From assembly GCA_014871385.1 (NCBI GenBank), contig CM026431.1, positions 7,189,778-7,253,777 of the forward strand: DNA of 64,000 bases, written 5' to 3'. Shown in pieces: positions 1 through 64,000 of this stretch (positions within the stretch are counted from its first letter, which is position 1; each line of letters begins with the position of its first letter). Origin of the DNA: Ceratodon purpureus (taxonomy: Eukaryota > Streptophyta > Bryopsida > Pseudoditrichales > Ditrichaceae). The notes under the pieces were generated by a model, which saw only the letters and a list, made by a program, of their open reading frames with translations, searched no databases and was not told the DNA's origin. A program made the position numbers and the translations under genes.

Positions 1-1322
1 TGCGCTGCAATCCGATGATGTAGCACAAACATGTGAGCGATTAGAAACAGCGACTGTTCCACACCAAGAGAAATGGAAGGGTAATTGTCTGACAAACCTC
101 TATTCGATGCCTGATAGTTCTAAAAATTAACCCTTGGAGTTCGAAGTGGGAAGGTTAAACTTATTCCGGAGTGCTTAAATAATGCAATGCTGTAGAAGAC
201 AGAACTCAACTTACACTTATAACGAGCTCGAAAGGCTACAAAATTTTCGAGAACATGGTTGATCGACCCTTGCAGAGGCAATGTTCTTGATGCAAGCTGC
301 TCTTCTGTGCTCGGTGGCTTGGGCGTGCTGCAATTCTCTCCTGTAGCATTCTTGAACTTCCCCGTGCTTTTCCAGTCCGTTGCACATTCTAATTGTCTTG
401 ATTTAGAGCTCATAGAGTCCATGTCATCTTCAAAAACTACGAAGGACTTTCTCTTGTCTCCTTCGCTGTCAGACCTGAATGTCAAGATTCTCAAGACTCT
501 CAGATGGAAGCATTGAGAGAGGGAAAAAATAAAAAAATGTCTAATGCCTGAAAAGAACGTTCAACGCCCTGTCCGCCCCACGTGTACACTTCCTCGTTAA
601 CCCGTGCCATCCAATGTAGCATGCCATCGTCTCTCAGAGTTCAACCCCGAAGCCTAAGATTGGGCCGTTTCTCTCAAAAATACAAATAATTCTCGTGTTC
701 ACCAAACAACTAGTCCAACTGAAAAAATCCATGTCCAGAATGTGCACGCCTCGAACACATCGACAACAGCGCTTGAAGTGGCTGGCTGCGACCGAGTTAT
801 AGATAAACATGTTTTCGGAGCAACTGCTTACACAGGTCGCACAAATATTCCAGATAAGACTTATCGATAGATCTTAAATACAGAACAAAAGAGACGCAGA
901 GGGCAAGTACCTCAAGCTGAATTCATACGGACTGCCGTCAAATTGAACCGAGAAAAAGGATTGACACGAGAAAAATGATTGCTGGAGGAGTCAACTGATT
1001 GCTGGAGGAGTCAATTGATTGATAACTGATGGATATCACCAGACACAATTAGAAATGTGCACCCCGAAATGAAAACATACTACTGGGTACTAGTTCCTCC
1101 CACCCGTACTATAAACTTTGCAGAATTCAAAAGCGTGCAGCATATAAGTGCGGAAAGTAGATATTTACCTTGTAGCAGTCAAGTGTACAATTCGGAACAG
1201 CTGCTCATTGCGTAGAATTACAGTACTCCTGTAGAACCTGCCATAGCCATGAAGGTAGAAACTCTTCCACAAACAAGGTTGATAAAGGAAACTCACCGAG
1301 ACTGGACAAAGAAACAGTTTGC
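1..1322. other. Intergenic, no supported gene
   Basis: I see no convincing coding region. Short ORFs (minus 120-494, plus 259-516, plus 1249-1446) show no recognisable domain and no splice partners. At about 976-1015 a 21-bp unit (TTGCTGGAGGAGTCAA) is repeated twice in tandem. Otherwise the stretch is AT-rich and featureless to me. Confidence 0.5.
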
Positions 1323-1839
1323 AAGAGAAAAATTACTGAGGGGGTTGTCATTGATGTCGAACATACAAGGAAAATTTACAAAAACCAAAAACAAGGGCTG
1401 CCGTTACATTTACAAGTTCGCAAAATTACGCGGTTTAGAAGTCTGAAGCCCCAATTCCTACCACATCTGCCCTGCCCTGATTAGAACATAGGGTACTACG
1501 TTAGCCTGTGCCGCAAGTCTATCATCGCCACTCCCAGCCCAGTGCATGATTGCTGCGATTGAAGGACCACGTGTAGATCCAAACCGGCCCCTCTCAGAGA
1601 AGAGGGCGAAGGGCGAATTGATAAAAAAAATAAAAATGGAGAGCCGTTCCACTCAGACACGGAGCCGTGAACTCTCAACAGGTGTGCCTAGCAGCTGCTG
1701 TTTTGACAATGATGCAGCCACGTCGCGGAGGAGTCCTGTAATCACGCATAGCCTTCAACTCCCTGGCGGCTCTTGCAACCGCTGTGTCCTGTACCCGCCC
1801 CGATGCAATCCAGAGAAGAGAAAAATTACTGAGGGGGTT
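1323..1839 (+). repeat. 24-bp direct repeat pair flanking 1347-1815
   Basis: A 24-nt sequence (it begins AAGAGAAAAATTACTGAG and ends GGGGGTT) occurs at 1323-1346 and exactly again at 1816-1839, the second copy overlapping the stop codon of the piggyBac gene. The segment between them, about 470 bp, has no clear gene. It may be a local duplication or an insertion scar; I cannot tell which. Confidence 0.6.
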
Positions 1840-3460
1840 AGCGTGGAAGGCGACTTAGACGCTCATGAACAACATGATAGCAGCTCTGAGGGCACATCCA
1901 CTGATTGCCACATGCAGGACAGTACCAACGTCCAACATGTCCACACTCAACGCACTTTCGTTTCAGAGCAGAATGCCAATGGGAATGAACGGGCCCAGGC
2001 CGCCGCTGTCGTGGAGGGGCGCATGCAGCAGTGCGAGGTCTCTCCGCAAGCCACTTTGCCACCAATTGCTTCCCGACCGCAATGTTGAAGTGCATGTGAG
2101 TTGGCACTTTCAGACCGAGACTCTCCATAGCTGAAACGTAGACTACATAGGAATTCACGACGCTCTGGTCGACAATGAAGAAAAAGAGTTTGTGCCACCA
2201 CTTGTGGCTTCGAAGCTGGGATGAGTAGTTAGCTCGGATCTGGTCACCAACGTCAACTCCTCTCATAAATTCTTGATACTGGAGGAGAATAGGGGAGGCA
2301 GGGACTATAAGCTGGCCACGCATGCCAGGAACTCTACGGAGCACATTCAGGCCCGGCTCCCACGGGCTCGCAGCAGTGCTCAAAAGTGTCACAAGACACT
2401 TGTCCTGCCATGACACAACTCCCATCTGCCTATGGTTGTGTGTGCGGATCAGCATGGAACCCCTCTCCTTGTCCGAGCTCTCCCGGTACAGGCCGCTGGG
2501 CAAGTTCTTGCTTGATCTTCTAACTGTTCCGGTAGCCCAGTAGCCCAGGCACATGAGCTCATGAAAAAGGTTGACTGAAGCGAACAAGTTGTCCACGACC
2601 AGGCAATGCCAGCGTCGTTCAAGACCTGCCACCAATCGCATCACAACATGGTATCCCAATCCGTGCCACCCCATACCTGTGCCTTCTCCAAAGTAGACCT
2701 CGATGTTAGAAACAAACCTGGACTTCGAACTGGCTAAGACCCAGCACTTGATTCCAAACCTCACAAGCTTGTCTTTCATGAATTGCCGAATAAAACAATA
2801 CTGACCCTTGTAGGGGATGACACATTCGTCGACTGTGATCTCACGTTCAAGGTTGTAAATCTCTTTAGACACCCCCACGAACATGTCTATGATCCAGCGC
2901 GTCTTCGCAATTCTGTCAAACTGTGGGGAACGTAAATCCCTGACTACATCCCTGTTGTTTACAAGATGCAAACAGCGGAGCAGCTCCGACCACCTAGCCA
3001 AGCTCATGACGCTGGAAATGAGAGTACAGAAGATGAAACCTTCTCCACGCAGCCAGTAATGTTTCACCGCGGGCAATCTCTTCACGCCCATGAGAATACA
3101 GACACCCAGCCATGCCCGGAGCTCAGATACGGTAACATCCTTCCACCTTGGCCCCCCCTTGGTCCTTGAATCACCGGCTCTTCCACTGCCCTCCCTTGCG
3201 TAGCGATTCGTCTCCTCCACTATCCTTCCAAGCGTCTCGGGAGTCCAGTACAAATCGAACACTTCTGTAACTCCTGGCACCGAATCTCCTGCATTTCGGT
3301 ACCCAGGCTGAGGCCCGCAGAAGTTGTCCCTGCTCCCAAGCAATGACACTTTGTCTGCGTTCCAGCTTTCTGCTCTATAGAAAGCCTGCAATTGGTGTAA
3401 TTCCAGGTGTCCCGGCATGAAAGACTTTGTACTTTCGCACCACTCCATGAAGTCCCGAGG
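1838..3460 (-). CDS. piggyBac-derived transposase, 3' part of an interrupted gene
   Basis: This is the catalytic half of a piggyBac-type (DDE_Tnp_1_7) transposase. From the first ATG (3448) it reads 536 residues without a stop. Near residue 65 is the family's usual entry (FDLYWTPE then NRYA). The catalytic aspartates sit in TVDECVIPYKG (D207), VVDNLFAS (D286) and RGVDVGDQ (D399, with D402), a spacing close to insect piggyBac. The C-terminus is a cysteine-rich knuckle (C499, C502, C510, C513, C519, C523, then H), the family's DNA-binding domain. The frame stays open upstream of the ATG through the direct repeat at 3451-3460, then runs into inserted DNA. The N-terminal exons lie at 19753-23138. 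Whether the gene is a transposon or a domesticated copy is open; I found no TTAA-flanked ends for it. Confidence 0.85.
   Translation of the reverse strand, partial: PRDFMEWCESTKSFMPGHLELHQLQAFYRAESWNADKVSLLGSRDNFCGPQPGYRNAGDSVPGVTEVFDLYWTPETLGRIVEETNRYAREGSGRAGDSRTKGGPRWKDVTVSELRAWLGVCILMGVKRLPAVKHYWLRGEGFIFCTLISSVMSLARWSELLRCLHLVNNRDVVRDLRSPQFDRIAKTRWIIDMFVGVSKEIYNLEREITVDECVIPYKGQYCFIRQFMKDKLVRFGIKCWVLASSKSRFVSNIEVYFGEGTGMGWHGLGYHVVMRLVAGLERRWHCLVVDNLFASVNLFHELMCLGYWATGTVRRSSKNLPSGLYRESSDKERGSMLIRTHNHRQMGVVSWQDKCLVTLLSTAASPWEPGLNVLRRVPGMRGQLIVPASPILLQYQEFMRGVDVGDQIRANYSSQLRSHKWWHKLFFFIVDQSVVNSYVVYVSAMESLGLKVPTHMHFNIAVGKQLVAKWLAERPRTAACAPPRQRRPGPVHSHWHSALKRKCVECGHVGRWYCPACGNQWMCPQSCYHVVHERLSRLPR
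3451..3460. repeat. Target-site duplication, left copy (AGTCCCGAGG)
   Basis: The ten bases AGTCCCGAGG recur in the same orientation at 19753-19762. On the minus strand they encode P-R-D inside the piggyBac gene. A 9-10 bp duplication is what Mutator-like transposases make. The last G may belong to the element, so the duplication is 9 or 10 bp. Confidence 0.8.
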
Positions 3461-3579
3461 GGGGAAAGTTCGTACGTGAGCGGAGAGCGTAGAGCGGAGA
3501 GCGGTGAGCGCAGAATGGAGAGCACAGAATTGAGAATTAGGAAAATTTTCAAAAGCAAAGTAGACCCTATAACCGTGGA
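3461..3579 (+). repeat. Left terminal inverted repeat of the 16-kb insert
   Basis: It starts GGGGAAAGTTCGTACGTGAG and runs into a GAGAGCG/GAGCGG minisatellite to about 3535. It ends in the box ACCCTATAACCGTGGA (3564-3579). The same order of motifs, inverted, is found at 19752-19545. The minisatellite part is nearly identical; the spacer before the box is shorter here than on the right. Confidence 0.8.
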
Positions 3580-3837
3580 AAATTACTAAATTAAGGCTTG
3601 ATTTTGACACTTTTTTTAGAAAAAGAGTATATTACCGTGGAAATTAGGATTATCTCTGGTAAGAATTTATTACGTTTGTTCTCTAAGATACAAATTAGGG
3701 CTGATGTCATGATGACGTCATGCATATATTTTGTTATATTTCTCATGGATTTAGGCAAGATATAATGATCAGGCGTTAAGTTTTAGACCAAACAAATAAT
3801 TCTTTCATAGGATTATGTAAATGCACAAGGAAAAAAA

Positions 3838-4830
3838 CAAATTTGAAAGAACGTAAAGGAGGCAAGGTTTGAAAACTTCCTGGAATATTTCAAAATTCGT
3901 GTATAATATCTTAACTGCTGAAACCAAGATATACCTTGTTAGAGTCCTTGTCTTCATCGAAGAGTACTCTCTCTTCGTAGGCAGCAAAGCATCTTCATTT
4001 CAGTGATACAAGTAGGAGATTTTCATCATCAAACAACACTTGGTAAGCTGGGTTCCAGAGAAGGAGGTCACTCTTGGTTTATTGAGCTTGTCTCTAGATG
4101 GCGTATTTGGATAGTGACACAGTCCTTGGCATGCTGTGCTGTATGCGAAGGTAGCGTAGGAGTTCGGGGATGTCAATCTGCAAGCTTGTCTGTAACGTTT
4201 TAAGACTACAAGAATTCAGTGTGTTGCGCGATGTCGAAGGTGTGTAATGCAAGATCCAGGAGGACGAGAGCGGCTGTAGGTTTGCCCCCAAAGGCACCGG
4301 CGAGTTATGAGGAGCTGCGGCCGTGGCTGCTGGAGGTGGAGCGCGCCAGGGAACGAGGCATGGACCTGCCACCGTTTAGGCACATCGGAAGCCTCCATGT
4401 TGGTGAAGGTGAATGGCGTTGGACAGTGCTTTGTACCAATGAGCTTCTCCGTATTATGGAGTTGTCCCTAATCCCGTATCCCTTGCTATCGAACGTCGAT
4501 GAGAATCCAGTTGTTCAGCTGCCCGAAGTGATCATATCGGATGGCGAAACTTGCTGGTTTGATATGGACAAGAGTTGGACTGTATATCCTTCGAAGGATT
4601 AGTACTATGAAGTCTAGTGGGGTGTTCCAATACAATCCTTAAGATTTGGTCATTCATTAGATCTAGATACGAGTATTCCAGCATGATGGTTTTAGATAAT
4701 ATAGATGATTCTAGAAATAAGAAAAGAAAAATCAACTACAAGAAATGGTCTTAGAAGTCCGTGGAATATTTCAGAGTTCGTGTACAATAATGGAGTAGCA
4801 GAAACCAAAATGTACACCAACTCGAGAATA
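3838..4830. repeat. Diverged direct repeats bracketing a small ORF
   Basis: The sequence around 3865-3935 (GGAATATTTCAAAATTCGTG) is repeated in diverged form around 4750-4820 (GGAATATTTCAGAGTTCGTG). Both continue into GCTGAAACCAA/GCAGAAACCAA and a similar tail. The copies look about 70% alike over about 80 bp and lie on both sides of the ORF at 4231-4602. This could be a captured segment with old flanking repeats. Confidence 0.5.
4231..4602 (+). CDS. Hypothetical 123-aa protein inside the MULE element
   Basis: An uninterrupted ORF begins with ATG at 4231 (MSKVCNARSRRTRAA) and ends VYPSKD. It starts basic, has a charged middle (LEVERARERGMD) and a C-terminal half rich in acidic and aromatic residues (ETCWFDMDKSW). 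I recognise no domain and saw no splice sites that would extend it. It lies in element DNA between diverged direct repeats, transcribed toward the 3' end of the cargo gene. It could be a real accessory gene, one exon of a larger gene, or a captured fragment. Confidence 0.4.
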   Translation: MSKVCNARSRRTRAAVGLPPKAPASYEELRPWLLEVERARERGMDLPPFRHIGSLHVGEGEWRWTVLCTNELLRIMELSLIPYPLLSNVDENPVVQLPEVIISDGETCWFDMDKSWTVYPSKD

Positions 4831-5115
4831 GGTAACATGGCTATGCAAATGTGGGATTTTGAATGAGTAAAATATAAATAACAGCACAATATTATATTTG
4901 AGCCTAGGTTTTGTAACATTTCATTCTTCATATTATATTTTGAGCATTACAGTTGTGACATTTCATCCTTTACAAACACGGAGACAAATTGGATATGAGA
5001 ATCATAACAAGTTTAGGTTTAGGGTAGTAGAGTAGACGAAGGATTACCCAATGAACTCCAATTAAATCAAATCAAATCAAATGAAAACAACAATAGACCG
5101 AAGCCTACTTCAAAC
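4603..5115. other. AT-rich spacer inside the element
   Basis: There is no gene here. The stretch contains the right copy of the diverged direct repeat (about 4740-4830), two near-copies of a TGACATTTCAT motif (about 4915-4975) and a short AATCA run at 5062-5083, just past the stop codon of the cargo gene, where its 3' UTR would lie. Confidence 0.5.
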
Positions 5116-8100
5116 TCACAACATGCTACAGTCGGTACTTTCACTCTCAGAACTAGATGACTCTGAATCTCCTTCTACCGCCTCGTCATCGACAAATAGA
5201 AGGGCCCTGGGATCAAAACTAGTTGGCCGACTAGGAACATATGTAAGGGCTCCAGATTGAAACGCCTGTGCTAAGCCCTCTGCGTAGTCCGGAAGTATGA
5301 AAGGCTGAATCGGGCTGGAATGAAGACGCCACGATGGAGTGGACACTGCTCTTGGCTCACGTGGCGGTGATGCAGAAACTACTCTGCAATAGAGAACCGA
5401 TTGTGGTTAGATCTTGTACGTAGAGCTGGAAAGAGAAGTAATGCTTGGATAATGTGAACGAAGAATAGAAGACGTACACCACTTGTCAGGTCTTGCTCTC
5501 TTTGGAGGCGCTTCGCCTGTTGCTGCCGGCCTTGGATGTTTAGGAGGGCCCATGGCGGATGGTTTGAGAAGGGCGTTGAATATGGCTTCGTCCTCCTCAA
5601 AAGCGAGAATGTGACGACCAACAGCCTGGGCGGCCTTGATGGAGGCCCCTGAAACTCGAAGAGAAACAAAGAAATGAGATATTTTGGAAAAAACGAGAGG
5701 AGAAATGAAGCAGAGATATGTAAGAGAGATACCTGTCCCAGCATTCCAGTCAACGACTATGTCGCCGGGCTTGGACAGCTCCTCAATGATGTTCTGCATC
5801 ATCTCAGGGGATTTCTCCCTTGGGCCTCTCCACGGCACCTCCCCATTCATGAGCTGCGAATCCACATCGGTGAAGTTGAAAATGGCATCACTCTCGGTAA
5901 TGTTGAGGAGCCCATGTATCAGGTCTTCCTTCTTCGTCTGGAAGGAGAAAGTACTGCCACTACGAACGTAGACGCGAATCCAGAACCGCATAGTCTGCAG
6001 TCAAGCAGAACTAGTGAGTAAAATTAAGCGGAAGGGTTATCAGTAAGCGAAGAGAAGGGCATGTTTAGGAAAAGTACCAAGTTCTCGGGGTTCGTAGGAG
6101 AAGTCAGGCCGAGTACATTGACACCCCACCAGTCCTTGAACAGCACGTATCCACCAGCAGCAGCTTCTTCCTCGATATCCTTAGCCAGCTTCTGATCAGT
6201 GTTGTAGATGAGGCAGATGGCACCATCTTTCTGCAGGAAATCATCTGCAAAATGGAAGATGTCGTACAAATAATCCTTGTAGCGAGAGTTCCAAGGCGGA
6301 ATACTCGTGGGGGGAACGGAAACGGATGGGACGGGAAGATTCTCAGGGATGTCGGCAATGATCAAGTCGACTCCCAGATGGTCCTCTTGTTTGCACCGGT
6401 CCCCAACTATGTTTTCGCGGCCTGCTCCAAACTTGAGGAAACAAGAAAGCAGAGTTACTAACTACATAGCGAGTAGAGGTGGCAGAATCCATTAGATGTC
6501 AAAATATAGGAACAAACCTTGCGAATGAAGTCTTGAGTCTTGATCCAATCCGGGTCGCCCCCTTTATTCTCCTGTCTTCTATTTCGCCGTAACAAGGAAT
6601 CCACAGATGAGTTGAAGACGGAAACATGTGTGGAAATCGAAGCTCCAGCTGAAGAAGTTGTTTGAGGATATAGTTTGGCCTTCCTCTGCTGAAGGAGACC
6701 TCTGGTGATCTCCGAAGCACTGATCGATGAAGGAGCCGGCGAAGAAGCTGGAGAAGGGTTCGTAACGACAATACCCGGAGAGGGCTCTGGTGCCTTCTCA
6801 GTTGGCGCGGAAGACTCCGCACCAGTTTGCTGTGATGCCTCTGAACGAGAACCCAGAGATTTCAGTCGCCTTCCTCTCCCTCTCTTCGGTGGAGGAGCAG
6901 AAGACTGATCCTGCTCTCCTTCAGGACGTTCTGCATCATCCACGGAGTCCTCCACGAGAACCGCACCTCCATCGTGCAGCATCTTGACTTCCGCCTCGGA
7001 GTCAATAGTGAAACCACCAATACAATCAAGATACCAGCATCCAGCGTCCAGGTGAGCAGCTTTGTACCTTTTTATCTGCTGGGGAGAATAGATACACTCG
7101 TCCGAGGTTGTCTGCGTCCAAAGCTTGAAGTACATGGGGAGTTGCTGAACGCTGATGGCCCCCTTCAAAAGAAGCTCTCGCTTGAAGTATCTATGGGAAG
7201 ACACAAAGGAGGTAAGTATAAGAAACAATGACAATGAGAACTATGAAATGGAAATGCGATTAAGTGAGGTAATGTACCGGAAAGTAACCCGCTTGACAAC
7301 TTGAGCGGTTCCAGGGAATTTAGCGAAGTTGGATTTCTTGTCGAAGTGCTTCACAGCTTTTTTTCCTATGAACGTAGGGAAGGCCTTCTCCCACAAGAGA
7401 ATACGTGAGCTTTCGACAAAATCGCCCGGCTGTTGGACATCAGGAAATGCCATCCAATTGATATCGAGGTTCTCAAACTTGAATATGTCCTCGACTTCGT
7501 GGATGACGGCTTCCTCCAACTGTAATTAAAAATTCATATAAGTAGCAGCGAAGAAGGAATACAGTAAAAAAATAAAGGAACAAGGAATTCGAAAGAAATT
7601 TTTAATGAAAATTACCCCAGCCCAGAATGAAGCTTTGTTCAACCATGGGTCGAATTCGGTGTCTTTGAATTCAGATGGCAGAAATCTGTAAGACGTTCGA
7701 GCACTAGGGGATGAGTTCCACCACTTCAACCAACGAGCCTTGTATTTGGCCTCAACGGCCGCTGGAACAACCTTCTGAAGCTTATCGACTGACATCTCAG
7801 GCTTATTGTTGAGACTGAAATGGCGATTAATCTGCAAGAAGCACGAATGTATGAGAAAGATAAATACAGAAATTAATGAAGTCATACGAAACAGTGAATT
7901 GAACAATGATCAGTGAGTCACCTCATTGAGGAAGTCGTCACCATTCTTGGGATTTGCAATGGCCAAGTACTTGGTAAAGTCCTTCTTCTTGATGGCTTCG
8001 ACCATTCTCTCTGATGCCTCATTCATGACATCCCAAACTGCACTTGCAGACTGCTCATCCACGGGTGTCTTCAAGCGGTAGGCATTTGCTGCTTCATCGG

Positions 8101-11100
8101 AGGCCGCAGCAAGTTCCCGCTGTAGATAGATAATTCAGGCTTAGGAAATTCCATGAGTATTGAAGAATAAGAAGCAAATAGAGAGAGGAGGTAGTACTTA
8201 CTCGGTACAGAAATGCGATGAAAACTTTAGTTGTCAAGGGAAACCACGATGGATTAGGTGGCTTGTTCTTCAAACATGCGTCATACTCTTCAGGACTTAG
8301 GAGGTCTTTGAATTCCTCAAGCTTCATCATTCCAAAAGAGCGGATTCGAAATAGTTTTGCAGGGAGATTACTCTTGACGTGGTCATTCTCAGTCGACCTG
8401 AAAAGAAACCAAAATACGTATGATGAATAAAGGAGATGAGATTAAGTAACAAATGAAAAACAGGAGAAAAGAAACAAGTACTTACCAGTTGATGTCATGC
8501 ATTGCGTGAAGAAGATTGCCAACATGGCCACGGGGATCGAGTACTATGCAGTTCACTGATATGTGCCATGACGGGTCCTCTGCATGATGCTTGTTGATAT
8601 GCCGAAGCCATGCTGAGAGGCGATGGTTACCTTCCCAGACAAAAAACATCTTCCCCGAGAAATGCGACCAGTCCTCGTCACTTTGAAGCTCAAATTCAAA
8701 GGCATCATTCGCGTCCCTCCATAATGGGCTCCATCTAGCCATGACCTCATCCGTAACATCTCTTGTTTGCTCTTCGTTGTTGTACATGGAGATGTACATG
8801 ACGCGGTCGCCATCTCTATACCCCTTGACGAACTCCCGCTCCAAATGCTGCACACCCACTTCGCCCACTGGTCTGACCTTTGCCATTGGGATCATCCTGC
8901 ACAGGGGCACCGACATTCGGGACTTCTGCGATGGCTTGATCCTGAGCTTGTTGATGACGGCGTTGGTGTTCACCTTGTATTTGGTTTGATGTTCCAATTC
9001 CCCTTCTGTGGCAGTCTTCAAGTTTATCGGACAAGATGGTTTCACCAACACATCTTGTGTTTGCGTAACCTGCCAGAAGGTGCGCAAATTAGGAGAACAA
9101 GCACAATCGAAGGAAGTCATGCAAAGTAGACAATTGTGTAAAAGAAAGTAACAATATATCTTCATACTGTCATCTCTCTTTTAACAACTCAATCATCATC
9201 TGTGATTGATAAAACTATCTACGTGATGCACGACTATAGTACTCCTTAGACTGTCTACAGTTCCAGTGACGGCGCCTCCTCCAAAATCGCCTGGTCTGTT
9301 GGACAGGGCACGGTAGAATAGCCGGCAGAGCAAAGACGACATGGGCTGGCCTCCTGACTCTAATCGGCGAGGAAGGAGAGGGTGGAGACATCGGCGGAGA
9401 GCCCTGTGGAGGAGACGTGGGCATGTAGCCCGGGGAGGTAGGCTCATACACCGGGGATGTAGGCATGTACACTGGAGAGGTAGGCATGTACACTGGCGAG
9501 GTAGGCATGTACTGAGGAGAGTGGACCTCCAGAGGTCCACTTTCCACACCTACAGGGTTGGCTACATCACAGGTACAATAAGGCTGATCAAATGAATCCG
9601 AAAGATCGGAAACATTGATCACAGAAATGGGGGAGGTGGCGGACATCTCAGGAGCATCGGATGATACCTAGAGTAGGAGAAATGAAGAGAGGATTAACTT
9701 CCATTATTCAAGGAGTAGGAAACAAAGAAGGGAAGAGGGCGAATAAAACTCAAAATCATGAACATTAAAAAAGAAGAAAAATTGTAGATTGAATGAAATA
9801 CCTCAGTTTCTGCTGGCGTAGGGTCTTGACGTTCGCTCCCCAGATGATCACCATCAGAGTCCTAAGCAAATTGATAATTATTAGAAAAAATTGCAACTAT
9901 GAAGAATCAAACCTCAACCTAGACACAACTCCCAATAAAATCTTAAAGACTTATAAAAGACTTTCATTAAGACTTTGTGACTGTAATGGCATCCACATAT
10001 CACAAACATTCAAAGAAATAATCAAATATAAAGAATTTGCAAAAATCCCCGAAAAATCCCCCACGGCCCCGGCCTACTGTCGTTGACGACAGTAGGCTTG
10101 GGTTATTTTTATTGTTTTTAAATCTCAAAAAAAAACTATCAAAATACGAATAATTAAACACAAAAATTCAGACTTTAATTAAGACTTTGTGACTGTAATG
10201 GCATCCACATAACACAAACATTCAAAGAAATAAAAAAATATAAAGAATTTGCAAAAATCCCCGAAATTGCCCCCACGGCCCCGGCCTACTGTCGTTGACG
10301 ACAGTAGGCTTGGGTTATTTTATTTTTTTTAAATCTCATCAAAAAACTATCAAAATACGTATAATTAAACACAAAAATTCAGACTTTAATTAAGACTTTG
10401 TGACTGTAATGGCATCCACATAACACAAACATTCAAAGGAATAAAAAAATATAAAGAATTTGCAAAAATCCCCGAAATTGCCCCACGGCCCCGGCCTACT
10501 GTCGTTGACGACAGTAGGCTTGGGTTATTTTATTTTTTTTAAATCTCATCAAAAAACTATCAAAATACGTATAATTAAACACAAAAATTCAGACTTTAAT
10601 TAAGACTTTGTGACTGTAATGGCATCCACATAACACAAACATTCAAAGAAATAAAAAAATATAAAGAATTTGCAAAAATCCCCGAAATTGCCCCCACGGC
10701 CCCGGCCTACTGTCGTTGACGACAGTAGGCTTGGGTTATTTTATTTTTTTTAAATCTCATCAAAAAACTATCAAAATACGTATAATTAAACACAAAAATT
10801 CAGACTTTAATTAAGACTTTGTGACTGTAATGGCATCCACATAACACAAACATTCAAAGAAATAAAAAAATATAAAGAATTTGCAAAAATCCCCGAAATT
10901 GCCCCCACGGCCCCGGCCTACTGTCGTTGACGACAGTAGGCTTGGGTTATTTTATTTTTTTTAAATCTCATCAAAAAACTATCAAAATACGTATAATTAA
11001 ACACAAAATTTCAGACTTTCATTAAAACTATGTGATTGTTATCGCATCCACACAAATATACACCAAAATAATACCAAAATAACACAAAATAACACCAAAA

Positions 11101-13031
11101 TAACACAAAATAACACCAAAATAAAAAAAATAAAAATAAAAAACAAAAATCCCGAAAATGATCCCCTCGTCCCCGGCCTACTGTCGTTGACGACAGTAGG
11201 CTCGGAGGTATTTCAAATTTTTAAAAAAAAAATACGTACCAATAAAATACGAATATATATCCAAAAACTTCACATTAAAACTAATATACTCTTATCAACT
11301 ATGCATTTTAATTACACATAAATTAACCCAAAAATATAAAAATAAAAAAGAAAAATAAAAATCCCGAAATTGTTCCCCCCGTCCCAGGCCTACTGTCGTT
11401 GACGACAGTAGGCTTGGAGGTATTTCAAAATTTTTAAAAAAAAATACGTACCAATAAAATACGAATATAAATCCAAAAACTTCACATTAATACTAATTTA
11501 CTCTTATCAACTATGCATTTTAATCACATAAATTAACCCAAAAATATAAAAATAAAAAAGAAAAATAAGAATCCCGAAATTGATCCCCCCGTCCCCGGCC
11601 TACTGTCGTTGACGACAGTAGGCTTGGAGGAATTACAAAATTTAAAAAAAAATAATACATACCAATAAAATACGAATATAAATCCAAGAGCTTCAGATTT
11701 AAACTAATTTACTCATATCAACTATGCATTTTAATTACACATAAATTAACCCAAAAATATAAAAATAAAAAAGAAAAATAAGAATCCCGAAATTGATCCC
11801 CCCGTCCCCGGCCTACTGTCGTTGACGACAGTAGGCTTGGAGGAATTACAAAATTTTAAAAAAAATATACATACCAATAAAATACGAATATAAATCCAAG
11901 AGCTTCAGATTTAAACTAATTTACTCATATCAACTATGCATTTTAATTACACATAAATTAACCCAAAAATATAAAAATAAAAAAGAAAAATAAAAATCCC
12001 GAAATTGTTCCCCCCGTCCCCGGCCTACTGTCGTTGACGACAGTAGGCTTGGAGGAATTACAAAATTTAAAAAAAAAAAACATACCAATAAAATACGAAT
12101 ATAAATCCAAAAGCTTCACATTTAAACTAATTTACTCATATCAACTATGCATTTTAATCACACATAAATTAACCCAAAAATATAAAAAAAAAAAGAAAAA
12201 TAAAAATCCCGAAATTGTTCCCCCCGTCCCCGGCCTACTGTCGTTGACGACAGTAGGCTTGGAGGAATTACAAAATTTAAAAAAAAAAAAAAAACCAATA
12301 AAATACGAATATAAATCCAAAAGCTTCACATTTAAACTAATTTACTCATATCAACTATGCATTTTAATCACACATAAATTAACCCAAAAATATAAAAATA
12401 AAAAATAAAAATAAAAATCCCGAAATTGTTCCCCCCGTCCCCGGCCTACTGTCGTTGACGACAGTAGGCTTGGAGGTATTACAAAATTAAAAATTCGAGA
12501 CGCAAAAAGCAGCTCAAGCAACATTCGGAACCCAAGAAGCACCAACAAGCAACATTCGCAACTTGCAACCAAGCCGCAACCAAGCAACCTGCAACCTACA
12601 ACCAAGCCGCAACCTGCACCAACATTCACCAAACTTGAAACCCACAACCCGCAAGGAAACCCAATCCCCCACCAAGCAATCCGCAACCCGAAATCGGACC
12701 AAGCACCTCAAGCAACATTCGGAACTCAACACCAAGTCAAACCCCATCAACCCGTACGACAAGTTCCGTACCCCAAGCATTCAATCCCCATCAACCCGTG
12801 CGTCAAGATCCGAACCCCAAGCAATCGTACCTGCTCTGTATCTTCGCGTTCTCCCTCCTCATCGTCCTCATCATTTCCCTCCTGCTCCTCTCTCGGATCC
12901 CCAGGTGGCGCGAGCTGCTCCTCCTCTCCTCCCCGCTCCTCCACCGCCATGTCGATGGCAGCCTGCTCCACAGCCTCGGCACCAACCTCCGCCACAAGCC
13001 CTGCCCTCACCTCCTCCTCCCTCGCAGCCAT
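5116..13031 (-). CDS. ParB/Srx-like plus beta-class DNA methyltransferase-like protein with CTD-like heptads (element cargo)
   Basis: Thirteen exons by frame-consistent GT-AG sites: 13031-12831, 9861-9802, 9667 to about 9300 (donor unresolved), 9068-8486, 8397-8202, 8119-7922, 7831-7616, 7519-7278, 7190-6518, 6431-6078, 5994-5733, 5648 to about 5478, about 5381-5116; roughly 1200-1250 residues. In order: an acidic, Glu-rich start; five heptads of type YMPTSPV (9511-9407); a ParB/sulfiredoxin-like fold (IPMAKVRPVG, then EGNHRLSAW and a beta strand ending CIVLDP); an unrecognised middle; a Ser/Pro linker with a GRGRR patch; then a Rossmann methyltransferase in beta-class order, with motif IV DLIIADIPENLP first and the SAM-binding part PGDIVVDWNAGTG last. 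The usual catalytic DPP[YW] is DIPE, so activity is doubtful. The end is acidic and Ser-rich. The domain calls come from motifs, not searches; ParB is the weaker one. Confidence 0.75.
9407..9511 (-). other. Five RNA polymerase II CTD-like heptads in the cargo protein
   Basis: The translated repeats are YMPTSPV three times, YEPTSPG and YMPTSPP, matching the Y-x-P-T-S-P-x frame of the Rpb1 tail (YSPTSPS). They are followed by more Ser-Pro pairs (GSPPMSPPSPSSP). At DNA level the unit is a 21-bp repeat (GTAGGCATGTACACTGG in the plus strand). Such repeats could recruit CTD-binding factors, or may only be a low-complexity Pro/Ser expansion. Confidence 0.85.
9880..12490. repeat. Tandem array, 12 units of about 211 bp, each with a conserved 26-nt palindrome
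   Basis: The core is GCCTACTGTCGT, then TG, then ACGACAGTAGGC: 12-bp arms and a 2-nt centre. Cores start at 10072, 10284, 10494, 10705, 10916, 11176, 11388, 11598, 11811, 12023, 12233 and 12444, so the spacing is 210-213 bp except for one 260-bp step. The first five units share one AT-rich flank (TTAATTAAGACTTTGTGACT) and the last seven another (AACTATGCATTTTAATTA). Both keep the CCCGAAATTG and CCCC block before the palindrome. The core is invariant in all 12 copies while flanks drift. The array fills intron 1 of the cargo gene. Confidence 0.95.
12503..12800. repeat. CAACC-rich low-complexity stretch
   Basis: The stretch repeats motifs such as GCAACATTCGGAAC, GCAACC and CATCAACCCGT several times over about 300 bp. 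It sits between the palindrome array and exon 1 of the cargo gene, still within intron 1. Translations on both strands are simple-repeat peptides and are not treated as genes. Confidence 0.7.
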
Positions 13032-13083
13032 TGCAATGCCTCCTTCACCTGCTCGGAAAATCTGAAATCTCGCTCTCCTCGCG
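13032..13083. promoter_or_regulatory. Short head-to-head intergenic gap in the element
   Basis: Only 52 bp separate the ATG of the minus-strand cargo gene (13031) from a plus-strand ATG (13084) that opens a small spliced frame. If both are real starts, this gap would lie inside a bidirectional promoter or the 5' UTRs. I see no clear TATA box. Confidence 0.3.
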
Positions 13084-13252
13084 ATGGCAGCTAAATGGTC
13101 GAGTTCACGACCCTCTTCAAAAGGTGAGTCTATACTTCTATCTCCCTCTACCCTTATCCCTTCGTTACTCTACACATTAATTTAAAAAATTTACAGCCGT
13201 GAGTACTACCGAATGTGAGTTTAAGCAGATGCTCCGGTACTTATCACAATAA
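13084..13252 (+). CDS. Possible small 5' exons, upstream of the transposase gene
   Basis: An ATG at 13084 reads MAAKWSSSRPSSK to a good donor (AAAAG/GTGAGT at 13124). An acceptor TTTACAG at 13196 leads to a second short frame ending at a TAA (13250-13252). A further strong donor (GTGAGT) follows CCGAAT at about 13213. These could be leader exons of the MULE transposase gene that starts further downstream, or a 31-residue upstream ORF. No domain is visible. Confidence 0.3.
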
Positions 13253-13305
13253 AATTGATATAATGTGAATAGTAATGCGTTTACACTTTAGAATTTTGAA
13301 TTGAT

Positions 13306-13788
13306 TTAAACAATGCACAGCAGTGAAGTCGGTGTAAAAATGCTTACCGTTCCGGAGTTGAAATATAAATCTGTTTGAGAACCCACCTCCCCTGTCGAAA
13401 TTTCATTGAAGCTAATAGAAGGTTGCGGTGTCTCAACTCTTTGACTACAATTAAAAACTAATTCTTCCGTCATGGCCTCAAGTCCAACTCCACTTAAATG
13501 TACCTCCTGCTCGTGATTATCGACTACTGTGTTCTCTAAAAACTCTTCCTTGTCCTCCACTATAGAGTCTAGAATGACTTTGCGAATGCTAGAAAATTTC
13601 AATGCTACTGGCAGACCTCCTCCTCTCCTTTTCACGGGTGCACTCAAATGGTCAACATTTAAATCTACCTTCTTACGTGATGCTCTCCTCTTTCTAGCTC
13701 TTCTATTCGTAAAATCAGTGCGGCCTGGTTTCCTTCTCTGTTTAGGAGTAACATAACTGGAGGGAGATGGCCCTCCACCCTGCTTCAT
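13306..13788 (-). CDS. Hypothetical basic/acidic protein in the element
   Basis: The first ATG is at 13788. The product starts very basic (TPKQRRKPGRTDFTNRRARK, then RRASRKK), which suggests a nuclear-localisation or DNA-contact tail, and turns acidic later (VEDKEEFLEN). Unspliced it ends at 13306. A clean donor (ACG/GTAAGC, exon end 13348) suggests a further exon that I could not place. No known domain is recognised. A short VKRRGGGLP motif resembles NRRRGGGPL in the other small minus ORF at 18795, so the two may be related accessory genes. Confidence 0.4.
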   Translation of the reverse strand: MKQGGGPSPSSYVTPKQRRKPGRTDFTNRRARKRRASRKKVDLNVDHLSAPVKRRGGGLPVALKFSSIRKVILDSIVEDKEEFLENTVVDNHEQEVHLSGVGLEAMTEELVFNCSQRVETPQPSISFNEISTGEVGSQTDLYFNSGTVSIFTPTSLLCIV

Positions 13789-13800
13789 GTGTCTAACCAC

Positions 13801-14328
13801 AGGAAGGACTCTCTCACAAAAAGACTTTCATGAGAAATTCCTGCCAGCTTAAATACCTCTCACGTACAACTATTTTCCTAGAACCCTAAGATGATATACA
13901 ATCTCAACCATTGACACATTGTCTGCCCACTTTATATTAAGAGTAAAATTAACAATTCTGTAATATAAGCTAGGTTCAAAATATCAACCTTTAATTATAA
14001 GGACTATATCTAAGTACACTATAAATTGAAAGATTTGAATCAAGCACTTCAATCATGCTCCTTTTTAGATTCATTGTTTTAAATGTAGTTTTGAATTGAC
14101 GGCTCCCTCATATCTTATAATACATCATGAAAAATAGAATCCGCTCTACGATTCAAATATTAAAGTAGAGTTAAATATACATTACCTCATATACTTAGAC
14201 CTGCATAAAGTGGCACTGTAATTAGTTAGCGCCGTCTCTATTAAATCATACATTCGTTACGTAACAGACAGAATCATTCCCCAACTGTTGACATGGACAT
14301 TTCACCTTGAATAAAAAGATCAAGAGCG
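13801..14328. other. AT-rich spacer upstream of the transposase
   Basis: No coding region is supported. This would hold the promoter and 5' UTR or intron of the plus-strand transposase gene and the promoter of the minus-strand ORF at 13788. I see no repeat or clear promoter motif. Confidence 0.4.
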
Positions 14329-17300
14329 ATGCATCATTCCTCTCACTTTGCTCTCGCGTACAGTCAGTGCTCCCTTCTTTCCGCTCCTACGATTGACTTG
14401 CCTGCGAATATGGGGATGGTCTGTCTCTACGCCCAAGGCATGGGCATCCCTCTTAGGTTTCGCGTAGATGACGACGGTCTAGCTACAGTCTCCTCTCTTC
14501 GCCTAAGCCTCAGATTCCATTTCCGTGAGGATTCCATCAGTATAGAGGAGGAGATCTTCGATGACGTTACTGCCGAGGTTACCCACACCCTTGGGCAACC
14601 TTCAGTGAGAGATGAAAACAATATGTTGCAGTGGAGACTCCTCCCTGGATCCTATAGAGTCTATGGTCTTACTGATTCTCTGATGGCTGCATCCACTGAA
14701 ATCCTCACCCCCCGTCGCTCTTCTACTTGCACAATTCAGACTCCCTTACCTCGTGATGTCAAGGTCAAAGTCGAGCCTGGAACGGAGACTTCAGATGTAG
14801 AGAAACCTCCTCCGACGGTCATATCTCTCTCTTCTGATGACGAAGTCAGTCCCGTCAAGTTGGTGCCTAAGGTCCACGCAGATGCTCCTCCTTCCGATGT
14901 GTCTCCTCCATTGTCCCAGGTCACAGTTAGCATTGTTCCGCTCCTTAAAGAGATTGCTAAGACGCGTGGGTCCAAAAACATTTTGAAGAAGATAGACTAT
15001 TCCACTATTAGACACGAGAGAGTAGAGTACTTGCCTGCGAAGTTTGATGGTCCGGTTCTTTTTGAGTTGCCCCTAGCTGCTGCAGGATCCTCTAAGCTCG
15101 CCGCCAAGTCAATGCAGGGAATGGACAAATGATACGACGGACACTTGTGGACCAAAACCATCACAACAAACATCAAAAACGACTTCGAACTCTCTTTTCG
15201 AAGTTCCACCTGCGTCGGATGGCTGCGTTGCAGCAACAAGGAGTGTGACTTTCTGAAGCGTGTTCCCAAGATCTTTGAGGTTAACGAGACTGAGTTCGAA
15301 GGCTGTACCCTGCAAGCTTTTGTCATGGACCAGCCTCCTCCATCTGACTCCACGCTTGTGTGCAAGGTATGTAAAGAACCTCCATCATGTGTATCTACAT
15401 GCGAGGCTAAGATTTATTACGTTGTGGGCAAACCGAATCAGACTAGAGCGTGTATTCACATAGGAACACATGATCACCCAGTGAAAGTAGGAGACTACAG
15501 AGACTCTAAAGCAGAGATTAGTAGCTTAATAGAAGAGCAGGTAGAGATGAACAACAAAGCAACGAAGAGCGCCGTTGTCTTGGAGGCGAGCAAACTCCTC
15601 ATCGGGAGCTACCTTCTACAGCCCGAGGATGCACCACCGAGGAAACTGACGATGGAGGAGCTGGTTCCTGTTCTGGATCGATGCAAAGACATGGCGTCGC
15701 CCAACATCCGCAACAAAGTCGCCACCTTCAAAAAATTTGTCAGGTACGGAATCATGGACGGTATCACCAAGCTCCGTGGTAACAGTCTCTGGGCGTATGT
15801 CCAGGAGAATAGGTTTCCTGGTCAGGGATCTATGCGTGACAAAGTCTTTGTCTTCAAGATGTCGGAGGTCGGGCCGGGCAGTGGTGTCGACTTGGTCAGC
15901 CGTATGCAAGCTGGTGGCGACTTGGAGAACGCATGGATCATGTTCGACCATGTCAAACGCGTCAAAGATTGGTCGACGATGGCGTGCCATGTGTACGACG
16001 CCACCTACTGCCGCGTGATGACTATCGCCACTTGCGACATGCAGTCCGAGGACACGGACGCCCAGCTCGTCTTCTGGAAAAACCTGAACCTGGTCATGGA
16101 GATCAATGGCGTTGCAGCGCCGAACTTCAAGGGGTTCATGGCGGATAACGCACAGGCGAATTGGAATGCAGTGCGAATCCTTTACGGCAATGGCAACAAA
16201 GAGGACCCAATGGAGGACCGGGAGAGGTCGTGCTTGTTCCACTGGACTCAGAACATGGTGGCGTATACGCAGAAGCACTTCCCCGAAGAACTCTGGGAAC
16301 AGCACAAGAAGATGTGCACTCAGTACAAAAATGCGACCAGCATGGTAGAGGCGGAAACTCTGTACCACGCGTTGCGAGCATGGTGGGCATCCACCGGGGT
16401 CGTTGGCGAGAGCGGGCTCATCAAACTCGATCAGTGGCTGTCATTCTGGCACCACCGCTTCCGCCAGTGGGGGGGATTCATGACCGAGGTATTATCTCTG
16501 CACTCTGTTTTAATGTTTTTGATATTGGTTTCCTAGCCCTAACCTACAAAACTCTAATCCGTGAATCTAACGGCATGTACTGTCAAATCTGCAGAAATTC
16601 ACGAAAGAGGAACTCACAGAGATGCCCACTTGTAACCTCGCCGAAACAGTTCACAACAAGTGGCTCCAAGCTTCTGGAAACAACGGGAACGACCTCTACG
16701 TTGCTACCGTGGACGATTTCGTTCGAGCATTTCTACAGGTTGTCAACTACTACCAGTTCCTAAAAGGTGACGTCGGCGGAACAGGACCATCCAAGAAGGA
16801 ACTCAGGCTTCGGATGGCGGAACGCAACGCGAAGAAATGGGGAAATCCTACACTGCTCGACAAGCCCATGCTCGATATGCCAGGCGCGGATGAGTTCTGC
16901 ACCCGTCAGCCTATCATGCCAGGAGCGGAAGTCTTCGGTTCACAAAAGCGAAAAGCCGACGTCCTTATCGGAGCTGACGAAGAGTCTCATCGCCCGGATA
17001 AGACAAACTTCTCGCGCCCAAGAGGCCCAAGACGTGCCGTCAGGGCTCGCCCTATGCAGATGCCCGTCATTGTGGAAGACGACTCCGAACACGACACCGA
17101 GGTACAATGTACCCAACCTCCTGCCCAAGAAGTTGATTCCCCTTTACCTTCACCAGTGAACAAGGGCGGCATTCGCCATGTCAACGCGGTTGAAGAAACC
17201 AAGGTGGACGTGAAGGAGTGGCACATTTCGAGACTTCACAAACTTTCTGCGAAGTGCTGCTGGGCCCAAAGAGCTGAAACGAAGAAGAAGTGCACTGAGA

Positions 17301-18088
17301 GAATCGTCAGGGGGCCCCATTGCACAGCTGCACCGACCTACACTGGGCTCTGGACTAACTATCGCAGGAACCTTGTGGAGAAGACGGAGTTCTTCTTCTG
17401 CTCCGACGATATTGAGCGCTGCGTGAAAGGCTCTAAGCGCAAGTGGGTAGCACACTACTCAAAGGACCAGGAATTCCCCTCCATTCCAGAGGTGTGGCCA
17501 GTGAAACTAGGTACTAACCTAAAACTTACTGAGATTCTTGCCCTCGAAGCAGCGGGCTTCCAACTTCCGCAGAAGAAACCGGTCTCCCCAAGACGCCTCT
17601 TCTCCTGTGCCCCGCCTCCTGCAAATCTCAGCTCAGTGCCAGTCCCTGCAGACGCTGACCGCTACCCAGGCAAGAGAGACGGCAAGATGGTGAAGCGCAC
17701 TGCCACTCGTCCCAATCAAGCGCAGCGACTCTCCATGGGCTCCTCCGAATCTCTTAAAGCACGCCTCCGTTCCATCACCATGATACCTGAGCCGGGCCAC
17801 GGTTGCATCATTGGGCTGGATTCGGGCGTCGCTCCACACATCACACGGTACCAGATTACCATCAGTTCTTACCCTGGTTGCACTTGCCCAGCATTCAAGA
17901 AGACAATGACTACGTTCCGTGGGAAGACTCAGTTCACGTATTGTAAGCACCTATACTACATATTCTTGAAGGTCTGCAACCGTGATCCCGAAGCGGAGCT
18001 TTTCATCCATGCGCCTACCTTCAGCTTCTACGAGGTCAAGCTACTCTTAGAGAGTGGAATCTTGCGTCACCCCTTGGCGAAGAAGTAG
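14329..18088 (+). CDS. Mutator-like transposase with SWIM zinc finger, broken by one in-frame TGA
   Basis: Exons are 14329-16488 and 16595-18088, both in frame. The first part (to 15129) holds an N-terminal region rich in beta-strand residues and a SUMO-interacting-like motif (VISLSSDDE). A TGA at 15130-15132 interrupts the frame, which then continues (YDGHLWTKT) with no ATG nearby. Next come a GCM/WRKY-type zinc finger (CVGWLRCSNKEC, ending IGTHDHPV) and a MULE catalytic core: HVYDATYCRV and FMADNAQANW carry the two expected Asp residues, and the Glu lies further on. After the intron are a Pro/Ser-rich linker with acidic patches (VIVEDDSEHD) and a C-terminal SWIM finger (CTCPAF then YCKHLYYI). 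The TGA makes this copy probably defective unless it is spliced out or read through. It is the likely mobilising enzyme of the element. Confidence 0.8.
15130..15132 (+). other. In-frame TGA within the transposase gene
   Basis: Counting from the ATG at 14329, the TGA is codon 268. The downstream frame is open for over 1,300 bases, and its first possible initiator is not an ATG. I found no GT-AG pair that removes the stop without also removing the zinc-finger start. Confidence 0.8.
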
Positions 18089-18342
18089 GTAGCCCTCCTA
18101 CTTTAGAACTTCCATTTTCACAATGGCCATTTGTCACGTAGTGAATGATTTTAGTAATATACCATATACTAAGTCAGCTATTGAGAAGCTGTATTGACTT
18201 TTTCATTATATTAAAGGCTTTGGCGTTCACATTGATTGCATTCTATTTCAATACATTGTATCTTGAAGAAGTGCACTATATACCTCGTATCCCCTGCCAT
18301 GTACCCTTTATTAAGGCAAACATATACTTGTTATTAGATGTC

Positions 18343-18795
18343 CTAATCTTCGAACCTAACACGTTTAGGGTTGCCCACTACACTATCAGCAGGACTGCCA
18401 GCCGCTGACTGTTCTACAGGAGAAACTACAGTCGCATTCACTTTCGTTCCCACACTTGGCAAATGTCCTTGGTATGATCGTTTCAGCAATGGCCCACCTC
18501 CCCGCCTCCGATTAACTGATTCCCTGGAATAGGTTCCCCTTGGGATCTTTCCAACCTTCGAGTATGCATGTGGTTGCAAAGGCACATCTGCGTCCTTCTC
18601 TAGCACTATGATTTCATCCGAATTTTCTGAACGTGGAGGGTCAGCTCTTACATCCGGTTGTACGTCAACATCCGTTGTCGAAGGACGCCCTTGGCTGTTG
18701 GCCATCACCTCTTCGTCGTCTTCCACCTCAACATATGGTTGAAATGGACAAACATCGTCAGCAAGTGAAACAACAATATCTCTGACGTCTTCCAT
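18343..18795 (-). CDS. Hypothetical 150-aa acidic protein in the element
   Basis: A single ORF begins with ATG at 18795 (MEDVRDIVVSLADDV) and ends KRVRFED. It has an acidic run (EVEDDEEV), a SUMO-interacting-like segment (EIIVLEKD) and a basic patch (NRRRGGGPLLKRSY). No domain is recognised. It is convergent with the transposase gene and lies 250 bp past its stop, inside the right end of the element. It may be an accessory protein or the last exon of an unresolved gene. Confidence 0.4.
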   Translation of the reverse strand: MEDVRDIVVSLADDVCPFQPYVEVEDDEEVMANSQGRPSTTDVDVQPDVRADPPRSENSDEIIVLEKDADVPLQPHAYSKVGKIPRGTYSRESVNRRRGGGPLLKRSYQGHLPSVGTKVNATVVSPVEQSAAGSPADSVVGNPKRVRFED

Positions 18796-19000
18796 AGCTG
18801 CTGTCCCGCCCTACGGAAAAGAGCTTCACAAAACACCAACACAAAAGAGGCAGAGACATTCCATAATCCTATCTTAAATATCCCTGAAGAAGATGCTTGG
18901 CCCCCTGAAAATCGGCTGTTCATTCATTTATAAGTTGTCATCCTCCTAAAACGAATGGAAAAAGATGAAGGCCTAGCAGAGGTCATTTAGCATTTAAAAT

Positions 19001-19033
<33 letters not shown>

Positions 19034-19544
19034 ATTTATAAAAAATGAAATTTAAAAGATGAAGTAAAGAATAGCAATATTTGATATGAAGGTTGAAAAT
19101 AATATGAAGGAGATTAACAAATTGAATGTGAAAATAAAATGATTGTGAAAATAAAATGAAGGAGAGAATTAAATGAAAAGAGGCTTTTGACCCCTCTAAC
19201 AAGATAGACATAATAAAGAAAATTTTATAAAAAATACAAGACAAATATCAAAAAAATTATAAAAAAATTGAAAAAAGGAGAAAGGCATGTAGACTATGGT
19301 GGATGAATTCTAGCAATGTTAAGAAAATGTTACGAAATTAAATGTTACTTGATCCCTGTTCAGAGGTTCAATACCAATACATTTTAAGTAGTAATTTGCA
19401 TATAAATTTAAGGAGATAAGGGGAATTACTGTATGCCTGAACTGGTAAGAAGGAGCTGGAGCATAGTAATTGGTGCACGCTATAAAATTAATCACCAAGA
19501 AAAGAGAATATGAACTACAAATTCAATGAAAATACTGTAATTAG
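18796..19544. other. AT-rich right-end region of the element
   Basis: There is no gene. The stretch contains a run of about 27 A at 19005-19031, preceded by T-rich DNA, and GAAAATAAAATGA repeats around 19130-19160. It leads into the right terminal inverted repeat. Confidence 0.5.
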
Positions 19545-19752
19545 TCCACGGTTATAGGGTCAATTAAATTACTATAATTAGTAACTTTCCAAAAATACAC
19601 TAAGAATATTCGAATCTTCTAATTTTATAATTTATTTTTAGTAAAAAATGTGCTATTTTTAGGTTCTGTCCCCCATTCTGTGCTCTCCGCTCTCCAAATC
19701 TGCGCTCACCGCTCTCCGCTCTGCGCTCTCCGCTCACGTACAAGCTTCCCTC
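19545..19752 (-). repeat. Right terminal inverted repeat of the 16-kb insert
   Basis: Read on the minus strand from 19752 it starts GAGGGAAGCTTGTACGTGAG and continues through a GAGAGCG/GAGCGG minisatellite to about 19672. After an AT-rich spacer it ends in the box ACCCTATAACCGTGGA (19560-19545). It mirrors 3461-3579, with a longer spacer and one extra minisatellite unit. Confidence 0.8.
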
Positions 19753-19762
19753 AGTCCCGAGG
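19753..19762. repeat. Target-site duplication, right copy (AGTCCCGAGG)
   Basis: This is the same ten bases and orientation as 3451-3460, immediately outside the right inverted repeat. On the minus strand it encodes P-R-D at the end of the piggyBac N-terminal part. The next codon in the present arrangement is a TGA contributed by the insert. Confidence 0.8.
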
Positions 19763-22700
19763 TAGAGGAGGTCGGGCCGGCACATAGTCAGTTTCATCCT
19801 CTTCTTCACTACCGAGGTCGTCCTCGAAGGCAGGTATCCACTCCTCGCCTGAGGAGACCTGAGCCTCGCACTGCTGCGCTGCGTCCCCCTCACCCATCCA
19901 CCCGTCGTTTTCATCCCACAGCATGTAATCAGGGAGAGTTTTGCTCACCTGTGGAAAGACGGTGCGTGCTGTTGACTCCTGGGTGCCGTCTGGCGCCTCC
20001 TCTGCCGACGGCTCCATGTACTCCTCGATTGGCCGCGTCACCCACCGCTCCCTCGCTGCTCCGTTGTCAGCGATTTCCTCTGAATAAGGTTCTTCTCCGG
20101 GATCAATCCCAGCCCCTGATCCCTGGCCCAGATTCGCTCTATTCACCCCCGCTGCCCCAAAATTCTGCCGGCGCTTGGCCCAGCCATAGCCGTGCCCCCC
20201 CTCACTCCCCTGCGCCCGCACATCCCTTCCCTTTGCCATGCGAACGTCACATGCAGGGAAATGCATGTGGTCCTTGAAGCCGCCCAACTCAACCACCACC
20301 ATCTGCTTCTTCGCCACCACATCTTCATATTCTGCAACGACATCTCCTAGAGTCCAAGATGGCGTGTCACCTGTATAGAAAGAATACTCGGAGATAAACC
20401 TGTTGGGTATGAGAACGGCCCATCCCGCACGGGCAACATCCCAACCTCTACGCTCCCTGGGTCTCGTATCCTGCCGCACCTGCCGATGAGACCCACGGGC
20501 CCCCCCTCCCTGATCTCCTCCCCTTGTCAAAGGCGTAGTGGCTGTCCAGGCCACCTCTTGAAACACGTGTTTCTCGAACACCAAATTCCGAGTAGCCATG
20601 CTGTCGCGAGCTCCCTCTGATTCCGAAGGCGGGTAGCATTGCAGAACGTCCCAAATGGCTGCATCGGCATCGACCTTCTCCTTCTCCTGATAATCCAACG
20701 TTCTCCTAGCCCGGGTAGTTACTCCCACCGCCGCACTCGGCCTGATGTTGGTTGGTGGTTGCCACCCCTTGGGCTTCCTTGGTGCCTGCTTCGACTTCCC
20801 CTTCTCCGCCTTTGTCAGCCGGGGGACCCCTCGCCCTGCACGTGAAGAAAACGGTAGTCATCAAATCAGATGCTACTCTGTCGGAATCCGTAGAGGTCCA
20901 CAGAGTCCTGGCTTCCCTATAATTCTAACAAACCGTCATTGCAACAAGAATTCTCAACACGCATCTCACCTTTGCCACGTCCTTCCCAGTGCAGAGTACC
21001 CTCCGCTCCAACAATGGCAGCCTCGGCACCGGGCTGCTTGCACTCCCCCTTCTTTCTTCTCTTCGTTGCCGGTGGTGCTGTAGCCTGCTCGATCCCCTCC
21101 CCCTCCTGCTCAGGCACTGCCGTTTTTTTCCCCCTCCCACGCCGTGGCTTAGCAATAACATCCACCCTCCCCTTGATCTGGCCCTCGGTCCCCTCCAATA
21201 CGTCTTTTTCTTTTCCTGGCGGAGCAGCTGCATTCTTCTCCCCTGGCGTTAGAATCGGAACCAGCAGCACCCCCGCTCCATTGTCTCCCACCTCCGAGGG
21301 CCCGGGCTCCTCTCCCTTCTTCTTCCTCGGTGCCCTCGTCTTCTTCACGACCCCTACTTCGTCCTCTTTTTTCTTCCTCGGTTGGCTCTGTTTCTTCTGT
21401 ACTCCGAGCTTGGCTAATTCCCCAGCTTCCCCCATGGCATTGCCCCCCCCAGCAGCTTCCTTCCGCGGTCGTCCACCTCTCTTGGCTGTCGTCACCAACT
21501 GCAAGGGGACCCTCGTGACCGGGTGGTTGGTATCCCCCATCTGTTCCTGAAAAGCAACACGCACATCTGTTTAGTGATCAGTGAACGGTTGAGTACCTAG
21601 TGGTTCAGTTGTGGTTAATTACCTTGAATCATCTGTGGATATTCTAATTCTCTGCAGCTTCGTTAGCATTTATTTATTCAAAGAACCGACATCTGTTTGT
21701 ATACTTAGCTTCGGTTGCATTTTCCTCCCCTGTTTTCAGAATCGACACTGAATCAACATCTTCATAAAAAGAATAATAAAATAACAATGGATTGATCCCA
21801 CAACACATCGCTGGGTGATCTGTTCAAGGAGATCGTATATAACCCCATTGATTCAAGAGCACATCGCACTCTACTGGCACAAAAGCACAAGATGAACTAT
21901 TCGACCAAAAGAAACTTTGGTAAAAATTGGAAATACGTTTTCAAATAAGGAATTGATAGTACAGTATACTGTTTTAGGCTCTGGTGTCTAGGGTTTATTC
22001 AAGAGAAATGATGCAAAAAGCTGAGAAGCTGTCGACTTCAAATTGAAGACATTCTGAGCTTCCTGTCGAACAGTAGAATCATTGTAATAGCTCACACCAA
22101 CATATGTACTCTGTCGAACACAACAGTTTGCAACATTCTACTGATTTCCATCTCAAGTAGGGAACCAAAACAAGAATCGAACATTCAGGAGCTCGGTCTC
22201 ACTGTGCGCTTTTAGCAATCGTATCTAAAGAAACATAAACTTGAAGAAAGGTTTAGAACCTCAAACAATGCAGCTCATACTAAACAGTTCATAATTCACG
22301 GCTTCGATTCACTGAGAGAGTTGGGCGATCAAAAAACGAAAATGCAAGGTTCAAGCTAATCACGAGCAATCACAAGTTCACCCATCCGCCGCGATCCTCA
22401 AACGGCTGCGGTAAGAGCGGAAGAAAGAATCATTCAACTGCTCTACTCTAAGGAAAGCCCACGAAACATTCAGAAGAGTACAATGTAACAAAAAGTTGTA
22501 ATCTTTGTGACAAACAAACATATTTGAGAACAGCAGCAAATTCCACAATGCAATCATACCTGAACCCCTCCCTGGGCTAATTCCGCAGCTTCTTCCATCG
22601 CATCGCCCCCTGTCTTCGGTGCCTGCTTCCGTGGGCGCCCAGGTCTCTTGGCCTTCGTCACCAACTCCAACGGGACACTCAACACCGGCTGCTCGGTGTC

Positions 22701-23138
22701 CCCGACCTGTTTCCAAAAAAACACACGCACAGCACCCCCCCCCCCCCCCCCCATCCTCAGGTAACTCAGCACCGTAGTCTCAAGAGCCACATTCTGCGAC
22801 ATCAACAATGCACATGCTACACCAAGTTTACGTAATTCAGAATGCAGCAACAGAGAATCCACCATGGACCTATTCAACTTATGATCCATCACCTAAACCC
22901 CCTTTAACCCCACATCCAACTACTCCCTACTCTAAACCCTCACACAACTCGCTCAGGGACATAGATCAAAACAGCAGCGTACCTGATCCCGGAAGAGAGT
23001 TTTGCCCACCATGTCTGGCATCACCCTCGCCATGGTTTGGCCCTTCGGCGCCGATTCCCCCACGAACATGGACTCCGGGGTTAGCATGGAACGCGCCCTC
23101 GCCTGCTTCTTGAGCGACAGCTTCATCCCTGACTCCAT
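19753..23138 (-). CDS. piggyBac-derived gene, 5' part with AT-hook exons, cut by the MULE insertion
   Basis: Exons by matching GT-AG phases: 23138-22983 (52 aa), 22706-22560 (49 aa), 21540-20970, 20835 to the insertion at 19753. The start ATG gives MESGMKLSLKKQARARS. Exons 2 and 3 both open with a GDT-P-V-VPL-LVT-AKR-GRPRK pattern, an AT-hook core, so one exon appears duplicated. Exon 3 is very Lys/Pro-rich (PRKKKGEE, RRGRGKK, TKRRKKGE), suggesting nuclear targeting. Exon 4 starts basic, has a possible folded part (GWAVLIPNRF) and ends strongly acidic (FEDDLGSEEEDETDYVP), typical of the region before a piggyBac catalytic domain. It ends PPLPRD, then a stop inside the insert. The frame rejoins at 3450. 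The true 5' end may lie further upstream. Confidence 0.65.
21420..22706 (-). repeat. Duplicated AT-hook exon (22706-22560 and start of 21540 exon)
   Basis: The 49 residues of exon 2 and the first 48 of exon 3 align with one small gap and about 60% identity, including GDT, VPL, LVT, AKR and GRPRK. Each begins right after a splice acceptor in phase 0. Tandem duplication of a DNA-binding exon is the simplest reading; mutually exclusive splicing is possible. Confidence 0.75.
22735..22754. repeat. Poly-C run
   Basis: About 18 consecutive C residues lie in the intron between exons 1 and 2 of the piggyBac-derived gene. The length may be unreliable in any assembly. Confidence 0.85.
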
Positions 23139-23535
23139 GGCTTCGGAAAGTGTGAGTCTTCAAGAGGGTTGACACAAATTCTAGAAATCTTTGCCTCTCC
23201 TTCCAGCCGAGCAACCTTGCAGCGTGCCGGTACCACAAGTACCGAAGTTTTTCCTCCTCTTCAAAGTTTCCTCAGCGTAACCAAGTCCTGGGTCGCGGCT
23301 CCGACAACAATTGTTCCACTTCTAACAGGGCTATGATTTTCGATGCTGTTCCCTCTGAACGCCCCTGCCCTCTCACCCAAGCTCGCAGTTTCTCCACTTC
23401 GACCCCTCTTTCTGGACTCTCTCGGCAATCAACCCGCGCAGGAATGCACTCCATCAAGGGATTCAAGCTCACACAGAAACTACCCTCTCTATACACTACC
23501 ACGATCACCTCCCCGATCCAAGATTTCTGTGCCAT
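23139..23535 (-). CDS. Possible upstream exon or ORF of the piggyBac-derived gene
   Basis: From an ATG at 23535 the minus strand reads 87 codons (start MAQKSWIGEVIVVVYREG) to a TGA at 23274-23272. The same frame then stays open with a protein-like sequence (EEEEKLRYLWYRHAARL). The composition looks coding, but the frame differs from the ATG at 23138 and I could not find a donor/acceptor pair that joins them. It may be a separate broken ORF or a mis-resolved first exon. Confidence 0.3.
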
Positions 23536-23749
23536 GGTGTATTACTCGGGACCCAAGTGCATTGAAGAAGGTATCTTTATAACTCTAGCCGCCACTGCTA
23601 CCATTCAAACCTCCCTACCGTCAATTCCTCAAGAGCATTTCAGATTTCGAAGCGAGCTTCCCTTCACCACCTGCAACCATCTTGAAGTCGAGAGAGGGAG
23701 GAGCTCTTGGATCCAATGCTGGAACTCTCGTATCCCTAGAGTAGGCTAA

Positions 23750-24565
23750 CCGCTAAATTACCTGTCGGACCGGTCATCATTGCCTGGATTGGAATCATTG
23801 CTATCAGGGCTGGGACGCGTACATTCAGGGGGCATCGCTACAGCTTTGCACTGGACAATACGTAGAATACCACTTTCGAGGCTGTCCACAGAGCGTGTTG
23901 GATTTTTTTATTTTTAAAAAAAAATACAATCATGATCCACACAACTATGCCCACAATTTCTCTTTCACACCAATATGCAAATACAGTCAGCAACAGCCCT
24001 CAAACTACTGAATACAAGAAACCGCAGCCAATATGGGATTCAACATGCTTTAGGGGTTAAGCAAGTCTACCGACCCAGCCTTATAAATCCGCAAGCCTGA
24101 TAGCAACACATATGATATTTTTCCATAACTAAAAATCCAAAAAAATACCACTTTTTAGTGTGCTTCACTCCTAACTACGGGCTTCTTTAATAGCTCAAAA
24201 TAGGAATAAAAAGAATACCCACGGACACACATGACGAAATAATGCTTAGACGATTGTAAACAATGTGTCTTCATGCTCAAACAAACATGCAAAGACTTAA
24301 AGCTGCTATAATTTAACCCTGATAGAGAAGATGAAAATCTACATGAGGATGGAAATGCACATCAATCACCGCAGCTTCTTACCATACCCACACTTCATCC
24401 GCTGCCGCATTATTCCAGAGAAAAAAAATAAAACAAAAAGAGAGATTAGTACCAAAAAGATGCATATTTGTGACTTGCAGTGGACCAGAAAGATCCTGTG
24501 TATATCCTAATGATGATATTGTTACAAAACAGGTCGTTTCTTAACAGTGAGAAGCAGCCAATAAA
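23750..24565. other. Intergenic; one piggyBac-type terminus-like site
   Basis: There is no gene. At 24049-24060 the sequence TTTAGGGGTTAA reads, on the minus strand, TTAA followed by CCCCTAAA, like the ends of the TTAA-flanked element at 44835-45410. I did not find a partner end nearby. The right part would be the 3' UTR of AUG5. Confidence 0.4.
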
Positions 24566-27500
24566 TCACAAAAGTTGCTGTTCATAGAAGGCTGTCTGAA
24601 GCTGTTTCACATGCGCAAGCCAAGCAGCCACATTCTGCCCATCTACTAAAATCCAATCCACAGCAGTTGCTGCCGGCTGCTCCCACCACTCGTCGACCTG
24701 CCACACCATGCACCACGTAGGTATCATTCTCAGTACGATAAGAAAGTTTCATAATCATGAAGTTTCTCAATGATCGGTGTTATTGCTGTTGCTGCCGAAT
24801 GAACCGCTGCTTATAAGTAGGAACATAGCAAGTAGAAGTGCACTTACAAGGCCTCGAACACGCTTGCAATCTTCTAAGCACTGCTGGGCATCTTGCACTG
24901 CAAGTTTGAGCTGCGGAAGCCATTCCTCCAGTGCTACCTTCTCCTGCTTTCTTGACGTTTCAGTGCATTGTGTAGCCGTCCTGCGCAGCACAAACATCTG
25001 GGCTTTAGAGCGCGTGGCTGTGGATAGATCCGCCACCCATGAGCTAGAGAACTCCCAGGGTCACTGAAATTATCAGTCATGTCGGCAGTTCAATAGACAC
25101 ATGATACACTATATGTAGATGACAATAAAAGAAATGAAAAGATTCTATCCTCAACATAGGAAAGTGGGCTGGTGAGTTGTGAAGGTGACAGATAATCCAG
25201 TTATTTCTGGCGAGGAAGTAACTGAAAACATGTTCAGTGTGGGCACCTCTCGTAATCTGGCCTTGATGCATTGGCTGCTGCAATCAGTCCACGGCCGTTG
25301 CCCATGACGTCCCGGAGTGTTTGTACTCTATTCAAAGTTTTGGTGAGATCTTCAAGGACCGTTCCTGGCGAACATCCAGGCCGCAAGAAAAAACGCATGG
25401 AGTCCAAAATCAGGGCTAAGCCAGGGTCCCGAGCCTCAGGTCCTGTATCGTTTAACAGTGGCCGAGCACGTTAAGGAGAGATGAAAAACACTTGAGCAAT
25501 CAGAATGAACGGTATCATGCACGCTAATTTTGTTGGTTCTCCTCAGAAAATGAAGGTCAATGTAGGATCTATCCAAAGTTTATGAACAGGTAGATGATAT
25601 ATCGTCCTTCGTGAAAATAAGAATTGAGATTTTCATACCAGGTGGGTACTTCAGGGCAGCTGAAATACGACAGATAGTGGGAACAGCAGAAGGGTCTCCG
25701 GATCCAGCCCTCAATGTAAGCATATCCGCTTGTCTTTCGGCTACTGCAACAGCTTCAGCTCCGCCATTTGTGTTTGCTCCCCTTGCATCCAATATTGCCT
25801 GAGCCAATGACACATAGATAGGCGTGTAAATTTAAGATGAACATCATGCTGCATGTTACACCACTTCGAGCAGAACTTACCTCAGAGAACACTCGGAATT
25901 ACAAAACACATTCACCAGGACAAGAAGCGTAGTGAAATAATAAATATCACGATCGGTGCACCTGAGAAGTAGTTGGCATCATGTAAGATCGATTATCAGG
26001 ACTGCGGTGAAATGCTGTAACTTCACGCTCTAAAAGATCGCGTGCGGCACTTGCTTGGTTTTGAGTTAATTCACAAATCGGTACCATCGTGTTGGCGGAA
26101 TGCTCTTTGTTCCCCCTCGAATGCTGCTCCCATGAAGCAGCAGCTGCCTGCAGAAGAATGCATATTACAGGTTCATCACTTCCTCAACTACAATTTACCA
26201 GTCTTTTATTATATGTGCAATGATGTGATAAAACAATGTTTGGATACTGACTGTCAATAAGACGCTTTAACGCTGTGTGAATGTTTTTATGTGTTTTCCT
26301 TCACATAATAGGCTGATCATGAATTCAAGAACTATTAGTGGAGACAATACCATGTTTGCACGCAGCAGGGCTGAATAGATCGATTCAAGCTCGACTCGCC
26401 GAGCATCAAACTCTTCAATCTTTTTCCACTTCTCCTGCAGGGACTCCTCTGCGTCTCGCCGCTCCTCGCACATCTTTTGTAAGCGCTGAACTTCAGAATT
26501 AATAGTGTTGACACTTGCTCTCATTCCTGCAAGCTCTCTCTCTTTGGCCCAAACCTCCAGCTGCAAAGGCATCGCACGAAATATAACTGACAGAAAGCAT
26601 CGAGGATTGAAAAGCGTCGTCCATTTACTAATGAGACGGTGCATAGCAACAAACGGTACATGCAGAACGGGCATCCCATCAGATAAATCTCAGTAGAAAT
26701 AGCAATAGCTCCACACAGATAATTCTTGAAAGATGAGCAAAGGCATGCTCGTAAGCATACAATTTTAAGGTTCTCAAGAATAGCCTGATGGGGTAAAGAA
26801 AATAGAATCTACCTCAAGTTGTCGCAGACTGCCAGAATTTTGTACATCTGAGGTGGTGAAAGACGGTGCGGCATCAGTGCCACGTATCCGCCTTATGAGC
26901 TCATCAGTCATTCTCCTAGCTTGCGCGACCTGATTCAGGGCATCCTCAGTTGCCATAAATTGCTGCACATGGGCTTTCTGCAAAGTGGACCCAAGCCAAA
27001 GTCAGGGACCAGGGAAAAATTTGGAAGAGGACCTAATGTAGACATCATATAACCTCAAAGCAAAGCTTCCAGTGATTCATAGTCTTTAGAGATTAACAAA
27101 CTCATGACCTTATTGGAACTGTAACATGTCATCAACGAGACCAAACGCTGCATTCTGAATTCCTAACAAATACTAAAAGTCGAGAATGTAGACCTGTCTT
27201 TCTCGGAGCTGGCGAAATGAACTCTTGGTGGTGCCTCTACTACTACGCCGGCTCCCAATTAGTGAATCGTCCACTTCAGCGGAGATATCCTCAATAACTC
27301 TATTGTTTTCAAATCTATACCTGCACACCAGAATAACGAAGTTACTTCTAAAGCCAGATACCAGCCACAAAACCCAGCTTGAGACGACCAACTATCTAAG
27401 AGCTTAATGCCATTTCACAATCAGCTCCCTTTCAATAACTCAAGATCACTTAAAAAAAACTATCTTCACAAATAACCCTATGAAAACTAAAAGTAAAACT

Positions 27501-29292
27501 TTCAATAGAGCAAGAGAGTGTGGAATATCAATCCCAAACCCTAGTCAGGTGGATATTTTTCGTATCAATACGGCGTCATGAAAAGGGCTCGTGAAAAATG
27601 ATCACTTCTACATAAAATTATTAGACTAAATACCGACCTGAGACGCTCTGCGTCGGCCCGAATATCAATCTCCTCAGTTTCTCGAGCGATGGCGGCTACA
27701 ATTCGAGAGGTGTAGGCAGCTAAAGCCTGGAGCAGTAAAGGAGGACTCTTCAGTAACGTTAGCGCAGTGTCTTGCACCTCCTCTGGTATGCTGTCCCCGT
27801 CTACCTCGAACCCGAGCTTGGCCACTTCCAGTTGGGTATGGTCCGGATGGCTTCCCCCACCATCGTAAGCAGAAAAGGTAGTCCTTATTTTGAGTGTTAG
27901 CTCTTCAGCAAGGGCCTCACAGGCTTGACGAATAGATCTCTCACGTGGAGTCTCAGGCATGATCTGATTAGCTGGCTGGCCACTCTTCACTGGCCCATGA
28001 AGATAGTCTGGACTCGAATCAGGGGACCCAGATTTTCCCCTCTGTGCCTCCCTGGCATGCTCTACATATGCATGAAGCCGACGTGAATACTCCGCAAAAA
28101 TACGAGTGGTCTGCTCAACCCGGTGCTCATAGGATTCCAGCAGCACCTGCTTATGCCTACAAACGATCGGAAAACAATCTCTGAGGTAAGAAAATCTAGC
28201 GCCAAGAATGAAGCTGTTGAATTTTACACATTTTCGAAATGAATAGCGTTTATTCATCTTCTCATGAGATCTAAAAGTGCAGCAGGATGGGCTGCTACAC
28301 AACACATCTCCAAAACAGTTCAAAATCTCCTTGTTAGGAAAACTTCAACAGGGATGAAACGGACCCCACTCCATACTCTGAACACAGGAGTGGAGCTTCA
28401 GAATGAGATAAAGATCATGAAGATTCTAGGTCTGCTAAGAGTGACTTCATTGCTCACTGTAACAAAGTCCTTATAAATTCGTGAGTGCAGTCACCTACAC
28501 CTTCCCCATTGTCATTTGATTGCAAAATGTGTGAACCTTTCAAATGCTGAGCTACCAAGGGCAGATACAATTCATGGGACACAAACAGAAATCGAGAATC
28601 CTTGATGGAGAAAATGTAAATTGTAGGCTATGATCACAACACCAAAACAGACAGTGCACAAACCTGGAATCAGATCTATCATCCAGCCCTCGCTGCCGCT
28701 CGCCCTCCTCCTTGGTAACATCCATCATACGAGACTTGATATCCTTCACCAACCTCTCAATTGTCACTCTCAGCCTGCCCACCTCGCCCATTGCAACATC
28801 TCTGTCACGCATGGCCACTTCTCTAGAATCTTCTGCTCCTTCAGACTGCAGCGCTCGGTCCACTTCTTTCTCTTTCTCCGGCAGCTCCTTCGCCAGGCTC
28901 CGAGCAGTCGCTCTCCCCCTCCTCTCTCTACCCGGCGTCTTCACCGGAGTGCCATCCCTCCTCAAACCCTCTCTCTCACTCGTAGGTGTCTTCGGCCGGT
29001 CTTTCGGAGTCTCTCTCTTACTCTCAGCAGCACTCTCCTTCACCTCCAAGCTCTCAGGTTTAGGAACCGATGCAGATGGAATTGTAGTGCCATGGATAAC
29101 GAAATTCCGTCGAATCGCTTCGTTCGTCTTCTCGGACTTCACTCTCTCCAATAAAAAATTCCACACTGGGATCATATTGCCTCGACAGATTTTCCGAAGG
29201 GCATCCACAGAGGGAGCATTCTGGTACCCCATTTCCTGTTGCAGCCATTTCGAGATGGTCTCGGCTTGAGGGGTACCACTACTGGACTGCAT
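24566..29292 (-). CDS. AUG5: AUGMIN subunit 5 (HAUS5-like)
   Basis: Ten exons with consistent phases: 29292-28664, 28156-27638, 27320-27194, 26977-26813, 26560-26351, 26147-25962, 25798-25639, 25442-25247, 25043-24848, 24697-24566; 839 residues. The product belongs to the augmin complex, which recruits gamma-tubulin to existing microtubules for branching nucleation in spindle, phragmoplast and cortical arrays. Recognition rests on the N-terminal [28 protein letters not shown] block and the C-terminal [15 protein letters not shown] block, both hallmarks of plant AUG5. Between them are a Lys/Arg/Ser-rich linker (about residues 85-150) and long heptad-like coiled coils (for example [19 protein letters not shown]). 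Length is close to the Arabidopsis protein. The donor of exon 8 and acceptor of exon 9 are the least certain junction. Confidence 0.92.
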
Positions 29293-32200
29293 TCTGAAAA
29301 CCAAATGCAGCCACCTCTTCCCCTAACTCTATCTCCCAACTTCCAACATCCAACCGCTCCGTGCATCAACCCAGCCTCACAGAACGTCTGACATCAACAG
29401 TCAAGTATCCCTGCGAAGAAGAACCAGGCAGCTAACTTGCTAACCCAGAAGCTAATGTACTACGCTATCCACAAAACTAACGGCGTCCTACCTATCCATA
29501 AATGCCTACACCATTATATCATTACGCCTACCTCTACTCACAGGGCAAATTGCACCCAATGTATAATTCTATGTTCACTCAAAATGTAAGTGTCATTACA
29601 CCACTTCATGTCTGCATATCAAAGCTATAGTACACAACATCAACGCTGCGAGAACATCACCGCACGAGCAAGAACAAAACGTTCAAGCTGGGCCATTTGG
29701 GACAAGAGCACTTACAACACGCCAAAAGCCACTCCCAGTTCAAAAAAACTCCCGCATTGACGCCCTCAATCACGAAGAGCTGCAGCTGATTGCAAAGCAA
29801 CAACGCCAACACTGATACAAGCTCTCCAAATAATGCTATCTCAAAAGGAAAACGCCGCATGAATACGAAAACTCGCATCTGTACACTCTCCCAAACGCTC
29901 CATAGCCCATGAAGCTCCTCCTCCCGAACTGCAAACGCCGGGCGCCAATAAATGACGATAGGTTGACAGGAAAATTGCGCAGCTCTCAACAGCTGGTGAC
30001 ATTAAGCTACAAACGCCCGCAGGACACTACATTGATGACGCGCTGATAGGAACCCAAGTGGAAAGAGAGAAAACGAAGGCAAAACTGCGCTCAATCACTT
30101 AACCTACACGCTGACATGCGCAAGCGCCAAAACTAGAATGTGATCAGTTTCAGACACGGAGAGGGAATGTCCCCGGATGGAGTGAATGCGGAGCAGAAGC
30201 CTACGAAGGTGGTGGGATGGCTGGTAAGGCTCCAGAGAGGTGGCTTTCCTGATGGGCGGACCAGGGAGTTGATTTGGACTGAAGGGAAGCGGAAGCTGGG
30301 GCCACGGTTGAAGCGAGGGAGAGGCGGAGAGTGGTTGCGGGGCGAGCGAGAGGCGGAGGCGGATAGAGATCTTCAAGCGCAATCAATAGCGATGGCGGTG
30401 GATCAGGCGCAGTTTGCTGCAACTCCTTGGGACCCAAAACTCGCCCGCACTTGCTAAAAACATCGCCATTCTCTCCGCCTCCGTCTGACACCCCTCCGTC
30501 GCCCGTCCAAACGGTGGGTCGGCTCCTCCAGAGTACGGCTCTGGTTTCCTCTGCTCTCCTCTGGTTTTCCTCTGGTTTTCCTCTGGTTTTTCTCTGGTTT
30601 TTCTCTGGCAAAAGCCTGGCGAGAGCCATGACGCCCGGGATTTCGACGGGTTTCGGAGGGCCTACGCAGTCAACAGCCACCTCAACTTGGCAACCCGAAT
30701 CAACGCCGGGTTGTCGTGGATCCAAAAACTGTCAAACTGAAACCTCAACCAGATCCAAACTTAGCCCAGATGCCACTCCAAGTCAGGCATCACTGTACCA
30801 TTTTGCTTGCATGTTACGGGTCAGGCGCTCCAGATCGTGGAATGATGACATTCGATGAGTTCACTCAACCTCCGAAGCTCGTTGAACGTGGGTTTATCGA
30901 GGTTTGTGAGAGTGAGACGATGCCCGGAATAATGATGTGGTTTTGATCGGTTCCTGCTGGGTTGTTGGTTCTTCGTCTTGATGTAGGCATTTTTCTAGCA
31001 TGTGAATTTGATGGTTGTTCATCATGGTGTTGTTGTTTAGTCGGTAAGGTGCTGGGTGGAAGGGTTTAGGGTTTAGGGGTTATGGTTCAGGGTACTGTGA
31101 TAGAGGTTACCGGCTGGTCGGCCTCTTTTGTAGCGTAGAATGTTGTTGGATTATAATGTTGGTGTAGGCTTGCTTTTGAATCTGTTCTGGTGTTGGAATT
31201 GGTGAAGTTATGGGAAGTGGTGGGAGCCTGGGTTTATGGTCGCTAAAATCGGATGTTTAGTCTGTTTAAGAGTTTCTTCTGGGATCTGTTTCTGCAGTAG
31301 TTCGTCAGGGTTTTTTTATGACGAGCTTCTGATATGAATTGGTGTAGTCGAATTCTCTTGGTTTTGAAATGGTGCCGGTTTCACTTGGTTTTGATACCCA
31401 GCCTCAAGTGGCAGAGTTAAATCTTAAACCTAGTATGGAGATTATCCAGAGCTTTTACAGGCGGGTTGTCATGTAAATTCATTCAGAGTAGCGGTGTGAT
31501 TTGGTTTGCAGAAGGTCCACAGCCTTTGAGGGAGTTTCTGGGGGAGTTGGTTATGTATTGAAGACATGAGAGGGACTTTGTTGCGCGCCCATGTTTATCC
31601 TTGCACAGATTTCCAAGTATCATGGACAAGGATTGTTTTCCAGATGCGTCTTTAGCGTGGTTTGCTGATTTGGTGCGTTGGTACCTACCGATCCGTACTC
31701 TAGTCGAATATAAGCTTGTAGATAAAGAGTGCAGCACCTGATGCGATACTATCTTGCAGAAGTGCAAAGGAAGGATAAATCACAATATTGGTACTTCCCA
31801 ATCGCCGTTGATCTTAGTGACCATCACAATCTGAATCCAAGGCCTGGCGTGGTCTACAGCAGTGGACGAAGGAGCATCACGCACTACCGAATTTCAACTT
31901 TCTGCCTCCTTGTTCATTGAAGCGTGATCGGGCTTCACCTGTTCTAAGATCACACCAACTTGTATCCAGGATCACACCTCAACTTACCTGGATACAAGTT
32001 GGTGTGATCCTCAAAGCCTGGCATAGGAAATTTGCATTGCAGACATGCCGACATGGCGGTGCGGCACGGCGGCCATCTGGCGAGACGGAGGTGCGCGGAC
32101 CAAGTGGCGGGGCCGCATTGGGGCCCAGGCAAGCGAGAGTCATGCTGCGATGGCACGCTGGCGCCGCGCTTGCAAGCAGATCTCATCGCACTGCACCATG

Positions 32201-32845
32201 ATGTGGTGTCCGCTGTGGGCCGGCTCCGATGATTGATTAGAGTTGATGGGTCACCCACAAATGGCAATTACGGGCTCTGAGTACTGTGTTCGCAGGTTGA
32301 CTTTGCACGAAATCTGCGCTCGCCACTTGGCAGAGCCCTGCCTCCATCAATCTGCTCCACATTTTTAATCTAAGTTGGTGAGTCATCAACCCCAGGATGT
32401 GTGCACATCAAGGCACAACTTCTGATGTCAATATATCCATGTTCCTATCATCAGACGCAGCGCCTCGACTCATCTTCTCTGGACATTCTTCGTAGACCGA
32501 TCGATCATTCCAACACTTGTTTGCTGGAATTTGGAACAGGGTCCATATTCTTCTGTGGATCAAGGAGTGGTGCAATCGAGCTTATTCGGCGGAGTGGGCC
32601 TTGTAGGTGCTTACAAAATCACACTAGTATTTCTGGCCATCTTGTATCTTGGAGTCACCATTACATGCCTTACTTGTGCTTGCATTTCGTTATCCTGTGA
32701 TGGTAGCTTTTGGCGCGTAGGATCGCTATGTTGATGACATTGTACTATTGATGATGATTGCAGAAAGATTCAATTTCGATCGAGTTTGGTATTCGAAGCA
32801 GTGAACCGGCAGTTAGTAGATTGTTCGCGAGGGGCGCTCAGAGGA
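29293..32845. other. Head-to-head intergenic region between AUG5 and GSH1
   Basis: About 3.5 kb without a supported gene. It must hold both promoters. It contains a CTCTGGTTTTC/T repeat of five units (about 30540-30607), a GC-rich patch at about 32030-32240 that can be translated but has no recognisable product, and a 23-bp hairpin at 31948-32009. The G+C-rich islands at 30100-30750 and 32030-32240 differ from the surrounding AT-rich DNA and may be leader exons. Confidence 0.45.
31948..32009. repeat. Perfect 23-bp inverted repeat, 16-nt loop
   Basis: The left arm 31948-31970 starts GATCACACCAACTTG and ends TATCCAGG. The right arm 31987-32009 is its exact reverse complement. The loop repeats part of the arm (ATCACACCTCAACTTA). 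It may be a foldback remnant; no flanking duplication was seen. Confidence 0.9.
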
Positions 32846-35800
32846 ATGGCAGCGTTGGCACAGGGAGCCAGGCTCCCGGTGGTGAAGAATGCACTGGGTA
32901 ACTCCACAAGAAGCATACTGTTTCGGGACGTCCGTTTGGGGAGAACTGGCGGAAGATTCAGAAAGGGGACGGGATGTGAGAGCCTGTTGCAAAGTGGGAT
33001 GAATAGTAGTATTAGGCTGAGCTCTGCGGCATGGACAAGCTGGAAGGCGCACAAGGGAAGGAGGTTTCACACATCGCACATTGTGGCATCCAGTCCCGCC
33101 GAGGAAGAAGCCGCCGCCGAAGCTGCGGCCCGAGAGAACCCCCTCAGCAAGGAAGACCTTGTGGCTTTCCTGCGGAGCGGGTGCAAACCGAAATCAGATT
33201 GGAGGTCAGCCACCGTTTATTGCAACTAGATTACATTTTGGACATTACAGTACTCGTGATGAATTGTTTATTCGACTTTCCATGATACGATACAATTCAT
33301 GAATCAGCATTTGCATGTCATAGTATAGAATCTACTACGTCCGAGGGTTAATTTGTCGCCGATCAGGCATGTAGTGGAGGCTTGCTGTAGGGTGCGTGAC
33401 AGGTTCAAAACGGTGCTAGGGTAGGCATGACTGATAAGTTATTGCGTGGACAGGATCGGGACGGAGCATGAGAAATTTGGATTCAAACTGGACACTTTGG
33501 AACCGATGACCTTCGACCAGATCAGCAAGCTTCTTGACGAAATGGCGTCTCGTTTCGGATACGAGAGGGTTATGGAAGGTGACAACATTATCGGATTGCA
33601 GAAGGTACTGTAATCGCTTCTCTGTAACTATACTTGCTGAAATATTTGTAGTAATGTCCAGCTGCTTCATTGCCGTTTGAAACTGGAGTGACTCAAAGTG
33701 ATGCTGGTTCTTAGTGTTGGCGGAATTCGTATTGTGCAGGATGGTGCCAGTGTATCTCTGGAGCCTGGAGGTCAATTCGAGCTGAGTGGTGCGCCTCTAG
33801 AAGACATTCATGCCTGTCAACGTGAGCTTGATATGCATCTGGAGCAGGTCAGATTTAAAAAAAAACTTGTATATATATTCCATTAAAGCATTTGTATGAG
33901 TCTATGTAGAGGACTGAATTTGGACAGACGGTATTGTTTTCTGAAAGAACTGGAGTTCTGGCTTGGACTTTTGTCTTGGCGTTTCCTAGCTGAATTCAGT
34001 GCCGCTCCTGAGATCACTCACTTCACGCACTGCTATTTGTGCAGGTGAATATTGTTGGTAAAGAACTTGGATTAGGATTCGCTGGCATTGGTTTTGAACC
34101 CAAGTGGCCACTTTCGGAGCGACCCAGTGTGCCCAAGGTTGTGGATTTCTGTATCACATCTTTCAAACTTATACCATGAACTACTTGTGGAACGGAGGGA
34201 CATTGTCACAGTGTTTGTCATGTTTTAGAAGCGTTATGTTAGTATCCTGTCAGAAGGGTCTTGCAATTACGTCATGACGCTCCTTGAGGAGTGGTGTGCA
34301 TCATTATAGCATTAGAATGTGAATTAACTTGATGATTTTGGTGTTATGGTGGGAGGATGCTGCAGGTCAGGTATGAGGTGATAGAGGAGTATATTCCCAA
34401 AATTGGTGGTTCAGAAATTGGATTTGAGACGATGTACCAAACTTGCACTGCTCAGGTGCTCATATTTAACAAATTGTTTCTTCAATTCCACTGTACCCAC
34501 ATTTGCTGCATTGCTAGAGTTTGTGATTCGTATCTAAAATAACTACTCTGTATATGTTATTCCTTTTTGCAGTTCCTAAATATAGACATGGATCTGGATG
34601 CAGGCTGCACATAATTCTTGTTGTTTGACCGTCTTGTTTTATTTGTTGAGCAGGTGAATTTGGATTTTGACTCCGAGCAGGATATGATCAACAAACTTCG
34701 AGTGGGGCTGTCCTTTCAACCAGTGAGTCACCCAAACCGGGATCTGCGTCAACTTTGGGCAACTAAATTGATTGCCATTCCTTCGGAAGATTTCGGTTGA
34801 ATTCTGTTGTTTTTTTTTTTCCCCCTTTCTCCCACATGAAACTGGAACTACAAGGACTGAATCCTTGCACTGTGTGTCACTATGATTGATAGATTGCAAC
34901 GGCACTTTTTGCGAATTCCCCATTTTTTGAAGGAAAGCCAAGTGGAAACTTAAGTTACAGAAGGTGGGCAGTCAAACTGATGGATAGTGTCACCTCATTC
35001 TACGGCACGAATTGTGCATCTTTCTCAATTTAAAAACCACTAAATTGCTGTATCCACATTGCTGTTGAACATCTTGGAATTCGTTGAGCACGAGCTGCCT
35101 TCGCTGATTTCAGAAATCGTGTATGACAGTTTCTCGTGGACAAAATTTGATAAGAAACGGACAGGTGAACTGCCATTCGTGTTTGACGACGACTTCGGGT
35201 GAGTTGAATAAGAACGTAAAACTCTGCAGCCTCCTTTATACCTTCATGTTTTAGCGTTTAATTAGGTCTCAAAACATATTATGTGTGTCAACATTTGATG
35301 TAAGGTTGTTGTTGTGGTTCCCCAGGTTTGAGAAGTACACTGAGTATGCGTTGAATGTGCCAATGTTAATGATATTCCGCAACGGTAATTGGAATGACGT
35401 CGCCGGTGCATCATTTAAGGTACCCTAATTACTGCACGCTCTATGATATTACATCACAAGCTTGATGGATGGCTGGTAAGGAAGTTTGTCAGGTATTGTT
35501 GTGTTCTGGATGAAGCATTGTATCATTGCTGATGAGAAGCTGCTTGTACAGGATTTTATGGCAGGAAAGTTGGAGCAGTATCCAGGAGAGAGGCCAACCA
35601 AGAATGACTGGATGAATCATCTGGGCAACATCTACCCTGAGGTCTATTCATACTTCAAATAGAATGCTCCTTTATGACGGTTCCAATTCTCATGTAGCTC
35701 TTCAAGGCAGCTTCATTCCAGAGGCACTACGGAAGATGAGGTTGACTGTTGGACATGTGCAGGTGAGGTTGAAGAAATACCTGGAGATGAGAGGAGCCGA

Positions 35801-37117
35801 TTGTGGTCCCAAACCCTTCCTCAATTCTCTTCCTGCTCTTTGGGTACGTCTGTGACATTCTCCAGTCCTTGCATGTGGCTCGTGTCCCTTTTGCAATGGA
35901 TTTAAACTATTTGGCACTCATTTCCTATGCATCCGAAATTGACACACAGAGTCTGGTTTAACTGAACAGTAGCTGAACTGCATTGATTGGCATCTTATGT
36001 AGTTACATGCTGGTGTAAATGGTACATACAGGTGGGGTTATTGTATGATGAGCAGTCACTCAAAGGCTCACTTGACATCATTCGTGACTGGACCAACGAC
36101 GATCGTGAGATGCTCCGTCAAAAGGTATAATAAAACAACACTTGCAAGCTGTTTATCTCTTGAATAGAAAGGAACAGCATTTATCTTCATCCAATTCACA
36201 TGTGAGGAAAATTAAAACAAGTCTGCATCTATGGTTTTGATGAAGTGGTGTCGAATGTGCGATGCTGCAGGTACCAAAGCATGGACTTCAAGTTCCGTTC
36301 CGAGAGGGTCTCTTGCAGCACGTAGCCCAAGATGTAGTCAAGCTTGCAAAGGTATACACAATCACTCGCAGGATCCTCGTTCCCACTTTTTCCACCTGCT
36401 TAATGTCAAGCCCGAATATGTAACAAATTCACTTCAAAATTTATAGCTTGACTAAACTGCTGCTAGTGGTATCGTCAGAAGTATATTGTAAAGAGTATTT
36501 GAATGAGCTCTTAATGACCAATTGAATAATGGGAGAGAGCAGGACGGATTGGCTCGAAGAGGCCGTGGCGAGGGTGTGTTCTTGGCTCCACTCGAGGAAG
36601 TTGCCAATACAGGTAACATAGCAGTAAACTCTTTTTCTTTGGAAAGGAAATTGAACAGTATTTGATCGTAGGGGCAATAATTTTATTTCATTTACACTGA
36701 GCTAGGACTACCTTCATTTTATAAAGTGCATAGTAAGTGGGAATGGCAATTAAATAAAGAAATTTGATACATGAAACACGTCAAAGTCCATTGAGAAATA
36801 CCTCCAATACCAATGAATCCTCTACTGAAACCTATCCGAACTGTTGATGATATATGTGCTTTCTGCCTGCAGTCCTGCACACATATTAACAACATATGTT
36901 CGGATAGATTAGTGTAGTCCCATGCTGATGTTTTGATGATTGCATTTCACTTTCTGCCTTTCCTTTGTGAGGTTGTGCGTCGAACAGGGGAATGGCTACA
37001 TTGATAGTAATATGCGCACATGATGCAGGAGTGACGTTGGCACAGCGAATGCTGCAATTGTATGAGGACAAGTGGGGTCGAAAGGTGGATCCCATTTTCG
37101 ATGAACTCCGATTGTAG
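32846..37117 (+). CDS. GSH1: Glutamate-cysteine ligase, plastid type
   Basis: Fifteen exons: 32846-33204, 33454-33604, 33740-33847, 34045-34137, 34366-34455, 34654-34722, 34893-34963, 35130-35198, 35326-35419, 35552-35641, 35763-35843, 36032-36124, 36271-36351, 36543-36612, 37029-37117; 535 residues, every phase consistent. The enzyme joins glutamate and cysteine, the first and limiting step of glutathione synthesis. Family motifs are [67 protein letters not shown] and [10 protein letters not shown], all of the plant/proteobacterial GCS2 class. About 115 N-terminal residues rich in Ser, Arg and Ala fit a plastid transit peptide. The ATG at 32846 is the first in a frame open further upstream. 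The [15 protein letters not shown] segment differs from flowering-plant copies as I remember them, so redox control through that region may differ. Confidence 0.93.
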
Positions 37118-38935
37118 GAATTACTTCAAGAATATTTCACAAGCCTGCCTTCCCCCTCCCCCCCAACCCCCACACATTTGCATTGAGGATTGTGAATAAG
37201 ATTTGTTAGTCATAGTCAGAGATGTAGTATTTTGTGCATACTATTGTAACAATTGTGCATACTATTGTAACAATTGTGCATATTGTTGTAATAATATTCT
37301 ATGTTGGTTTCCATACACATTGGTTGGACAAACTCGAAGCCTTTCTAGTTCAGTATGACTTCAGTTATACTTCCGCTTCTTACGTCTGAAACTTGATTGC
37401 CGGGCATTGACTACTCAAAATATAAGTTTTTGTTAAAACTCTCCGCACATGTATCACAGGAGATATATGTATGTACTATACAAAATTATACATACGATTA
37501 TCGTGCAGTAAACCAACCCGGTCCCTCTCCTCCTGTACTACCTCCATGGGCTTTTCTTTTGAGCAGATTTGAGCTGCACAATATTAAATTGGTTGTGTGC
37601 AACCCTTTGAGCAAGACATGGAGAAGCTGCCGACACATACGGAATGCTGCAACAAGAGGATGGTACATGACTATCTATTTCATACAGTTCAAATGCATTT
37701 GGTGGTGGATGATTTGTTGAAGAATTACGATGTTATCAGAGTTTCTTGTGAATGTGTCAACATTTATAGTTCTTCCTCCAACGTTGGGTTTGCTCACATT
37801 ATCCTCGTAATGATCTTGCACCTGTTTCAACGGCTGTGAACCCCCATTAATTCCCCAACCCTAAACCCCCATTAATTCTCGTAGATTGTATGAGTGGTTT
37901 ATGTGGATCTACATACCACTTCATTGACCTAACAAGGAACGAGCCCACTTTTCCAATGACAATGCTATTTTACATTTTCAAGCTAACGCAGGAAGGAAGA
38001 GTTATGGAAAAACCATATCATGTGGCATGTAGAGATGCAGCTTACTGAGCATGTACTTCTGGTCCCTGGGAACTCTTCAGTTTGTGGCAAGGTCCAGCAC
38101 GATCAACTCGGGCCTGGAGGTATATCTACTCATTACAGTGTAATGTGGTGTCAGGTCTTAGTACTAGGATTGATGGTGTTCCTCTGGGTCCATATAGTAG
38201 GAGGTCAAAATCAGAGTATAGTATGGCATGCACTCCTACTTTGGACTGTGAGCCATAGTCGTCATCTCGCAGAATTGGTGTTTTGCTAGTCCGTTATATA
38301 GTCTTCTTGTAAATGTAACTTATGAAACAGGAGCTTCCCTAGAGCTTCGATTGCGTTTAGGGTGCACTTAAGAATTTTCACGAAACCTGGCTTTCAGTAG
38401 TTTCATGACCCTAGTTGCAATATTCATGTTCAGCAGAAAGTAAACTTCGATCTAACAATGTATTCCTAGGAGGACATCCACGCAAGTATTCGTGGAGCTG
38501 TTGGAGCATATCAGATGAACACTGTTTGTATTCATCTCTTCCACTTTTCACCTCGTTGTATGCATTAGATTACTCACAATGGTTACAAATTGAGTTCAAC
38601 TAGACTGCTGTTCATATATTCTTATGGCACATGAAACCTACAATCAAAGAAGCACGAATGTTGATGCAAGGTGCAAGAATACCTGAATGAATAACTAATC
38701 TGCATTCCAGGTGATAAAACATAATTCAACACCTGTAAACGGCGACTCAAAAATAACGACGTTGAAATCTACAGTATGCCTAGGGATTGCGGCAGGTAAA
38801 AAAACGCATGAAAAGAAAGTAATCACACGGCAAGCACCGCCGCAATGTGAACCGAAGATATGGAAATTCAGATGGCCGAAGAGCAGGTTTCAGTCATGAC
38901 TCATGAAGGTTTCACGTGTGCACTGACTTGTCAAA
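37118..38935. other. Intergenic region downstream of GSH1
   Basis: No gene is supported. It holds the GSH1 3' UTR, a tandem repeat of about 21 bp (GTGCATACTATTGTAACAATT, three copies, 37236-37295), two copies of AACCCCCATTAATTC (about 37840-37880), and otherwise AT-rich sequence with only short random ORFs. Confidence 0.5.
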
Positions 38936-39292
38936 CCGCCATGAGGACCCTTGCGATAAACCTCGCCCTCGTCTTAATGACGAGGGCCCCCCAACCAGGG
39001 CTGTCATTGGAGGGGGCAAAAAGCCCCCTATATTTTGCATGTTGATGAAAAAAAAAATTAAAATTTTTAAATTTTTTTTAAAATATATAAACTAACTAAA
39101 ATTAATCTAGTGGGTCCCCCTAGGCTAATTCGGGGTCCCCGGTTTCATTAAAAATAAAAAAATTACTAAAAAAGGGCCGCAGGGCCCCTAAAAATAGATC
39201 AGGGAGGAAAGGAGAAAGGGGAGGAGGAGGGGGAGGGCCCGCCTCGTCATTTAGACGAGGGCGAGGTTTAGAGCGAGGGCCATGAGGAGGCC
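38936..39292. mobile_element. Foldback/MITE-like element of about 355 bp
   Basis: Long imperfect inverted arms: AAACCTCGCCCTCGTCT at 38958-38974 is exactly complementary to 39253-39269. The match continues inward (AATGACGAGG) and outward with mismatches to CCATGAGG-like ends. Each arm also contains its own small palindrome (CCCTCGTC with GACGAGGG). The interior is A/T-rich with G/C blocks. No ORF and no certain target duplication were found. Confidence 0.7.
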
Positions 39293-40010
39293 GGCGATGA
39301 ATGGCCGACTCGAAAGGAGAACTCGATTTCCAGATTTCGAACGTCACTTTTAAGACTTTTCAATAGCTTTGTGTTAATGCCACTGATTGCACGCGTCACG
39401 CCTCCCGTCCCCAGATTAGCCGTTCCTAATACTGTAGATGGCTATGTCCTGCTCATCTCCTCCGTCTTAGGCTTTTATTATAATGCCTAGTCCACTGTTA
39501 TGAGAACTATTCTCGGACCACATCGGCATTATTACATGTAAACCTAGAACTAATTGCCCCCATCTGTTTGAATCTTCCGCAGGGAGTCGAGCTGCATTGA
39601 GCCAGTGCACGTCTTTGTGGAGCTCTGATCTGAGCTCCAGAAGCTCACGAGAGCACTTGAACTTCAGTCTAGTACTGTGGATCGACTCGAGAGCGACTCT
39701 TCCTGGCGGCGGTGACTTTGCACTTGGTGGCATGATCTTAGGGCATCCTGATTGCTGGTGAAGGTGGTGGTGTTCAATCCAACAGTGTGTTGTCTGTTTG
39801 CGTTTTTGGGTGGATTCCAGCTTGACATCTCCCATGGGCAGTGGCGTTGCACTCTTTACCGACTGTTGTTTTGAGTTTCTCTGAGAGTTTGGGCTTTGTC
39901 TCTAGGAGAGGGACATACTCTGCTGGATTGAGAGGAGGATTTCACTTGTTGGTATGTGAGATAGAGTTTGATTTGGAGGGGATTGTGAGACACGGAGGTG
40001 TTGGAGTGCT

Positions 40011-40824
40011 ATGGCTTCCATGAGAGTTTTCTCCCTCTTGCTCGTGGTGCTGGTTTCTGTAGAGCAGCTGGCTGCGCAAGCGCCGGTTGTAGCACCGAGT
40101 GCAGCTCCCCCGACTTCAGATTCGGTGATTCCTGGTGGCACCCCAGGTTTCTACATCGTGCCCGTCAATTGCACGCTCCATAACTCGTCCATGATCTCGC
40201 CCACTTTTTGCACTTACTATGACAAGCAGAACATGGCCAGCCTGACGGGCAACTGCCAACCTTACTTGACGAACTTGGACCCAATGCCTACTGCGGGCTG
40301 TTGCGAGGGCATGAACGAGGTGGCCTACTACCGAACTGCTTGCATTTGTGATGCTACCTTCTACCCGCCTGTGATGGTCAACCTCACCCGTAGTTTGAAG
40401 CTGCCGAGCTTGTGTGGTATCACAACCGATCTGTGCACGCAATGCCCTTCTTTTCTTGTCGCTCGCACGGCGGATTATCCTGTCGGTATGTTTGCCCTAA
40501 TCCACCCTCTTGCATATCGTGACACTCAATTTGATTCTGGTTGAGCGAAATGAGCAGTTGATACAATTCTTAATTGCATTGTTTCAAGGCTTATCCACAA
40601 TTTCCACTGAGATCCGTGCCTGTCGTGGATTGTGTTATGTTGAAGGTGGAGTTGAGAAGAGATCAACAGCTGCAAAAGTGGCTGCAATTGTACTGGGCGT
40701 AATCCTGTCTGTAGCGCTGGTGGCTGCAGCCATAGCTATCACCATCACCGAGTTGAAGAAACGGAAAGAGGAGAAGAATGCAGAAGGGGTGTATGAGGCT
40801 ACCCCACCTGGAGGCGCCTTTTGA
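40011..40824 (+). CDS. Secreted 8-cysteine (LTP-like) protein with C-terminal membrane helix
   Basis: Two exons, 40011-40485 and 40589-40824, give 236 residues. The N-terminus is a signal peptide (MASMRVFSLLLVVLVSVEQLAAQA). After a Pro/Ala/Ser stretch comes an ectodomain with the order C, C, C, then GCCEGMNEVAYYRTACICD, then LCG and further cysteines. CC followed by CxC is the hallmark of the lipid-transfer/alpha-amylase-inhibitor fold. Exon 2 adds two more cysteines (ACRGLCYVEGG) and a single transmembrane helix (VAAIVLGVILSVALVAAAIA). A basic stop-transfer (KKRKEEK) and a short cytosolic tail follow. So it is probably a type I plasma-membrane protein rather than a free or GPI-anchored LTP. 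Ligand and role are unknown. A foldback element lies about 700 bp upstream. Confidence 0.7.
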
Positions 40825-42760
40825 GCATCGCATTCTGTCATCTCTATGGTGAGAGATCCACAGCTTTAGCAGTTTTGAGGCGTCACAGTGATTAATTATG
40901 TGATGCTTTTAATTTTCTGACGAATTTATCGATTTCGGGCAACAAGCTGTTGCCCTGAGTTTTGAGGTGGACTAACTTAAATAGGAGCTCTGGAAGAGTT
41001 GTGGGACATGTGGGGTGAAGATGACATGGAATTGATCTCTTCCAAGAGCCTGGCATTGTGGCTCCATCGTCCAATGCCTAAACATCGTGCAGCGGAGAGG
41101 CAACCCTCTGTTGATCGTTTCTAATGGAGACCATGACGCTGGGATAATTGTACTTGACGGATAATTATTATAGTATGTAAGTGTAAATAACTCCTGTATC
41201 TTAATTGTCTTGAATGTGATGCATGGTACTTGTTTAATCTGGCAAACAGCAAGTCGGCTACCCCTGCCACAAGTGTGCGTGTGGGATCATTCCTTGGGGG
41301 CGTCTGAGCTTGGCAGGATCACGTGCACCTTTTTGTTCTTTAATGCTGAGGTTGTCAGATTTTTATTAGTTGTCACATGTGATGCTTGAGTCCTACCTTA
41401 TGGCCAGCTTATTGGTAAGTCCGATGTATTAAACCAAGAAATGCAGTGTCTATGTTTGTTTAGGATGTAAGCTATCATACTGATTTATCTCATCTAGTGG
41501 TGTTGAAGGAATTGTGGCACTGTGCGAAAGAAGTGTCTGTACTCAAGCGTCGTATATACTTGTGATTTATATCGTAATAAACATACTGTTATCACCGAAG
41601 AACCTGAAGGTGCACTTGAGCTTACAGTTGTAGAGTATTCTTTATCATACGATATTCATTTGAACTTTAGGTGCATTGATTCTTGGTCTCCAAATTGATC
41701 CTTGAGGACGATTGCATTAAATTAACCGATGCTGATTGTGTGAGAGCAAAGCGATGAGCCTTGTTGATGAGCGTTTTCTTTCGAATACCGTACTTGTGAA
41801 TACCGTTCTTTTGAAAGATGCAACAAGGTGCTCTTCTCAACTAAATGTCTATAACGTATCGTACACTTTGATGTTGGCTCCGAAATTGACCAAGATCATT
41901 TGCAAGGACTCTTCCAATATTCAATGTTGATACTTTCATGGAGTTCAATCCAGTGGTTTGATAGTTTTGGCTGCTTCCCTTCCACCTTATCAGTTAGACT
42001 GAGAGTATTTGATTCTTGGTGACTATACCCCATTTGCCCAATTGTGAGATTGGATCAAAAGATTGTTCCACGGGCAAGGCAAATTCCTAGTAAATCAACA
42101 CAGCAGAAAACATCTTGCACCAACACATGCCTGAAATTCTCTAGACATCTTCGGAACATCCTGTTTTGAAGTCGCAGTTACTTTGATGTCAAGATTAGAC
42201 CGGTGCTCGGTGACGTACAGTTTGACAAAGACGAGTAGAAACGAAGCAGCGACTGACCTCCACTTTCATGACAGATACGGAAGATGTAATTACAGCATTG
42301 ATTTCGAGTTTCAAGAGCAGGTTACCGTGGAAATAAATAAGATGTCTCAACTCTTAGCCATGGGACGGGCCGGACGGCCTTCGGTGGTGGAAATAGCTTC
42401 CGATTACAGTCACAGTGAACGATATTGAGGACAGTGTCGCTCAGACACTTTGTTTCTTCTGCAATGCTTCTTGTCTTCCTTGAACAGCACCCATCGTTCT
42501 TGAGCCATTGAACTGCTGCCATCTTCCGCAGCCTACGAGTTCTTCTTACTAGATATGGATCTTTGCAGGCTGTGAACTGACACAGAAAATCTTCTCGAAT
42601 ATGTAAAGCAAATTTACCAGTGAACGTATCCTCCGAGAAATATGCAATGTTTAAGGCCGAATTGCTTAGTTTCCGAAAGTTTTTGAATGCTGACGAGAGA
42701 TTGTCGGTTGATAGAAATTAGAAGAATTTAGCAAGTCTTGTTGGTCCTGTTATATGAACC
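40825..42760. other. Intergenic region
   Basis: About 1.9 kb with no supported gene. It is AT-rich with scattered short ORFs without domains. The first few hundred bases are probably the 3' UTR of the 8-cysteine gene. Confidence 0.5.
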
Positions 42761-42838
42761 TTCAAGGAGTCCTGAGTCACAGCTTGAATTGAAGCTTCAT
42801 ATTTGGAGGGGTTCATCTGTGACTCAGGACTCCTTGAA
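42761..42838. ncRNA. Hairpin with perfect 22-bp stem, possible small-RNA precursor or foldback
   Basis: The arm at 42761-42782 (TTCAAGGAGTCCTGAGTCAC then AG) is exactly complementary to 42817-42838, with a 34-nt loop. The size matches a short pre-miRNA or siRNA hairpin, but perfect pairing with no bulge also fits a recent inverted duplication. No expression data are available, so the RNA label is tentative. Confidence 0.35.
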
Positions 42839-44834
42839 TGACAGGCAGACATCAGAGATTAAATCATTTCAATATTATGCTCTAAATGTTTTTAATAGAC
42901 TGAAATTTCAAGAGTTGTAATATATTGCTAAGGAGGTCTTTCTTTTCTTTTTTCTTTTTTGGTGGTAAATGAAAGAAATTCATCGCAAAAAATCAGAGTA
43001 CAACCCTCATCGGACCTGGGTCCAGGGCGAGGACGGGGACATCTAGACAAAGAAAACAAGCTACAATCAATTTGGCATGAGTCCTGCTCGAGGCAGGAGG
43101 TTCGACTTAACAGTCAATCCTGTTCTCAAACCTAAAATATTTTTGCTCATCCACTTTGAGTCAAAGGCTTGAAGAGTACTTTGAATCTGAGCTTCTAAGT
43201 TAGCTCTTCTAATTGCCTTGAGTGTTTGCTTCCAGTCTAAGCGCCCGTAGTCTAGAAGAGATTCCCAAAGAAATTGGCGAATCCTTTGAGGTGCCCAGGC
43301 TGCGTTATCAAAGACCTTGCTGTTACGGCTGAGCCAGGTACACTAGTGACCCAGGCCACGCAAAAGCAACCAGAGTTTCGCCACTCCATGCTTCCAGAAA
43401 CGAACTGCTTGCCTGAAGATACATTGTGCAAAGGAGAACCTTTGCGGTGGATTAATGTTTAGCTTTCCTTTCTATATAATGTGAATAAGGTGAAAGCAAT
43501 AGTTCCACACTATCTTGGCGTTTCTACATTCGAAAAAGCAATGAGTATAAGTTTCTACCTGGCTTCCTAAGCAAAACGGACAGAGACTGATCCACCTGTG
43601 GGTTAAATTTGCTTCGTCATGAATTGGTAGCCACCGCTTGGTGCCACACGGACCAAATGAACGTTGCTTCTTTCTTGCTCCTCTCCAATTTCCAGACATC
43701 TTTCCAATTCAGCGTTTCATTGATCCTGTCTTCGTGCTCCCATTTGTCCGGTATTGGCTTGGAAAGGCATTCGCCGTTCAAGAGGAATTCTCTTCCCTTT
43801 TTCACACTATTCATCATGAATTCGGTCCCGCATGACCATCTCTACATTGCCGGATCGAAGCCAGACATCCGTTCAGGTCTACCATAATAGACATAGACTT
43901 TTTGTCTTAGAGTTTGCTTCTTACTGAGCTGCGCTACACGTATCCGCTGGAAAGGGCTCAGCTAGACCGCAATCCTGTGGCATGCTTCTTGAGAGTCAGT
44001 TCGAAAAAGGAGTCTTGAGCGGGCTCTTATCGCGTATACCGGATACATATCAGGTGGTTTCCTTAAAACCAAGAGCTCATTGGTGGACAAAGGGTTCCAC
44101 TTCGTGTCAGTCCCTAAAATGTAGGTTGGATCTTGGTCCTAGTCGTCATGGAAGACTCCGACCCAGGTGCCAAGAGAAAGGGCAAAATGACGGAGCCTAA
44201 GCAAGCTTCCAAGGTTCTAGTCGAGGTCGGTAACGATGGGGGCGAGCTTCGTAGCCTCTTTAGGGTCTAGATTGAACTCAACGCTCAAGTCGTCCATTGA
44301 TTTGAATTGGTTCCTGACACTGTCCCAGAGGCTCTTGACATTCCGCATCCCCCTCTAGAATAAGTCGCAGGCTTCAAATTTGGAGAAGTTATACTGACCA
44401 CCTTTGAATCTTATGTCCGACGAGAGAGGTAGATTTAGAGCCTCAATCGGCCCCGTGGGTGGGCTGGTGATGAATTGCTTGTTAATATTACTCCACGTGA
44501 GGTAAATCTTACCCCACACCTTGTAGCCTAGTTTTGAGGTATGGCCCAATACATGCTCCAGAGAGGATGCTCTGGCCAGGGGGAATCTTTGCAGGGATTA
44601 CAATCCCGGAGTTTGTCTCGTACAACAATCTAGAGGTTAGAATCCCCAAGGGTGTAGGCCGCTATGATCCATTTCCCAAGCAACGCCGTTATAGCCGCTT
44701 GCGGGTCTGTAAAGCTCAGACCGCATGCCTTGCGTTTAACGCAGCAGTCGATCCAACTCACCATAGCTCTCGAAGTATACTCCCAACCAGACCACAAGTA
44801 GATACGTAGCATGCTCCGGACTTTGCCCGGCACT

Positions 44835-45410
44835 TTAACCCCTAAACGTCCTCACATATGTCCAATTTAGGTAGTTTTGCAAAGATGCATTATAAAATGC
44901 AATTAATATGAATATTTAGAACCTGATGTAGGAATAAAAGTTATACATTTTGAATTTTAGATTCTATCTATACGGTTAGATCTATGACCACTATCACTAA
45001 TCTTTATTTATAAATTTTGAAACATAAAATAAAAAATTATTTTGTAATACAATTACAAATAAGATATTGACAGTAAGTAGATGAAATTTGTTGTGATGGG
45101 TTAAAATGTAGTACTTTAGGTGTAGTGATTTTTGGAAATTTCTTGCATGCTTGATTTCATGAGTTTATTTTTTTAAAAACACTTTTAGACTAAAATCTTC
45201 AAAATTTGGGTGAAACATTCCAACACAAAATGAAGCATAATTTCTTCAAAAATTGTTTCCTTTTCAATCAGATGACACATACATGAATCTAATTTCCCAT
45301 AGAAAATTCACTAAAAAAATCACACCACAAAAAGTGCATGATGGATGAGAAAATACGGATGAAATCTTTACATCAGGCCAAAAAGGCTTGCTTGGGCAGT
45401 TAGGGGTTAA
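44835..45410. mobile_element. piggyBac-type MITE nested in the LINE
   Basis: It is bounded by TTAA on both sides (44835-44838 and 45407-45410). The inverted ends are CCCCTAAACGTCC on the left and CCCCTAACTGCCC on the right. It is 576 bp including both TTAA and contains no ORF; the interior is AT-rich. LINE-derived sequence lies on both sides, so it inserted after the LINE. Confidence 0.7.
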
Positions 45411-45457
45411 CCGACCTGTGCCCAAGGCAGAGAAAATACCATAAAGAAGAGAGGAGC

Positions 45458-45580
45458 ACTTGCTTCACAATCATGGCCTTTCCTGCAAGGGAAAAGCGGT
45501 GCTTCACAATCATGGCCCTCCATGCAAGGAAAAGGCGGTGCTTCTCAATCATGGCCTCCCCTTCAAGGGAAAGGCGGTGA
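45458..45580. repeat. Three-copy tandem repeat of about 42 bp
   Basis: The unit begins TGCTTCACAATCATGGCC and ends with AAGGGAAAAGCGG-like sequence. Three diverged copies follow each other within the LINE remnant. Confidence 0.85.
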
Positions 45581-46250
45581 GTGATCTAGTAGGACAGCTT
45601 GGAGGAAAGCCTTTCCAGAAGGAAACTGTCAAGGTTGGCTCTGGCAGGGTCTATGCCAAAGGGCGTACTTAAAAGCTTGAGTAAATCTGAATCATAAGCC
45701 CACTGACATCCATAGTCATGAAGCCAGTCTAGCTTCTGGAGATGATTGAGCCAATAGGCAGAGCTCTTATGCCAATTAATCTCCAGGCCTGACGCTTCCT
45801 TGAAAATCTCTAAAATGCTAATAAGGTTTCTAATACTATTGGGATCACTAACTTCTAGTATCATGGAGGTGTCATTCGCAAATTGGGAGATAATCTGAGT
45901 CCTAGTAGAGGGAGGGAGGAAAATGCATTTAATAAGCCTCACTAATTCAGCTTCTTTAGCTACTTTAGCTACTATAATGAAGAGAGAGGATGCTAGGGGG
46001 CACCCTTGCCTAACCCGACGTTGGATATTTAAGGAGTTAGTGCAATTTTGGTTCATGTAAACTGAAACTATGGCTCCACTAAAACAAAATCTCACTAAAC
46101 TAATGAAATAGTTTCTAAAGCCAAATCTGTGAAGGCAATTAAAGAGGAAGTTCCAATCTACTTTGTCAAAAGCCTTCCTAAAATCAATTTTCAGAAAGAG
46201 AAGGTAAGGAGGTCGTTCAAAGAACTATCACCAATCTTGTAAGGAAGGGT

Positions 46251-48123
46251 TACCAGGTGATGTACTGAATGAGTATATCCAATCTAAATTACCTAGACTT
46301 GATTGCATGAATCAAGGACTTGGAATGGAGTGTAATTTTGTTGACATTTAAAAAAACATCATTATCCGGATTCTACTAGCACACGCAAATTACCATCCTC
46401 ATGAACCACAAACCCCCTACACTACATCATTCTCAGCACACAACTTGTAACTCTCTCCATGAAAAAACACACCTCCGTTCCAACTCTGCTCAACAACAAT
46501 TCCAATTCTCCCCCACCACCACACTGCCTCGAAAACCAGAACAATTCAAATTCATAAACATCAAGAAAAACCTCTCAAACTTGACCACACCATATCCACA
46601 TTGATCATCATGTCCGGAGGTGTAAGTTATTACAACATCGACACAACATCAACACAACATCAACACAACATCAACACACATCTCTCCTGCTCAAGTGCAC
46701 ACAATAACTCACTGCTCCAACGTGATCACTCCCCACCTCTGCCGAAACTTACATGCCATTAAACTAGTAGATATTCAACCTCAATGCAATCAGAAGGACA
46801 AATCAACCTGTACCAAACCAAATGTACCAACGCAAATGTACCAAAACAAACCAAATAATCACAAAAATCACAGAAAGCAAAAAATAAAGAACAAATCATA
46901 AAAATCACTAAAAAAAAGAAGAGAGATAACTCTAGAGTTACTCGCTCCAAGTTCCGAGGCCATCAACACGGTGACCCTTGGCTGGTGACAGGATTATCCC
47001 ATCAAGGCAGAAAATGATGCGGGAGGAACAATCAAACGGGGTCCACTTCGGCATTCAACTCTCCAACCGGACGCCATTCGTGCGCGTCTGTCGTCAGATC
47101 ACGTACGTCGCAGATGCCAGCCCCGGTTGATGTCACGCATCAGCTGATGATCATGCACCAACACAGACAGACACAAACAAGTTGAAACAACTCATCCAAA
47201 CCTCTTCACCATAGCACTGCAGTGATGATAGACTCGGAGTGACGACCCACTGCATCAATCACTCATCGCCTCATCGCCGTCGTCACGCCTCCAGCGCCGA
47301 AGCAAGCGCCTCTCCACTTGGGACAATGTGACTCCGCCCTCGCCACTCCACCCCACTCGCACCGCCACCAGTCTCAGGACTCCGAAACTTCTCCAGGCTC
47401 CGAAACCATCACCGAACGCCAACATCATCATCTTACCCATGTCATGTCGGTGCAGCAATCACTTCTAGTCTTGTATAGTCGCATCTCATTCTCACATGCT
47501 CATTTTCGTAGCAAGGGAGGAGTTTTCTCTCTGGAGTTTGGATTCGTTTCTGGCGCCTTGAGTTCGCTTCTGAGCGTGGTAAGTTTTCAGGAAGTGAGTG
47601 GATTCATTTTTTAATCTATTGCGTTCAGGTTTGTTTTTTCGGGTGGTTTAGTTCACCGTTTCTGCATTCGGGTGTGCTGGAGGTGTTGCGTTTTTTTGAA
47701 GTGTTTAGTTCGAGTTTGTGGATGTTTTGTGTTGAGTTGATGATTTTGGAGTTGATGGTTGTGGAGTTGATAGTTTTGGAGTTGAGGAGAAGATTTTCAG
47801 TCTGGGTTAACCGAGTTTGCATTCGTTTATTTGGTGTGGCATTTTTTTTTTGGGATGAGTTCGTGTTTGGTGTGAGTGAGTGAGTTGAGAGTTCAGCAAT
47901 GGGGTCGTTGGTGTTGTTTGCGTTTGGTGGTTTGAGTGGTGTGGTTGTGGTGGTGTAGGAGAGGGATTTTTTGGGGGTGGTTTAGGGCAGGAGGTGGCGG
48001 TGTGGAGATGGAGGGGGTTGGTGTTTGGGTGGGGGTCATGTGGTGAAGAAGAGGGAGTTTGTTTTTCTGGTTTCGACGCGGTTCGCAACACATTCAGTGT
48101 TGGAATAAAAGGGGCGGGCCAGA
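46251..48123. other. Intergenic region upstream of ARMC8
   Basis: No gene is supported. It contains an ACACAACATCA repeat of four units (46631-46679), a GTTTTGGAGTTGAT-type 21-bp repeat of three units (about 47725-47785), and long T/G-rich DNA just before the ARMC8 start. The part at about 47100-48123 should hold the promoter and 5' UTR of ARMC8. Confidence 0.45.
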
Positions 48124-51100
48124 ATGCCAGCTTCGGCGTCGTGGGCGAGTCGCCCGGAGGATCTGGTGGAGAGCTTGAGCTCTCTGGACAACACGGCCAG
48201 GCTCAAGGCCATTAGGGATGTGAAGAACCAAATAATCGGGAACAAGACGAAGAAGTTGTCGTACATAAAGCTGGGTGCTGTGCCACGGGTTGTGGAGATT
48301 TTGGCCAGCGACACAGAGGTTCCGTTGTTGGTTCAGTCAGCTGCGGCCGTTGGCAGCTTCGCTTGTGGGACTGATGCGGGAGTGAGAGCTGTCCTTGACA
48401 GCGGCGTTCTGCCCCACCTTCTGAAAATGCTGCAGAATGGAGATACACAGGTACTGTGATCAACGCTGTGAACTCTAGTTGGCATTTATTATGTCGGTTT
48501 TTTGCAACCTAATTATTTTAGGCATGGTACAGAACTTTGGATATGTTTGTGTACGAGGAGTTCTTGGCATTCTTCTGCAATTATTTTGGGGGATGTCGTC
48601 TTCAAGCGGTGAATGGGAGTGTGTCTCTCATTGATGTGTTGCAGAGTGTTCAGTGAACGTATTTTAGGGTTTTTGTTTCTATCTTTCCAGGGTACGATTC
48701 AGTGAGCACATCATTTGGCAAGTTGGAAAAAACGGTAGTTGAAGGACTGTTCTAGTGGTATTTGTTAGTGTAGTTGTATCTTTAGGGTTTATGTAATGGT
48801 GTCAAGGTTTAAGGTGTTTGTTGAAATGGTAGGAAATACAGTTCGGAGCTTGTGGTGTTATGAAGTGCTTAAATAATTTTGTTGTTATCCAGGTTGCTGA
48901 AGCTTGTGCACGCTCGTTGAAGATGATTTTTCATTCACCTTTGGCTCCGAAGAGCGATATGTTTCAAGGACATCGTATGGAACTGCTGCTGAAGCTTCTT
49001 AATCATGGGAATGAGAGTGTAGCAGAAGTTGCAGCTCGCGTTCTTGCTAGGTGTTGTGAAACCAAGGAGCATCAGCTTGCTCTTGCAAATGCTGGGGGGC
49101 TTCAGAGCCTCGTTAGCCTCTTAGCAGGATCTATTAAGATACGAGAAGCATCTCTCGATGCCTTGGCAGCGTTGACTAAGAATAACAAGCACCTGTCTGA
49201 AATGGTTATCAAGCTGGATAATGGGGATGCTTTGGCCTCGATCATCAGACTTATCAAGGATAAGTCTTCTCTTACACGACTGCTAGCGTGTATGTGTCTA
49301 GCTAACATCGGAAAAGCTTGCCCTGGCGGATACTCTCAAGAGTCTGAAGTTCGAGCCGACATGTTGAGCATTCTGATGAGGTTACTGGATGAGCCTGGTC
49401 AAGCTGGACAGGATGCTCCAGGTATACATCGTTCATAAAAGCCTGAAATATGGTTTTGCTGTTCTAAGTGATGATTATTTTAGGCATCGATCATTTCTAT
49501 GTTGGGAGTCTTCATATCCTTCCTTCAGCTGCCCAGCTACAGAGTTTGTTCGTATCCGTGTAATGCAATTATTGTGTTGGAATTTATTGAGAACAAAACT
49601 TGTATCGTTTTTGTTACATTGAGCACTCACACTTGCACTTGCATCAGGTGTGCTAGCTGATTTGGTCGCAAATAACGAAGAGTTGCAGAAAGCTGCGGCC
49701 GATCAAAATGCAGTTGAAAAGTTAGCCGATTTTCTACTTCGGAAGGAAGTTCCTTCAAAACAGCTGGAGGGAGTGCTTTTGGGTCTTAGTGAACTTTGTT
49801 CTAAACTCGAGAACAGCAGACGGCAGCTTCTTGATTTGCAGGTTTGCATTTTATTGTACCTCTTTACTATTTGTAGTTTAGCAGAAGTTCCGTGGTTTAC
49901 TAAGGCAGGAATTGTGGCAATCTATTAGGTTCTGTCAACTAGCCTTAATTGCGACATTCTGCTTCTTCTCCTCGATCGAACCATGGATCATGTGGGTCTA
50001 TAGGGCATCTCTAGCTGTCTCTGTTTCGTCGTGATTGTTATCCACAGTCGACTCACTTGCAAGTTGAATAGTTCATGTGGGTACCATAGTTATGTGGGTA
50101 TTAGTAGTAGTTGATTGTACCCAGGGTTTAGGACTAATTAAAATGGGGCTGGGTGGTGGTAGGACTTGAAAAGTTTTAACACCTCCTTGGCTTTGGCTGC
50201 ACCATTGCTGCTCCGCCCAATGGTTAGTCATCTTCCTGGGTTCTTTCATAGTGATACCGTATTTAGTCTAGATTTGTACCAGTTTGCTCCTGATGGGTAT
50301 TTCTAGTGCCCTCTAACATGGTTTATGTTCTAGGCAACCCAAGAAGAAATTCCCTTGTCCTAGACCACAGAGAGTTTTTGTTCGATTGATATCGTCAATG
50401 AATTGAAGTATGGCTAACCATGTCAAAAAGCTTTTGTTGTAGGTAATCCCGACAGAAATGATGGTGCCCTAATTTTGATTGCTTGTGGTTGCTTGCAGGT
50501 TCATGGGTCCCTTGTTGCAGCTTTGCGTCATCCTTGTGATGGGGTTAAGGTGGCCGCATGTGCTTGTGTTAGGAGTCTCTCTCGTTCAGTTAAGGTTGGT
50601 GGTGGTTCACGTTTTACCTGTTAAGTTGGTGTTTGTTGAATGCGTTGATTCTACATTTGGTAGGAGGTGGTTCAAAACTGAGTTGTCAGACCATGGTTGC
50701 TTCGTTATGTCTACGTACACTCTAGAGGAAACATTAAAAGAAATCAAATCTTTTTGTCTGATTCTTGCAGTTTAGGGTTTCATGCTTTTCTACCTAAATC
50801 AACCAGCACTCACACTGCATCGAGTTTGGGCAGATAGTAGACTCAGAGGCATGGACTTTTTTTTGTGTAAGGATGAATTATTGGCTGTCGAGATTGCAAT
50901 CAAATCTTAGAAAATTCGATTCTGGTTTGTAACAGAACCTCCGCACTAGCTTGACGAGTGAACAATTCGTACGACCTCTGCTGCAATTAATCAATGACCC
51001 TTCACCAGCCGTGCAGGTAACATTATGTTAATGCAATCTTTTGTTTTTGTTCTTATATCGGAGTTCAAGTGACTTGGTATCTGCTATAATCCTGCGATTT

Positions 51101-52684
51101 TCATATCGTTTTGCCAGACATAATGTGTCCTCAATTCTAGTTCTTAATCAGCAACTTTAGTTTCCAAATCATGTACTTGAAATAGGATATTGTAAGACAA
51201 CTAACATTGAAGTTCTTTGATATTGCTGTTCGGATGCAGGCTGAAGCTTTGACTGCCGTAGGAAATATTGTCCTCGACTTTACCCCACAAAAATCGGTCA
51301 TTATGCAGACTGATGGGATTGCCCAGCTCATAAATCTTGCACAATCCATGGATCATACTCTCAGACGGAATGCCGTTTTAGCCTTGAAGAATTTTCTCTT
51401 TATGGCAGACATCACAGTGAAGCATCGAGTAATAGCTGAGCTCACAATTCCTACTTTGTGTGACCTAATTCAAGGTAAATCAGGGTTCATTTCATATCGA
51501 TCCAATACTTCATGTCCTGTTCATAAAGGTCTTACTGTGATGTATCACCCTCCATGAGTTACTCAGTGGAATTTGTTCCCAGCTCTATAGCGTGTGGAAC
51601 GTTGGGACAGGCAGTTTGATATGCTCAATTGATTTTGAAGTGATCACTTAGTTTGCACTTTGATATTATACTTGTAAACTCGAGGCCGATCACTTGAGCT
51701 GTGTCTAACTGAAATGATTTGACTTATCTCTTGCAGACCCTGAAGAGGAAGTGCAGGAGCAAGCGATCACCCTTGTGCGGAATTTAGTTCATGGAGAACC
51801 AGATTCTATTGAACAAATATTTTCTGATGGAGGCTTACTATTCCAGGCTATAGAGAAGCAGCTCATCAATCCCCGTCCTGATATAGCTTTACAGGTTTGA
51901 TCTCTTGCAATCTTGCCCTCCTTGTTCAAATTTATTGGCAGATTCCTGATTATATACTTCTGTCTACGTCAGAGATTCATGAGGAAGCGTAACCAGGTTA
52001 GATTGCACTTGGGATGATGGGTTTGTGTGATCTGTGCATGTGTTCTGTCTTTTGTCCGAGTTGAGAAATAGAGCGGGTTGTTTTAGGCTAGGTTATAGAA
52101 TTTGTGGTGAGCTTCAGATATGGGTGGGTGCTGATTTTGTGGTTCAAACCTCAGGCTCTTTATGTAATCAACAACGTGGTATCTGGAAGTGAGGTGCACA
52201 AAGAGGCAGTGATGACATCAATCCTGTCTTCCCAACTGGCAAGCAACACTTCCTGGCTTACTCGTTTCCTGCAAGACACGAGCAACCCTCAGCTCAGAGT
52301 TGTAGCTGTCTGGTGTATTATCAACCTTTTGTACCCTGCTGGAGAGGATATCAGCTCACGTGTGGTTAGGCTAAGGGAAGCAGGGGTGGAGGCTCAGCTC
52401 CACAAGATGGTAGACGACTCATGTTTGGATGTCAAAGTAAACACATTTTTACCAACTCTGAAGGGAATGTTTCATTCTTGTTGTGGGTTGGATAGCAAGT
52501 TTCGAATATATTATCATCACATTCTCTGCATTACCATTATATTTTCTCTGATGATTTGCAGATGAGAGTTCTTATCACTTTAACTGACTCTTTGAAAATA
52601 ACTTTCTGCATGCAGAGTCACGTAAGGACAGCTTTGGAAATGTATTTTGGCATCAGACATATAGATGGGCTACAATGTATATGA
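48124..52684 (+). CDS. ARMC8: Armadillo-repeat protein ARMC8 (GID5-like)
   Basis: Nine exons: 48124-48450, 48893-49421, 49648-49841, 50499-50594, 50936-51016, 51240-51474, 51737-51894, 52155-52436, 52616-52684; 656 residues, close to the human protein. ARMC8/GID5 is a scaffold of the CTLH/GID E3 ubiquitin ligase. The sequence shows successive armadillo repeats: LGAVPRVVEILASDTEVPLL, AAAVGSFACGT, EVAARVLARCCETKEHQLAL, GLQSLVSLL, EALTAVGNIVLDF, NAVLALKNFLFMAD, QAITLVRNLVHGE, ALYVINNVVSGSE and VVAVWCIINLLYP. The last two segments (NNVVSG and WCIINL blocks) are the ones most typical of ARMC8. The ATG at 48124 is followed directly by helix-forming sequence. Other ARM proteins are a weaker alternative. 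Confidence 0.85.
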
Positions 52685-53361
52685 GCCCAAAAATAAAAAC
52701 CTAGAAACCCCGTGAAATGCATTAATTTAAAATGCACCAGACCACGGGGAGTACTGAATCACGCTACACTGAATGATACCAAAGCCTTGAAGCCCATGTT
52801 TATGAGCTTCTCCAACCATTACGATCATTAAGTTATGTAGGACCAAGAAATTTGGTCACTAGAACGACAAGAAATACCTCTGTATTCTAAACTGCCAAAA
52901 AGCTTGGCTTAGCAACAAATCTAATTTACAACACCACTTGAAAAGTGACTGCTTGACCTATTCACTAAAAACCAACGTGAGACTACAACAAGAAAACCTA
53001 AGCTGATGTCACTGAAGACTCCACCTCCAATGGTGTATTTGTAGCTCTCCCTCTCCTGCAGAATCATCGACTGGCTCATTACCACCTAATGGTGAAGACA
53101 CTCTTATCAAGAACGAAGAGATCGATTTGTTACGCATCGGAAGGCCAGTAAGGCGGAATGCTCTAAAAACATCAGTGCTGAAGGCCAACTTATCCTGAAT
53201 GCGTAAGCGAGTAGTTTAACTTGCCTGACCTTGAATCGCTCCATTTATTTGATTCTTCACTTGTTGCACCCAAAGACTCATCATCTCGTCTGGATTCACT
53301 ACCATTCATGCACTCCGTTGCTTTCGAGTACCTTCACCACGATAATCAATATTGCAAGTTA
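52685..53361. other. Short convergent intergenic region
   Basis: This is the 3' flank of ARMC8 (plus) facing the 3' end of the small minus-strand ORF. I see no additional gene. Confidence 0.5.
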
Positions 53362-53844
53362 TCATTTGTGGGGAGTACACACTCCTGTAATGTCACCTTT
53401 TGTGTGTGGTGAGCAGTCTGTGGCACGTGAAGCTTCCTTCTCCTCAAGCATCTTTATAACAATCTCACGCTCATTCTCGTTTTTCATAGCATGCAACTGC
53501 TTCCTCCTTTCCGTAAACTGAGCAAATCTGTCTGCAAGCATCTTGTCCAGATTCTGCAAGTTCGCAACATCGTCGTCGAGATCCAACAGCGGAGTCAACA
53601 AATCTCGAAACCGCTTGGGATCTCGTCGCCTCAAATTCTCCGGATCGGTTCTCACAGAAGGCTGTATCTTCTCAGAGCAATCACCTGGAGAAGGATCTTG
53701 CTCCATCGCCAAACAACCGCTGCAGCCCCTCTTGTCCTCCTGGTTGCACCTTCCACCAAACCTCACCAGTAAACTTAACACAAATTTTCTCCAGACATGT
53801 CCAACATTGATGTGTTTGCAATTCACACAGCAGTCATTTCGCAT
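53362..53844 (-). CDS. Hypothetical charged coiled-coil protein
   Basis: An ORF of 160 codons starts with ATG at 53844 (MRNDCCVNCKHINV); a second in-frame ATG gives MEQDPSPGDCSEK. The middle (RRRDPKRFRDLLTPLLDLDDDVANLQNLDKML is its core, positions about 53640-53530) is rich in Leu, Asp and Arg with heptad-like spacing, then ERRKQLHAMKNENE. It looks like a real, mostly helical protein. I do not recognise a family. An overlapping ORF upstream (54032-53823), with a hydrophobic start (VEVVVVWCLCMINLL), is in another frame. It may be an exon of the same gene, but I found no clean junction. Confidence 0.45.
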   Translation of the reverse strand: MRNDCCVNCKHINVGHVWRKFVLSLLVRFGGRCNQEDKRGCSGCLAMEQDPSPGDCSEKIQPSVRTDPENLRRRDPKRFRDLLTPLLDLDDDVANLQNLDKMLADRFAQFTERRKQLHAMKNENEREIVIKMLEEKEASRATDCSPHTKGDITGVCTPHK

Positions 53845-54087
53845 TCCCTCTGTATGAAATACACAGAGCCCGGAGCGGCACCTTCTCCCTCCAAGCTACT
53901 CCGGACTTCTCTTTTCTGTGCAGCAGTTCGCAGTTTCTCCGCAGCAGTGGTCTCCTCGAGAAACTTGGTGGCCAGGAGGTTGATCATACACAGACACCAC
54001 ACTACCACCACCTCCACGGCTGTCATGCTCAATGCTCAGTGCCACCACTTGAATCATGTCTGATCTTCACCATTTCCAGGTCTCGAA

Positions 54088-54166
54088 TAAGCCACCCAAT
54101 TTTCAACTTGTAGTGCAATTGCTTACAATTTTCAACTTGTAGTGCAATTGCTTACAATTTTCAACT
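54088..54166. repeat. Tandem repeat, 29-bp unit
   Basis: The unit TTTTCAACTTGTAGTGCAAT plus TGCTTACAA occurs twice in full and once in part. A second repeat with a TTCTGATAC core, five copies about 17 bp apart, follows at 54352-54415. Confidence 0.85.
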
Positions 54167-54419
54167 AGTGCAGTTTTTGGCAATTGTTTGAATGGGAAAC
54201 AGGAGCGAGAGAGTGAACTGTTAAATTATTTGGCTTGGAGTGGGTAGTGGTGCTGAAGATTGAAAGCTTTCGACGTGCCTTCAATGATGAAACGCATTTA
54301 GTTAACTGCCTCACCGGTATTGAAGGGAGACCTGTCAAACCGCACAGCATCACATTCTGATACAATGTTCTGATACTGCGTTCTGATACCATATTCTGAT
54401 ACTGTGTCCTGATACCATG

Positions 54420-57400
54420 TTTGTGGATGAGTCCAGTGACCAGGCATTAGGTGTACCCCCAACAAATTATTTGGCATACCCCAAACCTAGATGCTTCTAT
54501 TCACATTACTGTAGCTGTAAATTAGTTGATTGATTTCGCAATACTCTATCTATAAATTGATTGACTGATTATATCAAAGGAAAAGTGTGAGCTTTATTTT
54601 TGATCTCTTTCTTTTCTATCAAGAAATATCCTCCAATAAATGTTATTGGAATTCCATGCAATCAAATTTGCATCATTTATTTTCCTATTTATGGAGAGTC
54701 ATAATCAAGAATTTTGGAGGAAAGAGATTTAGATCACTTTAGATATCATAGCATTTCCATTATGCAATAAAGATGAACATCCATATAAATGTGTATGTGC
54801 GGGAAGAACAAATTTAATAGCACATAAAGTAAAAATACCATAAAGATAAGGTAGAACATAGAAATAACAAGTATTGTGGCATTTAGAATTGCTATAGTTA
54901 TAGAATAAAACCTTAAATTTTAGATAAGACAAAGAAATTTGATATTATTTATAAGACAAAGATTTTTTTTTTAATAGTTGACATGTTATATTTACTACAC
55001 GTCAATATATACTTATAAAAAATACTTTAAAAATACACCATTTATTGAATTTTTTCCAATTTGTTTGATCACATAGATTCCAATATAACTTGAATGAAAC
55101 ATTAAGAGGACACGTTCTACCATCGAAAACTATCAACAAGAAAGATGGAATGAAAAACATCCAATCAAAATGGTAACCAAAAAAAACAAAAGCAGCCACT
55201 GTCATTGTCATTGGTAGACATAAAAATTGTGTGGCAGCATTTTCTAGAACAAGTTATTGGGGTCACTGGTTCAAATGCAGTTACTATTTCTGCATAACTT
55301 ATGCTAGAAGCAAAAATAAAATCTCACGCCTTTGATCATCTAGATTCCAAATCTTATCAACATGACAAAGACCTAGCCACATATTATAGTGGGCTCATGA
55401 TACAACCTGTCCTGCCTCCAACTTGAGGTTTGTCATAATCTGTTGCCATCACGGTTTATAGATTTCAAGATAAGTTTGTTAACCCCTAAAGGTTCAGGCT
55501 GTTTTGGGACCTCCAAAACCAAAAATTGTGATTTTGGACAACCTTGTAGAAGTTGGAGTATGATTCTTATTTCTTTACTTTTTTGGTACATCCAACCGTA
55601 AGATCTTAAACCTAACTACCTGCACTAATACCATGTCAAATTTCAACATTTGGATCTTTACCATTTGTGAGATTATAACGTTCAAAGTTTACTGTTTTTT
55701 TTTTTTTTTTTTTTTGGGGCTTTGCGTGAAAGGCATACTCTAAATGGTGCCAAGGGAGACTTGATGATTGTTACCCCAAACATTTTGCTCATATTTTTTT
55801 CCATGTAGGTAACTAAGTTGGGCACCTGCATGCAAAATTTTAGAGTCTCATTACGCTTTTTTGACCTTCATGCAAATTATTTTCTAGAAGAAGGTACAAA
55901 AACCTCAATATGGTAATTTGGTAAAACTTAAATAACGTTAACTTAGGGCTTGTTTACACAAATACACAACCCAAATACACAAGTGGTACCTTGTTCTTAC
56001 ATGAGAGCATTGTAAATGGGATACAATGTTTAGAATAGGAGAGCTATAAGTGAGTTGTGACCACGTTTTAGTGTAAATCCAAAAAAAGATGTCATAATTG
56101 ACAAGAAAACAATGATAATAATAAGAACATCAAGGTCCAAAATTAATCATAATTTCTTTTTAGATATCAATTTATAAAAATCTAGACTTTCAATTTTATT
56201 TCCTAAAAAAAATATATTTATAGGTTCAAAGTTTAATGGGTTGGAGCCCAAGAAAAGAATGATTTATTTTTGCCATATAGTGCATGAAAAATCTAATTGA
56301 AAAAATCTAATTGAAAAACGAAAAAATGATTCACTTTTGCCAAATAGATTTTTCATTCATGAAAGAAAAACATGAACTCCAACCAAACATTTTGTTGGTG
56401 AAAACCCAAAAGCTAGGTACCAGTAACCAAAGCTATTTATCAATGAAAATATCCATTTCTTTAGGCTCCAACCCTGGGATGTTTGTTGTAATCTGGCCCT
56501 GAAATAAATGCAATTTGTGACAACCCAAAATTGGTGGAGTTCTTGTAGAAATTGCGCAATTTGGAGTGGACCATGTCCTTAGGCACATATTATGGTCTGT
56601 AGTAAGCCTATGAGCAAGAGCATGTATGTGTGTGCAGAATCATGGATCTGTAAATCTTAGCTGTATGTGCTACATGAAAGTCTGTGTATATTTGTGCACA
56701 AATTCAAGGACAAAGATTCATGCAACAGACTGAGTCACTCATATGGATTGGAAATTACAAGTATCCATACTCTTGAGAACTATTTGTTTGTGGCCTCCAT
56801 ATCAGTGCCTAAATTGAGGCCAAAATTAAGCCATTGATAATTTGTTCACAGTTCTCTTAGGCATCAAAAGCTCTTCAGAGTGAAAATTGATTGCCAGTGT
56901 TGTAAATGATGTTCTAAGTCAAATTTTGCTTTTGTCATGAAAGTTACTAGAAGTCAGCTTTAAAATTCCACCTTTGGACTTCTAAGCATCCGTCCACACT
57001 TTCCTTGCTATTACACACATTCACAATGAACTTTATATTTGACGATTGTGGGAATGAGGTGTGTTACCCCAGGCCGGTCTCCAACATCTGGTGACCACAT
57101 GGTCAAAACAAATATCAACAATCATATCTATGTAATTAGTCAATTGTACATTATTTTACAAAGCACCAGAGTAAATTGTTCTACGAACTAATTTAATTAG
57201 CTCAACATAGAAGCATTAATAAGCATTCAGGCCTAGAGAAAATAATGAAAGAAACAACAAAACAAACATGAACATATGAAAGAAAAAGAACACAATGCAA
57301 TTTTTGTTTTTGTATTAGTTCAAATCAACGAAGTTTATCGTAGTCTCAGGAATGAAAAATAAAAAGATTTAGATTCAGGGTTTGCCAATAATTCTCGGAT

Positions 57401-59526
57401 AATTTTGTCTCAATTACTTCTAAACAATGTTTTATAAAAATCTTCAAATCTACACTAATTTAATAGAATAAACTAATCCATCATTATTTTATCATTCAAA
57501 TACTAATAAACTACAATTAAACATATATATTTTAAGTAAGTACCAAATTTATCAAATAAAGTTCACTTAATTCGCGCAAACTCCTTGAAATAGACCAAAA
57601 CTCTTTTAGCACTTTTCTTTGTTTCTAACAATTAAATATAACAACATTCTATTTTTATTTTTTTGGAGACAATCGTAGAAATACAGTCCAATATTGTAGA
57701 TATTTTTTTATTTTAACAAAAAAAAACATATCCAGTGGTTTTTATTTTAACAAAAAAAAATATCCAGTGGTTTCGAATGTACGATATATGAATTTAAACT
57801 CTTTTTTTTGGTGATACACTACATCCGAGACGCAACAAGAGAGTACAACAAAGTGGTCCCAAGTCCCAACACACGAGAAGTACCACAACGGACCACGCCG
57901 ACTAAAGGGCCGGCTGCCCTTTTTCACGTCACGCAAATATCATCCACATCTCCCCACTCCCCGCCGGCCCCGGCACCCGCCCCGGCACCCGGTCCGGCCT
58001 CGCCCGCACCCTCAACGCCGCTCTTTTGTCAACTTGCTGTTCCTGTGCCGGACAGCGATATCCCCACCCATAACCGTCACTGCCCTCCACCACCCCGACC
58101 CCTCTCCCAATCGTAGATTCCGTACTGAAAATTCCACAGCTGATAGATTATGTTTGATGACGGTTCTAGGTACCCCTTTCATTACGTTCAGCCGGAAGAT
58201 GAGGTAATTTCCGAAGTCTTTCCTAAATCGCACCTAAAATCCAAAATATCTACTACCCTCATAGATTTCACAATTCCAACTCTATGCATCCCGTTGATTG
58301 TGTTGGTTTTAGAATAACTAACGGTTTTAGATACCAACCGCATTCCATCAGCACTCACACTGAGGAGCATCGAAATGCGTACCCAGGACCACAAAGATCT
58401 ACCCCCTTCTAAATCCGACACTTTCCAAATGTAAACTGATGTTGATTCTACTCTTAGTGACGGGTTTAGGACACATCATATTCATCACCTGTTGCAGGCC
58501 TGGATGACGGGACCCAAACTTGACATCAACAACATCTTCCAGTATATAGATCCCGAACTCTACATGTACGCATTTCTTAGACATTGCTGTCGTCCTGATT
58601 TCGTGACGGGTTTAAGCACCACCCTCCCCAGAGGACACCGGAGGCGACCAGAGTGATGAGGAGAAGATACAGTGCACGATGTTTGCTTCTGATTTACTAC
58701 TTCTGCTGTTGTTTTTCTATTAATGATTTGTTTCTGCAGGAAAAGAAGGTTCGAAGCTCACATCATGACTTCCTGATTTCAAGCTCGTGATTGTGTGTAC
58801 TTCCGGGATCATGGCCACCTTATAATTAGCACGCCATCATGTGAGCTCACCTCTTCTCTCGAGACATTGCAAACCATGTTGCCTTCAACACCTTCATGTT
58901 GAAGAGCTTGAAATCGAAGAGCTTGATGTTTAAGAGCTTGGGTTGAAGCAGAGAAGAGCCTGGATTCAAGAGTTTGGGTTGAGGGAGGGAAGAGCCTCGG
59001 AGGTCTGGATTTTTGTGCAAGGGAGGATTGGATCGGCTCTTTGTTCTCTGGTTTTGGTTTCTGAATGTGGGCTTTTGAGGTTTGCTCTGTTTTTTGAGGT
59101 TGGTTGTTGTTACTTTTGAGTTTGCCTTCGAGAGGACGCATTTAGGGTCGCACGTGTAGGTCCTGGTGGGTTGTTTAGTAGGAATATCTCTGGCACGGTG
59201 TTGATTTCACGGTCTTGTTTGGGCTGGAGTTTTTCTTCTTTTTTCTTGTTGAGGTTGGTGGGAATTGGTGGGCGTGGTGGAGTGAGTTTCTGAAGTGGGT
59301 TTGTGGTTGAGTGTGTTTCTGTGGGTTTTTTCGGTGAGCTCCAATTGGTTTTCTTTGATTTGAAACGATTGAGTTTGAGTTGGAGTTCAGTTTGGGAGAG
59401 TTTGGAGCTCATGGAGGTCGGCTCAAGTTTTAGTGCGGTTTCTTGTTTGGTCTTGGGATTGTGATTTCTGGAGATTAGTGTTTTGGGGTGAAGATTGTGG
59501 AGTGCTTGAGTGGCTCTTTGGGCGCC
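54420..59526. other. AT-rich gene desert
   Basis: About 5 kb with no supported gene. At 55479 TTAACCCCTAAAGG resembles a piggyBac-type terminus; no partner end was found. At about 57805-57880 the plus strand reads like the complement of a LINE 3' end (TTTTTTTTGGTGATACACTA). A GC-rich block lies at 57950-58030 (CCCCGGCACCCGCCCCGGCA). Between 58150 and 58620 a GACGGGTTTAGG-type motif recurs about four times. The last few hundred bases should contain the PLAC8 gene promoter and 5' UTR. Confidence 0.5.
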
Positions 59527-60783
59527 ATGGCGAGTGGGTTGCGGTCTGGTGATCAATCCTCATCCTCGCCTCCAGGGTCTTCAACGTCACCAGCTCCTCT
59601 GAGACATGCTAGTAGCTCTGGGTCGAAGTCTGTGCGAAGCTCGCAAGGCAGAGCGTCGAATTCTGAGAAGACGCCCTTGCTCCCCCGCATTGCCAAGGCG
59701 CCGGAGCGAGTCACTGGAACCCAAGAACGCGGGAATTATGGCGCAATGCAGGATGGTGGAAAGGCTAAGTTACCGGATTATGAAATCCCCATTTGGCAGG
59801 TATACTATTTATGACCACGAAATGGTTCCTTCATTTCTATCTGATTTTTGAGTGTTTCCTTTCTGTTTTACAAAAAAAAAATCCAGCTTTCTTGAATCCT
59901 TTCTTTCCTGTGACAACAAACGAGCAATTGTGCTAATTCGGTCAATAACTTTGTCGAAAACTTGCGTCCAATTTTATTGTAGTTAAGTAGTTTGGTATAA
60001 GTGTGTATCTGTCACATGTTTAGTCCCACCTTTCAAGGTTATTCACATGGTTTTTTGTCAATTGTTCATATGTCTAAAGTGTACTTAGACACGTTTGTAC
60101 ACGGTCCCATTATGGGCCATTATCTGCATTTTGTTTTTCAATATTATGGCTTGTAACCTTTGGATTGGACTGTGTGAACCGTAACAAACATTGAAGCAAA
60201 AGTGTATTTGATATGTTTCCATGCTCTTTTGCATGTCTTGTGTGTTTTTATCACATGTTTAATTCTGGCATTTTTTCCCTGAACTTGAAATTTATTATTT
60301 TCCTCAAAGGGAGTGTAACCGTTTTCTTTTCGTTGGTTGACTGTGATGCAGAACCAGCCGATGTGGAGCACAGGGCTCTTCGACTGTTGTGCAGATGTTC
60401 CCATGTGCTGCTTCACCATTTTCTTTCCCTGTTTTGCATTTGGCCGGAATGCGGAGGCATTGGACGGTACCAAAAATTCTTGTTGGACTACTGCAGCAGT
60501 GTGGTGGGCGCTCCAGCATACCATTGCATTAGGGTGCTTGTATTCTGCATCTTATCGGGGAAAGCTGCGCTCCAAGTACAACATTCCAGAAGGTCCTGTG
60601 CCTGACTCCGTCATCCACTGCCTCTGCTGGCCGTGCGCATTTTGCCAGGAACACCGAGAGATTCATTACCGGAGCTTTGGTCCAGAATCATGGGGCCAAA
60701 CGATTACGGTCGCCCCTGTGCAACAAGAGTTCCAATCTTCTCACACGAAGAGTTCCAAAAAGGCCAAGCCTCTGAGAAAATAA
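59527..60783 (+). CDS. PLAC8 (cysteine-rich) family protein
   Basis: Two exons, 59527-59799 and 60352-60783, give 234 residues. Exon 1 is a Ser-rich, probably disordered N-terminus ending PDYEIPIWQ. Exon 2 carries the whole PLAC8 domain: WSTGLFDCCADVPMCCFTIFFPCFAFGRNAE, the family's CC and CPC-like cluster, then a hydrophobic stretch (AVWWALQHTIALGCLY), YRGKLRSKYNI and CHCLCWPCAFCQEHREI. The final CxxCxxCQEhrEI pattern is the hallmark. In plants this family includes the FW2.2/CNR/PCR proteins of the plasma membrane, linked to organ size and metal transport. The longer N-terminus and the GxxxxPDS motif fit the PLAC8 proteins without a known role. The tail is basic (KSSKKAKPLRK). Confidence 0.88.
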
Positions 60784-62312
60784 TTTCCTGTCATTCCAAC
60801 TGTCATATATTGAGTATTAATTTCCAGGGTCGCTATGAAAGTGATACTCATGGAAGATCTCTGCGAGTGCAGCAGAGCTACCTGGGAAATTCGCATCATT
60901 ATCAACACTACATGAATCGAAGATTCTGTAGTGCAGATGCTGGACCGTGTAGTCAGTAGAAGCTAAGTTAGCTAATTCCTTGCTTCAGAATCGATGGTTA
61001 TGGTTCGCATTTAAAATAGAGCAGACCCTAGCATCTCAAAGATTTTGTAACATAAGTATTCAAATTCTAAGTACCATGACGCAGACTTTATGTTCTGATT
61101 ATTCCTTTATAACAGGCAGGTGATTCGAATGTCAGACAACTTGTCTAGCTGAAGAATCAATTATAGTACTGCTTGGTCACATGAATTTTGACGAAGCACT
61201 AGCACTGAGCTGAGACATACCAACGATCAAGTAACAGGAATGTCTACGATATCCTTTGGCAAACATCCGCATGAATCTAGGTGCTCAACTCGAAAATTTT
61301 CAGTGCAGCCCTAAAGAAGAACTAGTGAGAATAAGAGGATGTCTCGAGGGGTATTGTGCAAGTCTCCAAGCACTTGCTCCCTCGCATTTGCTGAGCAGGG
61401 TGCATACATTGATCCGTTTCGGAGTTAGATCTCAAGGCCACTCACTGTCCACGGATTGTCTTACTTTGAGAAGATTAATCTATGCAGGCGTGGCGCAGAT
61501 TCACGAGGGCAAAAGCCTGCGGCACGCCATCGAGAAGAGGTCAACCTACAGTGCTACGGGTATATTCTGTTACTGCTCATCTCTCCCGACGAGGCTCCAA
61601 AACCCCAGCACTTTCAGCACCTCCAGTCGTGCTTCACGAGGGTTTGCAGTTCGTACCACAGATCTGAAGTCTGCGCTTGCGAGGAGGAGTGTATAATCAT
61701 CGCCAGCGTTGCCATTGATACTCTCAAGCTCCCGACATCACCTGATATCAGTTGACGGGTAAGTTCCTTTACAGCATCTCTCATTTCTCTTTCGTCTCTG
61801 AGTGTGGAGTGTTTTGCTTTGCATCTGGTTTTCGGTGGTGCAACTCTACTGGGAATAAGTTCCATGTGGAGTTGCTTTCTCAGATTGTGGTTGCGGGTTT
61901 TATGAGCTTGCTTAGTGCTGGATTTGTATGCTTTATTTCCGGCCGTAGCTGCTTATCGCAAGCACACACCATCTCCCGGCTTTCATTGACGGGAAAGTTT
62001 CGGCGCTACTCCGTTCTGTTCTTGCGATCTTGTTGAACGTGGGTGTTCGCTCGCGTTGCATCTCTTTCTATCTCTCTTCCTGGCTAATCGCGTTGCAAAT
62101 CCGTTGTGAGTTGATTCCCATGTGCAAGTAGTTTTCGCAGATCGTGCACACGGGTGTCTCCCTGTTTACATACTCAGCGGTGGATTGACGGGCTCCGTTT
62201 GGACGAATCTGTTAGGGCATATTATACGCCTTGTTGGTTTATCCTAGCACCTCAACTTTGCTCGGCAAGACTGACTGGCAAAGCGACTAATAATTAAGCG
62301 CACTGAGCAGAG
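60784..62312. other. Intergenic region and leader of the kinase gene
   Basis: No gene is supported. The stretch from about 61740 holds an imperfect direct duplication: TTGACGGGTAAGTT (61751) and TTGACGGGAAAGTT (61986) each head a similar segment of about 180-230 bp, and ATTGACGGGCTC recurs at about 62184. A possible ORF at 61256-61696 begins without ATG and is not accepted. Confidence 0.5.
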
Positions 62313-63620
62313 ATGGCAGCCAGAAGCGGATCAGACCCTTCATGTGCGATGGGTGGTTCAGGCGAATCGCAATATCTCACAGCACCTGCGAGTGCGACCA
62401 CGTCTTCGAGTTTTGTATCTGCAGTGGAGGAGCAGATCGAGCGCTCCAAGACTCACTGGAGTACTCTGGCGGATGGGCCGAGTGGTGCATGCATGGCTGA
62501 AGATGAAGGCGAGGGTGAGTGCGAGGCCGAAGAGAGCAACAAGCTGGATTTCATGCAACTGCAGCGCCACCCCACCTGGGGTCACTTCTTTGTCACGTTT
62601 GGGTATGAATTTTACAATGGAAGGTATAAACGTATGGGTGAGTTGGTGGTGGGGGAGAAGTTTGCAGAGGGTGCGCAGGCGGAGCTCTTCCATGCCAAGG
62701 TCACATGGTGGCATGAGAGGACTAATGAGATGTTTGAGAGAAAAGGAGTTGAGTATGTGGTGAAGGTCTTCAAGAAGGGGACATTCTTGAGAGACTTGAA
62801 ATCCCAGTTGCCCCATGGATTGTTGCAAGATCATGTTGAAGGCATGGAAAATTTGGAGTCCCCTACACCCAAGGTGACTCCAAGGTATTTTTGTCAAGTA
62901 TTTCGAGGCATATTGTTGAAGAATGGTCAGTTTGCATTCTTGATGCAAAAGGATGATATGGATCTCCGGAGTTTGATTGAACGCAATATGCAATTGAAAA
63001 GTGGCGAAGATTGTGGGCCATTTTCAAAGGAGGATGGTGAAGTCATCATGTACCGTATTGCATTAGGGGTGGAGTGGCTCCACAGTCGCGACATCATTCA
63101 CAGGGATCTAAAAGCATCAAATGTACTTGTGAAAGAATTCAAAAGTAGGTGGCCAAAGTGGAGATGTTATGTAGCGGATTATGAATGTTCCATTGGGGTT
63201 GTAGGAACGGGATTTTTTAGGGCACCAGAGATATTGCAAGCATTGAAAGGTACAATGGTATGTCAAAAGCCGGAGGTGTTTTCAAGAGCAGCAGATGTTT
63301 ATGCTTATGGGATGACTTGCTACGAGGTGTTGACAGGGAAGCTTCCTTTTGAAGATCATCCTCTTAGTGACAACAATCGTTTATTGACTGATCTTGTAAT
63401 TAGTCATGATCTCCGCCCAGAGGTGCCGGAGTATGTTGAAGGTTGGGCATGTGAGCTATTGAAATGGTGTTGGCAATGTGATCCAAGTGCAAGACCTACG
63501 GTGGAAGAGATAGTGAATTTGTTGTCTACAAGATCAAAAGCAGTTCTAGAGTATGAAAACTTTTTAAAACAAAGATATGGCAAAGATTTTAGATATGTAA
63601 AGCACCATTTAGAAATTTGA
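62313..63620 (+). CDS. Intronless TKL-like protein kinase with altered DFG motif
   Basis: A single exon of 435 residues starts at the ATG at 62313. A Ser/Thr/Glu-rich N-terminus (to about residue 85) precedes the kinase domain. The glycine loop is unusual (EKFAEGAQAELFHAK), the lysine strand is YVVKVFKK, the catalytic loop HRDLKASN is intact, but the DFG position reads ADYE (VADYECSIGV), so the metal-binding Asp is kept and the Phe-Gly is lost. The activation segment is very short before FFRAPEIL. AADVYAYGMTCYEVLTGKLPFE and CDPSARPT complete the C-lobe. The family resembles plant TKL/RLCK-like kinases, which are expanded as intronless genes in mosses. Activity cannot be judged from the sequence alone. 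Confidence 0.82.
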   Translation: MAARSGSDPSCAMGGSGESQYLTAPASATTSSSFVSAVEEQIERSKTHWSTLADGPSGACMAEDEGEGECEAEESNKLDFMQLQRHPTWGHFFVTFGYEFYNGRYKRMGELVVGEKFAEGAQAELFHAKVTWWHERTNEMFERKGVEYVVKVFKKGTFLRDLKSQLPHGLLQDHVEGMENLESPTPKVTPRYFCQVFRGILLKNGQFAFLMQKDDMDLRSLIERNMQLKSGEDCGPFSKEDGEVIMYRIALGVEWLHSRDIIHRDLKASNVLVKEFKSRWPKWRCYVADYECSIGVVGTGFFRAPEILQALKGTMVCQKPEVFSRAADVYAYGMTCYEVLTGKLPFEDHPLSDNNRLLTDLVISHDLRPEVPEYVEGWACELLKWCWQCDPSARPTVEEIVNLLSTRSKAVLEYENFLKQRYGKDFRYVKHHLEI

Positions 63621-64000
63621 AGCTAAAGGTGTACATGTACTAAATGCTAAGATGGTGTAGAAAGTCTAATCAGTCTGTTGAGGAGATATTTTTACGTTCA
63701 GAAACATATGTTGTATATCAAACTTTCATTGTATTGAAGGTGTTGTACTATGATTAAGTATTTATTGACATTGCAAAGGTTGAAAGTACACTAAGGATTG
63801 ATATAGTGGTGCTCATTGTTGGTGTTCTTGTGCTAATATAGTTTCTTGATTCACCTAAGGCTAGGTCGCCAAAAACTTAATTTATTACTTATTTCATGAC
63901 AAGTAAAGAATTATAGAAATAGTATTTAGATGGAATTAGTTGGTTTTTGAACACAATGTGTTTAAAAGATAGAGTTTTTAATTCATTCTTTGTAAACTTC
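63621..64000. other. 3' flank of the kinase gene
   Basis: This is AT-rich, non-coding sequence to the end of the window, presumably the kinase 3' UTR and downstream DNA. Confidence 0.5.

Follow-up and report, generated by a model that had tools for sequence, protein, structure and literature searches.

A 16.3-kb transposon with Mutator-like ends in the moss Ceratodon purpureus carries a DNA-methylase-derived gene and a conserved palindrome array

Introduction

VANC, a protein of the Arabidopsis VANDAL elements, targets tandem repeats of a short motif, which are found upstream of VANA and within introns of both VANB and VANC; VANC proteins themselves contain tandem peptide motifs (available part of PMC5735166). 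Mutator-like elements (MULEs) more generally copy 8-11 bp of their target site (PMC6446971). In the available sections of the same source, maize MuDR combines a transposase with a second gene and both Rehavkus and the aphid Phantom carry minisatellites, features that recur in the element described here; the minisatellites of other MULEs are placed at or after the transposase ORF, unlike the moss array.

The moss locus lies in a window of 64,000 nt from Ceratodon purpureus, to which all coordinates refer. It contains a 16.3-kb DNA transposon with Mutator-like ends that entered a piggyBac-type repeat in a single insertion, copying 10 bp of the target.

Insertion into a piggyBac-type repeat

The element occupies 3461-19752 (16,292 bp), with inverted ends and perfect 10-bp flanking duplications:

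1838..3450, minus strand: C-terminal part of a piggyBac-type transposase frame (PF13843, E 5.8e-69)
3451..3460, no strand: left target-site duplication, AGTCCCGAGG, same letters as 19753-19762
3461..3523, plus strand: left terminal inverted repeat (GGGGAAAGTTCGTACGTGAGCGGAGAGCG...), 90.5% identical to the right end over 63 columns
19689..19752, minus strand: right terminal inverted repeat, from alignment with the left end and a genome search of the right end
19753..19762, no strand: right target-site duplication, AGTCCCGAGG, from an exact search of the window
19763..20857, minus strand: N-terminal part of the same piggyBac-type frame, continuous with 1838-3450 in paralogues

A preliminary description had proposed that one giant element inserted here fairly recently, leaving a perfect duplication, inverted ends and a frame continuous across the insert, and each of these points is borne out. 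A search of both strands of the window found AGTCCCGAGG at two places and no others, 3451-3460 and 19753-19762, and the ends align over 63 columns at 90.5% identity (3462-3523 against 19750-19689). The minus-strand frames on either side join in phase through one copy of AGTCCCGAGG, as in the continuous frame of the paralogues. These uninterrupted relatives also provide the empty site that had been suggested as a check, gapless over 770 bp at 99.0% identity. As for age, the alignment of the window element with its sister copy L033 covers 16,281 positions and shows 21 substitutions.

The target itself has a DDE_Tnp_1_7 transposase domain and belongs to a family with at least 152 matches in the genome (150 of 708 candidates scored). 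The preliminary description was thus right about a phase-preserving split of a piggyBac-type frame but not about a split gene, since the target is a member of a large repetitive family and not a single gene. piggyBac elements themselves use TTAA target sites and have their own inverted ends.

Searching the genome with the two ends, the other check suggested, gave 40 scored matches for each, the window copy among them (for the left end, 40 of 1414 first-look candidates were scored). With 3451-3600 as the left-end query, 37 of the 39 other matches start at query position 6-11, near the element edge, the exceptions starting at positions 3 (L003) and 1 (L027). Ten copies were taken for comparison from among the best left-end matches, and for this reason all are of one gene-B type. 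The right end was located within the fetched 20 kb in eight of them (the others being L047 and L049), and all eight are flanked by perfect 10-bp duplications, every one different in sequence; with the window copy, this makes nine of nine. No match was found in the 9- and 11-bp registers of the two-ended copies. A second full-length copy is 99.8% identical to the window element across 16,294 columns. The insertion and the family membership, as described, can be regarded as practically certain.

A young and abundant family

Elements of the family measure 15-19 kb. All 93 transposase exons scored are 98-100% identical and 90 of them are free of stops. The family is thus young and abundant, with common ends, and in the copies examined its transposase is under strong purifying selection. 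No published report of the family was found, which is weak evidence, most subscription literature lying outside the search. Viral contigs gave 18 pattern matches each for the transposase and the gene B exon, none confirmed as a relative, and the window contains no Rfam families or tRNA genes. Whole modules show transition/transversion ratios of 0.79 and 0.82, compared with 3:5, 14:8 and 28:12 for three piggyBac pairs; this bias was dropped as a hint of low methylation, the coding-only comparison being non-significant (Fisher p 0.06 and 0.16).

Transposase and superfamily placement

The transposase gene consists of two exons:

14329..16488, plus strand: exon 1 (start codon uncertain), pN/pS 0.15 and 0.09
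16595..18088, plus strand: exon 2, with a SWIM-like CxC...CxH near the C-terminus, pN/pS 0.11

In the window copy, exon 1 has an in-frame stop at 15130-15132; the stretch 14413-15132 is stop-free in all nine other copies covered. The 10-bp duplication fits the MULE range (8-11 bp in the available text of PMC6446971) and long terminal inverted repeats, a MULE feature, are present (63 columns at 90.5%). The ends and the duplication are therefore Mutator-like, as the preliminary description had it. Membership of the Mutator superfamily is putative, because the Pfam MULE model misses the transposase: no Pfam transposase model recognises it, and the MULE DDE model PF10551 has no match up to E 10.

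It is possible, although unlikely, that the element represents a separate superfamily with 10-bp duplications, outside Mutator. In this genome PF10551 does find at least 93 other loci, with 150 of 384 candidates scored, and the window transposase exon is absent among the 93 listed; comparison with one moss MULE (L054) by hhalign and BLASTP gave nothing significant. Against a separate superfamily stand the duplication length, the long inverted ends, a weak match to the SWIM zinc finger, which is frequent in MULEs (PF04434, E 0.087, 12.8 bits against a cut-off of 19.6), and three motifs, DAT[FY], D[DN]A..NA[LV] and CxFHxxxN, which occur in the same order in the transposase and in L054, as judged by eye and with no statistic. 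In the PDB, nothing related to the transposase exon was found up to E 10, and the AlphaFold model of the transposase has a pLDDT of 39.

Gene B and the small genes

The element carries a large gene, here called gene B, and two small genes:

4231..4602, plus strand: small gene A, encoding 123 aa; nothing in Pfam matches it up to E 10
5116..9069, minus strand: gene B, C-terminal part, about 1050 aa in ten exons modelled by hand (9069-8486, 8397-8202, 8119-7922, 7831-7616, 7519-7278, 7190-6518, 6431-6078, 5994-5733, 5648-5483, 5383-5116)
5483..6431, minus strand: beta-class N6/N4 DNA methylase-like domain of gene B (exons 6431-6078, 5994-5733, 5648-5483; PF01555)
9222..9861, minus strand: N-terminal part of gene B (exons 9861-9802 and 9667-~9222), with PTSP tandem peptide repeats in the second exon
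13348..13788, minus strand: first exon of gene B, fast-changing (pN/pS 0.39), 147 aa long with a GTAAGC donor
18343..18795, minus strand: small gene D, encoding 150 aa; nothing in Pfam matches it

Gene A contains no stop in any of 11 copies (pN/pS 0.57, from few differences), and gene D none in nine of nine rows (pN/pS 0.43). An ORF at 12747-13169 was rejected as an exon, the region 12640-13240 being present in one of nine other aligned copies (L033). The preliminary description did not mention the DNA-methylase-derived gene, the palindrome array or the copy number.

In the C-terminal part of gene B, the ten AG acceptors and nine GT donors are kept in 11 aligned copies, ten of which show no length change or stop (L049 has lost one base in the last exon). 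The pN/pS of this part is 0.33 overall and 0.18 for exon 9069-8486. Exon 9667-~9222 has a pN/pS of 0.125 and matches an Rpb1-repeat model below the cut-off (E 0.0025); a stop at 9215-9217 is present in 11 of 11 aligned rows, and the join of the N-terminal part to 9069 is putative. The first exon is open in the window and in the nine copies where it was found, with an in-frame GT after each; its protein is 69-73% identical to that of the window in eight of these and 100% in L033. No match to it was found in L049.

The methylase-like domain matches PF01555 (E 1.1e-9, 39.1 bits against a cut-off of 26.7) over the SAM-binding motif region, a PHROG DNA methyltransferase (E 4e-11) and, below that model's cut-off, CcrM (E 2.8e-5). 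The match covers the C-terminal part of CcrM and RsrI (6pbd, 1eg2), which holds the SAM-binding motif. The catalytic motif of beta-class methylases is (D/N/S)PP(Y/F/W), for example DPPY; unlike in CcrM and RsrI, DIPE is found at this place in the window and in all ten other copies. Constraint on the domain is not evident either: the pN/pS of the methylase exons is 0.92, from few differences, and gives no clear sign of purifying selection. By sequence, the domain is DNA-methylase-derived with a degenerate methylation motif.

Fusions of ParB-like and methylase domains are known from phages, and a GNHRLSAWL stretch of gene B, ahead of the methylase domain, resembles the ParB GxHR by eye. No ParB family match was found in gene B with Pfam, NCBIfam or PHROGs, and structure prediction gave a pLDDT of 39. 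A ParB/parS partition reading was dropped, the ParB domain having neither model nor fold support.

The palindrome array

Between the first and second exons of the gene B model lies a tandem repeat:

9958..12493, plus strand: tandem arrays of 211- and 212-bp units
10073..12468, no strand: 12 exact copies of the palindrome CCTACTGTCGTTGACGACAGTAGG, the first at 10073-10096 and the last at 12445-12468

The array is thus predicted to sit in the first intron of gene B. In 100 shuffles, CCTACTGTCGTTGACGACAGTAGG appeared a mean of 0.00 times, against 12 in the window element. A 24-bp palindrome, CCTACTGTCGT-YR-ACGACAGTAGG, is present in 11 of 11 copies examined, with 4 to 50 per copy at a spacing of about 211 bp. 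These copies hold 162 palindromes, 150 of them with exact arms; 136 of the 151 spacings fall within 207-214 bp and 69 are exactly 211, while spacings of 543, 597, 597 and 702 bp could hide palindrome-free units. Across 32 unit clusters, identity is 0.96 in the palindrome, a value inflated because units were gathered by allowing up to four mismatches to it, 0.52 in the remainder of the unit and 0.64 in the best 24-column window outside it. The free positions in the palindrome are its two centre bases, with TG, CA and CG all occurring. In the 11 copies, the array units therefore change freely except for a 24-bp palindrome recurring at about 20 helical turns.

Genome-wide, there are 1,725 exact palindrome sites, or 2,033 if any four centre bases are allowed. 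The 50 genomic sites listed, all on C1, form four groups with steps of about 211 bp or double that (one step being 228) plus a single last site. A larger conserved hairpin around the palindrome was dropped as a candidate, since a swap test, run with 18 non-redundant pairs out of 75 unique flank pairs, did not reach significance (p 0.053 on the plus strand; 5719 of 20000 permutations on the minus strand).

Some elements combine the same transposase with other versions of the methylase gene and other arrays, either with an altered core in a 202-bp unit or with an unrelated 171-bp repeat. The element at C1:6.07 Mb has a methylase exon of 92% identity and an array unit of 202 bp, in which the palindrome reads CCTACTGTCG-GCAA-CGACAGTAGG. 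Against the window element, the ten BLAST rows listed for this unit match over 24 bp, at the palindrome; the twenty listed against other copies (all L049) cover 33-41 bp around it. The 171-bp repeat, which lacks this palindrome, was found at nine places, eight of which adjoin a methylase exon of 69% identity. These eight are also all of the listed exons that have a 314-aa open frame, and a transposase row of 98-99% exists for five of the eight loci. The 171-bp repeat was read as an array in one element (L055). Of the methylase rows of 90-93% identity, four can be judged from the matches listed; the GCAA array is present in two (C1:6.06 and C1:20.84 Mb) and absent in two (C2:1.76 and C3:18.40 Mb). 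The link between gene-B subtype and core variant is thus loose. The methylase-exon search scored 150 of 2,555 candidates, and its listing lacks the window's own exon, which must match, so its counts are lower bounds.

Possible function of the array

Why do these 24 bp persist? The array is probably a protein-binding array used by the element, to which a rough probability of 0.6 can be given. The element would encode a dimeric protein, most likely the gene B product, which would bind the palindromes along the array and mark or open chromatin across the element's own family, in the way VANC acts on VANDAL, and this would keep the element from silencing. Gene B and array would be exchanged jointly as a cassette, with ends and transposase unchanged. 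That gene B supplies the binder and that its role is anti-silencing is proposed by analogy, and is possible rather than probable. The element would then encode its own DNA-binding or anti-silencing module together with a docking array. Since the array lies inside gene B, the two travel together whether they interact or not.

A broader and doubtful extension is that a near-invariant chassis (ends and transposase) carries swappable addressing cassettes, giving several self-recognition specificities of one transposon per host, evolved independently of VANC. The methylase-derived gene would have lost its methylation chemistry and become a sequence reader, with its recognition site arrayed in an intron. 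Cassettes would diverge and swap between elements.

Alternatively, the array may be a passive intronic satellite, with no element protein involved, in which the palindrome stalls replication or promotes unequal exchange, so that units containing it multiply and it persists by driving array growth. DNA palindromes can extrude hairpins, and the range of 4 to 50 palindromes attests to strong expansion. However, a structural role would let the arms co-vary, yet their letters are constant among units 52% identical elsewhere; the spacing is constant near 211 bp and the swap test found no significant larger stem. The 171-bp array of L055 grew without the palindrome, which is therefore not needed for expansion. 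A passive satellite is an unlikely explanation.

Less likely again is a role of the palindromes at the RNA level, as hairpins in the transcript of gene B that control the splicing of a long intron or serve as a source of small RNAs. The array is located within the gene B model, the palindrome alone folds as RNA at -15.6 kcal/mol and all listed units form a hairpin, but RNA pairing alone would not need invariant arm letters, and TG, CA and CG centres are all present. Finally, a chance match or two unrelated inserts in place of a single element has next to no probability, being ruled out by the second full-length copy, the perfect duplications in all nine two-ended copies and the empty sites in paralogues, with nothing found in its favour.

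Comparison with known elements

Barley Abermu, a MULE, is alike in its large size (>8 kb), its very high copy number, its two extra ORFs and one ORF in opposite orientation, and differs in encoding a named mutator transposase; its available text (PMC9168764) uses neither "tandem repeat" nor "palindrom". A methylase-derived gene is not named for MuDR or other MULEs in the available part of PMC6446971, where "methyltransferase" is absent.

The nearest parallel is with Arabidopsis VANDAL and VANC, in what the available parts of PMC5735166 and PMC10398659 describe: a Mutator-like element with a transposase and extra genes, a conserved short motif as tandem repeats within introns of its own genes (in the moss, an intron of the gene model), rapid repeat divergence between related copies and an extra gene with tandem peptide repeats. 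The moss motif is a 24-bp palindrome at near-constant spacing, whereas the VANDAL motif is of nine bases in one orientation. Unlike in VANDAL, the moss extra gene has its origin in a beta-class DNA methylase, in an element of 15-19 kb. Pfam found no VANC-type family in genes A, B and D, although Pfam may hold no VANC model. The likeness is a parallel of design known here from sequence, with no shared protein family found. If the array does serve for docking of an element-encoded protein, a moss transposon would have independently reached VANDAL-type anti-silencing with a different protein, a palindromic target and fixed helical spacing. This would suggest a testable general rule, that large plant DNA transposons may persist via private, fast-turning addressing systems, and a young family with different cassettes in one genome would allow binding specificity to be compared directly between versions.

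Insertion Into a PiggyBac-Type Target

The insertion itself is ordinary, but the cassette that the element carries (gene B, with a DNA-methylase-derived domain, and its repeat array) is not. The 16,292-bp element (3461-19752) lies between copies of AGTCCCGAGG at 3451-3460 and 19753-19762, and its ends are inverted repeats (90.5% over 63 columns). The perfect 10-bp duplication and inverted ends of the preliminary description are confirmed; AGTCCCGAGG occurs exactly twice in the window. The interrupted frame (1841-3451, minus strand) encodes a piggyBac-type transposase (PF13843, E 5.8e-69). Joined across the insertion point, the protein aligns to C4:6270385-6271077 along its full length of 231 residues (98%, no stop), and to the window itself in two pieces (residues 1-96 and 90-231). 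At the DNA level, the joined flanks align with three uninterrupted paralogues: L051 (gapless 770 bp, 99.0%), L052 (736 bp, 97.0%) and L053 (728 bp, 94.5%). AGTCCCGAGG is single at the L051 junction, with one change in L052 and two in L053, and these paralogues supply the empty site that had been named as a check. The target has at least 152 genome matches (150 of 708 candidates scored), so it is itself a repeat family, and what took place is a nested insertion in which no unique gene was lost; what was described as a split piggyBac-derived gene is indeed an interrupted piggyBac-type frame, but one belonging to a repeat-family member.

The 362.5-Mb assembly (151 contigs) yields at least 40 matches to the 150-bp left end (40 scored of 1414 candidates), with 37 of the 39 outside the window starting close to the element edge, and at least 40 to the right end (40 scored of 1453). 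Ten copies were picked from the best left-end matches and 20 kb was taken for each. The right end was located in eight (element lengths 15,313-18,902 bp), all flanked by perfect 10-bp duplications, each different. The full-length copy L033 is 99.8% identical to the window element (21 substitutions in 16,281 aligned positions, 5 gap runs).

Several side observations concern the copies and the surrounding DNA. At L047/L048 (C7:9365020-9385019) the element match ends at query position 14669 of 16292 with no right end found; the copy is either truncated or interrupted. Of the copies aligned over 12640-13240, the window element and L033 have this stretch and the eight others lack it; it is either a recent gain inside the element or was lost from other copies. 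Two 120-bp bins (5501-5620 and 3461-3580) have no variable site among the 11 copies while neighboring bins vary, and are either unusually conserved or recently homogenized. A reverse transcriptase fragment (45589-46224, minus strand; PF00078, E 3e-16) is probably a LINE remnant. Host-type genes in the window are:

27568-28344, minus strand: HAUS5 augmin subunit
39972-40541, plus strand: lipid-transfer-type protein
48833-49435, plus strand: armadillo/HEAT-repeat protein
62307-63617, plus strand: protein kinase

Transposase and Superfamily

14329-16488 and 16595-18088: transposase gene, two exons and one intron (GAG/GT...CAG/AAA)

An in-frame stop at 15130-15132 interrupts the window copy, which is probably not autonomous. 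The stretch 14413-16488 and exon 2 are stop-free in all nine other copies covered (L049 lies outside coverage). Upstream of 14413, a stop falls eight codons into the aligned stretch in L039 and L043, and an indel sets L041 apart, so the start codon is uncertain. The three transposase parts give pN/pS values of 0.15, 0.09 and 0.11. Genome matches to the exon 15133-16488 (93 of 2,459 candidates scored) all reach 98-100% over 452 aa, and 90 of the 93 are stop-free.

Judged by its ends and duplication, the element appears to behave as a Mutator type. The earlier Mutator-like assignment holds to that extent, but the transposase matches no Pfam transposase model (a SWIM match is weak, E 0.087), and its exon is not among the PF10551 loci listed, of which the genome has at least 93 (150 of 384 candidates scored). 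Members of the family are also inserted in relatives, in the region of their transposase exon 2, at L037 (C2:3168549-3178548) with L038, at L007 and at L030. These interrupted relatives show 81-83% DNA identity, so the genome contains a second, diverged subfamily.

Gene B

13788-13348, minus strand: first exon, fast-changing
9861-9802 and 9667 to about 9222, minus strand: upstream exons, with PTSP peptide repeats
9069 to 5116, minus strand: downstream part, ten exons, about 1050 aa

The downstream splice sites (ten AG acceptors, nine GT donors) are kept in the 11 aligned copies, and the frame is free of stops and length changes in 10 of them, L049 having lost one base in the last exon. Exons 6431-5483 encode a beta-class DNA methylase domain (PF01555, E 1.1e-9; PHROG, E 4e-11). 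DPPY is the catalytic motif of such enzymes; DIPE takes its place in the window and in all ten other copies. The domain may be under weak constraint, given a pN/pS of 0.92 on few differences.

The first exon is open in all nine copies where it was found, each then with an in-frame GT, and is 69-73% identical in amino acids to that of the window in eight of the nine; an AG precedes exon 9861 in all 11. As pS (0.25) and pN (0.10) are both raised, the sober reading is that the exon diverged long ago or was exchanged, not that positive selection acted on it. The PTSP-repeat stretch falls below the cut-off against an Rpb1-repeat model (E 0.0025); L035 and L041 each have one earlier stop in this exon. 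Exon 9667 meets a stop at 9215-9217 in all 11 rows; the upstream exons and the downstream part may therefore be separate genes.

A Palindrome at Near-Constant Spacing

The gene B model has tandem repeats with 211- and 212-bp units between its first and second exons, and every unit contains the 24-bp palindrome CCTACTGTCGT-YR-ACGACAGTAGG (12 copies in the window, against a shuffle mean of 0.00). The 11 copies hold 162 palindromes, 4 to 50 each, 150 with exact arms; 136 of the 151 spacings are 207-214 bp and 69 are 211 bp. Clustering at 85% identity gives 32 unit types, across which palindrome identity is 0.96 with the two center bases free, a value favored by the collection rule (at most 4 mismatches to the palindrome). 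Identity outside the palindrome is 0.52, and no other 24-column stretch exceeds 0.64. The genome has 1,725 exact sites, and 2,033 when any four center bases are allowed; the reversed control pattern has none. At L049/L050 (C6:20014095-20034094), 50 palindromes extend over 10.4 kb, with no right end within the 20 kb taken.

Other Cassettes

Among the matches listed, identity of the methylase exons at other places in the genome runs from 97% down to 63% (150 of 2,555 candidates scored; the window's own copy is absent from them). The element at C1:1.04 Mb combines a 69% methylase exon with a 99% transposase. A 1.2-kb stretch lying between these genes consists of a GC-rich unit of 171 bp repeated in tandem (7.0 units), and BLAST at E 0.01 matched it to none of the 11 copies. 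Among the matches listed (100 of 102 and 100 of 138 sites in two site listings), this repeat occurs at C1:1.04, C2:10.32, C3:23.66, C4:0.91, C6:8.74, C6:91.99, C6:107.84, C10:12.52 and C12:2.68 Mb. Eight of the nine places adjoin a methylase exon of 69% identity whose open frame is 314 aa long; these are all eight such rows among the matches listed, and C2:10.32 has no listed methylase exon nearby. Transposase matches (98-99%) accompany at least five of the eight.

The element at C1:6.07 Mb, whose methylase exon is 92% identical, has 202-bp units with GCAA as the palindrome core. Among the matches listed, this array aligns over 24 bp with the window element and 33-41 bp with L049, always at the palindrome. 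GCAA arrays lie beside two of the four 90-93% methylase-subtype rows judgeable among the matches listed. A pattern search found neither the original nor the GCAA-core palindrome on C1 before 5,396,454; it is therefore missing from the two C1 elements at 1.04 and 5.19 Mb. Lone GCAA-core palindromes, without same-core neighbors among the matches listed, occur at C3:23.12, C3:23.30, C3:24.24 and C5:3.47 Mb and are either mixed arrays or isolated sites.

A Putative Binding Array and Its Parallels

How might such an array work? The palindrome keeps its letters, is two-fold symmetric and recurs at a nearly constant helical phase, which points to a dimeric DNA-binding protein that would fill the array. 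Since the rest of the unit turns over, units may be remade often, with selection seeing mainly the palindrome. Gene B would be the natural candidate for the putative binder, because it contains the array and because, in some versions, the two differ jointly from the window element, although physical linkage alone could explain this joint change. Under a possible but less likely rival explanation, the palindrome itself would drive amplification of the array.

Excerpts of published work describe large Mutator-like elements with extra ORFs (Abermu; PMC9168764) and some MULEs with minisatellites (PMC6446971). Among the papers listed in the literature search, none was seen to describe palindromes arrayed at fixed spacing alongside a methylase-derived partner. 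For VANDAL elements, the portions of the sources consulted describe a TE-encoded protein, VANC, that binds short motifs and removes DNA methylation (PMC5735166, PMC10398659), its target motifs being multiplied in tandem within VANC and VANB introns (PMC5735166). VANDAL/VANC is the nearest parallel to the putative binding array of the moss element.
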